From contig PHEY01000004.1 in assembly GCA_002841335.1 (NCBI GenBank), positions 248,001 to 312,000 on the forward strand: a stretch of DNA of 64,000 nt, written 5' to 3'. Of this stretch, positions 1 to 64,000 are shown piece after piece. The notes beneath the pieces are model-generated. The model was given only the letters and a program-made list of their open reading frames with translations, made no database searches and was not told the DNA's origin. Both the position numbers and the translations under genes were made by a program. Positions within the stretch are counted from its first letter, which is position 1, and the number at the start of each line of letters is the position of its first letter. This DNA is from Actinobacteria bacterium HGW-Actinobacteria-2 (GTDB taxonomy: Bacteria; Actinomycetota; Actinomycetes; Propionibacteriales; Propionibacteriaceae).

Positions 1-53
1 GCGCATCCGCCCGATTTGCACTGCTGACACCTGCTTGGCCACGGCGTAGACGC

Positions 54-59
54 TAGCAT
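54..59 (+). promoter_or_regulatory. -10 box of glnE, leaderless promoter
   Basis: TAGCAT lies 7 nt before the GTG start of glnE. That spacing puts the transcription start on the start codon itself, and no Shine-Dalgarno sequence is seen. The same arrangement recurs through the window. Confidence 0.6.
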
Positions 60-66
60 CGCCGCT

Positions 67-3027
67 GTGAGTCGCATCGGTAGTCAGCCTGGACGCCTGG
101 CCCGTCTGGGCTTCGCCGATTCCTCGGCAGCCGCAGAGCTGGTGGCCGGCTGGGCGGAACTCGCCCCGGCGCCGGTGATCGACACGATCCTGGCGGAGCT
201 GCAGACCGCGGCCGACCCCGACCTGGCACTGACCGGGATGGATCGGTTGGTGCGCGCCCGCCCGGAACTGTTCGGCGCGCTGGTCTCCGACAACGACCTG
301 ATGAACCGGCTGGTCGCCGTCCTGGGCGCCAGCGCTGCGCTCAACCAGCATCTCGGCATTCACCCCGGCGAAGTGGACGTCCTGGCCGGGTCGGTGGAAC
401 GGCGCGACCTGCCAGCACTGCGCGACGAGCTGATGGCCGCGATCGGAGCCGAAGGAGATCCGGCCAACCCGGTGGCCGATCCGAGTCGATCCGACGATCT
501 GCGGCGGGCCTATCGTCGAGCCCTGCTGCGGATCGCAGCCCGCGACCTGACCGCGGACGATCCGCTGGTCGTCCTGCCTGAGGTCGCTGCTGAGTTGGCC
601 GACCTGGCCGACGCCACCGTGGAAGCTGCGCTGGCGCTGGCTCGCGGCGAGGTGCCGGACTGGCCGCTGGCACGGCTGGGCGTCATCGCCTTGGGTAAGA
701 CCGGCGCCGGGGAGTTGAACTATGTCTCCGACGTGGACGTGCTCTATGTCGGTGAACCGGCCCTCGACGACCAGGGCGCTCCGGTCTGTGATGCGTCCAC
801 CGCGCTGCAGGTGGCCACCAAGCTGGCCGGTGCCCTGAGCCGAATCTGTTCGGCCCACACCGCCGCCGGCACCATCTGGCAGATCGACGCCGCGCTGCGC
901 CCCGAGGGCAAGGCCGGAGCACTGGTGCGCACGCTGGTCTCCCACCAGGCGTACTACGAGAAGTGGGCGAAGAACTGGGAGTTCCAGGCCATGCTCAAGG
1001 CCCGGCCGATGGCCGGCGACCGGGAGTTGGCCGACGCGTTCGTCGAGCTGGTCTGGCCGATGGTGTGGCGGGTGGCCGACAACGACCAGTTCGTCTCCGA
1101 GACCCAAGCCATGCGGCTGCGGGTGATCTCTCTGCTGCCCAGCCGTGAGGCCAACCACGAGATCAAACTCGGTGCCGGTGGCCTGCGGGACGTCGAGTTC
1201 AGCGTGCAGTTGCTGCAGCTGGTCCATGGTCGCGCCGACGAACGGCTCCGGTTGCGCGGCACCTTCGCCGCGCTGACCGCGCTGGTCGACTACGGCTACG
1301 TCGGACGGGCGGACGGCTACGACCTGGGCACCGCCTACCGGCTGCAGCGGTTGCTGGAGCATCGCATTCAGCTGTACCGGCTCCGCCGAACCCACCTGAT
1401 GCCCGCCGACGAGGTCAGCCAGCGCTGGTTGGCCCGCAGCATCGGCCTGGCCGAGACCGATGAACTGATGCACCTGTGGCGGGCGACCACCCGCAAGGTG
1501 CTGCGGCTGCATCAACGGCTGTTCTACTCCCCGGTGCTGGCCGCTGTGGCCCGGATTCCTTCGGCCGAGGTGGCGTTGACCAACGAGGCCGCCGAGACCC
1601 GGCTGCGTGCGTTGGGCTACGGCGATGCCAAGGCTGCCCTGCGGCACATCGAGGCGTTGAGTGCCGGGATGAGTCGCTCGGCGGAGATCCAGCGGCAGAT
1701 CCTGCCGGCCATGCTGACCTGGTTCACCGCCGGCCCGAACCCCGATCACGGCCTGCTGGCCTTCCGGCAGGTGTCCGAGGCGCTGGGCTCCACGCCGTGG
1801 TACCTGCGCACCCTGCGCGACGGGGATGCGATGGCCGAACACCTGGCCCGCATCCTGTCCTCGTCCCGCTATGCGGTCGACCTGCTGCTGCGCGCGCCCA
1901 AGAACGCGTCCCTGCTGGGCGATGGTGAGGGCCTGGCCCCGCGTTCGGCCGACGACATCGCCGCCGAGATGCGGACGGCGGCGCGCCGCTACGAGAACCC
2001 CGACGAGGCAGTGGCCTCGATCCGCGCGTCGCGGCGCAACGAGTTGCTGCGGCTGGCGATGGCCGACCTGCTCGGCCAGATCGAGGTGGTCGACCTCGGC
2101 GCGGCACTGAGTGCGGTCACCTCGGCCACCATCGACGCCGCGCTGGAGGTGGCCTGCCGGGGGTTGTCGCTGCCGCCGCTGTCGGTCATCGCCCTGGGGC
2201 GCTGGGGCGGGGCCGAGCTGTCCTACGGTTCGGACGCCGACGCGATGTTCGTCCTGGCCGATGCCGACGATCCCGAAGCCACCGCGAATGCCACCACCGC
2301 GATCAGCCGACTGCGGGCGTTGCTGGCCAAGCCGGGTGCTGATCCGGCCCTGGAGATCGACATCGACCTGCGTCCCGAGGGCAAGCAGGGCGCGATCGTG
2401 CGCAGCCTGGCGTCCTACCGGGCCTACTACCAGCGGTGGTCTTCGACCTGGGAGTCCCAAGCGCTGCTTCGGGCCGGGGCCGGCGCCGGCGATCCTGCGG
2501 TGGCCGCTGAACTGATGACCATCATCGATCCGATCCGCTACCCGGCCGATGGCTTGACCACGTCCCAGGTGCACGAGATCCGCAAGCTGAAGGGCCGGAT
2601 GGAAGCCGAACGGGCACCGCGCAGCGGTGACGCGGCTCGCAACGTGAAGCTCGGTCCCGGCGGGCTCAGCGATGTCGAGTGGGTGGTGCAGCTGATGCAG
2701 TTGCAGCACGGTGCTCGGCTGCGGGGCCTGCGCACCACGTCCACGCTGTGGGCGTTGGAGGAGGCCGCGGCCAGTGACCTGTTGACCGCCGACGAGGCGC
2801 AAGTTCTCACCCAGGCATGGACGATGTCCAGCCGCATTCGCAATGCGGTGATGCTGCTGCGAGGCCGCGCCAGCGACAACCTTCCCACCGACGTCCGCGA
2901 CCTGTCTGCGGTGGCGCAGATCCTCGGCTACGCCAAGGGAGAGTCCTCGCTGATGGTCGAGGAGCAGCGTCGCCGGGCCCGCCTGGCTCGCCAGGTGATG
3001 GATCGCACCTTCTGGGGCGAGGACTGA
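67..3027 (+). CDS. glnE: Bifunctional glutamine synthetase adenylyltransferase / adenylyl-removing enzyme
   Basis: This 986-residue protein adenylylates glutamine synthetase under nitrogen excess and removes AMP under limitation. It has the two nucleotidyltransferase domains of GlnE. The N-terminal copy carries GELNYVSDVD near residues 214-223 and the C-terminal copy AELSYGSDAD near 716-725; each supplies the paired Asp residues that bind metal. Each is followed by a helical GlnD-like region (GLRDVEFSVQ, GLSDVEWVVQ). Length matches the actinobacterial family. GTG at 67 is chosen because a TAGCAT -10 box sits 7 nt upstream. Its substrate GlnA, with the modifiable Tyr, is encoded at 14876-16297. 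Function is assigned from family knowledge. Confidence 0.96.
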   Translation: MSRIGSQPGRLARLGFADSSAAAELVAGWAELAPAPVIDTILAELQTAADPDLALTGMDRLVRARPELFGALVSDNDLMNRLVAVLGASAALNQHLGIHPGEVDVLAGSVERRDLPALRDELMAAIGAEGDPANPVADPSRSDDLRRAYRRALLRIAARDLTADDPLVVLPEVAAELADLADATVEAALALARGEVPDWPLARLGVIALGKTGAGELNYVSDVDVLYVGEPALDDQGAPVCDASTALQVATKLAGALSRICSAHTAAGTIWQIDAALRPEGKAGALVRTLVSHQAYYEKWAKNWEFQAMLKARPMAGDRELADAFVELVWPMVWRVADNDQFVSETQAMRLRVISLLPSREANHEIKLGAGGLRDVEFSVQLLQLVHGRADERLRLRGTFAALTALVDYGYVGRADGYDLGTAYRLQRLLEHRIQLYRLRRTHLMPADEVSQRWLARSIGLAETDELMHLWRATTRKVLRLHQRLFYSPVLAAVARIPSAEVALTNEAAETRLRALGYGDAKAALRHIEALSAGMSRSAEIQRQILPAMLTWFTAGPNPDHGLLAFRQVSEALGSTPWYLRTLRDGDAMAEHLARILSSSRYAVDLLLRAPKNASLLGDGEGLAPRSADDIAAEMRTAARRYENPDEAVASIRASRRNELLRLAMADLLGQIEVVDLGAALSAVTSATIDAALEVACRGLSLPPLSVIALGRWGGAELSYGSDADAMFVLADADDPEATANATTAISRLRALLAKPGADPALEIDIDLRPEGKQGAIVRSLASYRAYYQRWSSTWESQALLRAGAGAGDPAVAAELMTIIDPIRYPADGLTTSQVHEIRKLKGRMEAERAPRSGDAARNVKLGPGGLSDVEWVVQLMQLQHGARLRGLRTTSTLWALEEAAASDLLTADEAQVLTQAWTMSSRIRNAVMLLRGRASDNLPTDVRDLSAVAQILGYAKGESSLMVEEQRRRARLARQVMDRTFWGED

Positions 3028-3042
3028 TCGCTCGCGGTCGGA

Positions 3043-3075
3043 GGCTTCGACACGCGGCTTCGCCGCTGCTCAACC
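3043..3075. repeat. Dispersed intergenic palindromic repeat, copy 1
   Basis: A short element running TTCGACACGCGG, a GCGGC-TTC-GCCGC hairpin, then GCTCAACC. Related elements lie at 14731-14767, 61197-61236 and 61285-61323, always between genes. Here it separates the convergent glnE and GH65 genes and could serve as a bidirectional terminator. Confidence 0.5.
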
Positions 3076-3088
3076 GGCGGTGGGGCGT

Positions 3089-5557
3089 CTACTCCAGCGG
3101 GTCGGACGGGAGGCCGATGGTCACCTCGTCGGGGTGGGCCGGACGCCCGTGCACCAGCGGCACGAAGCCGGTGAGGGTGGGTAACCGCAGCCCCTGCCCG
3201 AACAGCGGGACCGGCACCGGATCCTCCCCGGTGATCTCGATGTCCTGACCGCGCACACTGACCACGCCACCGGGACCGTCCTCCAGAGTGAAGGTGATCC
3301 GGTCAGGGGTGAGCTCGGCGCGAATCCGCGAGCCTTGCACCATGAACGCGAACCGCAGCCTCGACCAGCCGTCCGGCAGGCGCGGGTCGAAGGTGATCTC
3401 GCCGCTGTAGTCACGCATGCCGGCGAAGCCGTAGACCAGCGCGTTCCACACCCCGCCGGCCGACGCGATGTGCACCCCGTCCCCGGTGTTGTGGTGCAGA
3501 TCGGCCAGGTCGACGAAGACGCCCTCCATGAACGACTCCAGAGCGCGGTCCTGGTAGCCGACCTCGGCGGCGATGATCGACTGCACCACCGCTGACAAGG
3601 TGGAGTCTCCGGTGGTGATCGGCTCGTAGTACTCGTAGTCGGCGCGCTTCTCCTCAGTGGTGAAACTGTCGCCGGCCAGGAAGAGTGCCAGAATCGCGTC
3701 GGCCTGCTTCAGCACCTGGAAGCGGTAGATCACCAGCGGGTGGTAGTGCAGCAGCAGCGGCAGCTTCTCCGGCGGGGTGTTGGCCAGGTCCCACACCTCG
3801 CGCTTGAGGAAGTCCTCGTCCTGGGGATGGACGCCGAACCAATCGCTGTAAGGGATCGTCATAGCGGTGGCGGCTTCCTGCCAGCCGAACACCTCGTTGT
3901 CGGTGATGCCGAGCGCGTGGGTGACGTCGAGGTGTTTGCCGGGGTCGGTCTCGGCCAGCGACAACACCGCCTGCGCGGCGCGCATCAGGTTCATTCGGGC
4001 CATCAGGTTGGTGTACAGGTTGTTGTTCACCACTGCGGAGTACTCGTCCGGACCGGTCACCGAATGGATGTGGAAGCTGCGTTCCGGTCCGCGGAAGAAG
4101 CCCATGTCGTACCAGAGCCGAGCGGTCTCGACCAGGACGGGCAAGGCCTCGGTGATCAGGAAGTTGTGGTCGGCCGAGACATCGGCGTACTTGCACATGG
4201 CGAAGGCGATGTCGGCATCGATGTGGTACTGGGCGGTGCCGGCGGCATAGTAGGCGCTGGCCTCCTCGCCGTTGATCGTCCGCCACGGGAACAACGCGCC
4301 CCGCTGGCTCATCGCCTGCGCGCGACGCCGGGCTGCGTCGAGCATGTTGATCCGGAACCGCAGGACGCGGCGGGCCAGGGCTGGGTTGGTGTGGGCCAGA
4401 TAGGGCACCAGGTAGACCTCGGTGTCCCAGAAGTAGTGGCCTTCGTACCCAGCGCCGGTGACTCCCTTGACGCCCACCCCGCGGCCGTCGGTGCGTCCGG
4501 TGGCTTGGGCGAGCTCGAACAGGCACCAACGCAACGCCTGCTGAAGGGCCGGGTTGCCGTCCAACTGGATGTCTGCGTTGGCCCAATAGGCGGCCAACCA
4601 GTCGCGTTGCTCCTCGACCAGCACCTCGCGTCCGACCTGGCGGGCATCCTCCAGCGTGATCTGACACATCCCGGCGAGGCTGTCGATGTCGGCAGTGGCC
4701 GGACCGTCGGTGTAGGCCAGCCATTTGACCACCTGCACCGGCTCGCCGGCGCGGGCCTGGACGCGATAGGTGCGCCGACCCAGATCGCTGTTCATCCGGG
4801 ACTCCACCGACACCGGGTTATGGGTGAACAACTCGTGATCGACGCAGACGGCCAGGCTGAGTCCGGAGTTGGCCGTGCGGTAGCCGAAGAACATCCGGCC
4901 CTGCTCCTCGTACTGCAGCTGCGACAGCAGCACGCGGCTCTCGAACGACGCGGCCTTGCGCGGGTCGAAGCCGACCGGTTTGGAGCCCGGTTCGGGGGCT
5001 TCGTCCTGGCGGTTGCGGACCTCGGAGGTGATCACCACGTCGGCGTCGGCGTCCAGGACGGTCACCGCGAAGGTCAGCACGGCCAGGTTGCGACGAGTGA
5101 AGGAGACCATCCGGGTGGACTGGACGGCGACCCGCTTGCCGCTCTCGGTGATCCAGATCAGGTCCCGATGCAGGATGCCGTCGCGGAAGTCCAAGCTGCG
5201 GTGGAACGACTCCAAAGTGGCGCTGCTCAGCTGGAGGGTCTCGCCGTCCACGCTGAGGGAGATGGTCTTGGCGTCGGGCACGTTGACGATCGTCTGGCCG
5301 GTCTTGGCGAAGCCGAAGGCCTCCTCGGCGTGCCGGATCCGCCAGGTCTCATGGAAGCCGTTGACGAAGGTTCCATGGGCGTAGGCGTCCCCGTCACCCT
5401 CCTCGTGATTGCCGCGTAGGCCGAGGTAGCCGTTACCCACGGCGAAGACGGTCTCGCGGGCGCCCAGGCCGATGGTGTCATAGCGGGTCTCGGCGATGCC
5501 CCACTCCTGGATCGGGAAGCGAGTGCGATCCACCGGGTCGGTCTGTGGTGCCCTCAT
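3089..5557 (-). CDS. Glycoside hydrolase family 65 disaccharide phosphorylase
   Basis: The 822-residue enzyme belongs to GH65, whose members phosphorolyse maltose, trehalose, kojibiose or nigerose to beta-glucose 1-phosphate and glucose. The order is an N-terminal beta-sandwich, an (alpha/alpha)6 barrel and a short C-terminal beta domain. TGPDEYSAVVNNN carries the predicted general acid Glu505, and HYHPLVIYRFQVLKQAD holds the phosphate-pocket region. No signal peptide is seen, so it acts in the cytoplasm. The start overlaps the stop of the HAD phosphoglucomutase gene by 4 nt, which implies coupled translation. That partner converts beta-glucose 1-phosphate to glucose 6-phosphate. The exact disaccharide cannot be read here. 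Confidence 0.9.
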   Translation of the reverse strand: MRAPQTDPVDRTRFPIQEWGIAETRYDTIGLGARETVFAVGNGYLGLRGNHEEGDGDAYAHGTFVNGFHETWRIRHAEEAFGFAKTGQTIVNVPDAKTISLSVDGETLQLSSATLESFHRSLDFRDGILHRDLIWITESGKRVAVQSTRMVSFTRRNLAVLTFAVTVLDADADVVITSEVRNRQDEAPEPGSKPVGFDPRKAASFESRVLLSQLQYEEQGRMFFGYRTANSGLSLAVCVDHELFTHNPVSVESRMNSDLGRRTYRVQARAGEPVQVVKWLAYTDGPATADIDSLAGMCQITLEDARQVGREVLVEEQRDWLAAYWANADIQLDGNPALQQALRWCLFELAQATGRTDGRGVGVKGVTGAGYEGHYFWDTEVYLVPYLAHTNPALARRVLRFRINMLDAARRRAQAMSQRGALFPWRTINGEEASAYYAAGTAQYHIDADIAFAMCKYADVSADHNFLITEALPVLVETARLWYDMGFFRGPERSFHIHSVTGPDEYSAVVNNNLYTNLMARMNLMRAAQAVLSLAETDPGKHLDVTHALGITDNEVFGWQEAATAMTIPYSDWFGVHPQDEDFLKREVWDLANTPPEKLPLLLHYHPLVIYRFQVLKQADAILALFLAGDSFTTEEKRADYEYYEPITTGDSTLSAVVQSIIAAEVGYQDRALESFMEGVFVDLADLHHNTGDGVHIASAGGVWNALVYGFAGMRDYSGEITFDPRLPDGWSRLRFAFMVQGSRIRAELTPDRITFTLEDGPGGVVSVRGQDIEITGEDPVPVPLFGQGLRLPTLTGFVPLVHGRPAHPDEVTIGLPSDPLE

Positions 5558-6279
5558 GGCAGCAGCTCGTCGAGGTCGGCGACCACCACGTCGGCACCGG
5601 CGGCGACCAGTTCGTCAGCGCCGACGCCCCGGTCCACGCCGACGACGTGAGCGAACGCGCCACGATGACCGGCCTCGACCCCACTGATCGCGTCCTCGAA
5701 CACCGCCGCGGCCGCGGCCGGAACGCCGAGCAGCTTGGCCGCGTGCAGATAGGTGTCCGGGGCCGGCTTGCCGGGCAGGTGGTCGGCGATGGCCCGCTGA
5801 CCGTCGACGAGCACCTCGAAGCGATCGCGCAGTCCGGCGGCGCGCAGCACCGCATCGGCGTTGGCCGAGGAGGACACCACCGCGAGCTTGATCGGGGTCG
5901 TGGCCAGATAGTCCAACAGTCGCAGCGAGCCGGGGTAGGGGGAGACCCCTTCGGTGCGCAGCACCTCGGTGAAGGTGAGATTCTTGCGATTGCCCAGACC
6001 GCACACTGATTCGACCTCGGCAGCATCGGACGGGTCGCCCTCGGGCAGCACGATGCCGCGCGAGGCCAGGAAGTCGCGCACGCCGTCGTAGCGCGGCTTG
6101 CCGTCGACGTAGGTGAAGTAGTCGTCGTCGGAGTAGGCCGGCAACCCTCGCGTGGTGAGGAACTCGTTGAACATCTTCGACCAGGCGCGGCGATGCACCT
6201 CGGCGGTAGGAGTGAGGACCCCGTCCAGGTCGAAGAGGGCGGCCTCGATGCCGGCCCACAGGTTCGTTGTAAAGCTCAC
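5554..6279 (-). CDS. pgmB: Beta-phosphoglucomutase family HAD hydrolase
   Basis: This 241-residue HAD-superfamily protein has FDLDGVLTPT near its N-terminus, where the first Asp is the phosphorylated nucleophile and the second the acid/base. It also has VSSSANAD (motif II) and VFEDAISGVEAG (motif IV). Beta-phosphoglucomutase turns beta-glucose 1-phosphate into glucose 6-phosphate. It is the first gene of a two-gene operon with GH65 (ATGA overlap), the classic inverting-phosphorylase pairing. The GTG start is supported by a TAGCAT box 6 nt upstream. The symbol follows the neighbourhood; a general sugar phosphatase is the alternative. Confidence 0.85.
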   Translation of the reverse strand: MSFTTNLWAGIEAALFDLDGVLTPTAEVHRRAWSKMFNEFLTTRGLPAYSDDDYFTYVDGKPRYDGVRDFLASRGIVLPEGDPSDAAEVESVCGLGNRKNLTFTEVLRTEGVSPYPGSLRLLDYLATTPIKLAVVSSSANADAVLRAAGLRDRFEVLVDGQRAIADHLPGKPAPDTYLHAAKLLGVPAAAAAVFEDAISGVEAGHRGAFAHVVGVDRGVGADELVAAGADVVVADLDELLP

Positions 6280-6285
6280 TAGAGA

Positions 6286-6291
6286 ATGCTA
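6286..6291 (-). promoter_or_regulatory. -10 box of the pgmB-GH65 operon, leaderless
   Basis: TAGCAT on the minus strand lies 6 nt before the GTG start at 6279. It is back-to-back with the dprE1 promoter, giving a compact divergent control region of about 70 bp. Confidence 0.6.
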
Positions 6292-6333
6292 GGGCTCCGG
6301 TTGGTCGAGACGCGTGCAATCAAGCGGTCGCGC

Positions 6334-6339
6334 TAGGCT
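6334..6339 (+). promoter_or_regulatory. -10 box of dprE1, probably leaderless
   Basis: TAGGCT lies 9 nt before the ATG at 6349. No ribosome-binding site is seen between them. Confidence 0.5.
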
Positions 6340-6348
6340 TGTCGTCTG

Positions 6349-7782
6349 ATGACTTCTGCTAACAGCGCCGACCTGCCAACCGTCACCGCCAGTCTCACCG
6401 GCTGGGGTCGGACGGCCCCCACCTCGGCTCAGGTGTTGTCCACTCCCGATGTGGATGTGATCGCTCAGGCGGTCACCGCGGTGGCCTCGGCCACAGCTGA
6501 TTCCCCGTCCCATCTGCGTCGCGGAATCGTGGCGCGGGGACTGGGCCGTTCCTATGGTGATGTCGCCCAGAACGCCGGCGGCCTGGTGATCGACATGACC
6601 CCGCTGGACACGATCCACGCCATCGATCCGACCACCGCGACCGTCGATGTCGACGCCGGGGTGAGCCTGGACACTCTGATGCGCGCGGCGCTGCCGTACG
6701 GACTGTGGGTGGCGGTGCTCCCAGGCACCCGGCAGGTGACCGTCGGCGGCGCGATCGCCAACGACGTCCACGGCAAGAACCACCACAGCGCCGGCTCTTT
6801 CGGTGATCACGTCGCCTCGATGCAGCTGCTGGTGGCCGATGGTCGAGTGCTCACGCTGACCCCAGAGGGCTCCAGCGACGACCCCGACGCCAGCATCTTC
6901 TGGGCCACCGTCGGCGGAGTCGGCCTGACCGGCATCATCCTGCGGGCGACCTTGAAGATGACCCGCACCGAGACCGCCTACTTCATCGCCGATGGTGTGG
7001 TCACCCACACCCTCGACCAGACCATCGTGGCTCATTCGGACGGCTCGGAGGCGAACTACACCTACTCCAGCGCCTGGTTCGACGCGATCAGCCCGGCTCC
7101 CAAGCTCGGCCGGGCGGCGATCTCCCGGGGCTCGTTGGCCACGCTGGACGAGCTGTACGAGTACGCGCCGAAGCTGGCCACCGATCCGCTGGCCTTCCAC
7201 GCCAAGCCGTTCTTCGAACTGCCGGACGTGTTCCCCAACGGGCTGGCCAACAAGTTCACCTTCTCCGCTCTCGGCGGGGTCTGGTACGCCAAGAGCGGCA
7301 ACTACCGGCACAAGGTGCAGTCGCTGACCGGCTTCTACCACCCACTCGACATGTTCGACGAGTGGAACCGGGCCTACGGCTCCCACGGCTTCCTGCAGTA
7401 CCAGTTCGTGGTGCCGCCGAGCGCGATCGATGAGTTCAAGCGGCTGATCCGCGACATCCAGTCCTCGGGCCACTACTCGTTCTTGAACGTGTTCAAGCTG
7501 TTCGGCGAGGGCAACGCGGCGCCGCTGAGCTACCCGATGGCCGGCTGGAACGTGTGCGTCGACTTCCCGATCAAGGCCGGCCTGCACGAGTTCCTGGCCG
7601 GGCTGGACGCCCGCGTCCTGGAGTTCGGCGGCCGGCTGTACACCGCCAAGGACTCCCGCACCACCGCGGCCAGCTTCCACGCGATGTACCCCGAGATCGA
7701 CTCCTGGATGGCGACCCGCCGCCGGATCGACCCGGACGGCGTGTTCGTTTCCGATCTCGCCCGCCGCCTCGAACTCGTCTAG
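6349..7782 (+). CDS. dprE1: Decaprenylphosphoryl-beta-D-ribose 2'-oxidase
   Basis: This 477-residue FAD enzyme oxidises decaprenyl-phosphoryl ribose to the 2-keto intermediate, the first half of the epimerisation that makes the arabinose donor for cell-wall arabinan. The N-terminal FAD-binding PCMH domain contains GRSYGD and [14 protein letters not shown]. The C-terminal ALO-like domain ends in the family pattern [11 protein letters not shown] and FHAMYP. Cys403 in [10 protein letters not shown] aligns, from memory of the family, with the residue attacked by benzothiazinones in mycobacterial DprE1. The gene is followed 14 nt later by dprE2, its partner reductase. Confidence 0.95.
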
Positions 7783-7796
7783 CTAGGAGATTCACA

Positions 7797-8555
7797 GTGA
7801 TCGACGCCACCGGCAACCCGCAGACGATCTTGCTGCTCGGCGGGACGTCCGAGATCGGCTTGGCCATCGTGAAGGAGTACCTGGCCAAACAGCCCCTGCG
7901 GGTGATCCTCGGTGTTCAGCCCGGCGATGAGCTGGCCGGGGACACCGAGACCGTGCTGAAGGCTGCCGGAGCAGAGGTTCACGCCATCGAGTTCGACGCC
8001 ACCGCGTTCGACACCCATCCGGCGGTGATCGACTCGGCGTGGTTGATCGCCGATGTCGACGTGGCCATCGTCGCGTTCGGCATGCTGGGCGATGCCGAGC
8101 AGCTGTGGCAGGACCAGGCCAAGGCGGTGCTGGCCGCGAACGTCAACTACACCGGCGGGGTCAGCGTGGGCGTCCTGCTCGGTCAGAAGATGAAGGCACA
8201 GGGCTACGGCCAGATCATCGTGATGAGCTCGGTGGCCGGCGAGAAGGTGCGTCGCTCGAACTTCGTCTACGGCTCCACCAAAGCCGGACTGGACGGCTTC
8301 TACCGACTGCTGGGCGAGGCGCTGGCGCCGTTCGGGCCGAAGGTGCTGGTGGTACGCCCCGGCCAGGTTCGCACCCGGATGTCGGCGCATGTGAAGGAAG
8401 CCCCGCTCACCGTCGACAAGGAGCAGCTGGCCGCGCAGGTGGTCGACGCCGCCCGCAAGGGCCAGAAGCTGATCTGGGTGCCGGCGCAGTTCAAGCTGGT
8501 CATGTGGGTGTTGAAGCACATCCCGGACCCGATCTTCCGGTTGCTGCCGCTCTAG
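7797..8555 (+). CDS. dprE2: Decaprenylphosphoryl-D-2-keto-erythropentose reductase
   Basis: This 252-residue SDR reduces the keto product of DprE1 with NAD(P)H to give decaprenyl-phosphoryl arabinose. It shows the Rossmann start [11 protein letters not shown], the active-site Ser in IIVMSSVAG and the YGSTK catalytic motif. The GTG at 7797 is chosen because CTAGGAG lies just upstream and the reading frame before it overlaps dprE1 in another frame. The two genes form an operon, as in other actinobacteria that make arabinan. The product lacks membrane segments but probably works at the membrane with DprE1. Confidence 0.93.
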
Positions 8556-8672
8556 CCCCACCCGAGCCCGGGCCTTCCGCACGAGCCCGCCGCTCGCCCC
8601 GCCCGCCGTCTGCAACAAAACGCCCCCGCATCGCGAGATCCACGGCGCGTCGCACCTGCTCCGTGCCGATCT

Positions 8673-8690
8673 GGTGCAAATGGTTGCACC
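8673..8690. promoter_or_regulatory. Palindrome upstream of the DUF6421 operon
   Basis: GGTGCAA-ATGG-TTGCACC has perfect 7-bp arms and lies about 75 bp before the ATG at 8765. It could be a regulator site or a hairpin ending dprE2 transcription. The 8556-8764 gap holds nothing else clear; a weak CAGGAT box sits 6 nt before the next start. Confidence 0.35.
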
Positions 8691-8764
8691 GTTGTCCGCT
8701 GGTTGCGGTGACATGCGGCTTTTGCCCAGGTGGCTTTCGGCATAGTGCGTGGCAGGATCGGGCT

Positions 8765-10141
8765 ATGACGACGATCAGTGTTGAACGTTTGGACGCCTGG
8801 CTCCGCCTCAAGGATGCGGTCACCGCGTTGCAGGCCGTGCAGGCTTCGGACGGTTCGATTCCCGACCCGAACGATCACGGCGCTGCGTCCGATCAGGTGG
8901 CGGTGGTCATCGCCTCCATCCGCGAACTGGCGCCCGAGTTCCCCCACGACGCGGACTATCTCTCCGCTTCGGTGACCGACTTCGAGCGCTGGGCCGCTGA
9001 GGGCTTCGGCGTCCCGGACTTCCTGGACTCGCTGGTGGCGTTCCAACCCCAACGCCATCGCGTCGACGGACTGCGGCATCTGGTCGTCTTCCCGATGTAC
9101 ACCCAGAACGGCTCGCGGGATCGGCACGTCGAGGCGCTGCTGGTGGAGGTGATCTGGCCGGACTTCGTGGCCCACCTCGAGGCCGGGGACTACGGCAACA
9201 AGCTGTTCGTCTCGCTTCGCCTGCTGGATTTCACGTCCGGCTACGACACCAACTCTGCGGTGCTGTTCCCTGAGACCGTGGCGATGCGCGAGATCCCCAC
9301 GTTCACCTGGGGAGCGATCTTCCAGGACCGCGAGTCGGCCCGCTTCCGACGGGTGGTGCGTGCCGCCGCGGAGGTGACCAAGCTCGAGTTGCCCGCCAAG
9401 GCGGCCGCCATGCTGGACGACCGGATCGTGGCGGAGAAGACCTTCGTGATGTGGGACATCATCCATGACCGCACTCACATGCGCGGTGACCTGCCGTTCG
9501 ATCCGTTCATGATCAAACAGCGGATGCCCTACTTCCTCTACTCCCTGGAGGAGTTGCGCTGCGACCTGACCGCGTTCACCGAGTGCGTGAAGATCGAACA
9601 GCGGTTACGGGCACGCAAGGCCGCCGGGGACGACCTGGCCACGGCGGAGGAAGAGACGCTGCGCTACGCCGGCTTGGTGCAGTACGCGGTGATCTTCGAC
9701 CGGATCTTCCGCTTCGCCATCACCGGAACGCGGGTGCGCAACTACGACGGTGTGGGCGGCCAGCTGCTGTTCGCGTGGCTGCATCAACGCGGCGTCCTGC
9801 ACTGGACCGACACCGCCTTGGCCTTCGACTGGGACGACGTTCCGGCTGCAGTGGTGGCCCTCGGCGAGGCCATCAACGAGCTGTATTGGCGCTCGATCGA
9901 CCGTCCGAAGCTGGTGCACTGGCTGGCCGCCTACGACCTGGTTCGTTCGGTGCTGGCGCCACACCCGGCCTCGGTGTGGGCGCGGGGGTTGCCGCCTGAG
10001 GTACTGGCCGGTCCGCCGAAGGGCTACACCGACGCCGTTCTGGACGACGAGTTCCCGCTGTCGATGTTCTACGAGGCGTTGGAGAAGAAGATGCGCGACG
10101 TGATCATCTCCACGTCCGGGATTCGGGGGACCGATGACTGA
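8765..10141 (+). CDS. DUF6421 family protein with an HDxxH...EExxxD motif
   Basis: The 458-residue protein resembles the DUF6421 family of actinobacteria, for which I know no established function. It is soluble-looking with no signal peptide. A striking block is DIIHDRTHMRGDLPFDPF (His234, His238) followed about 24 residues later by SLEELRCDL (Glu262, Glu263, Asp267). This spacing recalls gluzincin metallohydrolases, but the catalytic Glu of HExxH would be Asp, so the idea is only inference. It overlaps the downstream SDR gene by 8 nt, and a threonine-aldolase-like gene follows. The ATG at 8765 is chosen because upstream sequence in this frame reads as low-quality Arg/Pro/Ala-rich translation. 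Confidence 0.75.
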   Translation: MTTISVERLDAWLRLKDAVTALQAVQASDGSIPDPNDHGAASDQVAVVIASIRELAPEFPHDADYLSASVTDFERWAAEGFGVPDFLDSLVAFQPQRHRVDGLRHLVVFPMYTQNGSRDRHVEALLVEVIWPDFVAHLEAGDYGNKLFVSLRLLDFTSGYDTNSAVLFPETVAMREIPTFTWGAIFQDRESARFRRVVRAAAEVTKLELPAKAAAMLDDRIVAEKTFVMWDIIHDRTHMRGDLPFDPFMIKQRMPYFLYSLEELRCDLTAFTECVKIEQRLRARKAAGDDLATAEEETLRYAGLVQYAVIFDRIFRFAITGTRVRNYDGVGGQLLFAWLHQRGVLHWTDTALAFDWDDVPAAVVALGEAINELYWRSIDRPKLVHWLAAYDLVRSVLAPHPASVWARGLPPEVLAGPPKGYTDAVLDDEFPLSMFYEALEKKMRDVIISTSGIRGTDD

Positions 10142-10796
10142 CGGTGTCAGCGGACGGTTGGTCGTGGTGGCTGGCGCCACCAGTGCCAGCGGGGAGGCCG
10201 CCGTCCGTGCGCTGCTCGCGGCGGGCGCACGGGTGGTCGCCGTTGGCCACGACCGGTACAAGCTCGAACCGCTGGCCGTCTACGGTGCCGAGGTGGAGGT
10301 CTGCGATCTCACCGACGAGGCGGCGGTCGCCGACCTGGCCGGACGTGTGCACGACCGCTGGGGGGCCGTCGACGGCGTCCTGCACCTGGTGGGTGGCTGG
10401 CGTGGCGGAGGTGGCCTGGCCGGACAGACCGAGGCCGATTTCCGCTTCCTGGAACGGTCGCTGTCGGCTTTGCGGCATGTCAGCCGAGCCTTCGATGCCG
10501 ACCTGAACGTGTCCTCGGCCGCGCGTACCGCGATGGTGTCTTCCACCGCGCTCACCCGGCCGCTGGCCGGAGGGGCGAACTACGCTGCGGTGAAGGCGGC
10601 CGGCGAAGCCTGGATGCGGGCGGTTGCCCACGGGTTCGCCAAGACCGCGCGTGATGCCGGCGACCCGCTGCAGGCCGCGGCGGTGATCTTCCGCGTCACC
10701 GAATTGGCCGGACGTGAGGACGCGCTCGCCGCCGCCTTCGTCGGTCTGTGGACCCAAGACGCGGCCGAACTGAACGACCGCACCATCGAGCTGTGA
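10134..10796 (+). CDS. Short-chain dehydrogenase/reductase linked to DUF6421
   Basis: This 220-residue SDR has the glycine motif GATSASGEA near residues 12-20 and the catalytic YAAVK motif in GGANYAAVKAAG. The substrate is unknown. It starts inside the end of the DUF6421 gene (8-nt overlap), so the two are translationally coupled. I recall the same DUF6421-SDR-aldolase order in other actinobacteria, which suggests a shared pathway, but no function has been tied to it that I can name. At 220 residues it is short for a classical SDR, with a reduced C-terminal substrate region. Confidence 0.82.
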   Translation: MTDGVSGRLVVVAGATSASGEAAVRALLAAGARVVAVGHDRYKLEPLAVYGAEVEVCDLTDEAAVADLAGRVHDRWGAVDGVLHLVGGWRGGGGLAGQTEADFRFLERSLSALRHVSRAFDADLNVSSAARTAMVSSTALTRPLAGGANYAAVKAAGEAWMRAVAHGFAKTARDAGDPLQAAAVIFRVTELAGREDALAAAFVGLWTQDAAELNDRTIEL

Positions 10797-10817
10797 CCCC
10801 GACGAACCTCCGAAAAG

Positions 10818-10823
10818 TAGGCT
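10818..10823 (+). promoter_or_regulatory. -10 box, leaderless promoter of the aldolase gene
   Basis: TAGGCT lies 7 nt before the GTG start at 10831. This suggests the aldolase gene can be transcribed separately from the SDR gene 34 nt upstream. Confidence 0.55.
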
Positions 10824-10830
10824 GCCGACT

Positions 10831-11904
10831 GTGACCACTGTGCCTTCAACTGCGCTGCATGAGCCGAACTCCCGCGACTTCGCTTCCGACAACTACGCCG
10901 GCGTCCACCCCGAAGTGCTGGCGGCGATCGCCGCGGCCAATGGCGGACACCAGGTCTCCTACGGCGAGGACGCTTACACCGCCCGGCTGCAAGAGGTGGC
11001 CGTCCAGCACTTCGGTGACGGCGCCACGGCCTGGCCGGTGTTCAACGGCACCGGTGCCAACGTGGTTGCTCTCACCTCGATGCTGCCGCGCTGGGGTGCG
11101 GTGATCTGTGCCCGCACCGCGCACATTCACGCCGATGAGGGCGGCGCGCCCGAGAAGGTCGCCGGCATCAAGCTGCTGGCCGTGCCCACGCCCGACGGCA
11201 AGCTCACTCCCGACCTGATCGACACCGAAGCCTGGGGCTGGGGCGATGAGCACCGCGCGCAGCCGACGGTGGTCTACCTCACTCAGTCCAGCGAACTGGG
11301 CACGGTCTACACCCCCGAAGAGATCCGGGCGATCACCGACCACGCCCATTCGGTCGGGATGCGGGTGTACGTCGACGGCGCGCGACTGTCGAACGCCGCG
11401 GCCTTCCTGGACCTGCCGCTGCGGGCCTTCACCACCGACGTCGGCGTGGACGTGGTCAGCTTCGGCGGCACCAAGAACGGCGCACTGGCCGCGGAGATGG
11501 TGGTCGTACTGAACCCTGCCGCCAGCGACGGGCTGAGCTACCTGCGCAAGAACCAGATGCAACTGGCCTCGAAGATGCGCTTCGTGTCCGCGCAGCTGCT
11601 CGCCCTGCTCGACGGCGACCTGCACCTGCGTAACGCCCGACAGGCCAACGCCATGGCGCAGTTGCTGCGGAAGGGGATCGAGGAGGGTTTGGCCGCCGGC
11701 ACCATGGCCGGAATCAGCTTCACCCAGCAGACCCAGGCCAATGCCGTCTTCGCCCGCGTCCCGGCAGCCACTGCGGCGCGTCTGCGCGAGCGCTTCCACT
11801 TCTACGACTGGGACGCCGCCATCGGTGAGGTGCGGTGGGTGTGCAGCTTCGACACCACCGAGTCCGACGTCCAAGCCTTCCTCGACGCTCTCCGCGAGGG
11901 GTAG
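10831..11904 (+). CDS. Threonine aldolase / beta-eliminating lyase family, PLP enzyme
   Basis: The 357-residue fold-type I PLP enzyme belongs to the low-specificity threonine aldolase family, which splits L-threonine or allo-threonine into glycine and acetaldehyde. The N-terminal FASDNYAGVHPEVL matches the family start. The PLP lysine is Lys215 in SFGGTKNGAL, and VDGARLSNAA carries the cofactor-binding Asp. Phe/Trp-rich residues close the C-terminus. A GTG start with a -10 box 7 nt upstream supports a leaderless message. A strong hairpin follows the stop. True substrate preference cannot be told; related amino-acid lyases are possible. Confidence 0.88.
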   Translation: MTTVPSTALHEPNSRDFASDNYAGVHPEVLAAIAAANGGHQVSYGEDAYTARLQEVAVQHFGDGATAWPVFNGTGANVVALTSMLPRWGAVICARTAHIHADEGGAPEKVAGIKLLAVPTPDGKLTPDLIDTEAWGWGDEHRAQPTVVYLTQSSELGTVYTPEEIRAITDHAHSVGMRVYVDGARLSNAAAFLDLPLRAFTTDVGVDVVSFGGTKNGALAAEMVVVLNPAASDGLSYLRKNQMQLASKMRFVSAQLLALLDGDLHLRNARQANAMAQLLRKGIEEGLAAGTMAGISFTQQTQANAVFARVPAATAARLRERFHFYDWDAAIGEVRWVCSFDTTESDVQAFLDALREG

Positions 11905-11926
11905 CGCTCCGGCCCTGAACAGGGCT

Positions 11927-11953
11927 GCGGCCCCGCCGAAGAGACGGGGCCGC
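11927..11953 (+). terminator. Hairpin terminator after the aldolase gene
   Basis: GCGGCCCCG and CGGGGCCGC form a perfect 9-bp stem around a 9-nt loop 23 nt after the stop codon. No long U-tract follows. It lies between convergent genes and may stop both. Confidence 0.6.
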
Positions 11954-12062
11954 GCATGAGAGGAAAAGTGTCGGGCTTCGCTCATCCACCTCCTCGATCG
12001 GTTCTGAGGACTACTTCACTCCCCGCATCTGTGGGTCGCTGAAGCGGTAGCTGTGTGAACGG

Positions 12063-12911
12063 TCAGAATCCTGCGGTGCGGGCCAGGTGTCGGGTGAGTT
12101 CCTCGGAGAACGGCAGCTCGACCCCGTCGAGTTCTCGCACCGGCATCACGCCGCGAATCGACGATGCGATCCACAATCCGTCGGTGTCGGGAAGGTCGGC
12201 GGGACGAAACAGCGCCTCGTGCGCGCCGACGCCTTGGGTGCGGGCGGCGTCCATCACCACCTCGACGGTGATCGAGGGAAGCACCCCGGTGCCGCTGGTC
12301 GGCGTGGTCCACAGCTGGTCATCGGCAGCGATGATCACCCCTGCCGTGGGGGCTTCCAGCAGGAAGCCGTCGGTGGTCACGAAGATCGCATCGTCGGCGC
12401 CCCGGCGGACGGCCTCGCGCCGGGCGGCGGAGTTCACCGCGTGCGACAGCGTCTTCAGCCCACCCAGCAGCCAGGGGGTGTCGGCGAACGCGTCCGAGGC
12501 AGTGCCTCGGCTGAGCGTGATGGCTCGCACACCCTGACGGGCTTTGGTGGCGTCCGCTGCGGGGGTGATGGTCAACAGCTCGGTCGGACCGTTCGGCGAG
12601 TTCTCCGACCCGCGAGTGCGCACCAGCTTCAGCACGGCCTCGCCTGGGACGTCCCAGGCGGCCACGGCCTCGGCGATCAGCGCACGCCAGCCGGCCTCGT
12701 CGAAGACCGGCAGGTCGAGGGCGGCCGATGAGCGGGCGAACCGCTGCAGATGGCGGTCGAGATGATCGATTCGGGCCTGACCGTCGCTGACCACTACGCG
12801 GACGGCGTCGTAGTAGCCGTCGCCCCGGGTGAGACCGAGGTCGTCGGCGGTCACCAGGGCGGTGTTCGGCGCGACCAGGCCGCGGCCCATCACGGCGACA
12901 AGTTGTTTCAT
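12063..12911 (-). CDS. pabC: Aminodeoxychorismate lyase (class IV aminotransferase family)
   Basis: This 282-residue class IV PLP protein resembles 4-amino-4-deoxychorismate lyase, which releases pyruvate to form p-aminobenzoate for folate. Visible family features are LGLTRGDGYYDAVRV at the N-terminus, the Lys in EAVLKLVRTRG as likely Schiff-base lysine, and DDAIFVTTDGFLLEAPT. The ATG at 12911 is preceded by a strong AGGAGGT and, further up, a TAAGAT -10 box. Branched-chain or D-amino-acid aminotransferases share this fold, so the lyase assignment is likely but not certain. No pabAB neighbour is present. Confidence 0.8.
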   Translation of the reverse strand: MKQLVAVMGRGLVAPNTALVTADDLGLTRGDGYYDAVRVVVSDGQARIDHLDRHLQRFARSSAALDLPVFDEAGWRALIAEAVAAWDVPGEAVLKLVRTRGSENSPNGPTELLTITPAADATKARQGVRAITLSRGTASDAFADTPWLLGGLKTLSHAVNSAARREAVRRGADDAIFVTTDGFLLEAPTAGVIIAADDQLWTTPTSGTGVLPSITVEVVMDAARTQGVGAHEALFRPADLPDTDGLWIASSIRGVMPVRELDGVELPFSEELTRHLARTAGF

Positions 12912-13034
12912 CGTGCACCTCCTGGGCGATCTTAGGCTCTCGCTGTAGCAGTTAGCGTCCGGTGGTGCCAGGGGCGTATGGCGGCGGTGGATGACGTCTT
13001 GAGGTCGCCGTCCGCCAGCCAATACCCTGCCGGG

Positions 13035-13526
13035 ATGGCAGACCAGCTCACCCACCCCTCCTTCACCCCGCCGCCTGCTGAGACCCACCTGATCCCACCG
13101 CCCTCGGCAACGACTGCGTTTGCGCCGGAGCCGCTCCCGGGCCTGCTGCCCGGTCATGGTCTGGTGCGGGTGAACATCCAGGGCAGCGTGATGACCTCGT
13201 CGATGATCGTGCCCAGCCTGATGATCGACGGTCGGCTGCTCACCTCGAAGTACGGCGTCAATGCCTTCCAGGTGCCGGCCGGCGTGCACCGGGTCGAGGC
13301 GTACGCCCAATGGATGCGCCGTTACGGCCAGGCCTTGCTGGACGTGAATGTTCCGCCGGGCGCCGCGGTGGACGTGTTCTATGCAGCGCCGCTGCACCAG
13401 TTCACCACCGGCAACATGGGCTTGACCAAGCAGCCGCGCAAGGGGGTTGCGGCCATGATCCTGTTGCTCGCGCTGATCTTCGTCCCGCTGATCGCGGCCA
13501 TGGTGTGGGCCGCCCAGTTCGGCTGA
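13035..13526 (+). CDS. Small protein with one C-terminal membrane segment
   Basis: I do not recognise this 163-residue protein. It has a Pro-rich N-terminal 45 residues, a soluble central domain of about 85 residues rich in beta-strand patterns (VRVNIQGSVM, GVHRVEAYAQ, AAVDVFYAAPL), and a single hydrophobic helix near the C-terminus (AAMILLLALIFVPLIAAMVW) ending in a few residues. This would make it a tail-anchored membrane protein with the domain inside the cell. The ATG at 13035 is chosen because TACCCT lies 6 nt upstream, fitting a leaderless start; an upstream in-frame start at 12978 is possible. Confidence 0.65.
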   Translation: MADQLTHPSFTPPPAETHLIPPPSATTAFAPEPLPGLLPGHGLVRVNIQGSVMTSSMIVPSLMIDGRLLTSKYGVNAFQVPAGVHRVEAYAQWMRRYGQALLDVNVPPGAAVDVFYAAPLHQFTTGNMGLTKQPRKGVAAMILLLALIFVPLIAAMVWAAQFG

Positions 13527-13606
13527 GCTGCACGGCGTCAGGTATCGGCGCGTTGTGGGTTCGGCGCGCCGTGGCGGTTTCTCGCATCCCCTAGCCACGG
13601 CGGTTC

Positions 13607-13612
13607 TAGCCT
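13607..13612 (+). promoter_or_regulatory. -10 box, leaderless promoter of the DUF3048 gene
   Basis: TAGCCT lies 6 nt before the ATG at 13619, with no Shine-Dalgarno sequence between them. Confidence 0.5.
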
Positions 13613-13618
13613 GAGGTT

Positions 13619-14716
13619 ATGAGCCCGGTGAACCGTCGCACCGCGATAGGCACAATCGTGGGAGCCGCCGGAGTAGTTGCAGGCTGTGCCGTCATCCCGC
13701 CAGGAACTTCGGGAGTGTTCGCCTCTCCTGTTCAGCCCAGTTCGCCTGCGCCGCCGCCGTCACCATCGGCGACCGTGGACGAACGGGTGCGCGCACCGCT
13801 CACCGGTCTCCCCGTGGACGACCCGAACCTGCTCAATCACGCCGCAGTCGCGGTGAAGGTGTCCGATGTGCGTTCGGCCCATCCGCAAGCCGGGCTGAAC
13901 TCGGCCGACATCGTGTTCACCGAACCCAACGGGGTCAGCTACATCCGCCTGTGTGCGGTGTTCCACAGCACCTTCCCCGAACTGGTGGGGCCGGTGCGCT
14001 CGATCCGTCCGGTGGACGTGCCGCTACTGAGCCCGATGAAGCTGGTGTTCGGCAACACGGCGGCCGCGCATTGGGTGATGAACTATGTGGCCTCCTTCAG
14101 CCGCTACATCGAGAACCTGTACTCCTTCAAAGCCGGGGTTCATGGCACTCAGGCGTACTACACGATGCCGCACCGCTTCCTGGTGCACTCGGTGTTCTGC
14201 CGCCCCGACGAGTTGCGCAAGCTGGCTCAGCGCAACACCGCCGCTCCGGTGCAGTACTTGCCGTTCGCGGCGTCGGCCGATCAGGCTTCGACGGCGTCGT
14301 CGTCCCTGGCGGCCAAGACCGTCTCGGTGCCCTGGGGGCCGGGGGACAGCTGGAACACCGCCTACCACTACGACGCGAAGACCGAACGCTACCTGCGCGA
14401 CGAGCCGTGGGGCCCGCACATTCTGACCGACGGGCAGCGAGTGGTCACCGACAACGTCCTGGTGGTGCGCGCGTCGTGGAAGATGGACAAGATCTTCGCC
14501 GGCGGGGGAGCTCCCGATCCGGTGGTGGACATCATCAACGGCACCGGCACCTTCTACTACGCCCACGGCGGCACCTACGTGAAGGGCACGTGGACCAAGG
14601 GTGCGGTCAACGAGCTGTTCCAGTTCACTTGTGAGGACGGCTCCCCGCTGCAGATCGCGCCCGGCCGTACCTTCATCGAGCTGCCGCAGCTGAATGCCAA
14701 GGTGAAGCTGAGCTAG
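13619..14716 (+). CDS. DUF3048 domain lipoprotein
   Basis: This 365-residue secreted protein has an N-terminal signal with an RR pair and a lipobox ending at Cys23 (GVVAGCAVIP). A Pro/Ser linker follows, then the DUF3048 domain (APLTGLPVDDP, AVAVKVSD, ADIVFTEPNGVSYIRL, GPVRSIRPVD). DUF3048 proteins such as Bacillus YerB are extracytoplasmic and of uncertain role. The Arg-Arg near the N-terminus could direct Tat export, but the hydrophobic core is short and no cofactor is obvious. It stands alone between a small membrane protein and the convergent glnA. Confidence 0.85.
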   Translation: MSPVNRRTAIGTIVGAAGVVAGCAVIPPGTSGVFASPVQPSSPAPPPSPSATVDERVRAPLTGLPVDDPNLLNHAAVAVKVSDVRSAHPQAGLNSADIVFTEPNGVSYIRLCAVFHSTFPELVGPVRSIRPVDVPLLSPMKLVFGNTAAAHWVMNYVASFSRYIENLYSFKAGVHGTQAYYTMPHRFLVHSVFCRPDELRKLAQRNTAAPVQYLPFAASADQASTASSSLAAKTVSVPWGPGDSWNTAYHYDAKTERYLRDEPWGPHILTDGQRVVTDNVLVVRASWKMDKIFAGGGAPDPVVDIINGTGTFYYAHGGTYVKGTWTKGAVNELFQFTCEDGSPLQIAPGRTFIELPQLNAKVKLS

Positions 14717-14730
14717 GCCGGCTCGCCGCT

Positions 14731-14767
14731 GGTTGAGCACCGGCGCAGCCGCGCGTCGATACCCCGG
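14731..14767. repeat. Dispersed intergenic palindromic repeat, copy 2
   Basis: GGTTGAGCA, a GC-rich palindromic core, then GTCGATACCCCGG. The ends match the reverse complement of the element at 3043-3075 while the core differs. It lies between the convergent DUF3048 gene and glnA. Confidence 0.45.
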
Positions 14768-14816
14768 ATTGGAGCCGGTCGCCCCCGGTTCTGCCTCGAA
14801 GAGGGAGAGCAAAAAG

Positions 14817-14849
14817 CAGCAAGGCCCGGGAAGAACCCGGGCCTTGCTG
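14817..14849 (-). terminator. glnA: Intrinsic terminator of glnA
   Basis: A perfect 14-bp stem (CAGCAAGGCCCGGG with its complement) closes on an AAGAA loop. On the minus strand it is followed by CTTTTTGC, a U-tract, 27 nt after the glnA stop. This is the clearest Rho-independent terminator in the window. Confidence 0.85.
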
Positions 14850-14875
14850 GTGGTACGAGACAGGTGATCGCAAGA

Positions 14876-16297
14876 TCACATATCGAAGTACATCTCGAAC
14901 TCGTGCGGGTGCGGACGAAGCCGGATCGCGTCGATGTCGGCGCGCTTCATTTCGATCCAGGTCTCGATCAGGTCGGCGGTGAAGACACCACCGGCGAGCA
15001 AGTACTCGTGATCGGCTTCGAGAGCGTCGAGCACACCGTCCAGCGAGGCCGGAACGGTGGGAACCAGAGCGTGCTCCTCGGGGGGCAGCTCGTAGAGGTC
15101 CTTGTCGACCGGAGCCAGCGGCTCGATCTTGTTCTGGATGCCGTCGAGGCCGGCCAGCAAGCACGCGGCGAATGCCAGGTACGGGTTGGACGACGGGTCG
15201 GGGCAACGGAACTCGATGCGCTTGGCCTTCGGGTTCGAACCGGTGATCGGGATGCGGATGCAAGCCGAACGGTTACGAGCGCTGTAGACCAGGTTGGTCG
15301 GAGCCTCGAAGCCCGGCACCAGGCGGTGGTAGGAGTTCACCGTCGGGTTGGTGAACGCCAGCAGGGAAGGAGCGTGCTTCAGCAGGCCGCCGATGTACCA
15401 ACGAGCGGTATCGGACAGGTTGCCGTAGCCGGCCTCGTCGTAGAACAACGGGGTGTCGCCGTTCCACAGCGACTGGTGCACGTGCATGCCCGAGCCGTTG
15501 TCACCGAAGATCGGCTTCGGCATGAAGGTGACGGTCTTGCCGTTGGCCCACGCGGTGTTCTTGATGATGTACTTGAACTTCATCACATCATCAGCCGCAG
15601 CCAGCAGCGTGTTGAACTTGTAGTTGATCTCGGCCTGACCGGCGGTGCCCACCTCGTGGTGCGCACGCTCGACCTCAAGCCCGACCTCTTCCAGGTTCTT
15701 CACCATGATGTCGCGCAGGTCGGCGAAGTGATCCAGCGGCGGCACCGGGAAGTAGCCACCCTTGTACTTCACCTTGTAACCGCGGTTGCCGCCCTCTTCT
15801 TCGCGACCGGAGTTCCAGGCGCCAGCCTCGGAGTCGATGTAGTAGAAGGAGGAGTTCTGCTTGGTCTCGAACCGGGCGGAGTCGAAGATGTAGAACTCGG
15901 CCTCAGGGGCGAAGAACGCCTTGGTGGCGATGCCCGAGCTGGCCAGGTAGTTCTCAGCCTTGCGCGCGATGTTGCGCGGGTCGCGGCTGTAGGGCTCCTT
16001 GGTGAGCGGATCGTGGACGAAGAAGCTCACGACCAGGGTCTTCGCGGTGCGGAACGGGTCGATGAAGGCGGTGCTGGGGTCAGGCAGCAGGGCCATGTCG
16101 GACTCGTGGATCTTCTGGAAGCCGCGGATCGAGGACCCGTCGAAAGCCAGGCCGTTCTCGAAGACGTCCGGGCCGAAAGAGCCTGCCGGGACGGTGAAGT
16201 GCTGCATAACACCAGGAAGGTCACAGAACCGGATGTCGACCATCTCGACACCCTCGTCCTTGATGTAGGCCAACAGGTCGTCGGCGCCTTGGAACAT
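14876..16297 (-). CDS. glnA: Type I glutamine synthetase (GlnA1)
   Basis: This 473-residue enzyme makes glutamine from glutamate, ammonia and ATP as a dodecamer. It shows the beta-grasp DGSSIRGF loop, the EAEFYIFD and [10 protein letters not shown] active-site motifs and [10 protein letters not shown]. Tyr402 in [10 protein letters not shown] is the adenylylation site, and GlnE is encoded at 67-3027. The ATG at 16297 is preferred: GGAGGAGAC directly precedes it, and a longer in-frame start at 16333 would lie inside the -10 box. A phased GTTAC-type array upstream indicates control by a GlnR-type regulator. It is read divergently from a peptide-type ABC transporter. Confidence 0.97.
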
Positions 16298-16331
16298 GTC
16301 TCCTCCAAAGTTCTGTGGATGAACTACGGAC

Positions 16332-16337
16332 ACGCTA
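16332..16337 (-). promoter_or_regulatory. -10 box of glnA
   Basis: TAGCGT on the minus strand predicts a leader of about 25-30 nt carrying GGAGGA. No good -35 hexamer is present, and the phased activator-type repeats begin 11 nt further upstream, as expected for an activator-dependent promoter. Confidence 0.6.
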
Positions 16338-16347
16338 CGGATCGGGA

Positions 16348-16385
16348 GTAACTAGGGGGTTGCGTCCATGTTTCAGGCAAGTTAC
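16348..16385 (-). promoter_or_regulatory. GlnR-type operator between glnA and the opp operon
   Basis: Read on the minus strand, the pentamers GTAAC, GAAAC, GCAAC and GTTAC are each separated by exactly 6 nt, an 11-bp period over 38 bp. The actinobacterial GlnR consensus is gTnAC-n6-GaAAC repeats. MtrA is reported to recognise similar GTTAC-like repeats, so the protein identity is inferred. The array sits just upstream of the glnA -10 box and about 90 bp before the divergent transporter start. Confidence 0.8.
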
Positions 16386-16481
16386 ACGGTGTACCACAGG
16401 TGTCGCCAGGGGGAGGCTGAGATGCCTAGTTGATGTGGTTTCAACTTCGCTCTTGGCCGTTGCTGCGCTACGTTCGTGCGC

Positions 16482-17431
16482 ATGCTTCGCTACATCGGCA
16501 AGCGGCTGTTGAACTACGTCGTACTTCTGTACGTGGCGGTGTCGCTGACGTACTTCCTCGCCGCTACCCAGTTGAACCCTCGGGCGTTGTTCGCTCTCCG
16601 CCAGCCACCGATTCCGCCCAACATCGTTGAGGCCCAGCTGTTGCAGTACAACCTGAGTGATCAGGTGCCCTTGCTGCAGCGCTACTGGATCTGGCTGACC
16701 GGCGTCTTTCACGGCGATTGGGGCTACTCCCCGCTCGGGGTCAACGTGGCCGAGCAGATCAGCACGCGAATGTGGGTCAGCCTGCGGCTGCTGTTGATCG
16801 GCACCATCGCCGGCATCGTCATCGGTGTGGCGGAGTCAGTGATCGGACGATCACCGTGTTGTCGTTGCTGATCATCTCCACGCCCGCCTTCGTGGTGGGC
16901 ACCGTTACCCAGATGATGGCGATCGGCTACAACAACGCCACCGGCACCCGGTTCTTCGAGTTCATCGGTGAGACCGGGGATGTGGGCAACTATCCCCTCG
17001 CCGATCTGGTCGATAGAGCCCAGCACCTGTTGTTGCCAACGTTGGTACTGATCGTGCTGGGCGCTGCCTCGATGAGCCGAATCCAGCGCAACCTGATGCT
17101 CGACTCGCTCGGCGCGGACTACGTCCGCACAGCTCGGGCGAAGGGCCTGCCGCAGTCGAAGGCGGTGATGAAGCACGCGTTGCGCACCGCCCTCATCCCG
17201 ACCGGCACCTACCTTGCGTTCAGCGTGGCCACGATGTTCGTCGGCGCCACCTTCACCGAGCGAATCTTCTCCTTCCCTGGCATCGGCCAATACGGCGTGG
17301 ACACTATTACCAACCGGGACGTGAACGGGGTGGTCGCGGTCACCGCGTTTGCCGGGGTGTGCGTGCTTGCCGGTGCGATCCTGTCCGACATCATGGTCGC
17401 GATCCTCGATCCGAGAGTGAGGCTGGCATGA
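16482..17431 (+). pseudogene. ABC transporter permease, DppB/OppB type, frame-disrupted
   Basis: The 5' part encodes the usual N-terminus (MLRYIGKRLLNYVVLLYVAVS) with one TM helix, periplasmic loop and second helix up to GIVIGVA near 16835, then shifts and stops at 16871. The rest, from SDRTITVLSLLIISTP to LDPRVRLA, continues in another frame and carries the EAA-like loop (YVRTARAKGLPQSKAVMKHAL). Compared with related permeases roughly 7-11 residues are missing at the junction, so a small deletion with net frame change is the simplest reading. It may be a real mutation or an assembly error. TACGTT 7 nt before the ATG at 16482 fits a leaderless start. Confidence 0.8.
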
Positions 17432-18336
17432 GCGAGTTGGTCGCCGCCGAAGCCACGATCAAGCCTCAGCGCCGCCTGACCCGCGGCCAGTTGATCTGGC
17501 GTCGCTTCCTGCGCAACAAGACGGCGGTCTTCGGCGCCGTCGGCATCATCTTCTTGGTTCTGCTGGCCCTGGTCGGGCCGTACGTCCTGTACTGGAAGTT
17601 CAGCGATATCGACACCAGTGCCTTCCTGTCCGCGCCCGACTCGGCGCACATCCTGGGCACCACGCAGGCGGGACGAGACGTGCTCGCTTTGACCGTTCGT
17701 GGCTTGAGCAAGTCGTTGTTGATCGGTTTCCTGGTCGCCTTGATGTCGACCTCGATCGCCGCGCTGGTCGGGGCCTCGGCCGCCTACTTGGGTGGTTGGT
17801 ACGAGCGCGCCATGCTGTGGATCATCGATCTGCTGCTGGTGATCCCCAGCTTCTTCCTGATCGCGGTGGCTACCCGCGGAGCCCCCGAAGGTGATGCGTC
17901 CTGGCTGATTCTGGTGGTCTTGCTGGCTGCGTTCGCCTGGCCGCTGTCGGCCCGCGTGGTGCGCTCGCTCACGTTGTCGATCCGAGAACGCGAGTACGTG
18001 CTGGCTGCCAAGTTCATGGGGCTGTCGCCGTTTCGAATCATCGTTCGACACATCCTGCCGAACGCGTCGTCGTTGCTGATCATCGATGCCGCCCTCGGCG
18101 TCGGTTACGCGATCCTGAGCGAGACCGGTCTGTCGTACTTCGGCTTCGGCGTCCAGGCGCCGGACACTTCGCTGGGCACACTGATCGGTGAAGGTTCGAG
18201 CATGGCCACCACCTTCCCGTGGATCTTCTTGGGGCCGGCGACGGTACTGGTCTTCTTGGTGATGTGCGTCAACGCCGTCGGTGACGGCCTGCGAGACGCT
18301 CTCGACCCCAGTTCGGCATCAGGAGGTCGGGCATGA
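17428..18336 (+). CDS. ABC transporter permease, DppC/OppC type
   Basis: This 302-residue inner-membrane permease has the DppC layout: a cytoplasmic N-terminus, TM1 (FGAVGIIFLVLLALVGP), an extracytoplasmic segment with ILGTTQAGRDVLA, then five more helices. The EAA loop is REREYVLAAKFMGLSPFRIIVRHILPN. It imports peptides or similar solutes together with the other opp products. The ATG at 17428 overlaps the preceding stop by 4 nt, and the next gene overlaps its own end by 4 nt. Because the partner permease is frame-disrupted, the transporter may be non-functional in this strain. Confidence 0.92.
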   Translation: MSELVAAEATIKPQRRLTRGQLIWRRFLRNKTAVFGAVGIIFLVLLALVGPYVLYWKFSDIDTSAFLSAPDSAHILGTTQAGRDVLALTVRGLSKSLLIGFLVALMSTSIAALVGASAAYLGGWYERAMLWIIDLLLVIPSFFLIAVATRGAPEGDASWLILVVLLAAFAWPLSARVVRSLTLSIREREYVLAAKFMGLSPFRIIVRHILPNASSLLIIDAALGVGYAILSETGLSYFGFGVQAPDTSLGTLIGEGSSMATTFPWIFLGPATVLVFLVMCVNAVGDGLRDALDPSSASGGRA

Positions 18337-20441
18337 GCATCCAACCATTGAAGGCCCGGCGCACTCAGGCGGGCGAGACCGTCTTGAGTGTGCGCGATCT
18401 GCACGTGACCTTCCCCAGTGAAGCCGGGGCGGTCCGCGCCGTTCGAGGACTGAGCTTCGACCTGGCCGCCGGGGAGACAATGGCGATTGTCGGCGAGTCC
18501 GGTTCGGGGAAGTCGGTGACCTCTCTGGCGGTGATGGGTCTGCATCCGCCGACTACTCGCATCACCGGCTCGATCAAGCTGCACGGTGAGGAACTGCTCG
18601 GTCAGACCGATGACCAACTGTCACGACTGCGCGGCCGTGACATGGCGATGATCTTTCAGGATCCGCTGTCCGCACTGACGCCGGTCTACACCATCGGCGA
18701 CCAGATCGTTGAAGCCATTCAGGCGCATTACGACCTGTCCAATGCCAAGGCATGGCAGCGCGCGATCGAATTGTTGGATCTGGTCGGAATCCCCAACCCG
18801 CAGACCCGGGTGAAGTCCTTCCCCTTCGAGTTCTCCGGCGGAATGCGTCAGCGAGTGATGATCGCCATGGCGATCGCCAACGACCCCGACGTGATCATCG
18901 CCGACGAGCCCACCACCGCACTGGACGTGACCATTCAGGCGCAGGTGCTGGAGGTGCTGAAGACGGCCCAGCGTGAGACCGGCGCGGCGATCATCATGAT
19001 CACCCATGACCTGGGTGTGGTCGCCAGCATGTCGGAGCGGGTCGTGGTTATGTACGCCGGGCGTCCGGTGGAGGCCGGCTCAGTGGACGACATCTTCTAC
19101 CGCCCACGGATGCCTTACACCATCGGTTTGCTCGGCACCGTGCCTCGGTTGGACCGGTCCAACGATGGTGCCTTGCCCGTTCTGGAAGGCAACCCGCCCT
19201 CGGTGGTGGATCTGCCGCCAGGCTGCCCTTTCGTGCCACGCTGCCCCAAGGCTGTCGACCGGTGCCGCGAGGTCGAGCCGGCTTTGGAGACGACCGATTC
19301 GGTTACTCATGTCGCGGCCTGCCATCGCCTGGCGGAGCTGGAGGGGCAGACCCATGCAGAGTTGTTCCCGGCGCCGGAACTGGCGACGTCGCATCTGGCC
19401 GAGGTGCCGCGGGAACAACGTCCGGTGGTGTTGGAGCTGGAGGGTCTGAAGCGCCACTACCCCCTGATGAAGGGGGCGATCTACCGTCGCCGAGTCGGCA
19501 CGGTATACGCCGTCGACGGCATCGATCTCGACGTGCGTGAGGGCGAGACCCTGGGCCTGGTGGGGGAGTCGGGCTGCGGGAAGTCGACCACTTTGGTGGA
19601 GATCCTGAACCTGGGCAAGCCGACAGCCGGTGCCGTGAAGGTGCAGGGGCGTGACACCTCGACCCTTAACCGCCGCGAACGAAAGCAGTTGCGCCGCAAT
19701 CTGCAGGTGGTGTTCCAGGATCCGATGGCCTCCCTCGATCCGCGGTTGCCGATCTTCGACATCATCGCCGAGCCCATGCAGGTGCACGGCTACAAGGCCG
19801 CAGAGATCGAGATGCGCGTCCGTGACCTGCTGCGGCTGGTCGGCTTGGAGCCGGGGCATGCTGATCGCTACCCCCAGCACTTCTCCGGTGGTCAGCGCCA
19901 ACGCATCGGGATCGCCCGGGCACTGTCGCTGGAGCCGAAGGTGATGATGCTCGACGAGCCGGTCTCGGCGCTCGATGTCTCCATCCAAGCCGGTGTGATC
20001 AACTTGCTGAGCGATCTTCAGGGCAGGTTGGGGTTGTCGTACGTATTCGTGGCCCACGATCTGGCTGTGATCAGGCACATCGCTGATCGGGTGGCGGTGA
20101 TGTACCTGGGCAAGATCGTCGAGATCGGTGATGTAGAGCAGGTCTACAACGACCCGGCGCACCCCTACACCCAGGCCCTGCTGTCGGCGATTCCGATCCC
20201 GGACCCGAACACCGAGCGCTCGCGGCAGCGGATCGTGTTGTCGGGAGATCTGCCCAGCCCGGCGGACCCGCCATCGGGGTGCAAGTTCCGTACACGGTGC
20301 TTCCGCTATTCGGTGTTGGACGGGGCCTCGCAGGCGCGTTGCCGCGATGAAGCTCCCGAGCTCGTGCAACGAGTGGGGGACCATGCGGCGGCCTGCCATT
20401 TCCCCGGTCCGGTGCGTGCGGACGAGCTTGCCAGCCGATGA
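18333..20441 (+). CDS. Fused dipeptide-type ABC ATPase (DppD-DppF fusion)
   Basis: This 702-residue protein joins two complete ATPase domains that are separate proteins in many bacteria. The first has Walker A GESGSGKS near residue 54, signature FSGGMRQRV near 167 and Walker B VIIADEPTTALD near 188. The second has GESGCGKST near 411, SGGQRQRIGIARAL near 517 and VMMLDEPVSALD near 538. Each ends with the oligopeptide-transporter Cys-rich tail (CPFVPRCPKAVDRC, CKFRTRCFRYS). It powers import by the upstream permeases and overlaps the second by 4 nt. Confidence 0.94.
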   Translation: MSIQPLKARRTQAGETVLSVRDLHVTFPSEAGAVRAVRGLSFDLAAGETMAIVGESGSGKSVTSLAVMGLHPPTTRITGSIKLHGEELLGQTDDQLSRLRGRDMAMIFQDPLSALTPVYTIGDQIVEAIQAHYDLSNAKAWQRAIELLDLVGIPNPQTRVKSFPFEFSGGMRQRVMIAMAIANDPDVIIADEPTTALDVTIQAQVLEVLKTAQRETGAAIIMITHDLGVVASMSERVVVMYAGRPVEAGSVDDIFYRPRMPYTIGLLGTVPRLDRSNDGALPVLEGNPPSVVDLPPGCPFVPRCPKAVDRCREVEPALETTDSVTHVAACHRLAELEGQTHAELFPAPELATSHLAEVPREQRPVVLELEGLKRHYPLMKGAIYRRRVGTVYAVDGIDLDVREGETLGLVGESGCGKSTTLVEILNLGKPTAGAVKVQGRDTSTLNRRERKQLRRNLQVVFQDPMASLDPRLPIFDIIAEPMQVHGYKAAEIEMRVRDLLRLVGLEPGHADRYPQHFSGGQRQRIGIARALSLEPKVMMLDEPVSALDVSIQAGVINLLSDLQGRLGLSYVFVAHDLAVIRHIADRVAVMYLGKIVEIGDVEQVYNDPAHPYTQALLSAIPIPDPNTERSRQRIVLSGDLPSPADPPSGCKFRTRCFRYSVLDGASQARCRDEAPELVQRVGDHAAACHFPGPVRADELASR

Positions 20442-20492
20442 ATATCGTTAACAGGTCGTAACCACGGCCCTTGGCGTCCTCGGGGTCGTTGG

Positions 20493-20513
20493 AGGCTGGC
20501 TGAAGGCCAGCCT
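20493..20513 (+). other. Intercistronic hairpin before the binding-protein gene
   Basis: AGGCTGGC-TGAAG-GCCAGCCT forms a perfect 8-bp stem between the ATPase and binding-protein genes. It may protect the downstream message or attenuate read-through. GTTAA-N6-GTAAC at 20447-20462 is a weak GlnR-like pair. Confidence 0.4.
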
Positions 20514-20568
20514 GGGCCAGAGCTGCCGCCATGGTGGCGAGGCCAGGCATCGTCACTACGGAGGAAAT

Positions 20569-22281
20569 GTGAAGGCTTCGAAGATTTTGTTGCCCGCACT
20601 CGCAGTTGGTCTGGCTTTCACGCTTGCCGCCTGCGGTGGGCCGTCCACCCCGGGTTCCGGCGGATCGGGTGGCGGCGTGGCCGCTGCTGGCGGCTGGGAC
20701 ATCAACCAGACCCCCCACGATCAGCTCACTGCGGGTGAGTTCGTCGGTTCGATCACCTATCCCATCGCCACCTGGAACCAGTGGTCGGTTGATGGCAACG
20801 ACCAGGAACTCGTGTTCTTGCAGGCGCCGATCTCGCCGGCCTACTACGACTTCAACGGTGTTGGCGAAGCGATCATCAACAAGGATTACCTGCTGAGCGC
20901 GAAGACTGAGACCAAGCCGAACCTGGTGCTCACCCTCGAGCTCAACCCCAAGGCTGTCTGGAACGACGGCAAGGTGATCGGTGCCGACGACTGGATCGCC
21001 ACCTGGAAGGCCATGAACGGCACCAACGACAAGTTCCACCCGGCTTCGACCGATGGCTGGAGCGAGATCACCTCGGTGACGCAGGGTGCCAACGCCCAGG
21101 AAGTGGTGCTCACCTTCAAGTCGACCTACCCCGACTGGACCGCTGTCGTCTCGGGCGGCCCGCTCCGCGCTGAGGGTGCGGCCACTCCGGATGCCTTCAA
21201 CAAGGGCTGGAAAGAGTACAAGGACGCGTACTTCACCGGTCCTTTCAAGGTCTCGAACTGGGACAAGACCAGTGGCATGGTCACCATGGTGCCCAACGAC
21301 AAGTGGTGGGGCGCCAAGCCGCTGCTGACCAAGATCACCTGGAAGCAGATCAAGACCGACGGCCTGGCTGCGGCGTTCGCCAACCAGGAAGTCGACTACT
21401 ACGACATCGGTGCTGACGCCGCGGGCTACGCCCAGGCCAAGGGTGCCCAGAACTCGGTCGTGCGCGTTGCCGCCGGCCCGAACTTCCGGCACTTCACCTT
21501 CAACTCCAAGTCGCCGATCCTGTCCGACGTCAACGTCCGTCAGGCTCTGCTGCAGGGCATCGACCGTCAGATCATCGCCGACTCCGACCTCGCCGGTCTG
21601 CCCGGCGACAAGAAGCCGCTGAACAACAACCTGTACGTGGCGAACCAGCCCGGCTACGTGGATGAGGCCAAGGCCACCGGCCTGGACTACAACCCGGAGC
21701 AGGCCAAGGCCAAGCTCGACGCTGCCGGCTGGAAGCTCAACGCGACCACCGGTTTCCGCGAGAAGGACGGCAAGCAGCTGGACGTTGTGTTCGCGGTGCT
21801 GGCTGGCGTGAAGGCTTCGGAGAACGAGGGCCTGCAGGCTCAGAACTCGCTGAAGCAGATCGGTGTCAACCTGAAGCTGAAGAACGTCGATGTCCAGAAG
21901 GATTGGCCGGGCGTCCTGGTCAACCACTCCTTCGACATCATCGCGTTCTCCTGGATCGGTACCCCGTACCCGCTGCTCAACATCGGTCAGATCTACGGTG
22001 GAACGACCAAGGGTGGCGAGTTCGCCGCGGGCGACTCCAACTTCGCTCAGCTGGAGATTCCGAAGGTTCTGGAACTGAAGCCGCAGATCGACACCGAGAT
22101 GGATCCGGCCAAGCGGACCACCCTGGGTAACGAGGCCGCTCAGGCGATCTGGGAGTCCGTGCACACCCTGCCGCTGTACCAGCGTCCGATGCTGATTGGC
22201 GTCCGCGCCAAGCTGGCCAACATCGGCGCCCTCGGCATGGCGAAGGTCCCGAAGTGGGAGGACGTCGGCTTCACCAAGTGA
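20569..22281 (+). CDS. Extracellular solute-binding protein family 5 (OppA/DppA type)
   Basis: This 570-residue lipoprotein captures peptides or related solutes for the upstream transporter. The signal peptide ends in a lipobox LAFTLAACGG, with Cys22 the likely lipidated residue, followed by a Gly/Ser linker. The family-5 body shows VWNDGKVIGADDWIATWKAMNG and RQALLQGIDRQII. GTG at 20569 is chosen because GGAGG stands 5 nt before it; an ATG 3 nt earlier reads straight into TGA. The gene lies last in its operon, 127 nt after the ATPase gene, so its level can be set separately. Confidence 0.94.
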   Translation: MKASKILLPALAVGLAFTLAACGGPSTPGSGGSGGGVAAAGGWDINQTPHDQLTAGEFVGSITYPIATWNQWSVDGNDQELVFLQAPISPAYYDFNGVGEAIINKDYLLSAKTETKPNLVLTLELNPKAVWNDGKVIGADDWIATWKAMNGTNDKFHPASTDGWSEITSVTQGANAQEVVLTFKSTYPDWTAVVSGGPLRAEGAATPDAFNKGWKEYKDAYFTGPFKVSNWDKTSGMVTMVPNDKWWGAKPLLTKITWKQIKTDGLAAAFANQEVDYYDIGADAAGYAQAKGAQNSVVRVAAGPNFRHFTFNSKSPILSDVNVRQALLQGIDRQIIADSDLAGLPGDKKPLNNNLYVANQPGYVDEAKATGLDYNPEQAKAKLDAAGWKLNATTGFREKDGKQLDVVFAVLAGVKASENEGLQAQNSLKQIGVNLKLKNVDVQKDWPGVLVNHSFDIIAFSWIGTPYPLLNIGQIYGGTTKGGEFAAGDSNFAQLEIPKVLELKPQIDTEMDPAKRTTLGNEAAQAIWESVHTLPLYQRPMLIGVRAKLANIGALGMAKVPKWEDVGFTK

Positions 22282-22299
22282 GCTGATCCCAATCACAGC

Positions 22300-22331
22300 G
22301 CAGGGGTCGGGCCTTCGGGCTCGGCCCCTGC
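22300..22331. terminator. Hairpin between the binding-protein and glycosyltransferase genes
   Basis: GCAGGGGTCGGGCC pairs with GGCTCGGCCCCTGC around a CTTCGG-like loop with two wobble pairs. It lies between convergent genes and probably ends transcription from both sides. Confidence 0.65.
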
Positions 22332-22346
22332 TGCCGTCTGGTGGGG

Positions 22347-23525
22347 CTACAGCAGGGCTTCGATGCCGGCCACGCCGAGTTCGGGCCCGCCGGCGTCACG
22401 GAAGGACGCCGCCAGCGCCGCCAGGCCGGACGGACGGGCGCTGCCGTCCAGGATGGCGGCCGCGAGGCTGCCGATGCGCTCAGCGGTCACCCGACGGGGC
22501 GCGAGCACGGTTCCGGCGTCGAGTTCGGCCAGCCGGTAGGCGTTGAAGAACTGATCGCCGCCCAGCGGTGTGACGATCATCGGCACCTCGGCCAGCGTGG
22601 CATCGGTGATGCTGCCAAAGCCGCCGTGGCCGACGTAGAGGTCGGCGTGGGCGAGGATGTCGGCCTGGGGGAGGAAGGCTCGCACAATCACATTGCCGGG
22701 CACCTGTCCGATCCGTGCCACCGACTCTGCGCGTCCGGCGGTGATCACCACGAGTGCGTCGGTGCCACCGAAGGCGTCGATCACCTTCCGGAAGTAGCTG
22801 ATCCACCCGTTGTAGACCGTGCCGAGGGTGACATAGACCACCGGACCGGAATGGGCGGCCACCTGAGCTACCAGCTCCTCGTCGGGGGTGATCGTCCGGG
22901 TGGGGCGGGGGCCGAGGTAGACGCAGGTGTCATCGAAGTCGTCGGCTCGCGGCTGGTAGAGCCGGCTGGACACGTTCAGATTGAGGTGCGCCGACTGCGG
23001 ACTCAACATCTCGACCACATCGGCACCGCCGTTGCCCAGCAGTGCGCGACCGGCCACCTGGCTGCCCAGACGACGCAGTCGGGGGCTGGCCATACCGTGG
23101 CGGACGAAGCCCGGGAGGGCGTCGGCCTGCGCCATCAACTCGGCCATGGTGTGGTCGTTCTGCCAGAAGATCGGTGAGAAGCGCACCACGGGCACCTCCA
23201 CGGCGTCGGTGATGCTGCTGAACTGCGGCTGCAGGCCGGTGGCTACCACGACGTCGTAGTCGGGGCCCAGCGCGATGGTGCGTCGGGTGACCTCGTCGAA
23301 CAGCGTGCGGGCCGCGAGGCCCTGGACCGGGTGGGTCACCGGCTTCCCGTGCAAGTACCCCCCATAGGGGATCAGGGCGGCGCCGGCCGCCTCGACACCG
23401 CGACGGAAGCCTTCCGGCATCAGGTAGTCGACCGTGTGTTCGGCCGCGACCAGAGCTGCGACAAGGGGGAACGTGGGATTCGCCAGCCCGTAGGTGGGAA
23501 TCCCGGTCACCAGGATGCGTGCCAT
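22347..23525 (-). CDS. UGT/MGT-like glycosyltransferase (GT1)
   Basis: This 392-residue GT-B enzyme looks like macrolide- or flavonoid-type transferases that attach sugars to small acceptors. The N-terminus MARILVTGIPTYGLANPTFPLVAALV is the acceptor domain start. The C-terminal nucleotide-sugar region contains PVVYVTLGTVYN, AFLPQADILAHADLYVGHGGFGS (His and Gly of the donor motif) and TPLGGDQFFNAYRL. The ATG at 23525 is preferred over longer reads because upstream sequence is tRNA. Weak GAGG lies 8 nt before it. The acceptor is unknown; no biosynthetic cluster surrounds it. Confidence 0.85.
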   Translation of the reverse strand: MARILVTGIPTYGLANPTFPLVAALVAAEHTVDYLMPEGFRRGVEAAGAALIPYGGYLHGKPVTHPVQGLAARTLFDEVTRRTIALGPDYDVVVATGLQPQFSSITDAVEVPVVRFSPIFWQNDHTMAELMAQADALPGFVRHGMASPRLRRLGSQVAGRALLGNGGADVVEMLSPQSAHLNLNVSSRLYQPRADDFDDTCVYLGPRPTRTITPDEELVAQVAAHSGPVVYVTLGTVYNGWISYFRKVIDAFGGTDALVVITAGRAESVARIGQVPGNVIVRAFLPQADILAHADLYVGHGGFGSITDATLAEVPMIVTPLGGDQFFNAYRLAELDAGTVLAPRRVTAERIGSLAAAILDGSARPSGLAALAASFRDAGGPELGVAGIEALL

Positions 23526-23577
23526 GCGGAGAACCTCGCCAACCCGTCCGCAGACGGAAATTGTGGGTGAAGATCGT

Positions 23578-23600
23578 GCTCGGCGGGGGTGTCGCCGAGC
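23578..23600 (-). terminator. Hairpin after tRNA-Phe
   Basis: GCTCGGCG and CGCCGAGC form an 8-bp stem immediately beyond the tRNA-Phe CCA end. It likely ends the tRNA-Asp/Phe transcript or reduces read-through into the glycosyltransferase gene. Confidence 0.5.
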
Positions 23601-23677
23601 TGGTGGCCAGGACCGGGATCGAACCGGTGACCTTTCACTTTTCAGGCGAACGCTACTACCATCTGAGCTACCTGGCC
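23601..23677 (-). tRNA. tRNA-Phe (GAA)
   Basis: Reverse-strand cloverleaf with acceptor GGCCAGG/CCTGGCC, a TTCGC/GTGAA anticodon stem, loop CTGAAAA, T-arm GGTTCGATCCC and an encoded CCA end. The second member of a two-tRNA transcript after tRNA-Asp. Confidence 0.95.
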
Positions 23678-23700
23678 GGGAGAAGCAATGACGCTTCCAG

Positions 23701-23774
23701 CGACCCCGACGGGACTCGAACCCGCGACCTCCGCCGTGACAGGGCGGCGCGCTAACCAACTGCGCTACGGGGCC
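23701..23774 (-). tRNA. tRNA-Asp (GTC)
   Basis: Reverse-strand cloverleaf with acceptor GGCCCCG/CGGGGTC, loop CTGTCAC giving anticodon GTC, and T-arm GGGTTCGAGTCCC. CCA is not encoded. It precedes tRNA-Phe by 23 nt. Confidence 0.95.
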
Positions 23775-23814
23775 TTTAACAAGGCCTTGCTGGCCGCTTT
23801 GGGCCAGCCCGGAA

Positions 23815-23820
23815 ACTATA
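23815..23820 (-). promoter_or_regulatory. -10 box of the tRNA-Asp/Phe transcript
   Basis: TATAGT on the minus strand, about 40 nt before the mature tRNA-Asp 5' end. It matches the -10 box used by tRNA-Glu at 25393-25398. Confidence 0.6.
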
Positions 23821-23879
23821 ACGTAACCCCTGCCGACGGGAAAATCGGCGACATCCCCCACCGACAGGGCCGGGGTTCC

Positions 23880-23885
23880 TAGCAT
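23880..23885 (+). promoter_or_regulatory. -10 box, leaderless promoter of the MGDG-synthase-like gene
   Basis: TAGCAT ends 7 nt before the ATG at 23893. It overlaps an upstream in-frame ATG at 23884, so that earlier start cannot be on this transcript. Confidence 0.6.
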
Positions 23886-23892
23886 GGGGGAC

Positions 23893-25305
23893 ATGGCGAA
23901 GCGCACTCTGATTTTGGCGGCTGGCGTGGGTTCGGGACACAACAGCGCGGCACGCTCGATCGAACAAGCCTTCGCTGGGACTCCCGGGGAAGTGCACCGG
24001 CTGGACGTCCTGGACACCACCAACGAGGTGTTCAACAGGATCTACGACGACGCCTACTTCACCCTGGTCGACGAGGTGCCGTGGCTGGTGGGCTGGGGCT
24101 ACGACAACCAGGATCCGCCGTTCAAGCTGACCGCGGTGATGCGCTGGTGGGAGCAGCTGAACACCATCTCGATGGTGCGCGAGATTCGTGACTACGAGCC
24201 GGACCTGGTGATCTGCACCCACTTCCTGCCGGCGCGGCTGTCGTCGCTGATGATCGCCCGTGGACGTCTGGCCGCTCCGCTGGCGGTGGTAGTCACCGAC
24301 TTCGACTTCCAGGGCCTGTGGATGACCGCACCAGTGAGCCAGCTGTTCGTGGGGCGGGAGGAGACCCGCCAGTACCTGCTCAGCCTCGGGCTGCCCGAGG
24401 ATCGGGTCACCACGTCCGGCATTCCGGTTCGCCCCGAGTTCTCCGGGCCCTTGGATGCTGCGGCCGTACGCGCCCGCTACGGGCTGCGGGAGGGTGTCCC
24501 GGTGGTGCTGATCTCCGCAGGCGCCTCCGGCGGCCCCAGGGCGGTCCAAGTGGTCAAGCAGTGCCTACGCCTGCCCCAGGAGTTCCAGGCGGTGGTGGTC
24601 TGTGGCCGTAACGCCGACCTCAAGACCGAGATCGAAACCCTGGTGGAGGGACGCAACGAGTTCCGGGTGCTCGGCTTCACCGATGAGATGCCGGCGCTGA
24701 TGCGGATCTCCTCGATGTTCGTCGGCAAGCCCGGCGGGCTGTCCAGCTCGGAGTGCCTGGCGGCCGGGCTGCCGATGGTGATCGTCGATCCCATCCCCGG
24801 CCAGGAGGTGCGCAACGCCGACTACCTGCTGGAGGAGGGGGCAGCGGTGCGGTGCAACTACCCGAACACGATCGGCTACAAGATCGGCACTCTTCTGGAT
24901 GATCCGGCGCGGTTGGCCGCGATGGCCGACAACGCCCGCCGGATCGGACACCCGGACGCGGCCCGGACGGTGACCGAGAAGGCGCTGTCGCTGCCGTTCG
25001 CGCCGTTGTGGATCAGCAAGGAGGCGCAGCGCAGGATCAAGCGCATCTCCACCGAGGGTGAGCCGATGGAGGAGGGCGTGGGCCGTCCATTGCGGACGGT
25101 GATCGATCGACAGACCGGCGCCTCGATGGCGCTGATCACCGAGGACGAGTTGGTGCTGCTCGGCGGAGATCCGCGCAGCACGTCGCTGTCGTTGACCCGG
25201 ACGCGGCTACGCGTGTTGCGTTGGCAGCCCGACTACTACGCGATCGCGACCGCGGGCATGTGGCTGCTGGACGGCGCCGAATCCTGCGAGCTGGAAATCG
25301 GCTGA
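23893..25305 (+). CDS. Processive-type glycosyltransferase, MGDG synthase-like (GT28 family)
   Basis: This 470-residue GT-B protein resembles diacylglycerol glucosyltransferases and MGDG synthases. The N-terminal AAGVGSGHNSAARSIEQAF is the MGDG_synth domain signature with the lipid-contacting Gly/His loop. The C-terminal half contains ISAGASGGP and VGKPGGLSSSECLAAGLPMVIVDPIPGQE, the donor-nucleotide region. About 100 residues beyond the usual domain form an unassigned C-terminal extension. It probably builds glycolipids at the inner membrane face. The start is set by the -10 box 7 nt upstream. It lies between tRNA-Asp and tRNA-Glu. Confidence 0.85.
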   Translation: MAKRTLILAAGVGSGHNSAARSIEQAFAGTPGEVHRLDVLDTTNEVFNRIYDDAYFTLVDEVPWLVGWGYDNQDPPFKLTAVMRWWEQLNTISMVREIRDYEPDLVICTHFLPARLSSLMIARGRLAAPLAVVVTDFDFQGLWMTAPVSQLFVGREETRQYLLSLGLPEDRVTTSGIPVRPEFSGPLDAAAVRARYGLREGVPVVLISAGASGGPRAVQVVKQCLRLPQEFQAVVVCGRNADLKTEIETLVEGRNEFRVLGFTDEMPALMRISSMFVGKPGGLSSSECLAAGLPMVIVDPIPGQEVRNADYLLEEGAAVRCNYPNTIGYKIGTLLDDPARLAAMADNARRIGHPDAARTVTEKALSLPFAPLWISKEAQRRIKRISTEGEPMEEGVGRPLRTVIDRQTGASMALITEDELVLLGGDPRSTSLSLTRTRLRVLRWQPDYYAIATAGMWLLDGAESCELEIG

Positions 25306-25306
25306 T

Positions 25307-25382
25307 TGGCATCCCCAACGGGATTCGAACCCGTGCTGCCGCCGTGAAAGGGCGGTGTCCTAGGCCACTAGACGATGGGGAC
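25307..25382 (-). tRNA. tRNA-Glu (TTC)
   Basis: Reverse-strand cloverleaf with acceptor GTCCCCA/TGGGGAT, loop CTTTCAC giving anticodon TTC, T-arm GGGTTCGAATCCC and an encoded CCA. Its 3' end abuts the stop of the convergent glycosyltransferase gene. Confidence 0.95.
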
Positions 25383-25392
25383 CTGAGGCATC

Positions 25393-25422
25393 ACTATAAG
25401 GGCCACCGCCGGTGCGCCTCAA
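25393..25422 (-). promoter_or_regulatory. Promoter of tRNA-Glu
   Basis: On the minus strand TTGAGG (25422-25417) and TATAGT (25398-25393) are separated by 18 bp. The predicted start is a few bases before the tRNA 5' end at 25382. Confidence 0.6.
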
Positions 25423-25520
25423 ACCGAGCCGCCTGAGGCGGTCGCAAGCCTCGATCTCGGCCCCGACCACGCACAAAGTGCACCTGGCGACTGTCGGGGT
25501 CACCTGCCAGGCTGAGGTAC

Positions 25521-26147
25521 ATGGATGCAGGCATTCCGCTGGATGCGGCCGACTTCTTCGCCGACCTCGAGATGAACAACACTCGGGAGTGGTTCACCGC
25601 CAACAAGGCCCGTTGGCAGGCCTCGGTGCGCACGCCGCTGCAGGCTTTGGTGGACGCGCTGGCCGAGGAGTTCGGCGCCGCCAAGCTGTTCCGCCCGAAC
25701 CGCGACGTCCGGTTCAGTCTGGACAAGTCGCCCTACAAGATCCACCAAGGTGCGGTGGTCGACTGTGGGCCGGGGGTGGGCTACTACGTCCAGGTGAGCG
25801 CCAGCGGGCTGATGACCGGGTGCGGCTGGTACATGGCCACTCCCGCCCAGATCGCGGCCTACCGGGCAGCGGTGCTGGGCGAGGGCTCCGGAGCGCGCCT
25901 GGCGGCGGCGATCGAACCCTTGGTGGCCGACGGCTTCGAGGTAGGCGGCGATCAGCTGAAGACCGCGCCGCGGGGCGTGGATCCTGAGCACCCGCGGATC
26001 TCCCTGCTGCGCCATCGCAGCCTGCTGTTGTCGCGGGAGTACGGCGCACCGTCCTGGATGGAGACCGGCGAAGTGGTTGCGCGCGTCCGCGACGACTGGC
26101 GCGCATACCGTCCGGTGATGGAGTGGTTGGCGGAGGCGCTCGCCTGA
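25521..26147 (+). CDS. DUF2461 family protein
   Basis: This 208-residue soluble protein matches DUF2461, with the N-terminal FFADLEMNNTREWFTANKARW, the central LFRPNRDVRFSLDKSPYKIHQGAVV and the C-terminal RISLLRHRSLLLSREYG. The family is widespread and has no agreed function. The ATG at 25521 follows CAGGCT by 7 nt, an imperfect -10 fit for another leaderless start, and a weak GAGGT is also there. It is a single-gene unit between tRNA-Glu and tRNA-His. Confidence 0.85.
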   Translation: MDAGIPLDAADFFADLEMNNTREWFTANKARWQASVRTPLQALVDALAEEFGAAKLFRPNRDVRFSLDKSPYKIHQGAVVDCGPGVGYYVQVSASGLMTGCGWYMATPAQIAAYRAAVLGEGSGARLAAAIEPLVADGFEVGGDQLKTAPRGVDPEHPRISLLRHRSLLLSREYGAPSWMETGEVVARVRDDWRAYRPVMEWLAEALA

Positions 26148-26169
26148 ACCTGGTGGGCCGGAAACAGTT

Positions 26170-26194
26170 CGGCCCGTCCGGGAAGGACGGGCCG
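26170..26194. terminator. Hairpin between the DUF2461 gene and tRNA-His
   Basis: CGGCCCGTCC and GGACGGGCCG form a perfect 10-bp stem around GGGAA. It lies just past tRNA-His on the minus strand and 23 nt after the DUF2461 stop on the plus strand, so it may be bidirectional. Confidence 0.65.
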
Positions 26195-26196
26195 GT

Positions 26197-26272
26197 TGGG
26201 GTGAGTAACGGGACTTGAACCCGCGACCACCTGGACCACAACCAGGTGCTCTACCAGCTGAGCTATACCCAC
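26197..26272 (-). tRNA. tRNA-His (GTG)
   Basis: Reverse-strand cloverleaf with acceptor GTGGGTA/TACTCAC, loop TTGTGGT giving anticodon GTG, discriminator C and encoded CCA. The extra 5' G (G-1) typical of tRNA-His is at 26273. TAAGAT at 26304-26309 is a likely -10 box. Confidence 0.95.
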
Positions 26273-26334
26273 CATGATGCCGGGTTGCCCCAGCAGCCCG
26301 ATTATCTTAGCCGGTCGGACCGGTCAGCAGAAAA

Positions 26335-26964
26335 TCAATCGGCTCGGGCCGCCGGGCGGTGCCCGGTGAGAGTGCCCTGATGCTTGGCAGCGATCTCGCG
26401 CAGCGCGTCGGTGGGAAGTCCGGGCGGGGTCACGAAGACCGCGTCACGGTAGTAGCGCATCTCCTCGATCGACTCTTGGATATCGGCCAACGCACGGTGG
26501 TTCCCGTTCTTAGCGGGGGTGTTGTAGTAGGCGCGGGGGAACCAGCGGTGAGCGAGTTCCTTGATGCTGGACACGTCCACGTTGCGGTAGTGGAGGTGTG
26601 CTTCCAGTGCGGGCATGTCGCGGGCCAGGAAGGTGCGGTCGGTTCCGACGGTGTTGCCGGCCAGCGGCGCCTTGCGGGCATCGGGGACGTGCTCACGGAT
26701 GTAGGCCAGCACCAGTTCCTCGGCCTCGGCCATCTCGATGCCGTCTTCCAGCAAGGGGAGCAGGCCGGACTTGGAGTGCATGTCACGGACGAAGTCGCCC
26801 ATCTGCGCCAGCGCCTCGGCCGGCGGCTTGATCACCACCTGGACGCCCTCCCCGAGGACGTTCAAATCGCCGTCTGTGACCAGGGCTGCGACCTCGACGA
26901 GCGCGTCGGCCTTGAGGTCCAGACCGGTCATCTCACAATCGATCCAGACCAGGTGCTCACTCAC
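26335..26964 (-). CDS. orn: Oligoribonuclease
   Basis: This 209-residue 3'-5' exoribonuclease clears 2-5-mer RNAs and pGpG in the cytoplasm. The DEDDh residues are visible: Asp and Glu in WIDCEMTGLD, Asp in NTVGTDRTFLARDMP, and His and Asp in NHRALADI. It is slightly longer than the E. coli protein because of a short C-terminal tail. The GTG start at 26964 is preceded by GGAGGG and, 6 nt up, TAGAGT. The -10 distance would make the transcript nearly leaderless, so the GGAGGG may not be transcribed. Confidence 0.96.
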   Translation of the reverse strand: MSEHLVWIDCEMTGLDLKADALVEVAALVTDGDLNVLGEGVQVVIKPPAEALAQMGDFVRDMHSKSGLLPLLEDGIEMAEAEELVLAYIREHVPDARKAPLAGNTVGTDRTFLARDMPALEAHLHYRNVDVSSIKELAHRWFPRAYYNTPAKNGNHRALADIQESIEEMRYYRDAVFVTPPGLPTDALREIAAKHQGTLTGHRPAARAD

Positions 26965-26970
26965 CCCTCC

Positions 26971-26976
26971 ACTCTA
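26971..26976 (-). promoter_or_regulatory. -10 box of orn, leaderless spacing
   Basis: TAGAGT on the minus strand lies 6 nt before the GTG start of orn. Confidence 0.5.
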
Positions 26977-27028
26977 GGGGTTTTGCCGAGCCTGCGATGC
27001 CAACAGTGGCGCCGTAGACACCCTCGAC

Positions 27029-27072
27029 ACCAGTGATGGGGTCAGGCACTCAGGCTCGACCCCATCACTGGT
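27029..27072 (-). terminator. Hairpin after the 82-residue gene
   Basis: ACCAGTGATGGGGTC and its exact complement (15 bp) are separated by 14 nt. The stem begins at the stop codon of the upstream minus-strand gene. It separates that gene from orn; no U-tract follows. Confidence 0.6.
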
Positions 27073-27320
27073 CACCACAGCTGACGATGTGAACTCAGCC
27101 AGCGCGCTTGATCGGTGCGCAGCTGGTCCAAATGGCGCTCGATCACCGCCGGGTCGGTGGCCCACTGGGGCCGGTCGATCCGGCGACGGCGCGCGGCGGC
27201 CAGCCGCACCGAGGTGCGCACGAGCGCCTGGCCCGCGCTGAACAGCGCCTTTTCGGTGAGCAGGATGAAGGCCGCGGTCGGCGGATGGTTAGTTTCTCTA
27301 GCGAATTCGATTTCAGACAT
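27072..27320 (-). CDS. Small unrecognised protein, 82 residues
   Basis: I do not recognise this protein. It starts MSEIEFARETNHPP, has a short moderately hydrophobic stretch (AAFILLTEKALFSAGQALV) too weak for a sure membrane helix, then a basic patch RLAAARRRRIDRP and a helical C-terminus ending HRQLW. The ATG at 27320 has AAGGAA 6 nt upstream. A 15-bp hairpin follows the stop directly, supporting a real transcript. The 27321-27472 leader before it has no other gene. A 30-codon reading frame with a strong ribosome site lies further upstream on the same strand. Confidence 0.55.
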   Translation of the reverse strand: MSEIEFARETNHPPTAAFILLTEKALFSAGQALVRTSVRLAAARRRRIDRPQWATDPAVIERHLDQLRTDQARWLSSHRQLW

Positions 27321-27472
27321 TTCAGTTCCTTTTGGGCAGCACGAAATAGCCGCAGGGTGGGCGGCGAGAAATGGCGCCCGAATGGATCGTCGAGAGTGAC
27401 GTCGGGCGAAGGTGGATGGAGGTGCGGGCAGCAAGAAGCGAGGGAAAACCCTAGTGGGTGCTGCTTAAGGCC

Positions 27473-27565
27473 TCAGGAGAGGCGCCGGGTTGCCGCCTGC
27501 AGCAGGCCAGTGTTGGCGCGATCACCATCGACATAGCGACGCTTCACATTGCAGATCATCAACAT
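27473..27565 (-). CDS. Possible 30-residue leader peptide or small protein
   Basis: An ATG at 27565 follows AAAGGAGG by 4 nt, one of the best ribosome-binding sites in the window. The frame runs 30 codons: MLMICNVKRRYVDGDRANTG then LLQAATRRLS. It is basic and has one Cys. The RRYVDxxR stretch faintly resembles RRHVDxxR-type leader peptides of actinobacteria, but the usual C-terminal Cys is absent. It lies 152 nt upstream of the 82-residue gene on the same strand, so it could be a regulatory leader. The rest of the 27566-27760 gap shows no gene. Confidence 0.4.
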   Translation of the reverse strand: MLMICNVKRRYVDGDRANTGLLQAATRRLS

Positions 27566-27603
27566 CTGGCCTCCTTTCACAATCGTGTGGCACAACGGGA
27601 CCC

Positions 27604-27609
27604 ACCTTA
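27604..27609 (-). promoter_or_regulatory. Possible -10 box for the 30-residue frame
   Basis: TAAGGT on the minus strand would give a leader of about 30 nt carrying AAAGGAGG. TTGCAT stands 18 nt further up as a poor -35. This stretch is more AT-rich than its surroundings. Confidence 0.3.
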
Positions 27610-27760
27610 ACCAATGGCATCCCATTAATGCAAGTCGATCCGCCCGCGCGTCGCTACGCGCTATTCAGTAGCGAAGATCGTCCGCCCGGGTGGCCCCGAC
27701 CAGAGGCGTCGATGCCGGTCTCGCGCCGGCTGGGAGATACCATTGCCGGGCAGTAAGTGA

Positions 27761-27833
27761 GCCCCCGTAGCTCAGTGGATAGAGCAGCGGCCTTCTAATC
27801 CGTCGGTCCCAGGTTCGAGTCCTGGCGGGGGCG
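27761..27833 (+). tRNA. tRNA-Arg (TCT)
   Basis: Cloverleaf with acceptor GCCCCCG/CGGGGGC, D-stem GCTC/GAGC, loop CTTCTAA giving anticodon TCT, and T-arm CCAGGTTCGAGTCCTGG. The anticodon stem GCGGC/TCCGT has a mismatch at its loop-closing pair. CCA is not encoded. TACCAT at 27738-27743 is a possible -10 box. Confidence 0.92.
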
Positions 27834-27881
27834 CCCCGGAGGGGTGGCGCCGGGCTAGACTCCCGGCACCGACGATCCCGC

Positions 27882-29270
27882 ATGGTGGTGTTAGCGATGG
27901 CCGTGAGCAATGGCCAAGTTTCCTTTTGGTGGCAGCAACTCGGCCTGCCGCAAGCCCGTCCCGCGTTGCCCGGCTCGATGGATGCGGACGTCTGCATCGT
28001 CGGAGCCGGCTTCACCGGTCTGTGGACGGCCTACTACCTCAAGAAGGCCCAGCCCGATGCCCGGGTGGTGATTCTCGAAGCCCGCTTCGCCGGCTACGGG
28101 GCGTCCGGCCGCAACGGGGGCTGGTGCGTGAACTCGATCACCGGCGGACGTGAGCGCTACTTGGCCAGCCACGGACGCCAAGCCGTCATCGACTTCCAGC
28201 AGGCCATGAACGACACCGTCGATGAGGTGATCGGGGTCGCCGCCACCGAAGGCATCGACGCCGGTATCCGCAAGGGCGGAGAGTTCATCGTCGCCTACAA
28301 CGCCGCCCAGGCCGGACGGATGCGCGCCTTCCACGCCGAGGAGTCCGAGTGGCCCGGCACCGATGTCGAACTGCTCGGCGCCGACCAAGCCGCTGAGCGG
28401 ATTGCGGTCGCCGGGGCGGTCGGAGCCACGTGGCAGCCGCACTGCGCCCGGGTCAACCCGGCGAAGCTGGTCAGCGGCCTGGCCGCAGTGGTGGAGCGGC
28501 TCGGGGTGCAGCTATTCGAAGGCACACCCGTCACCGAGATCACGGCCGGGCAGGCGCGTACCGAGCAGGGGGTCGTCCGGGCACCAGTGGTCATCCGCGC
28601 CACGGAGGGCTTCACCGCCAACATTCGCTCCGAGCATCGCACCTGGCTGCCGATGAACTCCTCGATGATCGTCACCGAGCCGCTACCGGCCTCGATCTGG
28701 GACCAGATCGGCTGGCACGGTGCCGAAACCCTGGGCGACTACGCGCACGTCTACATGTACGCCCAGCGCACCGCCGACGACCGGATCGCCTTCGGCGGGC
28801 GGGGCATCCCGTACCGCTACGGGTCCCGCGTCGATGCTGACGGGCTCACCCAGCAGGCCACCATCGACAGCCTGACCGCGCTCCTGCGTCGGTTCTTCCC
28901 GGCCACGGCCGAGACCGGCATCGATCACGCCTGGTCGGGGGTGCTCGGCGTCCCACGCGACTGGGCGGCCACCGTCGGGCTCGACCACAGGACCGGGCTG
29001 GGCTGGGCGGGTGGCTACGTGGGCACCGGTGTGGCCACCACCAACCTGGCCGGACGGACGCTGGCCGACCTGATTCTGCAGCGCGACACGTCCCTGACCC
29101 GGCTGCCGTGGGTGGGCCGCAGGGTGCGCAAGTGGGAGCCTGAACCGCTGCGGTGGCTGGGGGTACAGGCGATCTACGCCGGCTACCGCGCCGGCGACCG
29201 CCAAGAACAAAACGGACGGCCGACCACCGCACCGATCGCCAAGCTGGCCGATCTCATCTCCGGACACTGA
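27882..29270 (+). CDS. FAD-dependent oxidoreductase, gamma-glutamylputrescine-oxidase-like
   Basis: This 462-residue protein belongs to the DAO family of flavoenzymes that oxidise amines or amino acids. The FAD-binding start is ADVCIVGAGFTGLWTAYYL, with EARFAGYGASGRNGGWC forming the flavin-contact loop. The C-terminal GWAGGYVGTGVATTNLAGR closes the FAD site. PuuB-like polyamine oxidases are the nearest recognisable relatives; the substrate is not determined. A cupin gene follows 11 nt later, a pairing common in amine catabolism. The start may be the ATG at 27897 instead; TAGACT at 27855 is a possible -10 box. Confidence 0.85.
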   Translation: MVVLAMAVSNGQVSFWWQQLGLPQARPALPGSMDADVCIVGAGFTGLWTAYYLKKAQPDARVVILEARFAGYGASGRNGGWCVNSITGGRERYLASHGRQAVIDFQQAMNDTVDEVIGVAATEGIDAGIRKGGEFIVAYNAAQAGRMRAFHAEESEWPGTDVELLGADQAAERIAVAGAVGATWQPHCARVNPAKLVSGLAAVVERLGVQLFEGTPVTEITAGQARTEQGVVRAPVVIRATEGFTANIRSEHRTWLPMNSSMIVTEPLPASIWDQIGWHGAETLGDYAHVYMYAQRTADDRIAFGGRGIPYRYGSRVDADGLTQQATIDSLTALLRRFFPATAETGIDHAWSGVLGVPRDWAATVGLDHRTGLGWAGGYVGTGVATTNLAGRTLADLILQRDTSLTRLPWVGRRVRKWEPEPLRWLGVQAIYAGYRAGDRQEQNGRPTTAPIAKLADLISGH

Positions 29271-29281
29271 CAGGGGTCACC

Positions 29282-29659
29282 ATGACCAACGCACTGCACG
29301 GCACCGCGCTCACCGCCGTCCTGGGGGCGCCGGTGCCGAAGGCGACCACGATCACGCCGGGTCAGACCGAGGCCGACGTGGAGTTGTGGGCCGATGGCGT
29401 CGGGGCGTCCACCGGGTTCTGGGAGTGCACCGCCGGCACCTTCACCAGCGTGCGCGACGGCTACAGCGAGGTGTGCCAGATCGTCAGTGGCTCGGTGACC
29501 ATCCACACCGATGGCGCCGACCCGTTCACCTTGGTGGCCGGCGACACCGTGGTGCTGCCGGACGGCTGGCGTGGGTCTTGGGAAGTGCACGAAACCGTGC
29601 GCAAGCTCTACGTGATGATCCCGACCACGGCTGCTGCGTCCGCCGACGACCTCAGCTGA
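29282..29659 (+). CDS. Cupin_3 (EutQ-like) domain protein
   Basis: This 125-residue single-domain cupin carries the DUF861/cupin_3 pattern: GFWECTAGTFTSVRDGYSEVCQIVSGSVTIH, then LVAGDTVVLPDGWRGSWEVHETVRKLYV. Metal-binding His residues of classical cupins are mostly absent, as is usual in this subgroup. It is probably co-transcribed with the flavoprotein gene and may act on its product or as a stability factor; the exact role is unknown. Its stop overlaps the convergent GH3 stop by 8 nt. The ATG at 29282 follows AGGGG. Confidence 0.8.
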   Translation: MTNALHGTALTAVLGAPVPKATTITPGQTEADVELWADGVGASTGFWECTAGTFTSVRDGYSEVCQIVSGSVTIHTDGADPFTLVAGDTVVLPDGWRGSWEVHETVRKLYVMIPTTAAASADDLS

Positions 29660-31925
29660 TCTGGAAACCGGCCCGCAACTGGCGGTCCGGATCGGAGCTC
29701 GGTCCCACCCGGAGTTCGAAGGATCCCGGCTCGACGACGCGCTCACCGGCGGCAGTGACGATGCTGCAGGCGGACGCGTCCACGGCGATGGTGGCGATCA
29801 CGGTTTCGCCGGGCGGTACCGCCACCTGGGTGAACCCCTTCAGCTCCTGGTCTGCCCAGGATGCGCTGGTGACCTGGTCGCTGACGTAGGCCTGCACGGT
29901 CTCCAGCGCCGGACGCTGACCGAGGTTTCGCAGGGCGACAGTCGCTCGCAGGGTGCCGTCGGGGCCGAGGTGATCGGCCTCCAACCGGAGTTGATCGTAG
30001 GTGACCTCGCTGTAGCTCAGCCCGTGCCCGAAGGCGAACAGTGGACGCTGGGTGAGGTCGGCGTAGCGATCGCCGTGTTGGCCGCGCACCTGGTTGTAGT
30101 ACACGGGCTGCTGGCCCACATGGCGCGCGAACGACAATGGCAACCGCCCGGTTGGCTCGATCAGTCCCAGGACGAGCTCGGCGATCGCTTGACCGCCGCG
30201 CATGCCCGGGTTGAAGGCGGCGATGATCGCCGAGGCCGCCATCGCCGAGGGCGGCAAGGTGCTGGGCTTGGACTGCACCAGCACCACCACCATCGGGGTG
30301 CCGGTTGCTGCCACGGCATCGAGCAATGCCAGCTGTCCGCCCTGCAACTCCAGAGTGGCCGTCGAGCGGCCCTCGCCGGTCAGCGCGATCGAATCGCCCA
30401 CCACCACCACGGCCAGATCTGCGGCCTGCGCAGCGGCGACGGCTTCGGCTATCAGGTCGGGGTCGGGCTGAGCGGCCACGAAGATGTCGGGACGGGGCTG
30501 GCCGTCGGGGAAGTGGGTGCCCGCGGGGTCAGGGATCAGCGTGCCGATCTCGGCGCCTACGGCATGGGTGACCTGCCAGCCGACGGGTGCGATCTGGCGG
30601 AACCCGTCGAGCACGGTCTGGATCGCGGCGCGGGGCTGGCCCTCGGGAAGCCAACTCACCTGGCCGGAGTTGCCCGCCCAGTCACCCAACATTGCCTGGG
30701 GATCCTCGGCGTTGGGCCCGATTACCGCGATCGTGCGCGCCGCGTCGCTGCGGGCGCGACCGTCCGGTCCGGCGCCGAGGCCACCGTCCAGGGGCAGGGT
30801 GCCGTCGTTGGTCAGCAGCACCAGGCTTCGTCGGGCGGTCTGCAGATTGGCCGCGGAGTGCTCGGGGTTGGCGATCAGCGCTTGGCGGGCCAGATCGGGA
30901 TGGCGGGGGTTCTCGAACAGGCCGAGCCGGAACTTCAGGCGCAGGATCCGCCGCACCGCCGCGTCCAGGTCGGCCTCGGTCACGCGGCCCTCGTCCAGGG
31001 CGGCCAGGGCGCCTTCATAGAACGTAGGGGTGGTCATGATCACGTCGTTGCCGGCCTTGATGGCCACGGTGGCGGCTTCGGTGATGTCGGCGCACACCTG
31101 CTGTTCCCACACCATGCGGCCGACGTTGTCCCAGTCGGTCACCAACAGCCCGTCGTAGGACCATTCGCCCTTGAGGACGTCGTTGATCAGCCAGGTGTTC
31201 GCGGTGATCGGTACCCCGTCCATCGACTGGTAGCCGAGCATGAACGTACCCACCCCGGCCTGGGCGGCGGTGTGGAAGGGTGGCAGGAACCAGGAGCGCA
31301 GCTTGCGCCGGCTCAGATCGGCTTCGCTGGCGTCCCGCCCGCCCTGGGTCTCGGAGTAGCCGGCGAAGTGTTTGGCGCAGGCCAGCACCGAGTCGGGGTC
31401 GTCCAGGCCGGAGCCTTGGTAGCCACGAATCATCGCAGCGCCCAGTTCGCTGATCAGGTACGGGTCCTCGCCGAAGGTCTCGTTCACCCGTCCCCAGCGC
31501 AGGTCGCGAGTGATACACAGCACCGGGGAGAAGGTCCAGTGCATGCCCGTGGCTGCCATCTCGGTCGCGGTGACCCGGGCGGCCGCGGTGATCAGTTCGC
31601 GGTCCCAGCTGCAGGCCATCGAGATCTGAGTGCCGAAGATCGTGGCGCCCGGCCAGAACGAGTGGCCGTGGATCCCGTCGTCGGCGACCAGCAGGGGGAT
31701 ACAGAGCCGCGTTTGGCCAACCAGGTGGTGGGCTTGCCCCATCAGCTCCGGTGAGGTGTGCAGGATGCTGCCGGCATGCCGACGAAGAATCGCCTCGTCG
31801 AGGTCGCCGCGGGCGTCGAGCATCAACATCTGGCCGACTTTCTCCTGCGGCGTCATCCGCGAGAGCAGGTCGTCGACGCGATCCTCGACGGCGGCGTCGG
31901 CATCGAGGTAGAGGGCAGGGCGCAT
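29652..31925 (-). CDS. Glycoside hydrolase family 3 (beta-glucosidase/beta-xylosidase type)
   Basis: This 757-residue GH3 enzyme has the (beta/alpha)8 domain, the alpha/beta sandwich domain and a C-terminal fibronectin-III-like domain (LRNLGQRPALETVQAYV). The nucleophile is predicted as Asp264 in LLVTDWDNVG, and KHFAGYSETQGGRD is the substrate-binding loop. No signal peptide is visible, so it cleaves imported oligosaccharides or glycosides in the cytoplasm. It is third in an operon after the esterase and aldolase genes, 39 nt after the aldolase, with AAGGAG before its ATG. Specificity cannot be told. Confidence 0.92.
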   Translation of the reverse strand: MRPALYLDADAAVEDRVDDLLSRMTPQEKVGQMLMLDARGDLDEAILRRHAGSILHTSPELMGQAHHLVGQTRLCIPLLVADDGIHGHSFWPGATIFGTQISMACSWDRELITAAARVTATEMAATGMHWTFSPVLCITRDLRWGRVNETFGEDPYLISELGAAMIRGYQGSGLDDPDSVLACAKHFAGYSETQGGRDASEADLSRRKLRSWFLPPFHTAAQAGVGTFMLGYQSMDGVPITANTWLINDVLKGEWSYDGLLVTDWDNVGRMVWEQQVCADITEAATVAIKAGNDVIMTTPTFYEGALAALDEGRVTEADLDAAVRRILRLKFRLGLFENPRHPDLARQALIANPEHSAANLQTARRSLVLLTNDGTLPLDGGLGAGPDGRARSDAARTIAVIGPNAEDPQAMLGDWAGNSGQVSWLPEGQPRAAIQTVLDGFRQIAPVGWQVTHAVGAEIGTLIPDPAGTHFPDGQPRPDIFVAAQPDPDLIAEAVAAAQAADLAVVVVGDSIALTGEGRSTATLELQGGQLALLDAVAATGTPMVVVLVQSKPSTLPPSAMAASAIIAAFNPGMRGGQAIAELVLGLIEPTGRLPLSFARHVGQQPVYYNQVRGQHGDRYADLTQRPLFAFGHGLSYSEVTYDQLRLEADHLGPDGTLRATVALRNLGQRPALETVQAYVSDQVTSASWADQELKGFTQVAVPPGETVIATIAVDASACSIVTAAGERVVEPGSFELRVGPSSDPDRQLRAGFQIS

Positions 31926-31964
31926 GGCCGGTACTCCTTCGGCAGAACGGAAGATGTGAGACCC

Positions 31965-32735
31965 TCAGGCGCGGCGGGCCGCGTCCGTGGCGCTGCGCAG
32001 TCCGGCGGCGAGCACGTCCACATCGGTGAGGATGGTGAGCCAGTCGGCTCCGCGGGACGCCCACTCGCGGGCCATCTCCACGTCCGAGCAGTGCAGGCCG
32101 ATCGGCATGCCGGCAGCCTTGGCGGTCTCCACCACCGACGTCAACAGCTCATCGACAGCCGTGCTGGTGCGGTAGGTCTGTCGACCCAATCCACACGACA
32201 GGGCCAGGTCATTGGGGCCGATGTACAGCGCGTCGACGCCGGGGGTGGCGATGATCTCCTCCAGGTTCGCGACCGCGTCGGCGGTCTCGATCATCACCAC
32301 GCACATCACTTCGGCGTCGGCCTGTTCGGGGGCAGCGATCGGGCGCGCAGACCACAGCGGTCCCCACGAGCGGATGCCGGTGGGTGGGAAGCGGCAGGCC
32401 TGGGCTGCGGCGGCGGCTTCTGCGGCGTTGTTCACCATGGGCACCACGACTCCGCTGGCACCGGCGTCCAGGGCCCGCATGATCTGTCCGGGGTCGTTCC
32501 AACGGACCCGCACCAGGGGGATGCGCCCAACCGTCCGCATGGACTCCAGGACCGGCGGCAAGGTGGCGACGTCGGCGTACCCGTGCTGGGCGTCGACGCA
32601 CACCACATCGGTCTGCGAGGCGGCGACCAGCTCGGCGACCAGGGGATCGGCGCACACCGACCATGCCCCGAAGGCGGGATCGCCGTGGCTCCAGCAGGTG
32701 CGCAGCCGGGTGCTGTCGGGAGCGGGTTGGGTCAT
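31965..32735 (-). CDS. HpcH/HpaI family 2-keto-3-deoxy sugar-acid aldolase
   Basis: This 256-residue class II aldolase family protein splits 2-keto-3-deoxy acids into pyruvate and an aldehyde; RhmA (2-keto-3-deoxy-L-rhamnonate) is the best-known sugar member. It shows DVVCVDAQHGYAD, the Arg in PLVRVRWND, VVVPMVNNAAEA, MIETADAVANLEEI (metal Glu) and GVDALYIGPNDLALS (metal Asp). Aldehyde identity is unknown. The start overlaps the upstream esterase stop by 4 nt. Together with the SDR, lactonase and dehydratase on the opposite strand it would complete a non-phosphorylative sugar pathway. Confidence 0.88.
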   Translation of the reverse strand: MTQPAPDSTRLRTCWSHGDPAFGAWSVCADPLVAELVAASQTDVVCVDAQHGYADVATLPPVLESMRTVGRIPLVRVRWNDPGQIMRALDAGASGVVVPMVNNAAEAAAAAQACRFPPTGIRSWGPLWSARPIAAPEQADAEVMCVVMIETADAVANLEEIIATPGVDALYIGPNDLALSCGLGRQTYRTSTAVDELLTSVVETAKAAGMPIGLHCSDVEMAREWASRGADWLTILTDVDVLAAGLRSATDAARRA

Positions 32736-33697
32736 GGGGCTACCACCTTGTTGAGGAAGTCGAGTTGTTTGACGAAGTGACCAGGACCGCCGCCTTCGTG
32801 GCCGGCGAACGGATAGGGCTCTATCTGATGCGGGCCCGCCCAGCGGTTGAACGCGGCGAAGACCGTCGACGGCAGGCAGACCGAGTCCATCAGGCCGACC
32901 GAGAACAGCGCCGGTGCGGTGGCCCGCGTCGCGAAGTGCACCGCGTCGACATAAGACAAGGTGTTGAACACCTGGTCGACCCGGCTCGGGTGGACGGCCA
33001 GATAGCGCCGCACTTCGGCGTAGGGGTCCTCGTCGCTGTGCTCCACGCTGTGGCGCCAGTGGCTGCCAAAAGGCACATCCGGCATGGCCGCGACGATCCC
33101 GTCGGCCAGTCCGGCGGCCGCGATCGCGATGCCGCCACCCTGGCTCACGCCGGTGACGGCCAGCGGGCCGACCTGGGGGAGAGCGGCCAGCGTGTCGATC
33201 AAGCGGACCGCGTCGGTGTAGACCCGGCGGTAGTAGTAGTCGTGGGGCGACTCGAGACCTCGCGTGGCAAAGCCGGCCGCAGAGGTGCCGTGACCCACCG
33301 GATCGCCGGTGACGCCACCGGATCCCCACCAGGCGCCCTGGCCGCGGGTGTCCATGAAGGCGTAGCCGTAGCCGGCGGCCACCCAGGGCAGATGTTCGTG
33401 GGGGAGGCCGCGTCCGCCGCCGTAGCCGTTGAACCCGACGACGGTGGGGAGGTTGTCGCCGGCTCCGCGGGGGCGCAGCAGCCAGGCGGCGATGGGATGA
33501 CCGCCGAAGCCGGCGTAGCGCAGGTCGGTCACCTCGACATCGCGCAACTCGGGCGCGGCCGGACGTAGCTCGGGTTCCCACGCGGCGGCGCGCGCCTCGG
33601 AGAGCGTTGTACTCCAAAACGTGTCGAAACCTGTCGGTTCGCTGATCTGGGGTCGATACTCAAGCAAGTCGGACAGGGGCATGTCGACCAGTGCCAT
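32732..33697 (-). CDS. Acetyl-xylan esterase / cephalosporin-C deacetylase family (CE7-like)
   Basis: This 321-residue alpha/beta hydrolase matches the AXE1/CE7 family, which removes acetyl groups from xylo-oligosaccharides and other small esters. It has RGQGAWWGSGG (the family RGQ motif), the nucleophile Ser in GVSQGGG, and the catalytic His region AGHEGGG near the end. No signal peptide is seen. The ATG at 33697 is chosen for AGGAGG 6 nt upstream; a longer read would start within the intergenic region. It is first in the esterase-aldolase-GH3 operon, divergent from the GntR gene. Confidence 0.9.
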   Translation of the reverse strand: MALVDMPLSDLLEYRPQISEPTGFDTFWSTTLSEARAAAWEPELRPAAPELRDVEVTDLRYAGFGGHPIAAWLLRPRGAGDNLPTVVGFNGYGGGRGLPHEHLPWVAAGYGYAFMDTRGQGAWWGSGGVTGDPVGHGTSAAGFATRGLESPHDYYYRRVYTDAVRLIDTLAALPQVGPLAVTGVSQGGGIAIAAAGLADGIVAAMPDVPFGSHWRHSVEHSDEDPYAEVRRYLAVHPSRVDQVFNTLSYVDAVHFATRATAPALFSVGLMDSVCLPSTVFAAFNRWAGPHQIEPYPFAGHEGGGPGHFVKQLDFLNKVVAP

Positions 33698-33739
33698 CAG
33701 GTTCCTCCTGGTGACGGGGACTACGGGACAACTCATTGG

Positions 33740-33763
33740 GTGACTTGTCCTCTGACGAGTTAG
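33740..33763. promoter_or_regulatory. Operator 1 of the sugar-acid locus
   Basis: The core ACTTGTC-CTCT-GACGAGT (33743-33760) is a 7+4+7 palindrome with one mismatch. Its reverse complement is identical to operator 2 (41701-41724) at 22 of 24 positions. It lies between the divergent esterase and GntR genes, about 60 bp before the regulator start. Confidence 0.8.
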
Positions 33764-33773
33764 AGACTAGCAT
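33745..33773 (+). promoter_or_regulatory. Promoter of the GntR-SDR-dehydratase operon
   Basis: TTGTCC (33745-33750), a 17-bp spacer and TAGCAT (33768-33773). The -35 is part of operator 1, so binding would block polymerase; autoregulation is the likely outcome. Confidence 0.7.
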
Positions 33774-33821
33774 CTGAGCAACGCGGGGACACCCCCGTTG
33801 TTCACGACGAGGGAGCGATTC

Positions 33822-34550
33822 ATGGCAATAACCCTGTCGAGCCGGACCAAGGTCAGCGAGGACCTGGCAATACTGCTGGCCGAGCCGCTCGCTAAGGGCG
33901 AGGTGGCCGCTGGAGACCCCATTGCCTCCGAGGTCGAGCTGGCCGAGACCTACGGCGTCAGTCGGCCAGTGGCCCGCGAGGCCGTGCAAATGCTGGCGTT
34001 GGCCGGAATGCTGCTGGTGCAGCACGGAAAGCGCACCACCGTCCGTCCTGAGCGGGAGTGGAACGTCCTTTCTCCCTCGGTGCAGATCGCCTTTGAGCGC
34101 GCCGGCCGCGGTGACGAACTGCGTCGTCAGCTCTACGAAGTGCGTCTGGTCCTGGAGAGCGCGTGCGCGGGATTGGCCGCCCATCACGCCTCGGCGGAGG
34201 AGCGCGACCACGTCCGCACCATCATCGAGCGCACCACCGAGCTCGCCAGCTCTCACGGCAGCATGGAACGTTTCTTGGAGTTGGATCGGCTCTTTCACGG
34301 GCTGCTGTATTCGCTCACCGGAAACCTGCCGTTGAGCCAAATCGCCCGCGAAGTTCAGGGCTACCTGTCGAGTTCCTGGGAATCCTCCAAGCTCACCGAG
34401 CCCGAAATGGCGGAGTCTGCGCGGCAGCACGAGGTGATCGGCCAGGCCATCATCAGCGGTGACACCGAAGCGGCCACGAAGGCGATGGACCACCACATTC
34501 GGTGGGCGGCCACCATCGAGCGGGTCGACTCCGAGCCTGCCGGGTCGTGA
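33822..34550 (+). CDS. FadR/GntR-family transcriptional regulator of the sugar-acid locus
   Basis: This 242-residue regulator has an N-terminal winged helix (ASEVELAETYGVSRPVAREAVQMLALAGML) and a C-terminal all-helical FCD ligand domain with the expected acidic and His positions (LDRLFHGLLYSLTG, ARQHEVIGQAIISGD). FCD ligands are usually carboxylates, which fits a sugar-acid intermediate as inducer. The ATG at 33822 follows GGGAG at a normal distance. The gene is first in a 4-5-gene operon and overlaps the SDR gene by 4 nt. A palindrome matching this family's site style overlaps its own promoter and recurs at 41701. Confidence 0.9.
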   Translation: MAITLSSRTKVSEDLAILLAEPLAKGEVAAGDPIASEVELAETYGVSRPVAREAVQMLALAGMLLVQHGKRTTVRPEREWNVLSPSVQIAFERAGRGDELRRQLYEVRLVLESACAGLAAHHASAEERDHVRTIIERTTELASSHGSMERFLELDRLFHGLLYSLTGNLPLSQIAREVQGYLSSSWESSKLTEPEMAESARQHEVIGQAIISGDTEAATKAMDHHIRWAATIERVDSEPAGS

Positions 34551-35335
34551 GCGCGCTGAACAGCGCCGTTGTCACCGGTGCGGCATCGGGAATCGGACGT
34601 GCGATCGCCACTCGGCTGCACCAGGACGGACGCGCTGTGGTGTTGGTGGACGTCGATCCGGACGCGCTGAGCACGGCGGCAGCCGAACTGGGTGCCGCCG
34701 TCGCGACCGTCGTCGGTGACGTGGCCGACCCGTCCACCCACCATCACGCCCTCGCTGCGGCAGTCGAACTGGGCCATCTCGACGCGTGGGTCAACTGCGC
34801 CGGCATCACCCGCAGCCACCCCTTGCCGACGCTGAGCCCCGCCGATGCCGGCCCGATCATCGATGCCAACCTCTACGGCACCTTGTGGGGCACCCGGACT
34901 GCGGTGGCCCACTGGGTGGGCTGCGCAGAGCCCGGCGCCATCGTCAACATCTCCTCGGTGCACGGGCGCCGGGCCTACCCCGACCATGCGGTCTACGAGA
35001 TGACCAAGGCGGCGATCGAAGCCCTCACCCGCAACGTGGGCGTCAGCTATGCCGCCGCCCGGATCCGGGCCAATGCGGTCGCGCCCGGCGCGATTCGGAC
35101 CCCGGCTCTGGACGACTCCATTGCTTCGGCGGTCGATCCGGTCGCTGCCGCCGCCGAGTTGACCGAGTTCATCCCGGCCGGACGACTGGGCGACAGTGCA
35201 GAAGTGGCCGCCGTGGTCGCCTTCCTGCTTTCCGACCAGGCCAGTTACCTCACCGCGCAGACCATCGTGGTCGACGGCGCGATGACCGCCCACATCGGTT
35301 TTGATCCCGATCCGAACGCGAAGCGACCCCAATGA
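34547..35335 (+). CDS. SDR dehydrogenase of the sugar-acid operon
   Basis: This 262-residue classical SDR has TGAASGIGRA at the NAD(P) site, NCAGI, the Ser of ISSVHGRR and the YEMTK catalytic motif. By position it would oxidise a sugar at C1 to the lactone, or a sugar-acid hydroxyl. It starts with GTG overlapping the regulator's stop (GTGA) and its own stop overlaps the dehydratase start (ATGA), so the three are translationally coupled. Substrate is inferred only from neighbours. Confidence 0.88.
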   Translation: MSALNSAVVTGAASGIGRAIATRLHQDGRAVVLVDVDPDALSTAAAELGAAVATVVGDVADPSTHHHALAAAVELGHLDAWVNCAGITRSHPLPTLSPADAGPIIDANLYGTLWGTRTAVAHWVGCAEPGAIVNISSVHGRRAYPDHAVYEMTKAAIEALTRNVGVSYAAARIRANAVAPGAIRTPALDDSIASAVDPVAAAAELTEFIPAGRLGDSAEVAAVVAFLLSDQASYLTAQTIVVDGAMTAHIGFDPDPNAKRPQ

Positions 35336-37062
35336 ACACCCCGCAACTCCGCAGCGCCGCGTGGTTCGACGGTGATGACGAAGTCGCAGTATTGCACCGC
35401 GTCGCCGCCGGAATCACCGCCGAGGACCGCGGACGTCCCGTCATCGGCATCGCCGACACCAGTTCGCAACTCAACCCGTGCCAGGCAGGCTTCGCCGCGG
35501 TGTTGGAGCCGCTCGAACGCGGCATCCGTGACGGCGGCGGGGTGCCGCTGCGGTTCCCGGTGATGTCACTCGGCGAAGACCTGATGAAACCGTCAGCGAT
35601 GCTCTACCGCAACCTGGTGGCGATGGAGCTTGAAGAGCAAGTACGAGCTCACCCGCTCGACGGTGTGGTCTTCCTCGCCAACTGTGACAAGACAGTGCCG
35701 TCGGCGTTGATGGCGGCGGCCAGCACTCAGCTGCCGTCGCTGCTGTTGCTCGGCGGCGCGCGTTCGGCGCCGCTGTTTGCCGGGCGCCGACTGGGCTCGG
35801 GCACCGACCTGTGGCGTGCGCTGGAGAACCGGCGGGCGGGCACCCTCGATGACGCCGGCTGGCAGCAACTGGAAGAGACCCTGGCCTGTGCCGGGGGTGG
35901 ATCGTGCAACACGATGGGCACCGCCTCGACGATGGCGCTGGTCAGCGAGGCGCTGGGGATGGCCTTGCCCGGATCAACCGGCTGCGCGGTGGGCTCTGCC
36001 GAGCTGGCGGACCTGGCCTATCGCACCGGACGAATCGTCGCCGCCTCAGCGGCTGCGGGGGCTCCCGGAGCCGACCAGGTGATGACCGAGGCCGCCGTGG
36101 CGAACGCGCTGCGCCTGGTGGCGGCAGTCGGTGGCTCGACGAATGCGGTGATTCACCTGGCCGCGATCGCTGGACGCCTGGGTCACCACCTGAACCTGGC
36201 GCAGATCGATCGGCTGTGGGCCGAGGTGCCGCTGCTGGCCGATGTCGAGCCCTGCGGCAGCCAGCTGATCCACGACTTCCACGACGCCGGTGGCCTGGCC
36301 AGTGTGGCCGCAGCACTCCTCCCGCACCACCTGCTCGACCCTGGTGTGGTGCTCGCCGACGGGCGGAGCCTGGCCGACCTGGCCGCGACCGCCCCGTCCG
36401 ATCAGACGGTGATCCGCAGCTACGGCGATCCGGTGCTTCCTGCGCCGGCACTCGTGGTGGTCTCCGGCAGCCTTGCCCCCGACGGAGCCGTGCTGAAGAC
36501 CGCCGCATCCAGCCCCGAGTTGTGGCAGCACACCGGGCCGGCGGTGGTGTTCGACGACTACGCCGACATGCGCGCCCGCCTGGACGATCCCGAACGAGTG
36601 GTCTCACCGGACGCGGTGCTGGTGGTGCGCAACTGCGGACCGGTGGGCGTTCCGGGCATGCCCGAGTGGGGCATGGCCCCGATCCCGGCAGCGCTGGCCG
36701 CAGCCGGTGTGCGTGACATGGTGCGGGTCAGTGACGGACGAATGAGCGGCACCAGCTTCGGCACCGTGGTGCTGCACGTTGCACCTGAAGCCGCCGTGGG
36801 CGGGCCGCTGGCCCTGGTCACTGACGGTGATCTGATCGAACTCGACGTTGCCGGACGGCGCCTGGAGCTGCTGGTCGACGCTGCCGAGTTGGAGCGCCGC
36901 CGCGCTGCCTGGCAGCCCGCACCTGATGAGCATCTGCGTGGTTGGCCGCGGCTGTATCGCGACCACGTCAGCCAGGCCCCGAGCGGCTGCGACTTGGACT
37001 TCCTGGCCAGCCCGACCGCGGCGTCCCGCCGCTTCGTCCCGCCGGTGGTGGGCCGCTCATGA
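35332..37062 (+). CDS. IlvD/Edd family dehydratase, probable sugar-acid dehydratase
   Basis: This 576-residue Fe-S dehydratase converts a 2,3-dihydroxy acid to the 2-keto-3-deoxy acid. Two cluster-ligand Cys are visible in FLANCDKTVPS and AGGGSCNTMGTASTM, and the C-terminal RMSGTSFGTVVLHVAPEAAVGGPL is the family active-site region. It could be an arabinonate-, xylonate-, galactonate- or rhamnonate-type enzyme; branched-chain DHAD is unlikely in this setting. The ATGA overlap with the SDR gene indicates the same operon. It lies upstream of a DapA-family lyase and a lactonase. Confidence 0.9.
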   Translation: MNTPQLRSAAWFDGDDEVAVLHRVAAGITAEDRGRPVIGIADTSSQLNPCQAGFAAVLEPLERGIRDGGGVPLRFPVMSLGEDLMKPSAMLYRNLVAMELEEQVRAHPLDGVVFLANCDKTVPSALMAAASTQLPSLLLLGGARSAPLFAGRRLGSGTDLWRALENRRAGTLDDAGWQQLEETLACAGGGSCNTMGTASTMALVSEALGMALPGSTGCAVGSAELADLAYRTGRIVAASAAAGAPGADQVMTEAAVANALRLVAAVGGSTNAVIHLAAIAGRLGHHLNLAQIDRLWAEVPLLADVEPCGSQLIHDFHDAGGLASVAAALLPHHLLDPGVVLADGRSLADLAATAPSDQTVIRSYGDPVLPAPALVVVSGSLAPDGAVLKTAASSPELWQHTGPAVVFDDYADMRARLDDPERVVSPDAVLVVRNCGPVGVPGMPEWGMAPIPAALAAAGVRDMVRVSDGRMSGTSFGTVVLHVAPEAAVGGPLALVTDGDLIELDVAGRRLELLVDAAELERRRAAWQPAPDEHLRGWPRLYRDHVSQAPSGCDLDFLASPTAASRRFVPPVVGRS

Positions 37063-37099
37063 ACAAGACTTCCGCATTGCATTTTGAAGGGAATCAACG

Positions 37100-38023
37100 A
37101 TGACCGCCATCGGCATCCAGGGCGTACTGCCCGTGCTGCAAACGCCATTCGGCGAGCGCGGCGAACTCGATCTGGACACCCTCACCGGTGAGGTGGATTG
37201 GGTGCTCGATCAGGGCGTTGCCGGCGTCACGACCGGCATGGTGTCCGAGCTGCTGCGTCTGACCGAGACCGAGCGGGCCGCGCTGACCGATGCGGTGGTC
37301 TCCGCAGCCCGTCGCCGCGGTGCGATCAGCGTGATCAGCTGTGGTGCCGAGAGCACCCGCACATCAGTGGCGATGGCCACCCATGCCGCCGAGGCCGGTG
37401 CGGACGCGGTGATGGTGAACCCGCCGCTGACGGCCGCGTTGGACGCTGACGAGTTGGCCAAGCACTTCTCACAGATCATTGAAGCCATCGACATCCCGTT
37501 GGTCGTCCAGGACGCCAGTGGCTACGTCGGCCAGCCCCTCAGTCTGGACATGCAGCTGTCGCTGTTGGATCGCTACGGCGAACAGATCTACTTCAAGCCG
37601 GAGGCAAGCCCGATCGGCCAGCGGCTGTCGCGACTGCGCGATCTCACCGGCGGACGGGCCCGCATCCTGGAGGGCACCGGCGGGGCGGCCCTGCTGGACA
37701 GCTACCGTCGTGGTGTCGTCGGCACGATGCCCGGCGCTGAGGTGTGTTGGGCGGTACAACGGCTGTGGACCAGCCTGGAGCACGGCGACTGGTCGCTGGC
37801 CTACCGGCTCTCCGGAATCCTGAACGCGATGATCGGCATGCAGACCTCACTGGACGCGTTCGTGGCCGTCGAGAAGCACCTGCTGGTGCGGCAGGGCGTG
37901 TTCACGTCGACGGCAGTACGGACGCCGTCCTCGTTCGTGCTCGATGCCGAGACCGGCGCCGAGATCGATCGGCTGTTCGACCTGCTGGGTGAGGCCGTCG
38001 CCGAGGCGGTACCAGCGGCATGA
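37100..38023 (+). CDS. DapA/NAL-family lyase or dehydratase (class I aldolase fold)
   Basis: This 307-residue protein has the dihydrodipicolinate synthase fold. Lys166 in QIYFKPEAS is the Schiff-base lysine, and GVAGVTTGMVSELLRLTETER is the family N-terminal block. In sugar-acid operons such proteins act as 2-keto-3-deoxy acid aldolases or as keto-deoxy acid dehydratases (as for arabinonate). Lysine synthesis is unlikely here. A second, unrelated aldolase (HpcH/HpaI) is in the same locus, so one of the two may have another task. AAGGGAATC precedes the ATG. It overlaps the lactonase gene by 4 nt. Confidence 0.88.
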   Translation: MTAIGIQGVLPVLQTPFGERGELDLDTLTGEVDWVLDQGVAGVTTGMVSELLRLTETERAALTDAVVSAARRRGAISVISCGAESTRTSVAMATHAAEAGADAVMVNPPLTAALDADELAKHFSQIIEAIDIPLVVQDASGYVGQPLSLDMQLSLLDRYGEQIYFKPEASPIGQRLSRLRDLTGGRARILEGTGGAALLDSYRRGVVGTMPGAEVCWAVQRLWTSLEHGDWSLAYRLSGILNAMIGMQTSLDAFVAVEKHLLVRQGVFTSTAVRTPSSFVLDAETGAEIDRLFDLLGEAVAEAVPAA

Positions 38024-38898
38024 GGCCCTGGTCGCACCTGCGGCCCGACGCCTCGACCCGCCAGGTGGGCGTCCCCGAGGTACTGGCGGCGGCCCGCACG
38101 CTGCGCGCCGAACCGGCCGGAGCACCCGCCACCAGCTTGGGGGAGCATCCGGTGTGGTCGGCTGCCCACGGTGGACTGCTGTGGGTCGATATCGAGGCCG
38201 GACGCCTCCTGCGAACCCGGGACGACGGGGCCACCGATGAGGTCTTCTCCGGCGCCGGCACACTGGGAGCCGGCCTGCCGACCAGCCAGGATCGGCTGAT
38301 TCTGCTCTCGCAGGACGGCGCCTTGTCGGTTGCTGCCGACGGCAGCGATCCGCGCCGGATCGGGGGAGCCCCGCCGGCCGGGATGCGATTCAACGATGCC
38401 GGCCTCGATCCGCGCGGACGGGTGTGGGCCGGAGTGTTGCCGCTGGAGGATCCCGCGCCCGGGGAGATCCCCAGCGGTGAGTTGTGGCGCCTTGGCGACG
38501 ACGGTCAGTGGGAGTCGGTCTTCGGCGAGATGGGGTGCCCCAACGGCATCGTCTGGTCCGCTGACGGGCGCACCGTGCTGTGCTGCGAGTCGGACAGCCG
38601 CCAGATTGCCGCCGCCGACTACGACCCGGCCACCGGCCAGGCCGACAACTGGCGGGTGGCCTGGCAGTTCAGCGGTGACGGCGACTGGGTGCCCGATGGC
38701 TTGGAGTGGCTCAGCGACGGCCGGCTGTGGGTGGCGTTCTGGGGTCTGGGGGCTGCGGTGCGCTTCAGTCCGTCCGGCGAGATCGACCTGGTGGCACGCA
38801 CCGAGGACGAACGGACGACCAGCGTGGCCACCGACCCGTCCGGACGGGTCTGGGTGACCGCGGCCGGGGGACTGTTCCGGCTCGATCAGGCCGGCTGA
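38020..38898 (+). CDS. SMP-30/gluconolactonase family lactonase
   Basis: This 292-residue six-bladed propeller hydrolyses sugar lactones to acids. Likely metal ligands are the Glu in SLGEHPVW, the Asn in MGCPNGIVWSADG and the Asp in WVPDGLEWLSDGR, matching the SMP-30 set. The MRFNDAGLDPRGRVWAG block is typical. It has no export signal. It would act between the SDR and the dehydratase. It is last in its operon, overlapping the lyase gene by 4 nt and followed by a hairpin. Confidence 0.9.
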   Translation: MRPWSHLRPDASTRQVGVPEVLAAARTLRAEPAGAPATSLGEHPVWSAAHGGLLWVDIEAGRLLRTRDDGATDEVFSGAGTLGAGLPTSQDRLILLSQDGALSVAADGSDPRRIGGAPPAGMRFNDAGLDPRGRVWAGVLPLEDPAPGEIPSGELWRLGDDGQWESVFGEMGCPNGIVWSADGRTVLCCESDSRQIAAADYDPATGQADNWRVAWQFSGDGDWVPDGLEWLSDGRLWVAFWGLGAAVRFSPSGEIDLVARTEDERTTSVATDPSGRVWVTAAGGLFRLDQAG

Positions 38899-38919
38899 CT
38901 CACACCTGCTAACGACGAA

Positions 38920-38949
38920 GCGCCCGCCCGGAGAAGTCCGGTCGGGCGC
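38920..38949 (+). terminator. Hairpin terminator of the GntR operon
   Basis: GCGCCCGCCCGG pairs with CCGGTCGGGCGC (11 of 12 positions) around AGAAGT, 22 nt after the lactonase stop. Confidence 0.65.
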
Positions 38950-38963
38950 CCTGTGCTGCCGAG

Positions 38964-39012
38964 ACAGCCGCTCCGGCGGAGGGGGTACCTGGCGGTGGGC
39001 CGGAGCGGCTGT
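38964..39012 (-). terminator. Hairpin terminator of the Gfo/Idh/MocA gene
   Basis: ACAGCCGCTCCGGC and its exact complement (14 bp) with a 21-nt loop, starting 3 nt after the minus-strand stop at 39016. With 38920-38949 it forms a back-to-back pair that insulates convergent operons. Confidence 0.65.
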
Positions 39013-39015
39013 GCC

Positions 39016-40287
39016 TCAGCGATCCCACAAACCTCCACCGAAGAGGAGTTCGTCGGTGCGACCCCACACCTGCTGGGCGTAATCGATGCCAGCCTGCGTG
39101 GGACGGACGTCGCCGAGGATGCTCGGCCAGGGATCATCCCCGGTCCGAGTGGTCGGGTCGGGGGAGAAGTGGTCGCTTGCCATCGCGGCCAGTGCAGCCT
39201 TGTCGTGCAGGTCCGGGATGGTGATCGCGCCGGACCCCTCCAGTGCCGATCGGTAGGCCAATGCGCCCACCAGAGCCATCTGCACGCCCTTGTAGACGTC
39301 GAAGTAGGGCTGCTTGCCGGTGCGGATCGCCTGAGCGAACTCGTAGTTCATGAAGAAGTCGCCGCCACCGTGGCCGGTGGCTCGGGCCTCGGCACCGAAA
39401 GCGGCGAACTCCGGCTCGTAGCTGAGTTCGGTGGGCACGCCGGCCGGTTTCTCGAACGGCTCGCGACGCACCCGCAGGTGCTCCTCGAGCGGGCCGCGTC
39501 CGTTCTCCATCAGGCCACGGTTGCCGACGATTCGCACGTAGTTGCCGTGGCCGCGCAGGTCGTACTGCAGCAGCTTCACCAAGGCGCCGTTGTCCATCTG
39601 CAGCACGATCATGGAGGCGGTGTCGCAGCGGCGCACGGTGAGCGCCTTGTTGGCGTCGTCGGGGTCGTGCGGAATCACGAAGCCGGACACCTTCACCGGC
39701 GTGGTGTCGGTGATGTACATCACCGGAGCCAGCGAGTGCGAGCAGTAGTAGGTGACCGGCAGCCAGTTGCGCCAGTGGTCGGGACCCATCGCGATCGAGT
39801 TGAACAGGTGGGCCGAGATCGGGTGGACGTACTCGCCCTCGCCGTAGCGGAAGTTGCCGATGGCGCCTTCGGCGTAGAGCCGACGCATCTCCTGGTTGTA
39901 GGCCATGAAGGGGTAGTTGTCGGCGAACATGTAGATCAGCCCGGACTCCTCGACCGCCTGCACCAAGGCCGCGCCTTGGGCGGGGGTGAAGCTCGCTGCG
40001 GTTTCGCTCATCACGTGCTTGCCGGCCTTCAGCGCCTTGATGGCGAAGTCGGAGTGCTCGTGGAAGTAGTTGGCCAGGACCACGGCGTCCATGTCGTGGG
40101 TGAGGAACTCGTCGAAGTCGGTGTAGGTGGCCACTTGGTGCTTGGCGCCGAACTCGACCAGGCGCTCCTCCCAGGTGTCGCACAGGGCGACCAACTCCAT
40201 TCCGACCACCGGGGTGGTCTGTTGGATGAACGTCTGGCCGCGGCCGAGGCCGACCACGCCGACGCGGATGGGTGCGGGTTGGACCAT
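39016..40287 (-). CDS. Gfo/Idh/MocA family NAD(P)-dependent oxidoreductase
   Basis: This 423-residue protein has the N-terminal Rossmann domain (RVGVVGLGRGQTFIQQT) and the long C-terminal alpha/beta domain; SETAASFTPAQGAAL sits where the EKP motif would be, with Glu-Thr-Ala in place of Glu-Lys-Pro. The Lys of that motif is normally catalytic, so substrate handling may differ. Family members oxidise or epimerise sugars, inositols or modified sugars. It follows the ceramidase-like gene by 1 nt and shares its operon. AGGAG stands 7 nt before the ATG. Role: probably processing of the sugar released by the hydrolases. Confidence 0.87.
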   Translation of the reverse strand: MVQPAPIRVGVVGLGRGQTFIQQTTPVVGMELVALCDTWEERLVEFGAKHQVATYTDFDEFLTHDMDAVVLANYFHEHSDFAIKALKAGKHVMSETAASFTPAQGAALVQAVEESGLIYMFADNYPFMAYNQEMRRLYAEGAIGNFRYGEGEYVHPISAHLFNSIAMGPDHWRNWLPVTYYCSHSLAPVMYITDTTPVKVSGFVIPHDPDDANKALTVRRCDTASMIVLQMDNGALVKLLQYDLRGHGNYVRIVGNRGLMENGRGPLEEHLRVRREPFEKPAGVPTELSYEPEFAAFGAEARATGHGGGDFFMNYEFAQAIRTGKQPYFDVYKGVQMALVGALAYRSALEGSGAITIPDLHDKAALAAMASDHFSPDPTTRTGDDPWPSILGDVRPTQAGIDYAQQVWGRTDELLFGGGLWDR

Positions 40288-40288
40288 G

Positions 40289-41662
40289 TCAGGACTCCTG
40301 AATCGTTGGTTGCAGAGATGGCGAGGTGGCGGTGACGCCGAGGGCTGTGAGGACGGCCTCGGCTACGAGTTCGAGGCTGCCGGGGCCGGCCGGGGTTTGC
40401 GCGACGGTGTAGCTGGGACGGGCGTAGGCCTCGCGCGGCGGGAGGTAGAACGCGCCGGCGCCGTTGGTGAGGTTGGCCACCAGGACCGGGCGCGGGGTGA
40501 GCGCCTGGCGCAGCGTGCGGGCCAGCCAGGAGTAGGCCTCACCGGGGTGAGCGACCAGCACCAGGGCGCCGAGTTCCCACAGCCACACCGGGTAGGGCAC
40601 CTCCGGCTGGTCGCCGGCATTGCGTCCGACCAGTTCGGCGCGGGCTTCACGCTCGGCGCGGACATGTTCGGGCAGGTCGGCGGGCAGGGCCAAGGGTTCG
40701 GTCTTGCGGGGGAGGCGGAGGTCGAGACGGCGCACCCGGATGTGGTTGTCGGGTGGTGTGGGCTGCTCGTCCCAGACGCCGAGGGGCGCTCCGGATTCGA
40801 CGATGGAGGTGGGTACCAGCCGCTGGTCCGGTGCCGGCATCAGCTCCAGCGTGGCCAGGACGGCGTGGCCCAGCGCGCGTCCGGCGCGATCGGCGTCGGC
40901 GACCCCGCTGCGGTACTGGCGGGCCGGGGCGAGTTCTCCGGAGGCGCCCTGCAAGAAGACGGTGGGTGCGCCGGCGTAGTGGGCGGCGATGAGTTCACGC
41001 AGTGCGCCGACGTAGTCCGGCGAGATGAGCTGGTTGGCCCAACCCAGCACGGTCGGATGGCAGGCGTAGGAGACCAGGACGCCGATCACCGCGCCAGTCT
41101 CGTCGCTGACCCGTCCAACCAGGACGGTGTCGTCGGCGGCGATGTTCGGGTCGCGACCGACGACCGCCCGTCCATCGCGGGTCTCGTCGCGATAGGCGGC
41201 CAGAGTGCTGCGTCCGGTGTCCCAGGTGAGGATCGCCGGCCGGGCCTCGGCGATGGCTGTTACGGCGGCGGTTGCAGCCTGTTCGCCGATGAGTTCGAGG
41301 TGTTCGGCGAGATGCTCGCCGCCGGGGAGGCCCACTTGTCGCAGGCAGGGTGCCTGGCCGGAGTGGGTGTGGGTGGAGTGCAACAGCACCTGGTCGGTGG
41401 TCAGCTGGCAGCGCTCAGCGATGCCGTGACGAACCGCTCGCTCGTCGTCGGCGTCGGGCCATTCGCAGACGTCCAGGCTCACCACGACCAGCTGGTGTCC
41501 GTCGGCGTTGATGGCCACCGCGGTAGCAGTGAGGGGACGGTGGACGCCGACTGCGGTCTCGGCCTGGGACGCTCCCCACAGCTTCCAACGGGTCCCGGCA
41601 GGTGGGGTGATATCGCGGCTGGCGAAGCCGATGAGAGCGTGTAGATCGCCGGTTGCGCCCAC
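40289..41662 (-). CDS. Neutral/alkaline ceramidase-like hydrolase
   Basis: This 457-residue protein resembles the neutral/alkaline non-lysosomal ceramidase family. It opens with LIGFASRDITPPAGTRW, then LHSTHTHSGQAP (His residues likely metal ligands), SYACHPTVLGWANQLISPDYVGALRELI and NGAGAFYLPPREAYARPSYT. Without a signal peptide and within a sugar locus, a true ceramidase role is doubtful; amide or ester hydrolysis of an imported conjugate is more plausible. The GTG at 41662 is chosen for AAGGAGG 6 nt upstream; a longer read would run through the operator. It is first in a two-gene operon with the Gfo gene. Confidence 0.82.
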   Translation of the reverse strand: MGATGDLHALIGFASRDITPPAGTRWKLWGASQAETAVGVHRPLTATAVAINADGHQLVVVSLDVCEWPDADDERAVRHGIAERCQLTTDQVLLHSTHTHSGQAPCLRQVGLPGGEHLAEHLELIGEQAATAAVTAIAEARPAILTWDTGRSTLAAYRDETRDGRAVVGRDPNIAADDTVLVGRVSDETGAVIGVLVSYACHPTVLGWANQLISPDYVGALRELIAAHYAGAPTVFLQGASGELAPARQYRSGVADADRAGRALGHAVLATLELMPAPDQRLVPTSIVESGAPLGVWDEQPTPPDNHIRVRRLDLRLPRKTEPLALPADLPEHVRAEREARAELVGRNAGDQPEVPYPVWLWELGALVLVAHPGEAYSWLARTLRQALTPRPVLVANLTNGAGAFYLPPREAYARPSYTVAQTPAGPGSLELVAEAVLTALGVTATSPSLQPTIQES

Positions 41663-41691
41663 GGGGTACCTCCTTCTTTGTCCAGCAACCA

Positions 41692-41720
41692 AATTACGGG
41701 CTAACTTGTCAGAGGACAAG
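41692..41720 (-). promoter_or_regulatory. Promoter of the ceramidase-like operon
   Basis: On the minus strand TTGTCC (41720-41715), a 17-bp spacer and TAATTT (41697-41692). The -35 lies inside operator 2, the same geometry as the GntR promoter at 33745-33773. Confidence 0.7.
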
Positions 41721-41724
41721 TCTC
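41701..41724. promoter_or_regulatory. Operator 2 of the sugar-acid locus
   Basis: The core ACTTGTC-AGAG-GACAAGT (41704-41721) is a perfect 7+4+7 palindrome. It lies between the divergent ceramidase-like gene and the ABC importer operon and matches operator 1 at 22 of 24 positions when inverted. Confidence 0.85.
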
Positions 41725-41732
41725 TGACTCAG

Positions 41733-41761
41733 TTGACAGCTGGTCACCGGATGGCTAATGT
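41733..41761 (+). promoter_or_regulatory. Promoter of the ABC importer operon
   Basis: TTGACA (41733-41738), a 17-bp spacer and TAATGT (41756-41761), close to the ideal sigma-70-type consensus and the strongest promoter in the window. Operator 2 ends 11 bp before the -35. Confidence 0.8.
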
Positions 41762-41829
41762 CTCGGTCACTACCCTCCCGCACAACTCGAAGGAGCCGCG
41801 GCCTTTTCCGCGGTAAGGAGGTCGGAGCA

Positions 41830-43413
41830 GTGAGCCCGCAGTCATCCACTACGTCCAAACGAAACGTCTGGACGGCCCCGAAGACTCAGCAGCGGTTGCT
41901 CGCTGCCGTCGCCGGAGCAGCCCTCTTGATGGTCTCGGCCTGTTCGGGCGAAGCGCCCGCCAGTTCACCGAGCGCCACCAGCGCAGCCCCCTCGGTCTTT
42001 ACCGTGGGTACCAGCGCTTCCATCAGCACCCTCGATCCGAACAAGGCAGTCGATCAGGCCCAGCTGCAGATTCTCAACCTCATCGGCGGCACCCTGACCG
42101 TCTTCAACGCTGACTACTCCGACGTTGAACCGGGCCTGGCCACTTCCTGGGAAGTGAGCCCCGATGGTCTGAGCTACACCTTCCAGATCGCCAGCGGGCT
42201 GAAGTTCTCCGACGGCTCGCCGCTGACGGCCAAGGATGTCGCAGCCACGCTCGACTGGGTCATCAACGACAAGGGATCCTGGAACGCCGGCATGGTGGCT
42301 CATTGGGCCAGCGCCAAGCAGACCGGTGACTCCACCGTGGTGCTGAAGCTGCGCGATCCGCAGCAGTCGGTGCTGTCGCTGCTGGCCGATCCCGAGATCG
42401 GGACGATCATGCCGGCCAGCAAGCTGGGCGACGAGAAGTTCTACGTCAAGCCGATCTCGGCCGGCGCGTACATGCTCAAGTCGTTCGACCCGACCAACGG
42501 CAATGCCGACCTGGTGCTGAACCCGAACTGGACCGGCCCGGTTCCGGCCGTTCCGGAGATCAAGTTCGTCTACATCCAGGACTCCAGCACCCGCGGCGTC
42601 CAGCTCAAGGGCGGCTCGATCGATCTGGCCGAGAACATCCCGCCGAACACGCTGACGCAGTTCACCGGCGATGTCGAAGGCTCGGTCACCCCGGCCTTCG
42701 GTGGCAACTTCTTGATCCCCAACGACAAGAAGGGCATCCTCACCGATCCCAAGATTCGCCAAGCGGTGTCGATGGCCATCGACCGCAATCAGATCAGCGA
42801 AGTGATCTGGGCCGGTCAGGCCAAGCCGCTGTACCAGTTCTGGCCGAACACCTCCAAGCTGTCGCACCCGGTGCTGCCGGAGAAGGTGGACGTCGAAGGT
42901 GCCAAGGCGCTGTTGGCCGGTACCAAGTGCGAAAGCGGTTGCGAGCTGAAGTTCTCCTTCATGCCCGGACAGCAGAGCACCGAGGATCTGTCGGCCTTGC
43001 TGACCGAGGATCTGGCCAAGATCGGTATCACTTTCACCGCCCAGCGCGTTGAGGGTGGCGAAATGGGCACCCTGCAGAGCGACTTCGGCTTCGACTTCAT
43101 CAGCTCCGGTCTGTACGACTACGTCGATCGGGCAGACATCCTGCTCGCTCAGGGCGTGCAGTCCGACGGCGGCACCAACGCCCTGTTCTCCGGCTACAAG
43201 TCGGCAGAGATGGACGCTCTGATCGCCAAGGCCATCTCGGCCACCGGTGATGAGCGGGCCGCGCTGATGCAGCAGATCAATGAGCAGTTCGCCAAGGACA
43301 TGCCGCTGATTCCGCTGGTCGACTGGGCGTTCGTGAACGCCAAGAAGACCAGTACCAGCCAGTGGGTGACCTTCGAACCGACCGGGTGGCTCCGCGTGGC
43401 CACAAAGGGCTAG
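41830..43413 (+). CDS. Extracellular solute-binding protein family 5 of the sugar-acid locus
   Basis: This 527-residue lipoprotein (lipobox LLMVSACSG, Cys38) is a family-5 binding protein like OppA/DppA. The body has SDGSPLTAKDVAATLDWVI and RQAVSMAIDRNQISEV. Family-5 proteins bind peptides, but also nickel and oligosaccharides, so the ligand here is likely the glycoside cut by the GH3 enzyme. The GTG at 41830 follows AGGAGG by 8 nt. The leader holds a CCGCGG-CCTTTT-CCGCGG hairpin near 41798. A 39-bp palindrome comes directly after its stop, which probably raises its expression above that of the permeases. Confidence 0.92.
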   Translation: MSPQSSTTSKRNVWTAPKTQQRLLAAVAGAALLMVSACSGEAPASSPSATSAAPSVFTVGTSASISTLDPNKAVDQAQLQILNLIGGTLTVFNADYSDVEPGLATSWEVSPDGLSYTFQIASGLKFSDGSPLTAKDVAATLDWVINDKGSWNAGMVAHWASAKQTGDSTVVLKLRDPQQSVLSLLADPEIGTIMPASKLGDEKFYVKPISAGAYMLKSFDPTNGNADLVLNPNWTGPVPAVPEIKFVYIQDSSTRGVQLKGGSIDLAENIPPNTLTQFTGDVEGSVTPAFGGNFLIPNDKKGILTDPKIRQAVSMAIDRNQISEVIWAGQAKPLYQFWPNTSKLSHPVLPEKVDVEGAKALLAGTKCESGCELKFSFMPGQQSTEDLSALLTEDLAKIGITFTAQRVEGGEMGTLQSDFGFDFISSGLYDYVDRADILLAQGVQSDGGTNALFSGYKSAEMDALIAKAISATGDERAALMQQINEQFAKDMPLIPLVDWAFVNAKKTSTSQWVTFEPTGWLRVATKG

Positions 43414-44459
43414 TGAGCTCGCACACCGTGACGGTGGTTGGCGCCGAGGAATCCTCGGCGCCAACCACCGGTGGGGTCAAGCCGGAGCGAGGTTCCCGGC
43501 ATGGACGTCATCGCGGACTGGTTCGAGCCCTCGCCAAGCGACTTGGCCAGATCGTCTTCGTTCTGGTGGGAGTCGTGGTTGTCACCTTCAGCATGCTGCA
43601 CGTCATCCCCGGCGATCCGGCCCGACTGATCCTGGGCAAGTTCGCCAACCCGGAATCGGTTGCGACCCTGCGCCACACCCTGGGTCTGGACCTTCCGCTC
43701 ACCGAACAGTTCACCAACATGGTGGTTGGTCTGTTCCAGGGCAACCTGGGAACCTCACTGGTCTCCCGCACCCAAACGGTCAACGATCTGATCTGGCCGG
43801 CCTACGCCAACACGATGAGTGTGGTGGCAGTCTCGTTAGTGATCTCGTTGGTGATCGGCATCTCGGTGGGCATCATCACCGGCATCCGCCGCAATGATGG
43901 CCTCGATCGAGGATTGCAGGCACTGATGGTGATCCTGCTGTCCACGCCGCCGTTCATGTTCGGCATGGTGCTGTTGCTGGTGGCCCTGCGGACGAAGATC
44001 GCCCCGGCCGGTGGCTGGAACGGCACCCCCATTGACTCGTTGAAGTACATCTGGCTCCCAGCTCTGGCGCTGTCGATCGCCTTGGCGCCGGTCATCGCCC
44101 GCTCACTGCGGCAGTCGATTCGAGAGACCTTCGCCCAAGACTTCGTCGAGGCCGCGATCGCCCGAGGCCTGCCGCGCCGCCAGGTGGTGCTACGGCACGT
44201 CCTGCCCAACAGCCTGCTGCCGATTGTCGGCCTGATCGGCTACAGCCTCGGCGGACTGATCGGTGGGGCCGTGGTGGTCGAGATGGTGTTCAACATTCCC
44301 GGCATCGGCTCTCGGATGATGGCCGCCGTCGGATCGCGTGACTTCCCCGTGGTTCAGGGCATCGCCTTGGTCTCGGCGGTCACCGTCATCTTCTTCAATG
44401 CCCTGGCCGATGCCGCCTACTGGCTGATCGACCCTCGTACCCGAACGGCCGGATCGTGA
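43413..44459 (+). CDS. ABC transporter permease, DppB type, of the sugar-acid locus
   Basis: This 348-residue permease has the DppB plan: TM1 (IVFVLVGVVVVTFSMLHVIPGDPAR), a loop, then five helices with the EAA loop FAQDFVEAAIARGLPRRQVVLRHVLPN. The GTG at 43413 shares its first base with the preceding TAG stop. About 36 residues precede TM1, more than usual, and the 39-bp palindrome lies inside this extension (SSHTVTVVGAEESSAPTTGG). No later ATG/GTG in frame precedes TM1, so the extension seems real, but a CTG start near 43521 cannot be excluded. Confidence 0.88.
   Translation: MSSHTVTVVGAEESSAPTTGGVKPERGSRHGRHRGLVRALAKRLGQIVFVLVGVVVVTFSMLHVIPGDPARLILGKFANPESVATLRHTLGLDLPLTEQFTNMVVGLFQGNLGTSLVSRTQTVNDLIWPAYANTMSVVAVSLVISLVIGISVGIITGIRRNDGLDRGLQALMVILLSTPPFMFGMVLLLVALRTKIAPAGGWNGTPIDSLKYIWLPALALSIALAPVIARSLRQSIRETFAQDFVEAAIARGLPRRQVVLRHVLPNSLLPIVGLIGYSLGGLIGGAVVVEMVFNIPGIGSRMMAAVGSRDFPVVQGIALVSAVTVIFFNALADAAYWLIDPRTRTAGS
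43432..43470 (+). other. 39-bp near-perfect palindrome at the binding-protein/permease junction
   Basis: A 19-bp arm (CGGTGGTTGGCGCCGAGGA) is followed by one base and its exact complement. In RNA it forms a very stable hairpin 18 nt after the binding-protein stop. Such hairpins commonly shield upstream binding-protein mRNA and lower downstream expression. Here it is inside the permease reading frame. Confidence 0.8.
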
Positions 44460-45373
44460 CGACCACAACCCCCAAGACTCCCGCTCCGGCGCTACGCCCC
44501 AGCCCGCACTGGCTCCGACTGCCCCGGTGGAGCTTCGCGCAACGCCGTCCCCGGAGTGCGCTCGCGCTCGGCCTAGGACTGCTGGCGCTGATCGTGCTGG
44601 CCACGATCTTCGTCCCGATGCTGTCGCCGTACACAGCCACCGCGATCTCCGGCAAGCCGCTGATGCCGCCATCACCGCAGCACCTGTTCGGCACTGACAC
44701 GGCCGGACGCGACGTGTTCGTCCGTACCTGGTTGGGGGGCCGCAACGACTTGATGATGGTGGTCCTGGTGGTACTCGGATCCTCGATCATCGGCACCATG
44801 GTGGGGGTGGTGGCCTCGATGAGTTCCCAGATCACCGACTCGGTCCTGATGCGTCTCACCGATGCGCTGATCTCCTTCCCCGGCATGATCATCGTGATGG
44901 CCATCGCCCTGGTCTTCTCCGGCATCGGCGAAGTGGGGCCATTCCCTCGCGGAGCACTCCCGGCGGTGATCGCGATCATCGCGATCAACTGGGCCTCCTA
45001 CACCCGACTGGTTCGAGGTGAGGCGCTAAGTCTGCGCTCGCGGGACTTCATTACCGCAGCGACGCTGCTGGGGTACTCCAAGACGCGCATCATCGTGCGG
45101 CACTTGTTGCCGAACCTCGCCACGACGGTGGTGGCCTACATGGTGGTGGATGCCATCGTCGCGGTGGTCACCATCGCCGGTATGCCGTTCATCGGTGCCG
45201 GTATTCAACCGCCGGCACCCGAATGGGGTTCGCTGATGCTGGCCGGCTCAACAGTGCTGTACTCGGCCTGGTGGGTGACAGTCATGCCCGGCCTGGTCGT
45301 CACGGTGTACGGCATCGCCTTGTCGCTGATCGCTGACTCGCTGCTGGCCGAAGTCGATGGAGGTGCGCGATGA
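44456..45373 (+). CDS. ABC transporter permease, DppC type, of the sugar-acid locus
   Basis: This 305-residue permease has an N-terminal cytoplasmic tail, TM1 (ALALGLGLLALIVLATIFVPML), a loop with LFGTDTAGRDVFVRTWLGG, and the EAA loop LRSRDFITAATLLGYSKTRIIVRHLLPN. It pairs with the DppB-type permease. The GTG start overlaps the previous stop (GTGA), and the next gene overlaps its own end (ATGA). The order binding protein, B, C, D, F is the classic Dpp/Opp arrangement, unlike the transporter at 16.5-22.3 kb. Confidence 0.92.
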   Translation: MTTTTPKTPAPALRPSPHWLRLPRWSFAQRRPRSALALGLGLLALIVLATIFVPMLSPYTATAISGKPLMPPSPQHLFGTDTAGRDVFVRTWLGGRNDLMMVVLVVLGSSIIGTMVGVVASMSSQITDSVLMRLTDALISFPGMIIVMAIALVFSGIGEVGPFPRGALPAVIAIIAINWASYTRLVRGEALSLRSRDFITAATLLGYSKTRIIVRHLLPNLATTVVAYMVVDAIVAVVTIAGMPFIGAGIQPPAPEWGSLMLAGSTVLYSAWWVTVMPGLVVTVYGIALSLIADSLLAEVDGGAR

Positions 45374-46350
45374 GTTCCGATCTGCTCACGATCACCGGTC
45401 TGGGCGTGGAGATCGCCGGATTGCCGGTGCTCTCAGAGGTCTCGTTGGCGCTGCCGTCCCACGGTGTGCTGGGGCTGGTGGGGGAGACCGGTTCGGGCAA
45501 GTCGTTGACCTGCCGGGCGCTGATGGGGCTGTTGCCTCGGATCGGCGGCAAAGTGAGCGACGGTTCGATCACTTTCGATGGCACCACGTTGACCGGTTTG
45601 GACGAATCAGGCTGGGCGCGGGTGCGCGGACGTCAGATCGGTTTCGTGCCTCAAGCCTCGCTGAACGCGCTGGATCCGGTGATGACCGTCGGCGAGCAAC
45701 TGCGGGAGGCTGTGTCCCACCTGGATTCCGGCGCGGAAGTGAAGGCCCGCTGCTTGGAACTGCTTGAGCTGGTGCGCCTGCCGCAGCCACAGGAAGTGCT
45801 TCGGCGCTACCCCCATGAACTGTCTGGCGGCATGCGCCAACGAGTGATGATCGCGCTGGCCCTGGCCGGACGTCCGCGATTGTTGGTGGCCGATGAGCCC
45901 ACCACGGCCCTGGACGTGACCGTGCAGAAGGCCATCTTGGAGGTCTTCGCCGATCTGCGAACCTCCACCGGAATGAGTCTGTTGCTGGTGACCCACGATC
46001 TGGGCGTGGTGGTCGACGTCGCCGACAGCGTGGCGGTGATGTACGGCGGCACGGTGGTGGAGTTCGGCTCGGCTCGCGAGGTGATGACCAACCCGTCACA
46101 CCCCTACACCGCAGCCCTGCTGGGCGCCCGCCCGGCGACCCGCACCCTCGGCGAGAGACTCACCACGATTCCTGGTGTTCCGGCAGTGCCTGGTCAATGG
46201 CCCGACGGCTGTCGATTCGCGCCCCGCTGCGCCTTCGCCCGAGACGAATGTCGTGCCGTCCAGCCGGCCCTTCTGGCAGTCGACGAACACCGGGCGCGGG
46301 CTTGCCACGGGTGGCTGGGTACGAGCGAGGAGGCCGTCGTCCATGTCTGA
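45370..46350 (+). CDS. ABC transporter ATPase, DppD type
   Basis: This 326-residue ATPase has Walker A GETGSGKS near residue 38, Q-loop GFVPQASLNALDPV, signature LSGGMRQRV and Walker B LLVADEPTTALD. The C-terminal oligopeptide-transporter tail with a Cys cluster (DGCRFAPRCAFARDEC) is present. It works as a heterodimer with the next gene. The start overlaps the permease stop by 4 nt. Confidence 0.93.
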   Translation: MSSDLLTITGLGVEIAGLPVLSEVSLALPSHGVLGLVGETGSGKSLTCRALMGLLPRIGGKVSDGSITFDGTTLTGLDESGWARVRGRQIGFVPQASLNALDPVMTVGEQLREAVSHLDSGAEVKARCLELLELVRLPQPQEVLRRYPHELSGGMRQRVMIALALAGRPRLLVADEPTTALDVTVQKAILEVFADLRTSTGMSLLLVTHDLGVVVDVADSVAVMYGGTVVEFGSAREVMTNPSHPYTAALLGARPATRTLGERLTTIPGVPAVPGQWPDGCRFAPRCAFARDECRAVQPALLAVDEHRARACHGWLGTSEEAVVHV

Positions 46351-47113
46351 AGTCTTGTTGGAAGTCGTTGATGCCGAGTTCCGCTACGCCCGAGGACTTC
46401 CTCCGGCCGCGACCGGAATCAATCTGCAGGTGCGGCCGGGAGACTCGGTGGGCATCGTCGGTGAGAGCGGTAGTGGCAAGACCACGGTCGGCCGCGGGCT
46501 GGTGGGCTCGCTGTTCCCGTCCTCGGGCTCGGTGCTGGTGCAAGGTCGAGGATGGAAGGGGGTGCGGCGCCGTGACCCGGTGCGCCGCATCGTTCAGATG
46601 GTCTTCCAAGACCCGTACGCGTCGCTGAACCCGATGTTGTCGGCCCAAGCCACCGTGGCCGAGGTGATCCGGGTCTGGGACGGAGCCAAGCCCAGTGTGG
46701 CGGCGAGTCGCGCCGAACAGGTGCTGGCCGAGGTGGGTCTGACCGGTGAAGTGATCAGGCGACGTCCGGCACTGCTGTCGGGCGGACAGCGTCAGCGCGT
46801 CGGCATCGCCCGGGCACTGGCCTGCGAGCCGCAGGTTCTCGTCGCGGACGAGCCGACCTCGGCGTTGGACGTGTCCGTGCAAGCCAATGTGCTGAACCTG
46901 TTGCTTGATCTGAAGGCGAGCCGCGGATTGGCGCTGGTGCTGATCTCGCACGACCTTTCGGTCGTGGATTACCTCACCGATCGTGCGCTGGTGATGCTGA
47001 ACGGTGAGGTGGTCGAGCACGGGGACACCCACACCCTGCTGCAGAACCCGAGTCATGAGTACACCAAGACCCTGATCAGCTCGATCCCGGGAAGCTCGCT
47101 GGCGAACGCCTGA
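46343..47113 (+). CDS. ABC transporter ATPase, DppF type
   Basis: This 256-residue ATPase has Walker A GESGSGKT, VFQDPYASLNPM at the Q-loop, signature LSGGQRQRVGIARAL and Walker B VLVADEPTSALD. It lacks the usual C-terminal Cys-rich extension, making it shorter than most DppF. The ATG at 46343 overlaps the DppD stop by 8 nt and follows GAGGAGG. It is last in the importer operon; no strong terminator follows within the 135-nt gap. Confidence 0.92.
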   Translation: MSEVLLEVVDAEFRYARGLPPAATGINLQVRPGDSVGIVGESGSGKTTVGRGLVGSLFPSSGSVLVQGRGWKGVRRRDPVRRIVQMVFQDPYASLNPMLSAQATVAEVIRVWDGAKPSVAASRAEQVLAEVGLTGEVIRRRPALLSGGQRQRVGIARALACEPQVLVADEPTSALDVSVQANVLNLLLDLKASRGLALVLISHDLSVVDYLTDRALVMLNGEVVEHGDTHTLLQNPSHEYTKTLISSIPGSSLANA

Positions 47114-47248
47114 GGCGTCGTCGGCGGCCGAATCAAGCCAGCCTCAAGTCGCGACTGATTCTCACAGCCCGCGCCTAGGTCGTCCCACAGCCGACACCTA
47201 GCCGCGGGCACGAGCCTGGATGCAGACAACCCGCATTCAGGAGGATTC

Positions 47249-47530
47249 ATGGCAACCACACCCGCGGTCTCCCAAGCACGGCAGACCCTGGCCGGCATTC
47301 TGGCCGGCGCCACCGTCGCCACCGGTGCGTTCGCCACGGTGTTGGCGGTGACCGCCCCGCAGACCAGTTCGGCCACCACGGCCGCCGACACCACCACGAC
47401 CACCACGGTGACGGCGGACTCCGAAGACGACGAGACCACGACGCAGCCCAAGACCCAGCCGACCACCTCGACGGTGACCAATCCGGGCACCTCAAATCGG
47501 ACCTCGCAGACCTCAACCAGGGGTTCTTGA
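47249..47530 (+). CDS. Small exported Thr-rich protein, paralogue 1
   Basis: I do not recognise this 93-residue protein. An N-terminal helix (LAGILAGATVATGAFATVLAV) is a signal or anchor. The remainder is almost only Thr, Ser, Asp, Glu, Gln and Pro, with no Cys, so it is likely an unfolded, possibly O-glycosylated wall segment. AGGAGG stands 4 nt before the ATG. It shares its N-terminal pattern (MAT...R-TL...AGT-ATG) with the next gene. It has no FMN-attachment-like [S/T]GAT motif outside the helix. It opens the ApbE/ferric-reductase cluster. Confidence 0.65.
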   Translation: MATTPAVSQARQTLAGILAGATVATGAFATVLAVTAPQTSSATTAADTTTTTTVTADSEDDETTTQPKTQPTTSTVTNPGTSNRTSQTSTRGS

Positions 47531-47665
47531 GCCGAAATCGGGCTTCTTTACACAAACTTGAGGTTGGCCTGAGGCCGGCATAGCGCGATTGACAGGTTGG
47601 TTCGAAACCATCAGATCAGGTCGAAAGTCGCACCATGCGACACCCCAACCTGAGGAGTCCGAACA

Positions 47666-48058
47666 ATGGCAACACCGGCACTGACCAGAACCAGACTGAC
47701 CCTGGGCGCTTTGATGGCCGCGGGCACCCTGGCTACCGGCGGGATCGCCGGCGCGCTGGCGGTGACCCCACCGAGTGACGCCGAGGCCGCCGATCAGCTG
47801 CAGGAGCAGCTCCCGGTCGCCACCCCGTCGCAGTCGGCGATCCCGTCACCGACCCCGACCCCGACCAAGTCCAAAGACGACGATGACGACGAGGCCGAGC
47901 ACAAGACCACTCGGAAGACCACCACCACCAAGCGGGTCACCCCCGTCACCAAGAAGAAGACCAAAAAGGTCACCAAGCCGAAGGCCACCGCCCCGGCACC
48001 GGCTCCGGCACCCAAGCCGGCCCCCAAACCGGCCCCCACCAAGACCAAGGGATCCTGA
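47666..48058 (+). CDS. Small exported Lys/Pro/Ala-rich protein, paralogue 2
   Basis: This 130-residue protein has an N-terminal hydrophobic helix (LGALMAAGTLATGGIAGALAV) like its upstream neighbour, then an acidic patch (KSKDDDDDEAEHK), a Lys/Thr-rich part and a tail of Ala-Pro-Lys repeats. It is probably exported and disordered; the basic Pro-rich tail could bind the cell wall. TTGACA at 47589-47594 may be the -35 of its own promoter, with only a weak -10. Its stop is 6 nt before apbE, so they likely share a transcript. Function is unknown. Confidence 0.65.
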   Translation: MATPALTRTRLTLGALMAAGTLATGGIAGALAVTPPSDAEAADQLQEQLPVATPSQSAIPSPTPTPTKSKDDDDDEAEHKTTRKTTTTKRVTPVTKKKTKKVTKPKATAPAPAPAPKPAPKPAPTKTKGS

Positions 48059-48064
48059 TCAACC

Positions 48065-49033
48065 ATGCCGGCACTGGCCTTCGAGCAGACTGACGCCACC
48101 GAACCCGGTTCGGTGGCCTCGGCCGGCTTCCGCGCGATCGGCACGACCAACGAGATCCTGGCCACCCGGCCGGACGCGTTGGCGAGCGCGGTCGCGCTGG
48201 CCAGTGACTACCTGCGTGAGCTCGATGCGACCTGCTCACGGTTTCGGTCCGACTCCGAGCTGAGCCAGTTCGCCGCCCAGGCGGTCGCCAACGACACCAC
48301 CTGGTATGCGTCTCCGCTGCTGCTGGACTACCTGCACGCGGCCCGCTACGCCGCCGAACTCACTGACGGGTTGGTCGACTTCACCGTCGGCTCGGCGCTG
48401 ATCAGCACCGGGTACGACCAGGACGTCGACGCCGTCCGGGCCCGTGAGGACTTCCACACCACCGCGGCCGATGTGCCCGGATGGGAGCGGGTGGTGTTCG
48501 GCAGTCTGGGTCGGGTGAGTGTGCCCCAGGGCACGGTCATCGACCTGGGTGCCACGGCGAAAGCCCATGCCGCCGACCAGATCGCACGGTTGCTCGCGCT
48601 GCGCCTGCCCGGAGGGTTCCTGGTGAACCTCGGCGGCGACATCGCGACCTCCGGAGACGTTCCCGACGATGGCTGGTCGGTGGGCGTGGAAGCCGCCGAC
48701 GGAACCGAACGACAGGCAGTGGCGATCACCTCTCAGGCGATCACCACGTCCTCGACCCAGTTGCGCACCTGGCATACCGATGCCGGTCAGGCGCATCACA
48801 TCATCGACCCGCGCACCGGAGACACTGCCGCCGCAGTGTGGGCCCAAGTGAGCTGTGTGGCGACCACCGCGCTGGAAGCCAACGCTGCCTCAACGGCTGC
48901 TCTGGTGCTCGGCGAGGACGCTGTGGCCTGGCTGGACGCCCGTGGTGTGCCAGCCCGGCTGGAGCGTCTTGACGGCACCCCGGTGTTCACCGGCGGCTGG
49001 CCGCATTCTGACAACGATCAGGAGGAGAAGTGA
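48065..49033 (+). CDS. apbE: FAD:protein FMN transferase (ApbE family)
   Basis: This 322-residue enzyme transfers FMN from FAD to a Thr/Ser of a target protein. Visible family blocks are CSRFRSDSELSQF, DLGATAKAHAADQIA (Mg/FAD site), GGFLVNLGGDIA and AHHIIDPRTGDTA. It has no signal peptide, so flavinylation would be in the cytoplasm before export, or the target is membrane-bound. It overlaps the ferric-reductase-like gene by 4 nt. No FMN_bind-domain target is encoded nearby, which is unusual for such clusters. Confidence 0.93.
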   Translation: MPALAFEQTDATEPGSVASAGFRAIGTTNEILATRPDALASAVALASDYLRELDATCSRFRSDSELSQFAAQAVANDTTWYASPLLLDYLHAARYAAELTDGLVDFTVGSALISTGYDQDVDAVRAREDFHTTAADVPGWERVVFGSLGRVSVPQGTVIDLGATAKAHAADQIARLLALRLPGGFLVNLGGDIATSGDVPDDGWSVGVEAADGTERQAVAITSQAITTSSTQLRTWHTDAGQAHHIIDPRTGDTAAAVWAQVSCVATTALEANAASTAALVLGEDAVAWLDARGVPARLERLDGTPVFTGGWPHSDNDQEEK

Positions 49034-49602
49034 TCTTCGGCGAATCGACACTGTGGTACCTCTCTCGGGCCACCGGCGTGGTGAGCATTGTGTTGCTCAC
49101 CATCGTGGTGATCCTCGGAGTGGTCACCGCAGGGCGCCGCCGCCCCGACGGCGCGAGTGCCACGGTGGCGATGGGCGTCCATCGCTGGCTGTCGATGGGG
49201 ATGCTCGTCTTCCTCATCACCCACATCATCACCGCGATCGTCGACGGCTTCGTCAACATCAGCTGGCTGGCTGTCGTGGTCCCGTTCATCTCGGAGTACG
49301 AGCCGCTGCTGGTGGGCTTCGGTGCGATCGGGGTCGACCTGCTGGTGGCCATCTTGGTGACCAGTTTCCTGCGGCACCGCATGGCCGAGCGTCAGTGGCG
49401 TTTCGTTCACTGGGCCACCTACGGCATGTGGCTGGTCGCGATCATCCACGGCTTCAGCTTCGGCACCGCCGATCAGCCGGTGCTGCGCCTGGTCACCTTG
49501 GGTTGTGGCGTGATCGGTGGCCTGGCCGCCAGTTGGCGGGTGGCGACCAGCTTCGCCGACCGTAATCGCCGCACCGAAGTCGCTTCTCAGGAGTGGTCAT
49601 GA
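49030..49602 (+). CDS. Ferric-reductase-like transmembrane protein
   Basis: This 190-residue membrane protein has five or six helices and the haem-ligand His pattern of the ferric reductase/NOX membrane domain: VHRWLSMGMLVFLITHIITA and HWATYGMWLVAIIHGFSFG. It lacks the cytoplasmic FAD/NAD domain, which suggests that the NuoF-like protein encoded next supplies electrons. It likely moves electrons through two b haems to a periplasmic or wall-side acceptor. GTG start (GTGA overlap with apbE), AGGAG upstream; its stop overlaps the next start by 4 nt. Confidence 0.88.
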   Translation: MIFGESTLWYLSRATGVVSIVLLTIVVILGVVTAGRRRPDGASATVAMGVHRWLSMGMLVFLITHIITAIVDGFVNISWLAVVVPFISEYEPLLVGFGAIGVDLLVAILVTSFLRHRMAERQWRFVHWATYGMWLVAIIHGFSFGTADQPVLRLVTLGCGVIGGLAASWRVATSFADRNRRTEVASQEWS

Positions 49603-50705
49603 CTACCATCGTCGATCTGATCCAGTCCGCCGGCCTCACCGGACGCGGCGGCGCCGCCTTCAGTAGTGCCATCAAGGTCAAGGCCGCCTGGGAGAACCGG
49701 GCCCGCCTGATCGTGAATGCCTGTGACGGCGAGATCGGTGCCGCCAAGGACGCCTGGGTGGTGGCCAACCATCTGCCCGAGTTGTTGGAAGGCGTCTCGC
49801 TGGTCACCGGTGGCCGCCGCAAAGCCAAGACGCTGTTCGCCACCCACCGTGGTTCGACCACCGCACGGCTCTTGGCCGAGGCCGGGCTGCCGGTGTTGGA
49901 GACCCCCGAGCGCTACGTGTCCAGTGAGGAGACCTCGCTGATCTCGCTGGCGCACGGCGGCCTGGCGCGTCCGATGACCAAGCGGGCCCCGTTCGTCTTC
50001 GGTGGTCGCGACAGCCAGGGCAAGCGGATTCGTCCGACCGTGGTGCTGAACGCCGAGACGCTGTGGCGGATCTCCCAGATCAACCGCAACGGGGTGGACT
50101 GGTTCCGCTCCTTCGGCACCGCCGACGAGCCTGGTCCGCGTCTGTTGGCCATCGGCGGCCACGTCTCTCGCCGAGGCGTGTACGAGTCCGAGGCCGGCAC
50201 CCGTCTGACCTCCATCCTGGCTCAGGCCGGGGGGCTGCCGGCTGACGCCGAGTACATCGGGGTCGGTGGCCTCGGCGGCATCCTGCTGACCGCCGATGAG
50301 CTGCGCAGCGCCACCTGGGATTCGCCGGGGATGAAGCGCTTCGGTGGCGGCATGGGCCCGGGCATCATCACCGTGTGGAACCCGGACGACTGCCCGGTCG
50401 AGGTGGCCAGCAAAATGATCGCCTTCGGTGCGGGGGAGTCCGCCGGCCAGTGCGGCCCGTGCATGTTCGGCCTGCCGGCGCTGTCGGCGGACTGGGCGGC
50501 CTTCAGTGAGCAGCCGAACCGCGACACTCACTGGCGGCTGGTCAGCCGCTTGGGCCAGTTCGGTGGCCGTGGCGCCTGCCATCATCCCGACGGGGTGGCT
50601 CGGTTCGCTCAGTCGGCGCTGCGTGCGCTCGGCCCGGAGCTCGCCGAGCACGCCGAGAACCAGTGCACCAAGGCAGGAGGACGCCGCTATGCCCAGCTCG
50701 GCTGA
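49599..50705 (+). CDS. Stand-alone NuoF-like NADH dehydrogenase subunit
   Basis: This 368-residue protein has the complex-I 51-kDa fold: the FMN/NADH domain start TGRGGAAFSSAIKVKAAW, an SLBB-like middle part and a C-terminal Fe-S domain. In NuoF the cluster is held by ESCGxCxPC plus a later Cys. Here the first Cys is Ala (ESAGQCGPC), leaving Cys, Cys and the Cys of GRGACHHPDG. No other Nuo subunit is near. It probably takes electrons from NAD(P)H and passes them to the adjacent ferredoxin and membrane protein. It overlaps both neighbours. Confidence 0.88.
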   Translation: MTTIVDLIQSAGLTGRGGAAFSSAIKVKAAWENRARLIVNACDGEIGAAKDAWVVANHLPELLEGVSLVTGGRRKAKTLFATHRGSTTARLLAEAGLPVLETPERYVSSEETSLISLAHGGLARPMTKRAPFVFGGRDSQGKRIRPTVVLNAETLWRISQINRNGVDWFRSFGTADEPGPRLLAIGGHVSRRGVYESEAGTRLTSILAQAGGLPADAEYIGVGGLGGILLTADELRSATWDSPGMKRFGGGMGPGIITVWNPDDCPVEVASKMIAFGAGESAGQCGPCMFGLPALSADWAAFSEQPNRDTHWRLVSRLGQFGGRGACHHPDGVARFAQSALRALGPELAEHAENQCTKAGGRRYAQLG

Positions 50706-50889
50706 CCATCGACGCGTGGCCGTCGACCGGATCCTGTGCACCGGACACGGCGTCTGCGCGCAAACCTTGCCGGCGTCGATCGCCCTGGACGAATGGGGCT
50801 ACCCGATCATCGTCGAGGACCACGTGGACGCCGACGCCGGTGCGCTGGCGGTGAAGTTGTGCCCAGCGCGGGCGTTGTTCCTGCGCTGA
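50689..50889 (+). CDS. Small three-Cys ferredoxin
   Basis: This 66-residue ferredoxin carries CTGHGVC and, near the end, LCPARAL, the CxxXxxC(n)CP pattern of P450-type [3Fe-4S] ferredoxins with His at the variable position. It could hold a 3Fe-4S cluster or a 4Fe-4S cluster with a non-Cys ligand. AGGAGG lies 9 nt before the ATG at 50689. It overlaps the end of the NuoF-like gene by 17 nt, so the two are co-expressed. No P450 is near, and a partner in the reductase chain is more likely. Confidence 0.88.
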   Translation: MPSSADHRRVAVDRILCTGHGVCAQTLPASIALDEWGYPIIVEDHVDADAGALAVKLCPARALFLR

Positions 50890-50914
50890 GTCGGTCGGTC
50901 TGTCGGCCGCGGGG

Positions 50915-51847
50915 TTGCTGCGGGCGGGCACGGTGACGAATGCTGTGTTTGTGACTGCAGAAGACCCGGGTGAGTTCTCCTTCTTGGCGGCCGACGCCGC
51001 AGCGGTCGGTCGCGCCGCACCGCTGCCACCGGTACGGCGGGTCGCGCTGACCGATCAGGTCAGCGCACTCAGTTGGGGTGACGCGCCGGCCGACATCGTC
51101 CTGGCTCACGGGGTGGCACTGAACGCTCACACCTGGGATGCCACCGTCCTGGCGTGGCCGGACCCGTCGATCGGATTCCTGGCCCTCGATCTGCCCGGCC
51201 ACGGTGATTCGCCGTGGCGAGCCGACGCCGACTACAGCCCGGCCACGCTCGCCGGGCCGGTCATCGAGGCGTTGGCCGCGGCCCGGGCTCAGGGGCTGCT
51301 GGTCGCGAGCCCGTCGATGGTGGGGCACTCGCTGGGCGGTCTGGTCGCAATCGAGATGCTGTGTGCCGACGTGGTGAGCTTCGCCCGGCTGGTGTTACTC
51401 GACATCCTTCCGCTGGCCGCACAGGCCGCTCGCTCGGTCGCCGCCTTCTTGGACGGTCCGGCGTCCTTCGATTCCCGCGACGAGATCGTGCAACGGGCGC
51501 TGGCGTTCGGCCTGGGCGGGAACCGAGAAGCCGTCGGCCGCGCGGTCTACTTGAACACCCGCCTCGACAGGGACGGTCGAGTGGTGTGGAAGCACCACTT
51601 CGGTGTCCTGGGCGGTGCCGGCCTGCGCGTGCCGGGCGCTGAAGCGGTGTGGCCGTTGATCGCCCACAGCCCGGTGCCGATCGACCTGATCGCCGCAACT
51701 TTGTCGATCGTGGACGCCGACGCGGTGGACCGCTTCCTGTCGCTGAGGCCACAGGCCCGAGTGTTGCGGCTGGCTGGCGGCCACAACCTGCAGGAGGACG
51801 CTCCGGTGGAGCTGGCTCGTGCGCTCGCCGACGTGCTGATCGGCTGA
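50915..51847 (+). CDS. Alpha/beta hydrolase
   Basis: This protein of up to 310 residues is an alpha/beta hydrolase with the oxyanion region VLAHGVALNAHTWD, nucleophile Ser in MVGHSLGGL and catalytic His in GGHNLQED. The first 50 residues are poorly conserved-looking and the start is uncertain: TTG at 50915, or GTG at 50933. It has no signal peptide. It follows the ferredoxin by 25 nt and could be co-transcribed, but its chemistry has no clear link to the electron-transfer cluster. It might be an esterase, lactonase or C-C hydrolase. Confidence 0.8.
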   Translation: MLRAGTVTNAVFVTAEDPGEFSFLAADAAAVGRAAPLPPVRRVALTDQVSALSWGDAPADIVLAHGVALNAHTWDATVLAWPDPSIGFLALDLPGHGDSPWRADADYSPATLAGPVIEALAAARAQGLLVASPSMVGHSLGGLVAIEMLCADVVSFARLVLLDILPLAAQAARSVAAFLDGPASFDSRDEIVQRALAFGLGGNREAVGRAVYLNTRLDRDGRVVWKHHFGVLGGAGLRVPGAEAVWPLIAHSPVPIDLIAATLSIVDADAVDRFLSLRPQARVLRLAGGHNLQEDAPVELARALADVLIG

Positions 51848-51849
51848 GC

Positions 51850-53079
51850 TCAGCCGACCACGTCCGGATCGGCGGGGTCGCTGATCGCGGCGATGGCGTT
51901 ACGGATCAGCGGCGCCGTGGTGATGGTCAAGATAGCCGCGACCAGCCCGAAACCGGTGACCGTCGCCAGGCCCGCGCCGTACCCGGCGTGATCGATGAAC
52001 CCGCCGGCCAGGCTGGAGCCGATCGACACCCCGATCCCGATCCCGGTGCCGACCCAGGCCAGGCCTTCGGTCAATCGCGAAGTGGGCACCAGTTGGCCGA
52101 TCAGGGTGTTGGCATTGATCAGCGTGGGCGCGATCGTCGCGCCCAGCAGCAGACCCAGCAGGCCGAGGCTGATCGCATTGAAGGCGGCCAGTAGCAAGAC
52201 CGTGGTCACGAACAGCGCCAGCATCCCGATCACCAAACGGCGCAGGGTTGACGACTTCCAGGTGCGCGTCCCGTAGGCGATCCCGGCCACCCCCGAGGCC
52301 AACGAGAACACCGCGAGCACGACCCCGGCCGCTGCGCGGACGTCCCAGCTGGTCGTTGCGGCGACCACACTGACATCGATGGCGCCGAAGATGGAACCCA
52401 GCAACAACCCGATCACTGCTACCGGGGCCACCCCGGCGATCAGCAACGCCGGCCGTCGCGCGGAACCGACGCGGCTGGGCTGGGGGTGGGGTGGAGGCTC
52501 GGTGGCCCGCTGCGAATAGAAGAACTGGGCACCCACCAGGCTGAGCACGACCGAGGCGGCGACTCCGGCGACGGGATGCACACCCGTGGCCAGGGCGGTG
52601 GCCAACACCGGCCCGATGACGAAGGTGACCTCGTCCAACGACGACTCCAGGGAGAACGCGGTATGCAGTCGAGCCGAGTCGTCCAGGACATGGTTCCAGC
52701 GAGCCCTCACCAATGCGCCGGGCGATCCGCCGGCGAGGCCGGCCACGATTACCGGGGGAAACAACATCCACGGCGGGAGCTGATTGGCTGCGAGCACCAC
52801 GGTGACGGCCAACGCGGTCGCCGAGATGATCGTCGAGGGATACATCACCCGGCGTTGCCCGAAACGGTCGACCAGATTCGCCAGCGCTGCGGTACCTACC
52901 GCCCAACCAGTGGCGTTGGCTGCCACCACCGCGCCGGCCAAGCCGTAGCTGCCGTAGAGGGACGACACCATCAGCACGATGCCGAGTCCGGTCATGGCCG
53001 AGCCGGAGCGGGCCAACAATCCGGCGGAGGAGAACTTCCAGGCGCCGGGAACGGTCAGAATCTCTCGGTAACGGCGCAC
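51850..53079 (-). CDS. MFS transporter
   Basis: This 409-residue major facilitator has about 12 hydrophobic helices and a basic loop between helices 2 and 3 (LVDRFGQRRVMYP), the usual MFS signature. Helix 4 carries GLAGGSPGALVRARW. A central cytoplasmic loop (QRATEPPPHPQPSR) separates the halves. The substrate is unknown; a drug/metabolite efflux role is typical for this type. The start is GTG at 53079. It converges on the alpha/beta hydrolase with only 2 nt between stops, and is divergent from eutB. Confidence 0.85.
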   Translation of the reverse strand: MRRYREILTVPGAWKFSSAGLLARSGSAMTGLGIVLMVSSLYGSYGLAGAVVAANATGWAVGTAALANLVDRFGQRRVMYPSTIISATALAVTVVLAANQLPPWMLFPPVIVAGLAGGSPGALVRARWNHVLDDSARLHTAFSLESSLDEVTFVIGPVLATALATGVHPVAGVAASVVLSLVGAQFFYSQRATEPPPHPQPSRVGSARRPALLIAGVAPVAVIGLLLGSIFGAIDVSVVAATTSWDVRAAAGVVLAVFSLASGVAGIAYGTRTWKSSTLRRLVIGMLALFVTTVLLLAAFNAISLGLLGLLLGATIAPTLINANTLIGQLVPTSRLTEGLAWVGTGIGIGVSIGSSLAGGFIDHAGYGAGLATVTGFGLVAAILTITTAPLIRNAIAAISDPADPDVVG

Positions 53080-53137
53080 CGATGAATCCTCTCACGCCTC
53101 GCGGGAGCCACCGCGCCACCGGGTGTTTTTCACGCTC

Positions 53138-53164
53138 GGAACCGGTCCTTAACCGCGTCCTAAC
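53138..53164 (+). promoter_or_regulatory. Possible GlnR-like repeat array upstream of eutB
   Basis: GGAAC, TTAAC and CTAAC stand 6 nt apart, an 11-bp phase like the strong array at 16348-16385. Only the first pentamer fits GnAAC fully. It lies 58-84 bp before the eutB start, a plausible activator position. Confidence 0.4.
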
Positions 53165-53221
53165 AACCATCGATCAGGATCATCACAGCGGACAACCGGC
53201 GTCCGCGGCGAAGGGAGCGCC

Positions 53222-54634
53222 ATGTTCGCACGACGCACGATCAACGGCCACACCTACCAGTTCGGTTCCTTGGTGGAGTTGTTGGCCAAGGCCACGCCGC
53301 GCCGATCCGGGGACGAACTCGCCGGGTGTGCGGCCAGTTGCGAGGCTGAACGGGCCGCCGCCCAGGCCGCGCTGGCCGAGGTGGAACTGACCACCTTGCT
53401 GAACGAACCGGTGATTCCCTACGAAGCCGACGAAGTGACCCGGCTGATCCTCGACAGTCACTCCGCCGACGCGTTCGCGGCCGTTTCGCACCTCACTGTG
53501 GGTGGGTTGCGCGATTGGTTGCTGGAGGTCGCTGCCCGTCCCGATGGCGGACGGGTGCTGGCCGCGCTGGCCCCGGGCCTGACTCCGGAGATGGTCGCCG
53601 CGGTGAGCAAGATCATGCGCAACTCCGACCTGATCGCGGTGTCCCACGCCACCCGCGTGCTGACCGGCTTCCGCACCACGATCGGCCTGCCCGGACGGCT
53701 GGCCACCAGGCTGCAGCCGAACCATCCCACCGACGACTTGCGCGGCGTGGCCGCCTCGATCCTGGACGGGCTGCTGCTGGGGCAAGGCGACGCCGTGGTC
53801 GGCATCAACCCGGCCGGCGACTCCCCGCAGGTGAGCGCCGACCTGCTCGGCATGCTCGACGAGGTGCGCCAGGCCTACGAGATCCCGATGCAGTCCTGTG
53901 TGCTCACCCACATCTCCACCACCATCGGACTGATCGAAGCCGGCGCCCCGGTCGACCTGGTGTTCCAGTCGATCGGCGGCAGCCAAGGCACCAACACGTC
54001 CTTCGGCACCAACATCGCCATGCTGCGCGAAGGCATGGAAGCCGGGCTGTCATTGCAGCGGGGCACGGTAGGCAACAACGTGATGTACTTCGAGACCGGC
54101 CAGGGCTCCTCGCTGAGCGCGGGCGCCCACTTCGGCACCGGCGGGCTGCCGGTCGATCAGCAAACCCTCGAGGCGCGGGCGTACGGCCTGGCCCGGGAGT
54201 TCTCGCCACTGCTGGTGAACACGGTGGTCGGGTTCATCGGCCCGGAGTACCTCTACGACGGCAAACAGATCATTCGCGCCGGGCTGGAGGATCACTTCTG
54301 CGGCAAGTTGCTCGGCGTCCCGATGGGAGTGGACGTGTGCTACACCAACCATGCCGAGGCCGACTTCGACGACATGGACACCTTGCTCACCCTGCTGGCC
54401 GCCGCGGGGGTGAACTTCGTGATCACCGTGCCGGGGGCGGACGACATCATGCTCGGGTACCAGTCGCTGGCCTATCACGATGCCTTGGTGGTGCGGAACA
54501 CCCTGGGCCTCAAGCCCGCGCCGGAGTTCGAGGCCTGGCTGAAGGCCCAAGGCATCGCTGATGCCTACGGGGTGGTTCGAGGGCTCGAACTCGGCTCCTC
54601 CCGCCTGCACGCGCTGGCCGGAGCGGTGGCATGA
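53222..54634 (+). CDS. eutB: Ethanolamine ammonia-lyase large subunit
   Basis: This 470-residue subunit forms the catalytic barrel of the adenosylcobalamin enzyme that converts ethanolamine to acetaldehyde and ammonia. Family blocks include MRNSDLIAVSHA, GRLATRLQPNHPTDD, QSIGGSQGTNTSFG and YFETGQGSSLSAGAHFG, with Glu in the last at the substrate site. AAGGGAGCG precedes the ATG. It overlaps eutC by 4 nt. No shell proteins, acetaldehyde dehydrogenase or reactivase EutA are in the window, so this is the simple non-microcompartment form. Nitrogen supply is the probable purpose. Confidence 0.96.
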   Translation: MFARRTINGHTYQFGSLVELLAKATPRRSGDELAGCAASCEAERAAAQAALAEVELTTLLNEPVIPYEADEVTRLILDSHSADAFAAVSHLTVGGLRDWLLEVAARPDGGRVLAALAPGLTPEMVAAVSKIMRNSDLIAVSHATRVLTGFRTTIGLPGRLATRLQPNHPTDDLRGVAASILDGLLLGQGDAVVGINPAGDSPQVSADLLGMLDEVRQAYEIPMQSCVLTHISTTIGLIEAGAPVDLVFQSIGGSQGTNTSFGTNIAMLREGMEAGLSLQRGTVGNNVMYFETGQGSSLSAGAHFGTGGLPVDQQTLEARAYGLAREFSPLLVNTVVGFIGPEYLYDGKQIIRAGLEDHFCGKLLGVPMGVDVCYTNHAEADFDDMDTLLTLLAAAGVNFVITVPGADDIMLGYQSLAYHDALVVRNTLGLKPAPEFEAWLKAQGIADAYGVVRGLELGSSRLHALAGAVA

Positions 54635-55389
54635 GCACCGCCGCCCAGCCGGAGCGCCGGTTCGACCCGTGGGTGTCGCTGCGCGGCGCTACCCAGGCCC
54701 GGATCGGTCTGGGACGCGCCGGGATGAGCCTGCCCACCGCGGCGGTGCTGGAGCTGCAGGGTGCGCTGGCGGCTGCGCGGGATTCGGTCCACGTGCCGCT
54801 CGACACCGACCCGATCATGGCCGGCCTGGTCGGGCTGGGGTTGGGTGAGCCGATCCTGCTGACCAGCCAGGCGCCGGACCGGGCGGCGTACTTGCGGCGT
54901 CCGGACTGGGGTCGAGTACCGGCCGCCGTTGCCGGGCTGCCGGACGACGGCTGGGATGTCGGCGTGGTGATCGCCGACGGGTTGTCGTCCAAGGCGGTGA
55001 GTGAGCACGCGCTGCCGATGGTGCAGGCCTTGGTGGCGGCGTTCGATCCGGAGCTCAGCGTGGCTCCACCAGTAGTGGTCACCCAGGCCCGGGTCGCGAT
55101 CGCCGACCACATCGGCCAGGCCATGAAGCTGGGCGCGGTGATCGTCCTGGTGGGAGAGCGTCCGGGCTTGTCGGTGGCCGACAGCTTGGGCATCTACCTC
55201 ACCTACGCCCCGCAGCCGGGACGCACCGACGCCGAACGCAACTGCATCTCCAACGTCCACCCGCCCGAGGGCTTGGGCTACGCGGCTGCGGCCGCAACAG
55301 CGGCTCGCTTGCTTCGCGGCGCCCGGGCGTTAGGACGCTCCGGCGTGGAGTTGAAGGACACCGCCGGGCCGGACGCCCTGGCCGGCTGA
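54631..55389 (+). CDS. eutC: Ethanolamine ammonia-lyase small subunit
   Basis: This 252-residue subunit covers the cobalamin site of the lyase. ATQARIGLGRAGMSLPTAAVLELQ and DGLSSKAVSEHALPM are family landmarks, as is NCISNVHPPEGLGYAAAA near the C-terminus. It is shorter at the N-terminus than the E. coli protein, as in many actinobacteria. Its ATG overlaps the eutB stop, ensuring equal subunit production. A strong terminator follows 16 nt after the stop. Confidence 0.95.
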   Translation: MSTAAQPERRFDPWVSLRGATQARIGLGRAGMSLPTAAVLELQGALAAARDSVHVPLDTDPIMAGLVGLGLGEPILLTSQAPDRAAYLRRPDWGRVPAAVAGLPDDGWDVGVVIADGLSSKAVSEHALPMVQALVAAFDPELSVAPPVVVTQARVAIADHIGQAMKLGAVIVLVGERPGLSVADSLGIYLTYAPQPGRTDAERNCISNVHPPEGLGYAAAAATAARLLRGARALGRSGVELKDTAGPDALAG

Positions 55390-55404
55390 TCGCTGGCACG
55401 CAAC

Positions 55405-55440
55405 GAGGGGGTTCGCACCGATCACGGTGCGAACCCCCTC
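55405..55440. terminator. Bidirectional hairpin terminator, eutC / permease
   Basis: GAGGGGGTTCGCACCG and its exact complement (16 bp) around ATCA lie between the convergent eutC and permease genes. It is the longest perfect terminator-type stem here apart from the 43432 palindrome. Confidence 0.75.
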
Positions 55441-55454
55441 GGCGTGGACCAGGC

Positions 55455-56954
55455 TCAACGCAGGTCGGTCGAATCCTCACTCAAGCCACCCGACAGTGCG
55501 TACTCCTCCTCGGGGGAGAGCACCAACTGGTGGCGTCCGTAGACCGCGAACCCGATCAAGGCGAGCACGTACACCCCGACCACCGAGTAGATGGCGATCG
55601 TGTAGGCGGGGTTGAGCAGGACGCCGATGAAGATCGCCAACGCCAGGACGCCGGCGATGACCGCTCCCGGAATGCCGAACGGGCTGAGGTGTGGCCGATT
55701 CGCCTCGGGGTGCTTGACCTTCAAGATCACATACGAGGTCATCTGCAGCAGGTAGGCCACCACGGCGCCCCACACGGCGATGTTCAGCACCACCGAGCCG
55801 GCCTCGCTGCTGCCGAACTGCACCACGAACAGCGACAGGAAACCGATCACCGCGCCCACGATGAGGGCCAGGTACGGGGTGTGCCGAGCGCCGGTGAGCG
55901 AGAGGAACTTCGGGTAGTAGCCGGCCCGCGACAGCGAGTACATGTTGCGTCCGTAGGCGAACATGATGCCCTGGACGCTGGCCAGCAGCCCGATCAGCGC
56001 GAACGCCGACAAGATCGCCGCGGCCTGGTCGCCGATGATGGCGCGGAAGCCGTCCAGTAGCGGCTCGGTGGAGGAGCCGATCGCCGTCGAGCCGAGGACG
56101 CTCGGGTTGAGGACGACCACGATCATCCCGGTGAGGAGCAGCGTGAGCAGCCCGCCGCGGCCGGCCTTCGGGATGTCCTTCTCGGGATCGTGAGCCTCTT
56201 CGGCGGCCAGCGGCAACTCCTCGATGCCGAGGAACAGCCACATCGCGAACGGCATTGCGAACAGCACCGCGCCGATCCCGAACGGCAGGAAGACCGAGCC
56301 ACCGTCGGCGGGGGCGATGTCGAACAGAGCAGCGAAGTTCACCTTGCCGGAGAGGGCGGCCATCACGCCGAAGAGCACCAGAATGCCGACCGAGATGAAG
56401 GCGACCACGGTTGCGAACCGGAACGAGATGTGGGCCCCGGCGGCGTTCAGCGCGACGAAGATCGCGTACAGCCCCAACCACCACACCCACACCAGGCCGG
56501 CGTCGATCAGACTGAATCCGGCCAGCTGTGCGGTGATCGCATCGGCGTACTGGGCCGAGAAGTAGATCACCACGGCCGTGGTCATCACGTACTCGATGGT
56601 CTCGGCCAAGCCGGTGATGAAGCCGCCCCACGGGCCCATCGCGGCGCGGGCGAAGGAGTAGGCGCCGCCGGTGTGCGGCATCGCGGCGGCCATTTCCGAG
56701 ATCGACTCGACCATCAGCACGTACATCAGCACCACGATCAGGGTGGCCACCATGAAGCCACCCCACCCGGCCGCGGCGATGCCACCGTTCCAGCCGGAGA
56801 AATCACCAGAGATGACCGCGGCCACGCCCATGCCCCACAGCCCCCAGAAACCGGCGGTGCGCTTCAGCTTGCGCTTGTCGAAATAGCCGTCCTCGGCCTT
56901 GTTGTAGGTGACGCCGGCGACGGCGACCGGTTCGTCTTCGATGACGGAGCTCAT
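55455..56954 (-). CDS. APC-family permease, probable ethanolamine permease
   Basis: This 499-residue amino acid/polyamine/organocation transporter has 12 predicted helices. KRTAGFWGLWGMGVAAVISGDFSGWNGG at the start and SEMAAAMPHTGGAYSFARAAMGPWGG resemble the Eat ethanolamine permease family. It converges on eutBC with only a terminator between, which supports ethanolamine as substrate. The ATG at 56954 has no strong ribosome site nearby (a weak AGGAC). The leader has an 8-bp hairpin at 56997-57018, and a GTAAC-N6-GTAAC pair lies about 110 bp upstream. Confidence 0.88.
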   Translation of the reverse strand: MSSVIEDEPVAVAGVTYNKAEDGYFDKRKLKRTAGFWGLWGMGVAAVISGDFSGWNGGIAAAGWGGFMVATLIVVLMYVLMVESISEMAAAMPHTGGAYSFARAAMGPWGGFITGLAETIEYVMTTAVVIYFSAQYADAITAQLAGFSLIDAGLVWVWWLGLYAIFVALNAAGAHISFRFATVVAFISVGILVLFGVMAALSGKVNFAALFDIAPADGGSVFLPFGIGAVLFAMPFAMWLFLGIEELPLAAEEAHDPEKDIPKAGRGGLLTLLLTGMIVVVLNPSVLGSTAIGSSTEPLLDGFRAIIGDQAAAILSAFALIGLLASVQGIMFAYGRNMYSLSRAGYYPKFLSLTGARHTPYLALIVGAVIGFLSLFVVQFGSSEAGSVVLNIAVWGAVVAYLLQMTSYVILKVKHPEANRPHLSPFGIPGAVIAGVLALAIFIGVLLNPAYTIAIYSVVGVYVLALIGFAVYGRHQLVLSPEEEYALSGGLSEDSTDLR

Positions 56955-57060
56955 GCAGGTGCGTCCTCTCGGTGATTGCCCGTGGCAAACGACAAACGAC
57001 GCCGGAGATTCGGCGTCGATGAAGGGACGTTATGACCGGATCGGGCCGGATCCGGCGGCG

Positions 57061-57076
57061 GTTACTCAGCTGTTAC
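57061..57076 (-). promoter_or_regulatory. GlnR-like half-site pair before the ethanolamine permease gene
   Basis: On the minus strand GTAAC-N6-GTAAC, the a/b spacing of actinobacterial GlnR boxes and the same as the glnA array. It stands 107-122 bp before the permease start. A separate palindrome ATGTT-CTT-AACAT at 57087-57099 may serve the GH1 gene. Nothing else was seen in 56955-57187. Confidence 0.55.
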
Positions 57077-57187
57077 CGCGGGGGAGATGTTCTTAACATG
57101 GCGGGGCCGAAACGGTGTTGGCCTGGTGGGCCCGCTCGGGGCTGACGGTGCGCTACCGTCTGGTCTGCAAGGGGATAGAACACGCGG

Positions 57188-58489
57188 ATGGGAGTACCAA
57201 TGGCGGGTTTCGACTTGCCGAACTGTCAGCTGGGGGTGGCCACGGCAGCCACCCAGATCGAGGGTGGCGATCTGGACACCAACTGGCATCGCTGGGCAGC
57301 GTCCGGACGGATCGTGGACGGGTCCTCACCGGCCCGCGCCGCCGATCACTGGAACCGGGTGGACGAGGACATCGCGCTGCTGGTCGAACTCGGCATCACC
57401 CACTATCGAATGGGGCTGGAGTGGGCTCGGGTCGAGCCGAACCCCGGCGAGTTCGACACTGCGGCTATCGGCCACTATCGCGACGAAGTCGCCGCGCTGC
57501 GGGCAGCCGGGATCACCCCGCTGGTCACCCTGCACCACTTCAACCTGCCTGGCTGGCTGGTCGACGAGGGCGGCTGGCTGGGCGCCGGGATGAAGCCCGC
57601 TTTCGGCCGCTTCGCCCGGCGCATGGTGACCGAGTTGTCGCCGTGGGTCAACGAGTGGATCCCGATCAACGAGCCGAACGTGTACGCGACCCTCGGCTTC
57701 TCCGAAGGGGTGTGGCCACCTGGTGAGCGTTCGCTACTGCGGACGATCAAGGCCGTCCAGGTGCAGGTCGAGGTGCACATCGCCACCTACCAGATGATTC
57801 ACGCGCTGCAGCCGCAGGCCCGGGTCGGCACCGCCCATCATCTGCGAGTGTTCGCGCCCGCCAATCCGAGCAATCCGCTGCATCGGCTGGCCAGCCGGGC
57901 CACGGACTGGATGTTCCAGCGGACGATGGTGAAGGCGATGAGCACCGGGGTGTTCGATCTGCCGCTGCGCCGTCCGTCCGGGGTGGTGCCGGGTCGCTAC
58001 TACGACTTCCAGGGCGTCAACTACTACACCCGGTCCTCGGTGAAGGGGTTGGCCGACGGGATGGCCACCGGGGTGCCGGTGAACGACCTGGGCTGGGAGA
58101 TCTACCCGGCCGGGCTGACCGAGGTGTGTCGCTGGATCCATCAGACCTACCCGGGCCCGATCTACATCACCGAGAACGGGACGGCCGATGCCGAGGACTC
58201 CTTCCGCGCGCGCTACCTGTACGACCACCTGCAAGAGGTGGCCGGCAACGGCTTGCCGATCGAGCGCTACTACCACTGGTGCTTCACCGACAACTGGGAG
58301 TGGGCCGACGGTGAGGCTCCTCGGTTCGGGCTGATCGAGCTCGACTACGAGACCCAGCAGCGCACCGTGAAGGAGTCGGGCCGCTTCTACGCCGACATCA
58401 TCGCTCACGGCGGGGTGACCGCCGAGGCCCACCAGCGCTGGGTCGCGGGCCAGCACTACCGTCGCAGCTCGGAGGTCAGCAATGGGTGA
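57188..58489 (+). CDS. Glycoside hydrolase family 1 beta-glucosidase
   Basis: This 433-residue (beta/alpha)8 enzyme cleaves beta-glucosides or related glycosides in the cytoplasm. The N-terminal LGVATAATQIEGG is the family start. Glu162 in INEPN is the acid/base and Glu329 in YITENG the nucleophile. Start choice is open: ATG at 57188, or ATG at 57200 which has GGGAG directly upstream. It overlaps the sugar symporter gene by 8 nt, so import and hydrolysis are coupled. The enzyme is a little shorter than many GH1 members. Confidence 0.93.
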   Translation: MGVPMAGFDLPNCQLGVATAATQIEGGDLDTNWHRWAASGRIVDGSSPARAADHWNRVDEDIALLVELGITHYRMGLEWARVEPNPGEFDTAAIGHYRDEVAALRAAGITPLVTLHHFNLPGWLVDEGGWLGAGMKPAFGRFARRMVTELSPWVNEWIPINEPNVYATLGFSEGVWPPGERSLLRTIKAVQVQVEVHIATYQMIHALQPQARVGTAHHLRVFAPANPSNPLHRLASRATDWMFQRTMVKAMSTGVFDLPLRRPSGVVPGRYYDFQGVNYYTRSSVKGLADGMATGVPVNDLGWEIYPAGLTEVCRWIHQTYPGPIYITENGTADAEDSFRARYLYDHLQEVAGNGLPIERYYHWCFTDNWEWADGEAPRFGLIELDYETQQRTVKESGRFYADIIAHGGVTAEAHQRWVAGQHYRRSSEVSNG

Positions 58490-59840
58490 GTTCGACCGTC
58501 GTAACAAGTGGGCGTTCGGCATCGGCACCATCGGCCGCGACATGGTCTACGCCCTGGTCAGCATGTACTTGGTGTTCTTCCTCACCGACATCTTGAAGGC
58601 GCCGGCACAGGAGTTCCTGTGGGCCAGCACGCTGATCCTGCTGGCGCGGCTGATCGACGCGGTCGCCGACATCCTGATGGGCGGCGTGGTCGACAACACC
58701 CGGACGCGTTGGGGCCAGTACAAGCCGTGGATCGCCATCGGGGCGGTCGCCTCCGCCGTGTTCACCGTGTTCATGTTCGCCGATCTGCGGTTGAGCGGAC
58801 CCGCGTTCGTGGCCGGCTTCGCGGTGATCTACCTGCTGTGGAGCCTGTCCTACACCGCCAACGACATTCCGTACTGGTCGATGATGCCCTCGCTCACACT
58901 GGACCAGAAGCAGCGGGAGAAGTTCGGGTCGATGGCCAAGGTGTTTGCCACGATCGGATTGTTCACCGTGGTGGTGGCGGTGATCCCGGTGACCAAGGCG
59001 CTGGCCGTCCCGCTGGGCACGGTGCCGGCCTGGACGGCCTTTGCCGCCGGGGTTGCGGTGATCATGGTGCTGGGCCAGGCGGTGACCCTGTTCGGGGTGA
59101 AGGAGCCCGACATCGTGGTACCGCAGGAGCGCACCACCTTGCGCGACCTGGTCCGTGCGGTGTTCAGCAACGACCAGCTGCTGTGGACCGCGATCGCCAT
59201 GGTGACGTTCATGACCGGATACGTGACCACCACCACCTTCGGCACCTACTACTTCAAGTACGTCTACGGCGACGAGAACATGTACGCGCCGTTCGGTGGG
59301 GTGCTGGTGGCCAGCCAGTTGCTGGGCTACGCGGTCTTCCCGCAGTTGTCGAAGCGGTTCTCCCGCAAGACCCTGTTCAGTGCCGCAATCGCGCTGATTT
59401 TGGTGGGCTACGCGGTGTTCTTCGTCAGCCCACCGCAGATCGCGTTCATCGCCGTGGCCGGGCTGCTGATCTTCATCGGTGACTCGTTCGTGACCATCCT
59501 GATGCTGGTGTTCCTCTCCGACACCATCGAGTACGGCCACTGGAAGCTGGGACGTCGCAACGGCTCGGTGACCTTCGCGCTGCAGCCGTTCATCAACAAG
59601 GTGGGTGCGGCGTTGTCGACCCAGATCGTCGCGGTGGCCGTCGTGCTCGCAGCACTCAACCCTGAGCATCCCGAGCAGATCACGCCCGAGGGAATGCTCA
59701 CGGTGAAGGTGGGCATGCTGGTGCTGCCGCCGATCCTGATCGTGATCAGCTACCTGATCTACCGGGCCAAGTACCGCATCGACGACAAGCTCTACGCCCA
59801 GATCGTGGCCGACCTCAAGGAGCGCGGCCAGGTCCACTGA
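58482..59840 (+). CDS. GPH-family sugar:cation symporter
   Basis: This 452-residue transporter of the glycoside-pentoside-hexuronide family (MelB/XynB-like) has 12 helices. FFLTDILKAPAQEFLWAS and DILMGGVVDNTRTRWGQYKPWI are family landmarks, the latter with the cation-site Asp residues. It brings in a glycoside, probably with Na+ or H+, for the GH1 enzyme whose gene it overlaps. The specific sugar cannot be told. The gap after it (59841-60026) contains TAGCGT at 59992-59997, the likely -10 box of the next gene. Confidence 0.92.
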   Translation: MGEFDRRNKWAFGIGTIGRDMVYALVSMYLVFFLTDILKAPAQEFLWASTLILLARLIDAVADILMGGVVDNTRTRWGQYKPWIAIGAVASAVFTVFMFADLRLSGPAFVAGFAVIYLLWSLSYTANDIPYWSMMPSLTLDQKQREKFGSMAKVFATIGLFTVVVAVIPVTKALAVPLGTVPAWTAFAAGVAVIMVLGQAVTLFGVKEPDIVVPQERTTLRDLVRAVFSNDQLLWTAIAMVTFMTGYVTTTTFGTYYFKYVYGDENMYAPFGGVLVASQLLGYAVFPQLSKRFSRKTLFSAAIALILVGYAVFFVSPPQIAFIAVAGLLIFIGDSFVTILMLVFLSDTIEYGHWKLGRRNGSVTFALQPFINKVGAALSTQIVAVAVVLAALNPEHPEQITPEGMLTVKVGMLVLPPILIVISYLIYRAKYRIDDKLYAQIVADLKERGQVH

Positions 59841-60026
59841 TCAGATGCCGGGAGGCACGGGGACGGTTCCTGGTGTCAGGCTTCCCGCCGTCGTGGGCTG
59901 TTTGGCGTCGAAACCAGACAAGGCGACGGCAGCAGCCCATGTGTGTCAGAGGGAGGCAATAGCTGGCATGGCCGCGGACGACGGCCGCGCCTAGCGTGAG
60001 AGGCACCCCAACAGTGGAGGTCTCTG

Positions 60027-61175
60027 ATGCCTGCTCCGCGGTTCTTGCTGCCGATCATGGCGGCGCTGGCGCTGATCGTTCCCAGTGCTGCCTGCACAGC
60101 AGCGGCGGCTCCAGCCAGCCCTTCGGTGACGCCGGCAGCATTGCCGGGCTACTCGGTGAGCCGGGTGGCGACCGGGCTGAAGATCCCGTGGGACGTCACC
60201 TGGATCGGGTCGATGATGCTGTTCGACGAGCGTCCCGGACGGGTCTGGACGCTGCGTCCCGGTGGTACCCCAGTGCGGGTGAACCTGCCGTTGCCGCCGA
60301 TCTTCGCCAGCTCTGAAGGCGGGCTGCTGGGTATCGTCGCCGACCCGAACGCGGTCTCCAACGGCTACTTCTACACCTGCATGTCGGTGGCGAAGGCTGA
60401 CGGGTCGGCGTCGGACGTCCAGGTGTGGAAGTGGCGGCTGGTCGACGACGCCACGGCGGTGAAGGTGTCCACCTTGGTGACGGGCATCCCGATCGGATAT
60501 GGCCGACACAACGGCTGCCGGTTGGTCTTCCGGTCGGCTCAGATGCTCTACATCGGCACCGGGGATGCGGCCGTGGGCACCAACGCGCAGAGTCTGAAAT
60601 CGCTGGGTGGCAAGGTGCTGCGGATTCGCAGCGACGGCAGCATTCCGACGTCCAACCCGTTCTACCGCAAGGGTGGCAAGGCCCGGTTGGTGTGGAACTA
60701 CGGCCATCGCAACATTCAGGGCCTGGCCCTGCGTCCAGGCACCAACCAGTTGTGGACGGCCGAGCACGGGCCCGACCGCGACGACGAGGTCAACATCGTG
60801 ATCAAGGGCCGCAACTACGGTTGGGCGCCGACACCCGGCTACAACGAGAGCCGCTCGATGACCGACACCAAGCGCTTCCCGAAGGCAGTCAAAGCCAAGT
60901 GGCGTTCCGGCTCGCCAACGGTGGCCACGAGTGGGGCCACCTTCCTCCGGGGCTCGCACTGGGGTTCCTGGAACGGTGCTCTGGCGGTCGCCGAACTGAA
61001 AGGTCAGGGAATCCTGGTGTTCTCGGTGTCGGCGAAGAACAAGCTGAGTCTGCGCGGCGAGATCGCCACCAGCTATGGACGCATCCGCTCGGTGCATCAA
61101 GGCCCTGACGGCGCGCTGTACTTCACCACGTCCAACGGCACCGGCGATGGCATCTATCGCCTCGTGTTGAACTGA
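60027..61175 (+). CDS. PQQ-dependent sugar dehydrogenase family lipoprotein
   Basis: This 382-residue exported propeller protein resembles soluble aldose dehydrogenases (YliI-like). A signal peptide with Cys23 (VPSAACTAAA) suggests lipidation. Blocks YGRHNGCRLVF, YGHRNIQGLALRPGTNQLWTAEHGPDRDDEVN and RIRSVHQGPDGALYFTTS match the family, with His near residue 158 the catalytic base by analogy. PQQ synthesis genes are not in the window. The ATG follows GTGGAGG. Many such proteins in actinobacteria lack proof of PQQ binding. Confidence 0.85.
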   Translation: MPAPRFLLPIMAALALIVPSAACTAAAAPASPSVTPAALPGYSVSRVATGLKIPWDVTWIGSMMLFDERPGRVWTLRPGGTPVRVNLPLPPIFASSEGGLLGIVADPNAVSNGYFYTCMSVAKADGSASDVQVWKWRLVDDATAVKVSTLVTGIPIGYGRHNGCRLVFRSAQMLYIGTGDAAVGTNAQSLKSLGGKVLRIRSDGSIPTSNPFYRKGGKARLVWNYGHRNIQGLALRPGTNQLWTAEHGPDRDDEVNIVIKGRNYGWAPTPGYNESRSMTDTKRFPKAVKAKWRSGSPTVATSGATFLRGSHWGSWNGALAVAELKGQGILVFSVSAKNKLSLRGEIATSYGRIRSVHQGPDGALYFTTSNGTGDGIYRLVLN

Positions 61176-61196
61176 CGTCGTGCCCCGCGGCGGGTG

Positions 61197-61236
61197 TCGA
61201 TCCCTTCGGCAGTCGCGGGGCGGGCGCACTCAACCA
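61197..61236. repeat. Dispersed intergenic repeat, copy 3
   Basis: TCGATCCCTTCGGC, a GC-rich core, then CTCAACCA. The ends match the repeat at 3043-3075 in the same orientation, with a diverged core. It lies 22 nt after the sugar dehydrogenase gene. Confidence 0.4.
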
Positions 61237-61284
61237 GCACCGTAGTCGGCGGGTATCGACGGGCTCAGCCGGCTTCCCACGTCG

Positions 61285-61323
61285 TTGGTTGAGCAGGCCG
61301 CGGAGCGGTCGGGTCGAAACCCC
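61285..61323. repeat. Dispersed intergenic repeat, copy 4
   Basis: TGGTTGAGCAGG, palindromic CCGCGGAGCGG core, then TCGGGTCGAAACCCC. The orientation is inverted relative to copy 3, so the two could fold together. Confidence 0.45.
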
Positions 61324-61396
61324 GATCGCATCCCCGCGCGCTCGTCCCAGCGCGGAGGAGCCGTCCCCGGTGCGCCGACCGGAGGCCGTGGCTCGC

Positions 61397-61402
61397 TAGA
61401 CT
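61397..61402 (+). promoter_or_regulatory. -10 box of the TetR gene
   Basis: TAGACT lies 19 nt before the ATG. Unlike most promoters here the transcript keeps a leader, long enough to include AAGGAGG. Confidence 0.5.
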
Positions 61403-61421
61403 CCGGCCGAAGGAGGAGCCG

Positions 61422-62006
61422 ATGCCGAAAGTGGTCGATCACGCCCAGCGGCGGCGAGACATCGTCGATGCGCTGTTGGAGTTGATCGCGAGCGAGGGGA
61501 TGGCTGCGGCCACCTCACGGTCGCTGGCCAGTCACCTCGGGGTCTCCAACGGCGCCTTGTGGCGCTACTTCAAGGACAAGGATGATCTTCTCGGGGCGAC
61601 GTATCAAACCGTCCTCGACAAGTCGAACCAGCGGGTCGCCGAAGCGATCGCCGGGCGCAGCGGCATCGACGCCGTCCTGGCCATGATCGAGACCTTCTTC
61701 CCGCTCACTCCCGAACTGCAGGACGAGGCCAAGGTGGTGCTGGCCTTCTGGGGCGTGGCCGCCATGAACCCCACCCAGGCCAGCCACGGCAACCCCGAGA
61801 TGGTGCAGTGGAGCGATGAGTTCGCCTCGCTGCTGGCCGAGGCGGTTGCGGCGGGGGAGCTGCGTCCCGACACTCCGGTTGCGGCTCTGGGCGCGATCCT
61901 GCTGAGCGTGGCCACCAACGCCCAGGTGGAGTACGTCTTCCAGAACGAGGACGGGGCGGCCCGGATGGCCGACGTCCGCCGGCTGTTGGAGTCGTTTCGC
62001 GTCTAG
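61422..62006 (+). CDS. TetR/AcrR-family transcriptional regulator
   Basis: This 194-residue regulator has an N-terminal helix-turn-helix (RRRDIVDALLELIASEGMAAATSRSLASHLGVSNGALWRYFKDKDDLL) and a helical ligand domain resembling BetI/TetR_C_6 types. AAGGAGG precedes its ATG. It lies upstream and in the same direction as the amine-oxidase-type pair, and may control it; TTGT-GT-ACAA at about 62184-62193 is a possible half-palindromic target. The ligand is unknown. Confidence 0.9.
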   Translation: MPKVVDHAQRRRDIVDALLELIASEGMAAATSRSLASHLGVSNGALWRYFKDKDDLLGATYQTVLDKSNQRVAEAIAGRSGIDAVLAMIETFFPLTPELQDEAKVVLAFWGVAAMNPTQASHGNPEMVQWSDEFASLLAEAVAAGELRPDTPVAALGAILLSVATNAQVEYVFQNEDGAARMADVRRLLESFRV

Positions 62007-62048
62007 CGCGTCGGACTGTTTTGGCGGCCTCCAGCCGTCCGCACTCTT

Positions 62049-62100
62049 CACCTTGCGCCCGATCTGAGCACCATGCGCGCGCAATGTCGAGCGCAAGGTG
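62049..62100. other. Inverted repeat after the TetR gene
   Basis: CACCTTGCGC and GCGCAAGGTG are exact complements 32 nt apart. They may form a terminator for the TetR gene. The remaining 62101-62269 holds the probable promoter for the next gene (TTAACGT near 62199), not clearly defined. Confidence 0.4.
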
Positions 62101-62269
62101 CAGCGTTCGGGCGCCGAGTCGGTTGTGGTGGGGCGGGGAACTCTGACCAGCCGAAACACAACTGATACGTGGGCGTCACCGTTTGTGTACAAGCGTTCAT
62201 TAACGTCTTCCTCAAGATCGAGATCCGAGGACGTGTCCGATCGACACCACAGTGATCAAGGAGGCAGTC

Positions 62270-63403
62270 ATGTCGGACACCGAGATTTCGTTTTTGTACC
62301 TGAGTGAGCCGGACGCGATCGCCGCCGGCGTCACCGAAATGGCGCCCTGCGTCGAGGCGATGGATGAGACCCTGCAGCTGTTGCAGAAGGGCGACTACCG
62401 GATGGCCGGCAGCGAGGGCAACTCCCACGGCGCCATGATGCTGTTCCCCGAGACCTCGGAGTTCCCGAACATGCCCACCGACGGCGTCGATCGCCGGTTC
62501 ATGGCGATGCCGGCCTACCTGGGCGGCAGCTTCGATAACGCGGGCGTGAAGTGGTACGGCTCCAACATCGACAACCGCGAGAAGGGTCAGCCCCGCTCGA
62601 TCCTCACCTTCATCCTCAACGACAAGGACACCGGCGCGCCGAAGATGTTCATGTCGGCCAACCTGCTCAGCGCCTACCGCACCGGTGCCGTCCCCGGCGT
62701 CGGCGCGAAGTACCTGGCCAAGGAAGATGCCGAGGTCGTGGCCATCATCGGCCCCGGTGTGATGGGCAAGACCGGCCTGGAGGCCTACAACGCGGTGCGG
62801 CCGATCAAGACCGCTCAGGTGTACGGCCGTCGCCGGGTCACCAGCGAGGCCTTCAAGGAGTGGGCTGCCGAGCGGCTGCCGCACATCGAGATCGTCATCT
62901 GCGACACCATGGAAGAGGCCGTCCGCGGCGCCGACATCATCCACTCCGGTGTCTCCGGCGAGGTCAACCCGGCCACCTACCCGCATGTGAAGACCGAATG
63001 GCTCAAGCCCGGCGCCTTCATCTGCGCGGTCGCCAACCTGAAGCTGGACGACGAGCTGCTGACCGCTCCCGAGACCGGCCTGTACATCGACAACGTCGGC
63101 ATGTACTGGGATTGGCAGTCCGAGTTCGGCTACCCGGCCTACGAGACCACCACCGGCATCATCGGCACCCGCTTCGTCGACATGATCCACGACAAGCTGA
63201 TCCCGGCCGAGAAGGTGATCAACATCGGTGATGTGCCATTGGGCCGAAAGCCCGGACGTACCAGCGACGATCAGTTCATCGTCTTCAGCGTCGGCGGCAT
63301 GCCGATCGAGGACGTGGCCTGGGGCACGATCGTCTACCGCAACGCCTTGGAGCGGGGCATCGGAGTGAAGCTCCCGCTGTGGACCACTCCGGTGATGGCC
63401 TGA
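62270..63403 (+). CDS. Ornithine cyclodeaminase-family protein (tyramine oxidase subunit B type)
   Basis: This 377-residue NAD(P)-binding protein of the ornithine cyclodeaminase/mu-crystallin family resembles proteins annotated as tyramine oxidase subunit B. It has the Rossmann motif VVAIIGPGVMGKTG and the conserved SANLLSAYRTGAVPGV. GAGG stands before the ATG. It is followed by an FAD-dependent oxidoreductase, separated by a strong hairpin. The two may form a dimeric amine oxidase or act in sequence on an amine. The substrate is inferred from family annotation only. Confidence 0.82.
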   Translation: MSDTEISFLYLSEPDAIAAGVTEMAPCVEAMDETLQLLQKGDYRMAGSEGNSHGAMMLFPETSEFPNMPTDGVDRRFMAMPAYLGGSFDNAGVKWYGSNIDNREKGQPRSILTFILNDKDTGAPKMFMSANLLSAYRTGAVPGVGAKYLAKEDAEVVAIIGPGVMGKTGLEAYNAVRPIKTAQVYGRRRVTSEAFKEWAAERLPHIEIVICDTMEEAVRGADIIHSGVSGEVNPATYPHVKTEWLKPGAFICAVANLKLDDELLTAPETGLYIDNVGMYWDWQSEFGYPAYETTTGIIGTRFVDMIHDKLIPAEKVINIGDVPLGRKPGRTSDDQFIVFSVGGMPIEDVAWGTIVYRNALERGIGVKLPLWTTPVMA

Positions 63404-63415
63404 CCGACGTCACTC

Positions 63416-63455
63416 CCGGACGGGCGCTGCTGCCCTGAGCGCAGCGCTCGTCCGG
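63416..63455 (+). other. Intercistronic hairpin in the amine-oxidase operon
   Basis: CCGGACGGGCGCTGC pairs with GCAGCGCTCGTCCGG (15 bp, one G-U) around a 10-nt loop, between the two genes. It may end part of the transcripts or protect the upstream message. Confidence 0.6.
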
Positions 63456-63490
63456 CCACACCCACTTGGTTGAGAAAGGCCACCACATCA

Positions 63491-64000
63491 TGAGCAAAGT
63501 TGTGATCATCGGCGGCGGCATCATCGGTGCCACCACCGCCTACGCCCTGCTGAAGAAGGGCGTCACCGACATCACCATCCTCGAGCGCGACACCGTCGGC
63601 TCCGGTGGCACCGGCAAGACCGCCGGCATCATCCGCTGCCACTACGGCGTCACCTCGATTTCCGCGTTGGCGCTGTACAGCCTGGACTTCTTCGAGAATG
63701 CCAAGGAGCTGATCGGCACCGACATCGAGTTCGAGCAGGTCGGCTACCTGGTCGGCATCGGAAGCGAGAACCTCGAACCGTTCCGCGCGAGCCTGGCCAA
63801 TCAGCGTTCGATCGGTGTCGAGACCGACGAGATCAGCCCGGCCGAGGCCGGCGAGCTGTGGCCGACCGCCGAGGTCAGCGACTTCGCCACCTTCTGCCTG
63901 GAGAAGCGCGGCGGCTACGGCGACGGCTACGCCACCGTCCAGGGCCTCGCGGCGTACCTGCGCACCCAGGGTGTGGCGATCAAGCAGGGCGCCAAGGTAG
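63491..64000 (+). CDS. FAD-dependent oxidoreductase (DAO family), 3' end beyond window
   Basis: The first 170 residues of a flavoprotein are present and the frame is open to the window edge. VVIIGGGIIGATTAYALLKKG is the FAD Rossmann motif, ILERDTVGSGGTGKTAGIIRCHYG the flavin loop. The fragment resembles sarcosine-oxidase/DAO enzymes and would be the oxidising partner of the upstream ornithine-cyclodeaminase-like subunit. GAAAGG lies about 12 nt before the ATG. The C-terminal half is not seen. Confidence 0.88.

Follow-up and report, generated by a model that had tools for sequence, protein, structure and literature searches.

Positions 29652-47113 of the window (the whole stretch of 64,000 nucleotides that was analyzed) look like an accessory, jointly controlled unit for the import and catabolism of a sugar. 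Judged from its four operons, one GntR/FCD regulator gene, two operators of the same type and conservation as a block, this 17.5-kb island probably represents a single inducible regulon that uses one carbohydrate-derived solute by an oxidative, non-phosphorylative route and in which a ceramidase-fold enzyme would act on a sugar derivative. The subfamily of this enzyme is predicted to be cytosolic, is captured only in part by the Pfam model for ceramidases and is found in Actinomycetota, Bacteroidota, Planctomycetota, Verrucomicrobiota and Armatimonadota. In the view that we favor, it is a Zn-dependent hydrolase dedicated to non-phosphorylative sugar catabolism and would act on the lactone, ester or amide of a sugar, not on ceramide. 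The family name suggests a ceramidase and lipid metabolism, whereas the gene neighborhood points to sugar-acid catabolism.

Gene content and control of the island

Pfam searches recovered every gene named in the first-pass annotation, and together with the gene layout they reproduce the four operons it had described. The reverse strand encodes a GH3 beta-glycosidase of 757 aa (29652-31925; GH3 N, C and Fn3-like domains), which scored 1279 bits against the NCBIfam exo-beta-1,3/1,6-glucosidase model, below the cut-off of 1330, and in which no signal peptide was recognized by eye. It is accompanied by an HpcH/HpaI class II aldolase of 256 aa (31965-32735, start ATG 32735; nearest solved chain 8adq, E 1.3e-46) and a CE7-like acetyl esterase (32732-33736; AXE1, E 7.7e-91) that perhaps starts at 33697, with congener matches spanning 319 of 334 residues. 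The forward strand continues with a FadR-type regulator (33822-34550; GntR and FCD domains), an SDR presumed to be a sugar 1-dehydrogenase (34547-35335), an IlvD/Edd sugar-acid dehydratase (35332-37062), a DapA-family (DHDPS) enzyme (37100-38023) and an SMP-30 family lactonase (38020-38898; SGL, E 1.1e-44). A 13-bp inverted repeat, ACAGCCGCTCCGG / CCGGAGCGGCTGT, recognized by eye at 38964-39012 between convergent operons, is a probable terminator. Beyond it, the reverse strand carries a Gfo/Idh/MocA oxidoreductase (39016-40287), 96-97% identical in three congeners, and the ceramidase-fold hydrolase of 457 aa (40289-41662; Ceramidase_alk, PF04734, E 1.9e-12).

The remaining forward genes encode a Dpp-type importer. 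Its solute-binding lipoprotein (41830-43413, start GTG 41830; SBP_bac_5) has a lipobox-like LMVSAC and is 91-92% identical in congeners. Permease B (43428-44459, start approximate), permease C (44456-45373), ATPase D (45370-46350) and ATPase F (46343-47113, with ATG 46343 as the start inferred from the translation) follow; in the congener comparison the last was visible only as a second match to ATPase D. At the family level (Pfam and NCBIfam), a sugar dehydrogenase, a lactonase, a sugar-acid dehydratase and a KDX-processing enzyme are encoded together, in agreement with the non-phosphorylative sugar route and Dpp-type importer proposed initially.

The two operators that had been postulated proved to be real. 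The 22-bp pattern GACTTGTCCTCTGACRAGTTAG occurs exactly twice in the whole 2.92 Mb assembly, at 33742-33763 (forward) between the esterase and GntR operons and at 41701-41722 (reverse) between the ceramidase-like and importer operons. Both copies sit in divergent gaps, and these two gaps feed all four operons. No other copy was found in the assembly at up to three mismatches, and the pattern read backwards gave 0 matches. For the ceramidase-like gene, GTG 41662, after the AAGGAGGT site, is the most likely start rather than TTG 41719, which would overlap with the operator.

Searching other genomes for the gene set and the operators retrieved the whole block in two congeners (G139 and G145), with an identical 18-bp operator core at both sites. 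In a third (G152), the block is broken by a contig end and the core is kept at the one available site, while two other congeners lack the island and have the same flanking genes. Conservation as a block, absence between the same flanks and the common operator type uphold the description of a self-contained catabolic island. In G141 and G143, 3.5 kb of unannotated DNA lie between an FAD oxidoreductase gene and small genes.

The ceramidase-fold protein and its gene neighborhood

The predicted structure of the ceramidase-fold protein (pLDDT 90.3) has no additional C-terminal domain. Foldseek aligned it with 2zxc (E 3.1e-24, TM 0.68, 18% identity) and returned the first unrelated fold only at 1.3e-4, so the ceramidase catalytic fold is present. 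The Zn-ligand positions H98, H202, E375 and Y406 are retained in a phmmer alignment to 2zws, presuming the ligand roles and numbering that we assign to the Pseudomonas enzyme. Across 27 sequences H98, H202 and Y406 are invariant and E375 is kept in at least 90%, with Gln in its place in L123. Neutral and alkaline ceramidases are secreted or membrane-attached and possess a C-terminal Ig-like domain. The island protein is predicted to have none of these features and is about 190 residues shorter than 2zws. A crude hydropathy rule, for which 10 of 41 control loci gave no usable alignment and were excluded, detected no hydrophobic N-terminus in 79 and a possible one in 1 of 80 subfamily loci; these 80 are the best-scoring of at least 571 relatives and not a random sample.

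Sugar dehydrogenases and sugar-acid dehydratases are the usual neighbors in these 80 best-scoring loci. In 69 of them, and in 52 of the 55 with full flanks, a dehydratase gene is found no more than 10 kb away, as compared to 1/22 and 2/20 control loci around other ceramidase-family genes (Fisher p 1.6e-10 against the latter set, with loci that are not independent). Queries were partly drawn from subfamily loci, which favors detection there over the controls, whose own ceramidase-family gene was recovered in 20/22 and 12/20 loci, respectively. The second control set comprises 20 of 28 non-subfamily matches and stems from 7 of 15 genomes, with 13 loci from G204 and G207; control loci L141 and L173 are shorter than 20 kb. 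The difference between subfamily and control loci suggests that the enzyme is probably a hydrolase dedicated to oxidative sugar catabolism, and its frequent partnership with such pathways in about five phyla argues for a small sugar derivative, rather than ceramide, as the probable substrate.

The dehydratase type varies beside the constant ceramidase-fold gene: enolase type A occurs in 38, type B in 27 and IlvD in 7 of the best 80 loci. No dehydratase was detected in 11 of these 80, eight of which have short flanks; the others, with full flanks, are L096 (genome G050, where only an SDR was found within 38 kb), L111 and L121. In other genera of the host family, a dehydratase gene is close in three of five further subfamily members (G081, G098 and G109); the contig of G049 measures just 4.9 kb. 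Many actinobacterial loci have a 44-50% relative of the SDR next to the ceramidase-like gene, and Leifsonia shinshuensis (L108) carries a compact cluster of Dpp importer, ceramidase-fold gene, SDR, IlvD and DapA. GH3, HpcH and CE7-like genes are rare (1, 1 and 2 of the best 80 loci), so what ties them to the ceramidase-fold enzyme is the common operator and congener synteny. The first-pass annotation had stated that no known intracellular pathway joins a ceramidase-like hydrolase with these enzymes. The papers listed in our literature search do not contradict this, none of the matches listed for the ceramidase queries carrying the ceramidase term, but the combination itself recurs across genomes.

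Proposed route and alternative substrates

In the route that we propose, the GntR protein would repress the four operons until a sugar-acid ligand arrives. The importer would supply a small glycoside or an acylated sugar, on which the cytosolic GH3, CE7-like esterase and ceramidase-fold enzymes may act as hydrolases. The SDR would oxidize the sugar to a lactone, SMP-30 and perhaps also the ceramidase-fold enzyme would open it, and IlvD/Edd would generate a 2-keto-3-deoxy acid. This acid might either be dehydrated by the DapA-family enzyme or be cleaved by HpcH/HpaI to pyruvate and an aldehyde.

Within this framework, a possible but not probable role for the ceramidase-fold enzyme is that of a cytosolic deacylase, which would release the sugar of an N- or O-acylated import substrate ahead of oxidation. 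Characterized members of the ceramidase fold, to which the protein was matched, cleave amides; an acetyl-esterase-like gene belongs to the same regulon, and conjugates are often the cargo of Dpp-type importers. Against this, none of 30 neighbor proteins scanned with Pfam is of a fatty-acid or acyl-handling family, and an SSF symporter gene, a transporter type that we take to serve small solutes, lies directly downstream in 29 of the 80 best-scoring of at least 571 loci. Transporter neighbors are not specific, since SSF and AbcD-like genes also occur in 6/22 and 10/22 control loci.

That the enzyme is specifically the sugar lactonase of the pathway, opening the SDR-made lactone, appears somewhat unlikely. 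Its gene adjoins SDR and dehydratase genes, and in L108 it is the sole hydrolase gene recognized from the importer to DapA, with a GH114 gene further away. Among the 58 loci whose flanks measure 9 kb or more, single-sequence tblastn left SMP-30 unmatched in 30, and one whole genome (G201, locus L071) had no SMP-30 match. However, SMP-30 was matched in the other 28 loci, and 16 of 17 genomes chosen for having no SMP-30 nearby do encode SMP-30 proteins. In G198, G202 and G203 these lie about 10-21 kb away on the same contig; in L085 one lies at about 6 kb by coordinates. The figure of 30/58 is thus an overcount; single-sequence tblastn maps under-detect this family. All 17 genomes also encode Amidohydro_2 proteins, and the island already has its own SMP-30. 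The SMP-30 and Amidohydro_2 results weaken the idea that the ceramidase-fold enzyme replaces a lactonase.

We consider it doubtful that the island is a plain Weimberg-type L-arabinose or pentose island, in which IlvD would be an L-arabinonate dehydratase, the DapA-family enzyme an L-2-keto-3-deoxyarabonate (KDA) dehydratase and 2-oxoglutarate semialdehyde the product. IlvD reached 623 bits against the L-arabinonate dehydratase model, below its cut-off of 882, and 668 bits against NF004784 (cut-off 539). The best solved chain for the DapA-family protein is 7c0c, the Azospirillum KDA dehydratase. Gln137 and Lys166-x-Glu168 are present in 11/11 aligned rows (9 distinct proteins); K166 is the Schiff-base Lys of class I aldolases of the DapA superfamily, the aldolase proton-shuttle Tyr is absent, and Gln137 occupies the position of AbLPDHT Gln143. 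KDA dehydratase is described with Gln143, Lys171 and a catalytic Glu where aldolases have Tyr (PMC9795676, PMC13398020). The Glu pair E200/E201 that PMC13398020 gives for CnKdaD is replaced in 11/11 rows (Thr-Gly in 7, Ser-Gly in 3, Thr-Ala in 1). No aldehyde dehydrogenase was found in the island, and six Aldedh matches lie elsewhere in the genome. Two unrelated pyruvate-forming lyases had also been proposed. Both families are present, but the DapA-family enzyme is only a putative pyruvate-forming lyase because it has the dehydratase Gln and Lys-x-Glu and not the aldolase Tyr. The active site of this clade is dehydratase-like but lacks the Glu pair.

The glycolipid or ceramide-like glycoside use suggested initially draws on the Pfam family name and the neutral ceramidase fold, and is highly improbable for a predicted cytosolic enzyme about 190 residues shorter than 2zws at 18% identity, whose subfamily adjoins SSF symporters in Bacteroidota and a dehydratase gene in most of the best 80 loci. 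The sulfoquinovose Entner-Doudoroff pathway also employs SDR, SMP-30, IlvD and HpcH; it was set aside, as Pfam revealed no GH31 or sulfonate transporter family among the island genes.

Once the substrate of these proteins is established, a reaction could be assigned in many soil and aquatic bacteria, the lipid reading would be corrected and the sugar that the clusters serve would probably become apparent.

Comparison with known systems

With neutral ceramidases (2zws/2zxc from Pseudomonas, 4wgk from human), the island protein has the catalytic fold and the Zn-ligand positions in common; it differs in its predicted cytosolic location, its length (457 vs about 640 aa), the low identity and its setting in a sugar-acid island. 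The DapA-family enzyme resembles 7c0c in the Gln replacing the aldolase Tyr and in Lys-x-Glu and differs by the missing Glu-Glu pair. The 9 distinct relatives in the comparison, each encoded at a locus with a ceramidase-fold gene, have the same form. As in the non-phosphorylative pentose and hexose pathways (Dahms, Weimberg and diketo-hydrolase) covered by PMC9795676, SDR, SMP-30, IlvD/Edd and a DapA-family enzyme are encoded in one cluster. Beyond those pathways, the island adds a ceramidase-fold hydrolase, Gfo/Idh, HpcH/HpaI, GH3 and a CE7-like esterase beside the same operator pair.

Island layout and its putative operator

Pfam scans recovered every gene class that the first-pass annotation had listed for the four operons at 29652-47113. 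Operon 1, read leftward, encodes a CE7-like esterase, an HpcH/HpaI aldolase and a GH3 protein; operon 2, rightward, a GntR/FCD regulator, an SDR, an IlvD/Edd dehydratase, a DapA-family protein and an SMP-30 protein; operon 3, leftward, the ceramidase-like protein (40289-41662) and a Gfo/Idh/MocA enzyme; and operon 4, rightward, the five genes of a Dpp-type importer. The 13-bp inverted repeat read by eye at 38964-39012, where operons 2 and 3 converge, is probably a terminator.

Both divergent gaps of the island hold one copy of a 22-bp putative operator, GACTTGTCCTCTGACRAGTTAG. It contains a palindrome of 7-4-7 form, without a mismatch in the second copy. A search of the whole 2.92 Mb assembly that tolerated up to 3 mismatches gave exactly two matches to GACTTGTCCTCTGACRAGTTAG, and the reversed sequence, taken as a control, had zero at the same threshold. 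The 18-bp core is kept at both copies in the congeners G139 and G145; in G152, also of this genus, the second copy is present and the contig stops before the first. We infer binding of both copies by the GntR protein encoded in the island, and the four operons form one predicted regulon.

The block recurs with unchanged gene order in G139 and G145; in G152 it is cut by the contig end. Among 30 genomes of the genus, four carry the island, the window's own included, and a fifth (G140) yielded no more than a weak ceramidase-family match. In the congeners G141 and G143, ~3.9 kb separates the FAD-oxidoreductase and ApbE genes that flank the island, and no island gene was found in between. By genome comparison, the island is an accessory unit. 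About 3.5 kb of other DNA takes its place at 3321-6845 of locus L159 (G141) and at the same position in L160 (G143), so this spot may be a variable site.

To the left, a DAO-type FAD oxidoreductase (Pfam) and then a cupin-like protein (by eye) occupy 27882-29659, and the oxidoreductase is also the left border in G139 and G145. Further upstream, five tRNA genes lie within 4.2 kb (23601-27835). To the right, two small proteins rich in Thr/Lys/Pro (47250-48058) are encoded, followed by ApbE and an NADH-dehydrogenase-51K/RnfC-like gene (48065-50705); ApbE and part of the second small gene occupy the same spot in the island-free G141 and G143.

The ceramidase-fold subfamily and its neighbours

The ceramidase-like protein matched Pseudomonas neutral ceramidase weakly in sequence (E 2.4e-4). 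Its AlphaFold model (pLDDT 90.3, pTM 0.91) matched 2zxc, 2zws and 4wgk with E 3e-24 to 4e-21 and TM ~0.68, and the next fold with E 1.3e-4 and TM 0.14. The Pseudomonas enzyme has four Zn ligands, and the residues that align with them are conserved.

Relatives were collected from GTDB genomes. Among the best-scoring 80 of at least 571, a sugar-acid dehydratase gene lies within 10 kb at 69 loci, and at 52 of the 55 loci whose 10-kb flanks are complete; the dehydratases are of enolase-superfamily type A (38 loci), type B (27) or IlvD (7), some loci carrying two, and 50 of the 80 have an SDR gene. Because GH3 and HpcH genes each occur at 1 and CE7-like genes at 2 of these best 80, we read all three as additions of the Propionicimonas version of the island. 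A possible signal peptide was called by a crude hydropathy rule in 1/80 relatives versus 9/31 usable control loci, these being more distant ceramidase-family proteins. Pfam PF04734 covers the subfamily in part: at the member's place it matched in 11 of 15 carrier genomes, 8 of these matches scoring above cut-off, and in the other 4 genomes the member went undetected.

The typical order in Bacteroidota is GntR, class III aminotransferase, dehydratase A, SDR, ceramidase-fold gene and SSF symporter; in Microbacterium, ceramidase-fold gene, SDR, dehydratase B, SDR and then FAH hydrolase; and in Leifsonia shinshuensis, Dpp importer, ceramidase-fold gene, SDR, IlvD and DapA. Five further members from the host family outside the genus were compared (40-45% identity). 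IlvD and DapA lie near the gene in G081, and dehydratase A with an aminotransferase in G098 and G109; no dehydratase gene was found near it in G050, and in G049 it sits on a 4.9-kb contig only.

A HemL-like class III aminotransferase occurs at 30 of the best 80 loci (of at least 571), mostly adjoining an enolase-type dehydratase; this pair is seen at L066, L077, L079, L097 and other Bacteroidota loci, and also in G098 and G109. The Bacteroidota dehydratase is strongly conserved (~76-80% identity to the L098 reference). In Larkinella (L079, L083, L087, L093), the gene run also encodes a sugar MFS transporter and a PhyH-type dioxygenase, a hint at a modified sugar.

Control loci at other ceramidase-family genes were mapped with the same query set. 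Dehydratase and SDR genes were matched at 1 and 2 of 22 loci in the host family, and at 2 and 2 of 20 loci in seven subfamily-carrying genomes, all weakly (24-30% identity). For dehydratase neighbours, subfamily versus the 20-locus control gave Fisher p 1.6e-10, a value to be read with loci of one genus not independent, the 80 loci being the best-scoring and the queries partly drawn from them. Since SSF (6/22) and AbcD-like (10/22) genes also occur at control loci, transporter neighbours are non-specific to the subfamily.

The two proposed lyases

Two pyruvate-forming lyases had been claimed. This is more likely for the HpcH/HpaI enzyme, whose closest solved chains are 8adq-type aldolases, and uncertain for the DapA-family protein, whose closest solved chains are the L-2-keto-3-deoxyarabonate dehydratases 7c0c and 3fkk. 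PMC9795676 describes such a dehydratase without aldol cleavage, with Gln143 replacing the aldolase Tyr, and PMC13398020 gives E174 as the catalytic Glu of the Cupriavidus enzyme and E200 and E201 as two further Glu residues. In the window protein, Gln137 stands at the Gln143 place and Lys166-x-Glu168 at that of the Lys and catalytic Glu, as do 11/11 aligned rows (nine distinct proteins, two genomes being represented twice); the equivalent of the E200/E201 pair is absent from all 11. With these dehydratase-like residues, the DapA-family enzyme may dehydrate instead of cleaving, and HpcH/HpaI appears the safer pyruvate-former of the pair.

A candidate pathway-entry enzyme

Across clades the importer, dehydratase and downstream steps vary, and the ceramidase-fold gene keeps the company of an SDR and a dehydratase. 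This constant partnership fits an entry-step enzyme of an oxidative pathway, acting on a small sugar derivative; the bond it would cut may be that of a lactone, ester or amide. A lactonase is attractive for the compact clusters, a reading weakened by SMP-30 genes ~6-21 kb from the ceramidase-fold gene in several genomes and by the SMP-30 that the window's island itself carries. The pathway logic and all the folds are already known; a predicted cytosolic ceramidase-fold subfamily as constant partner of sugar-acid catabolism was not found in the open-access papers covered.
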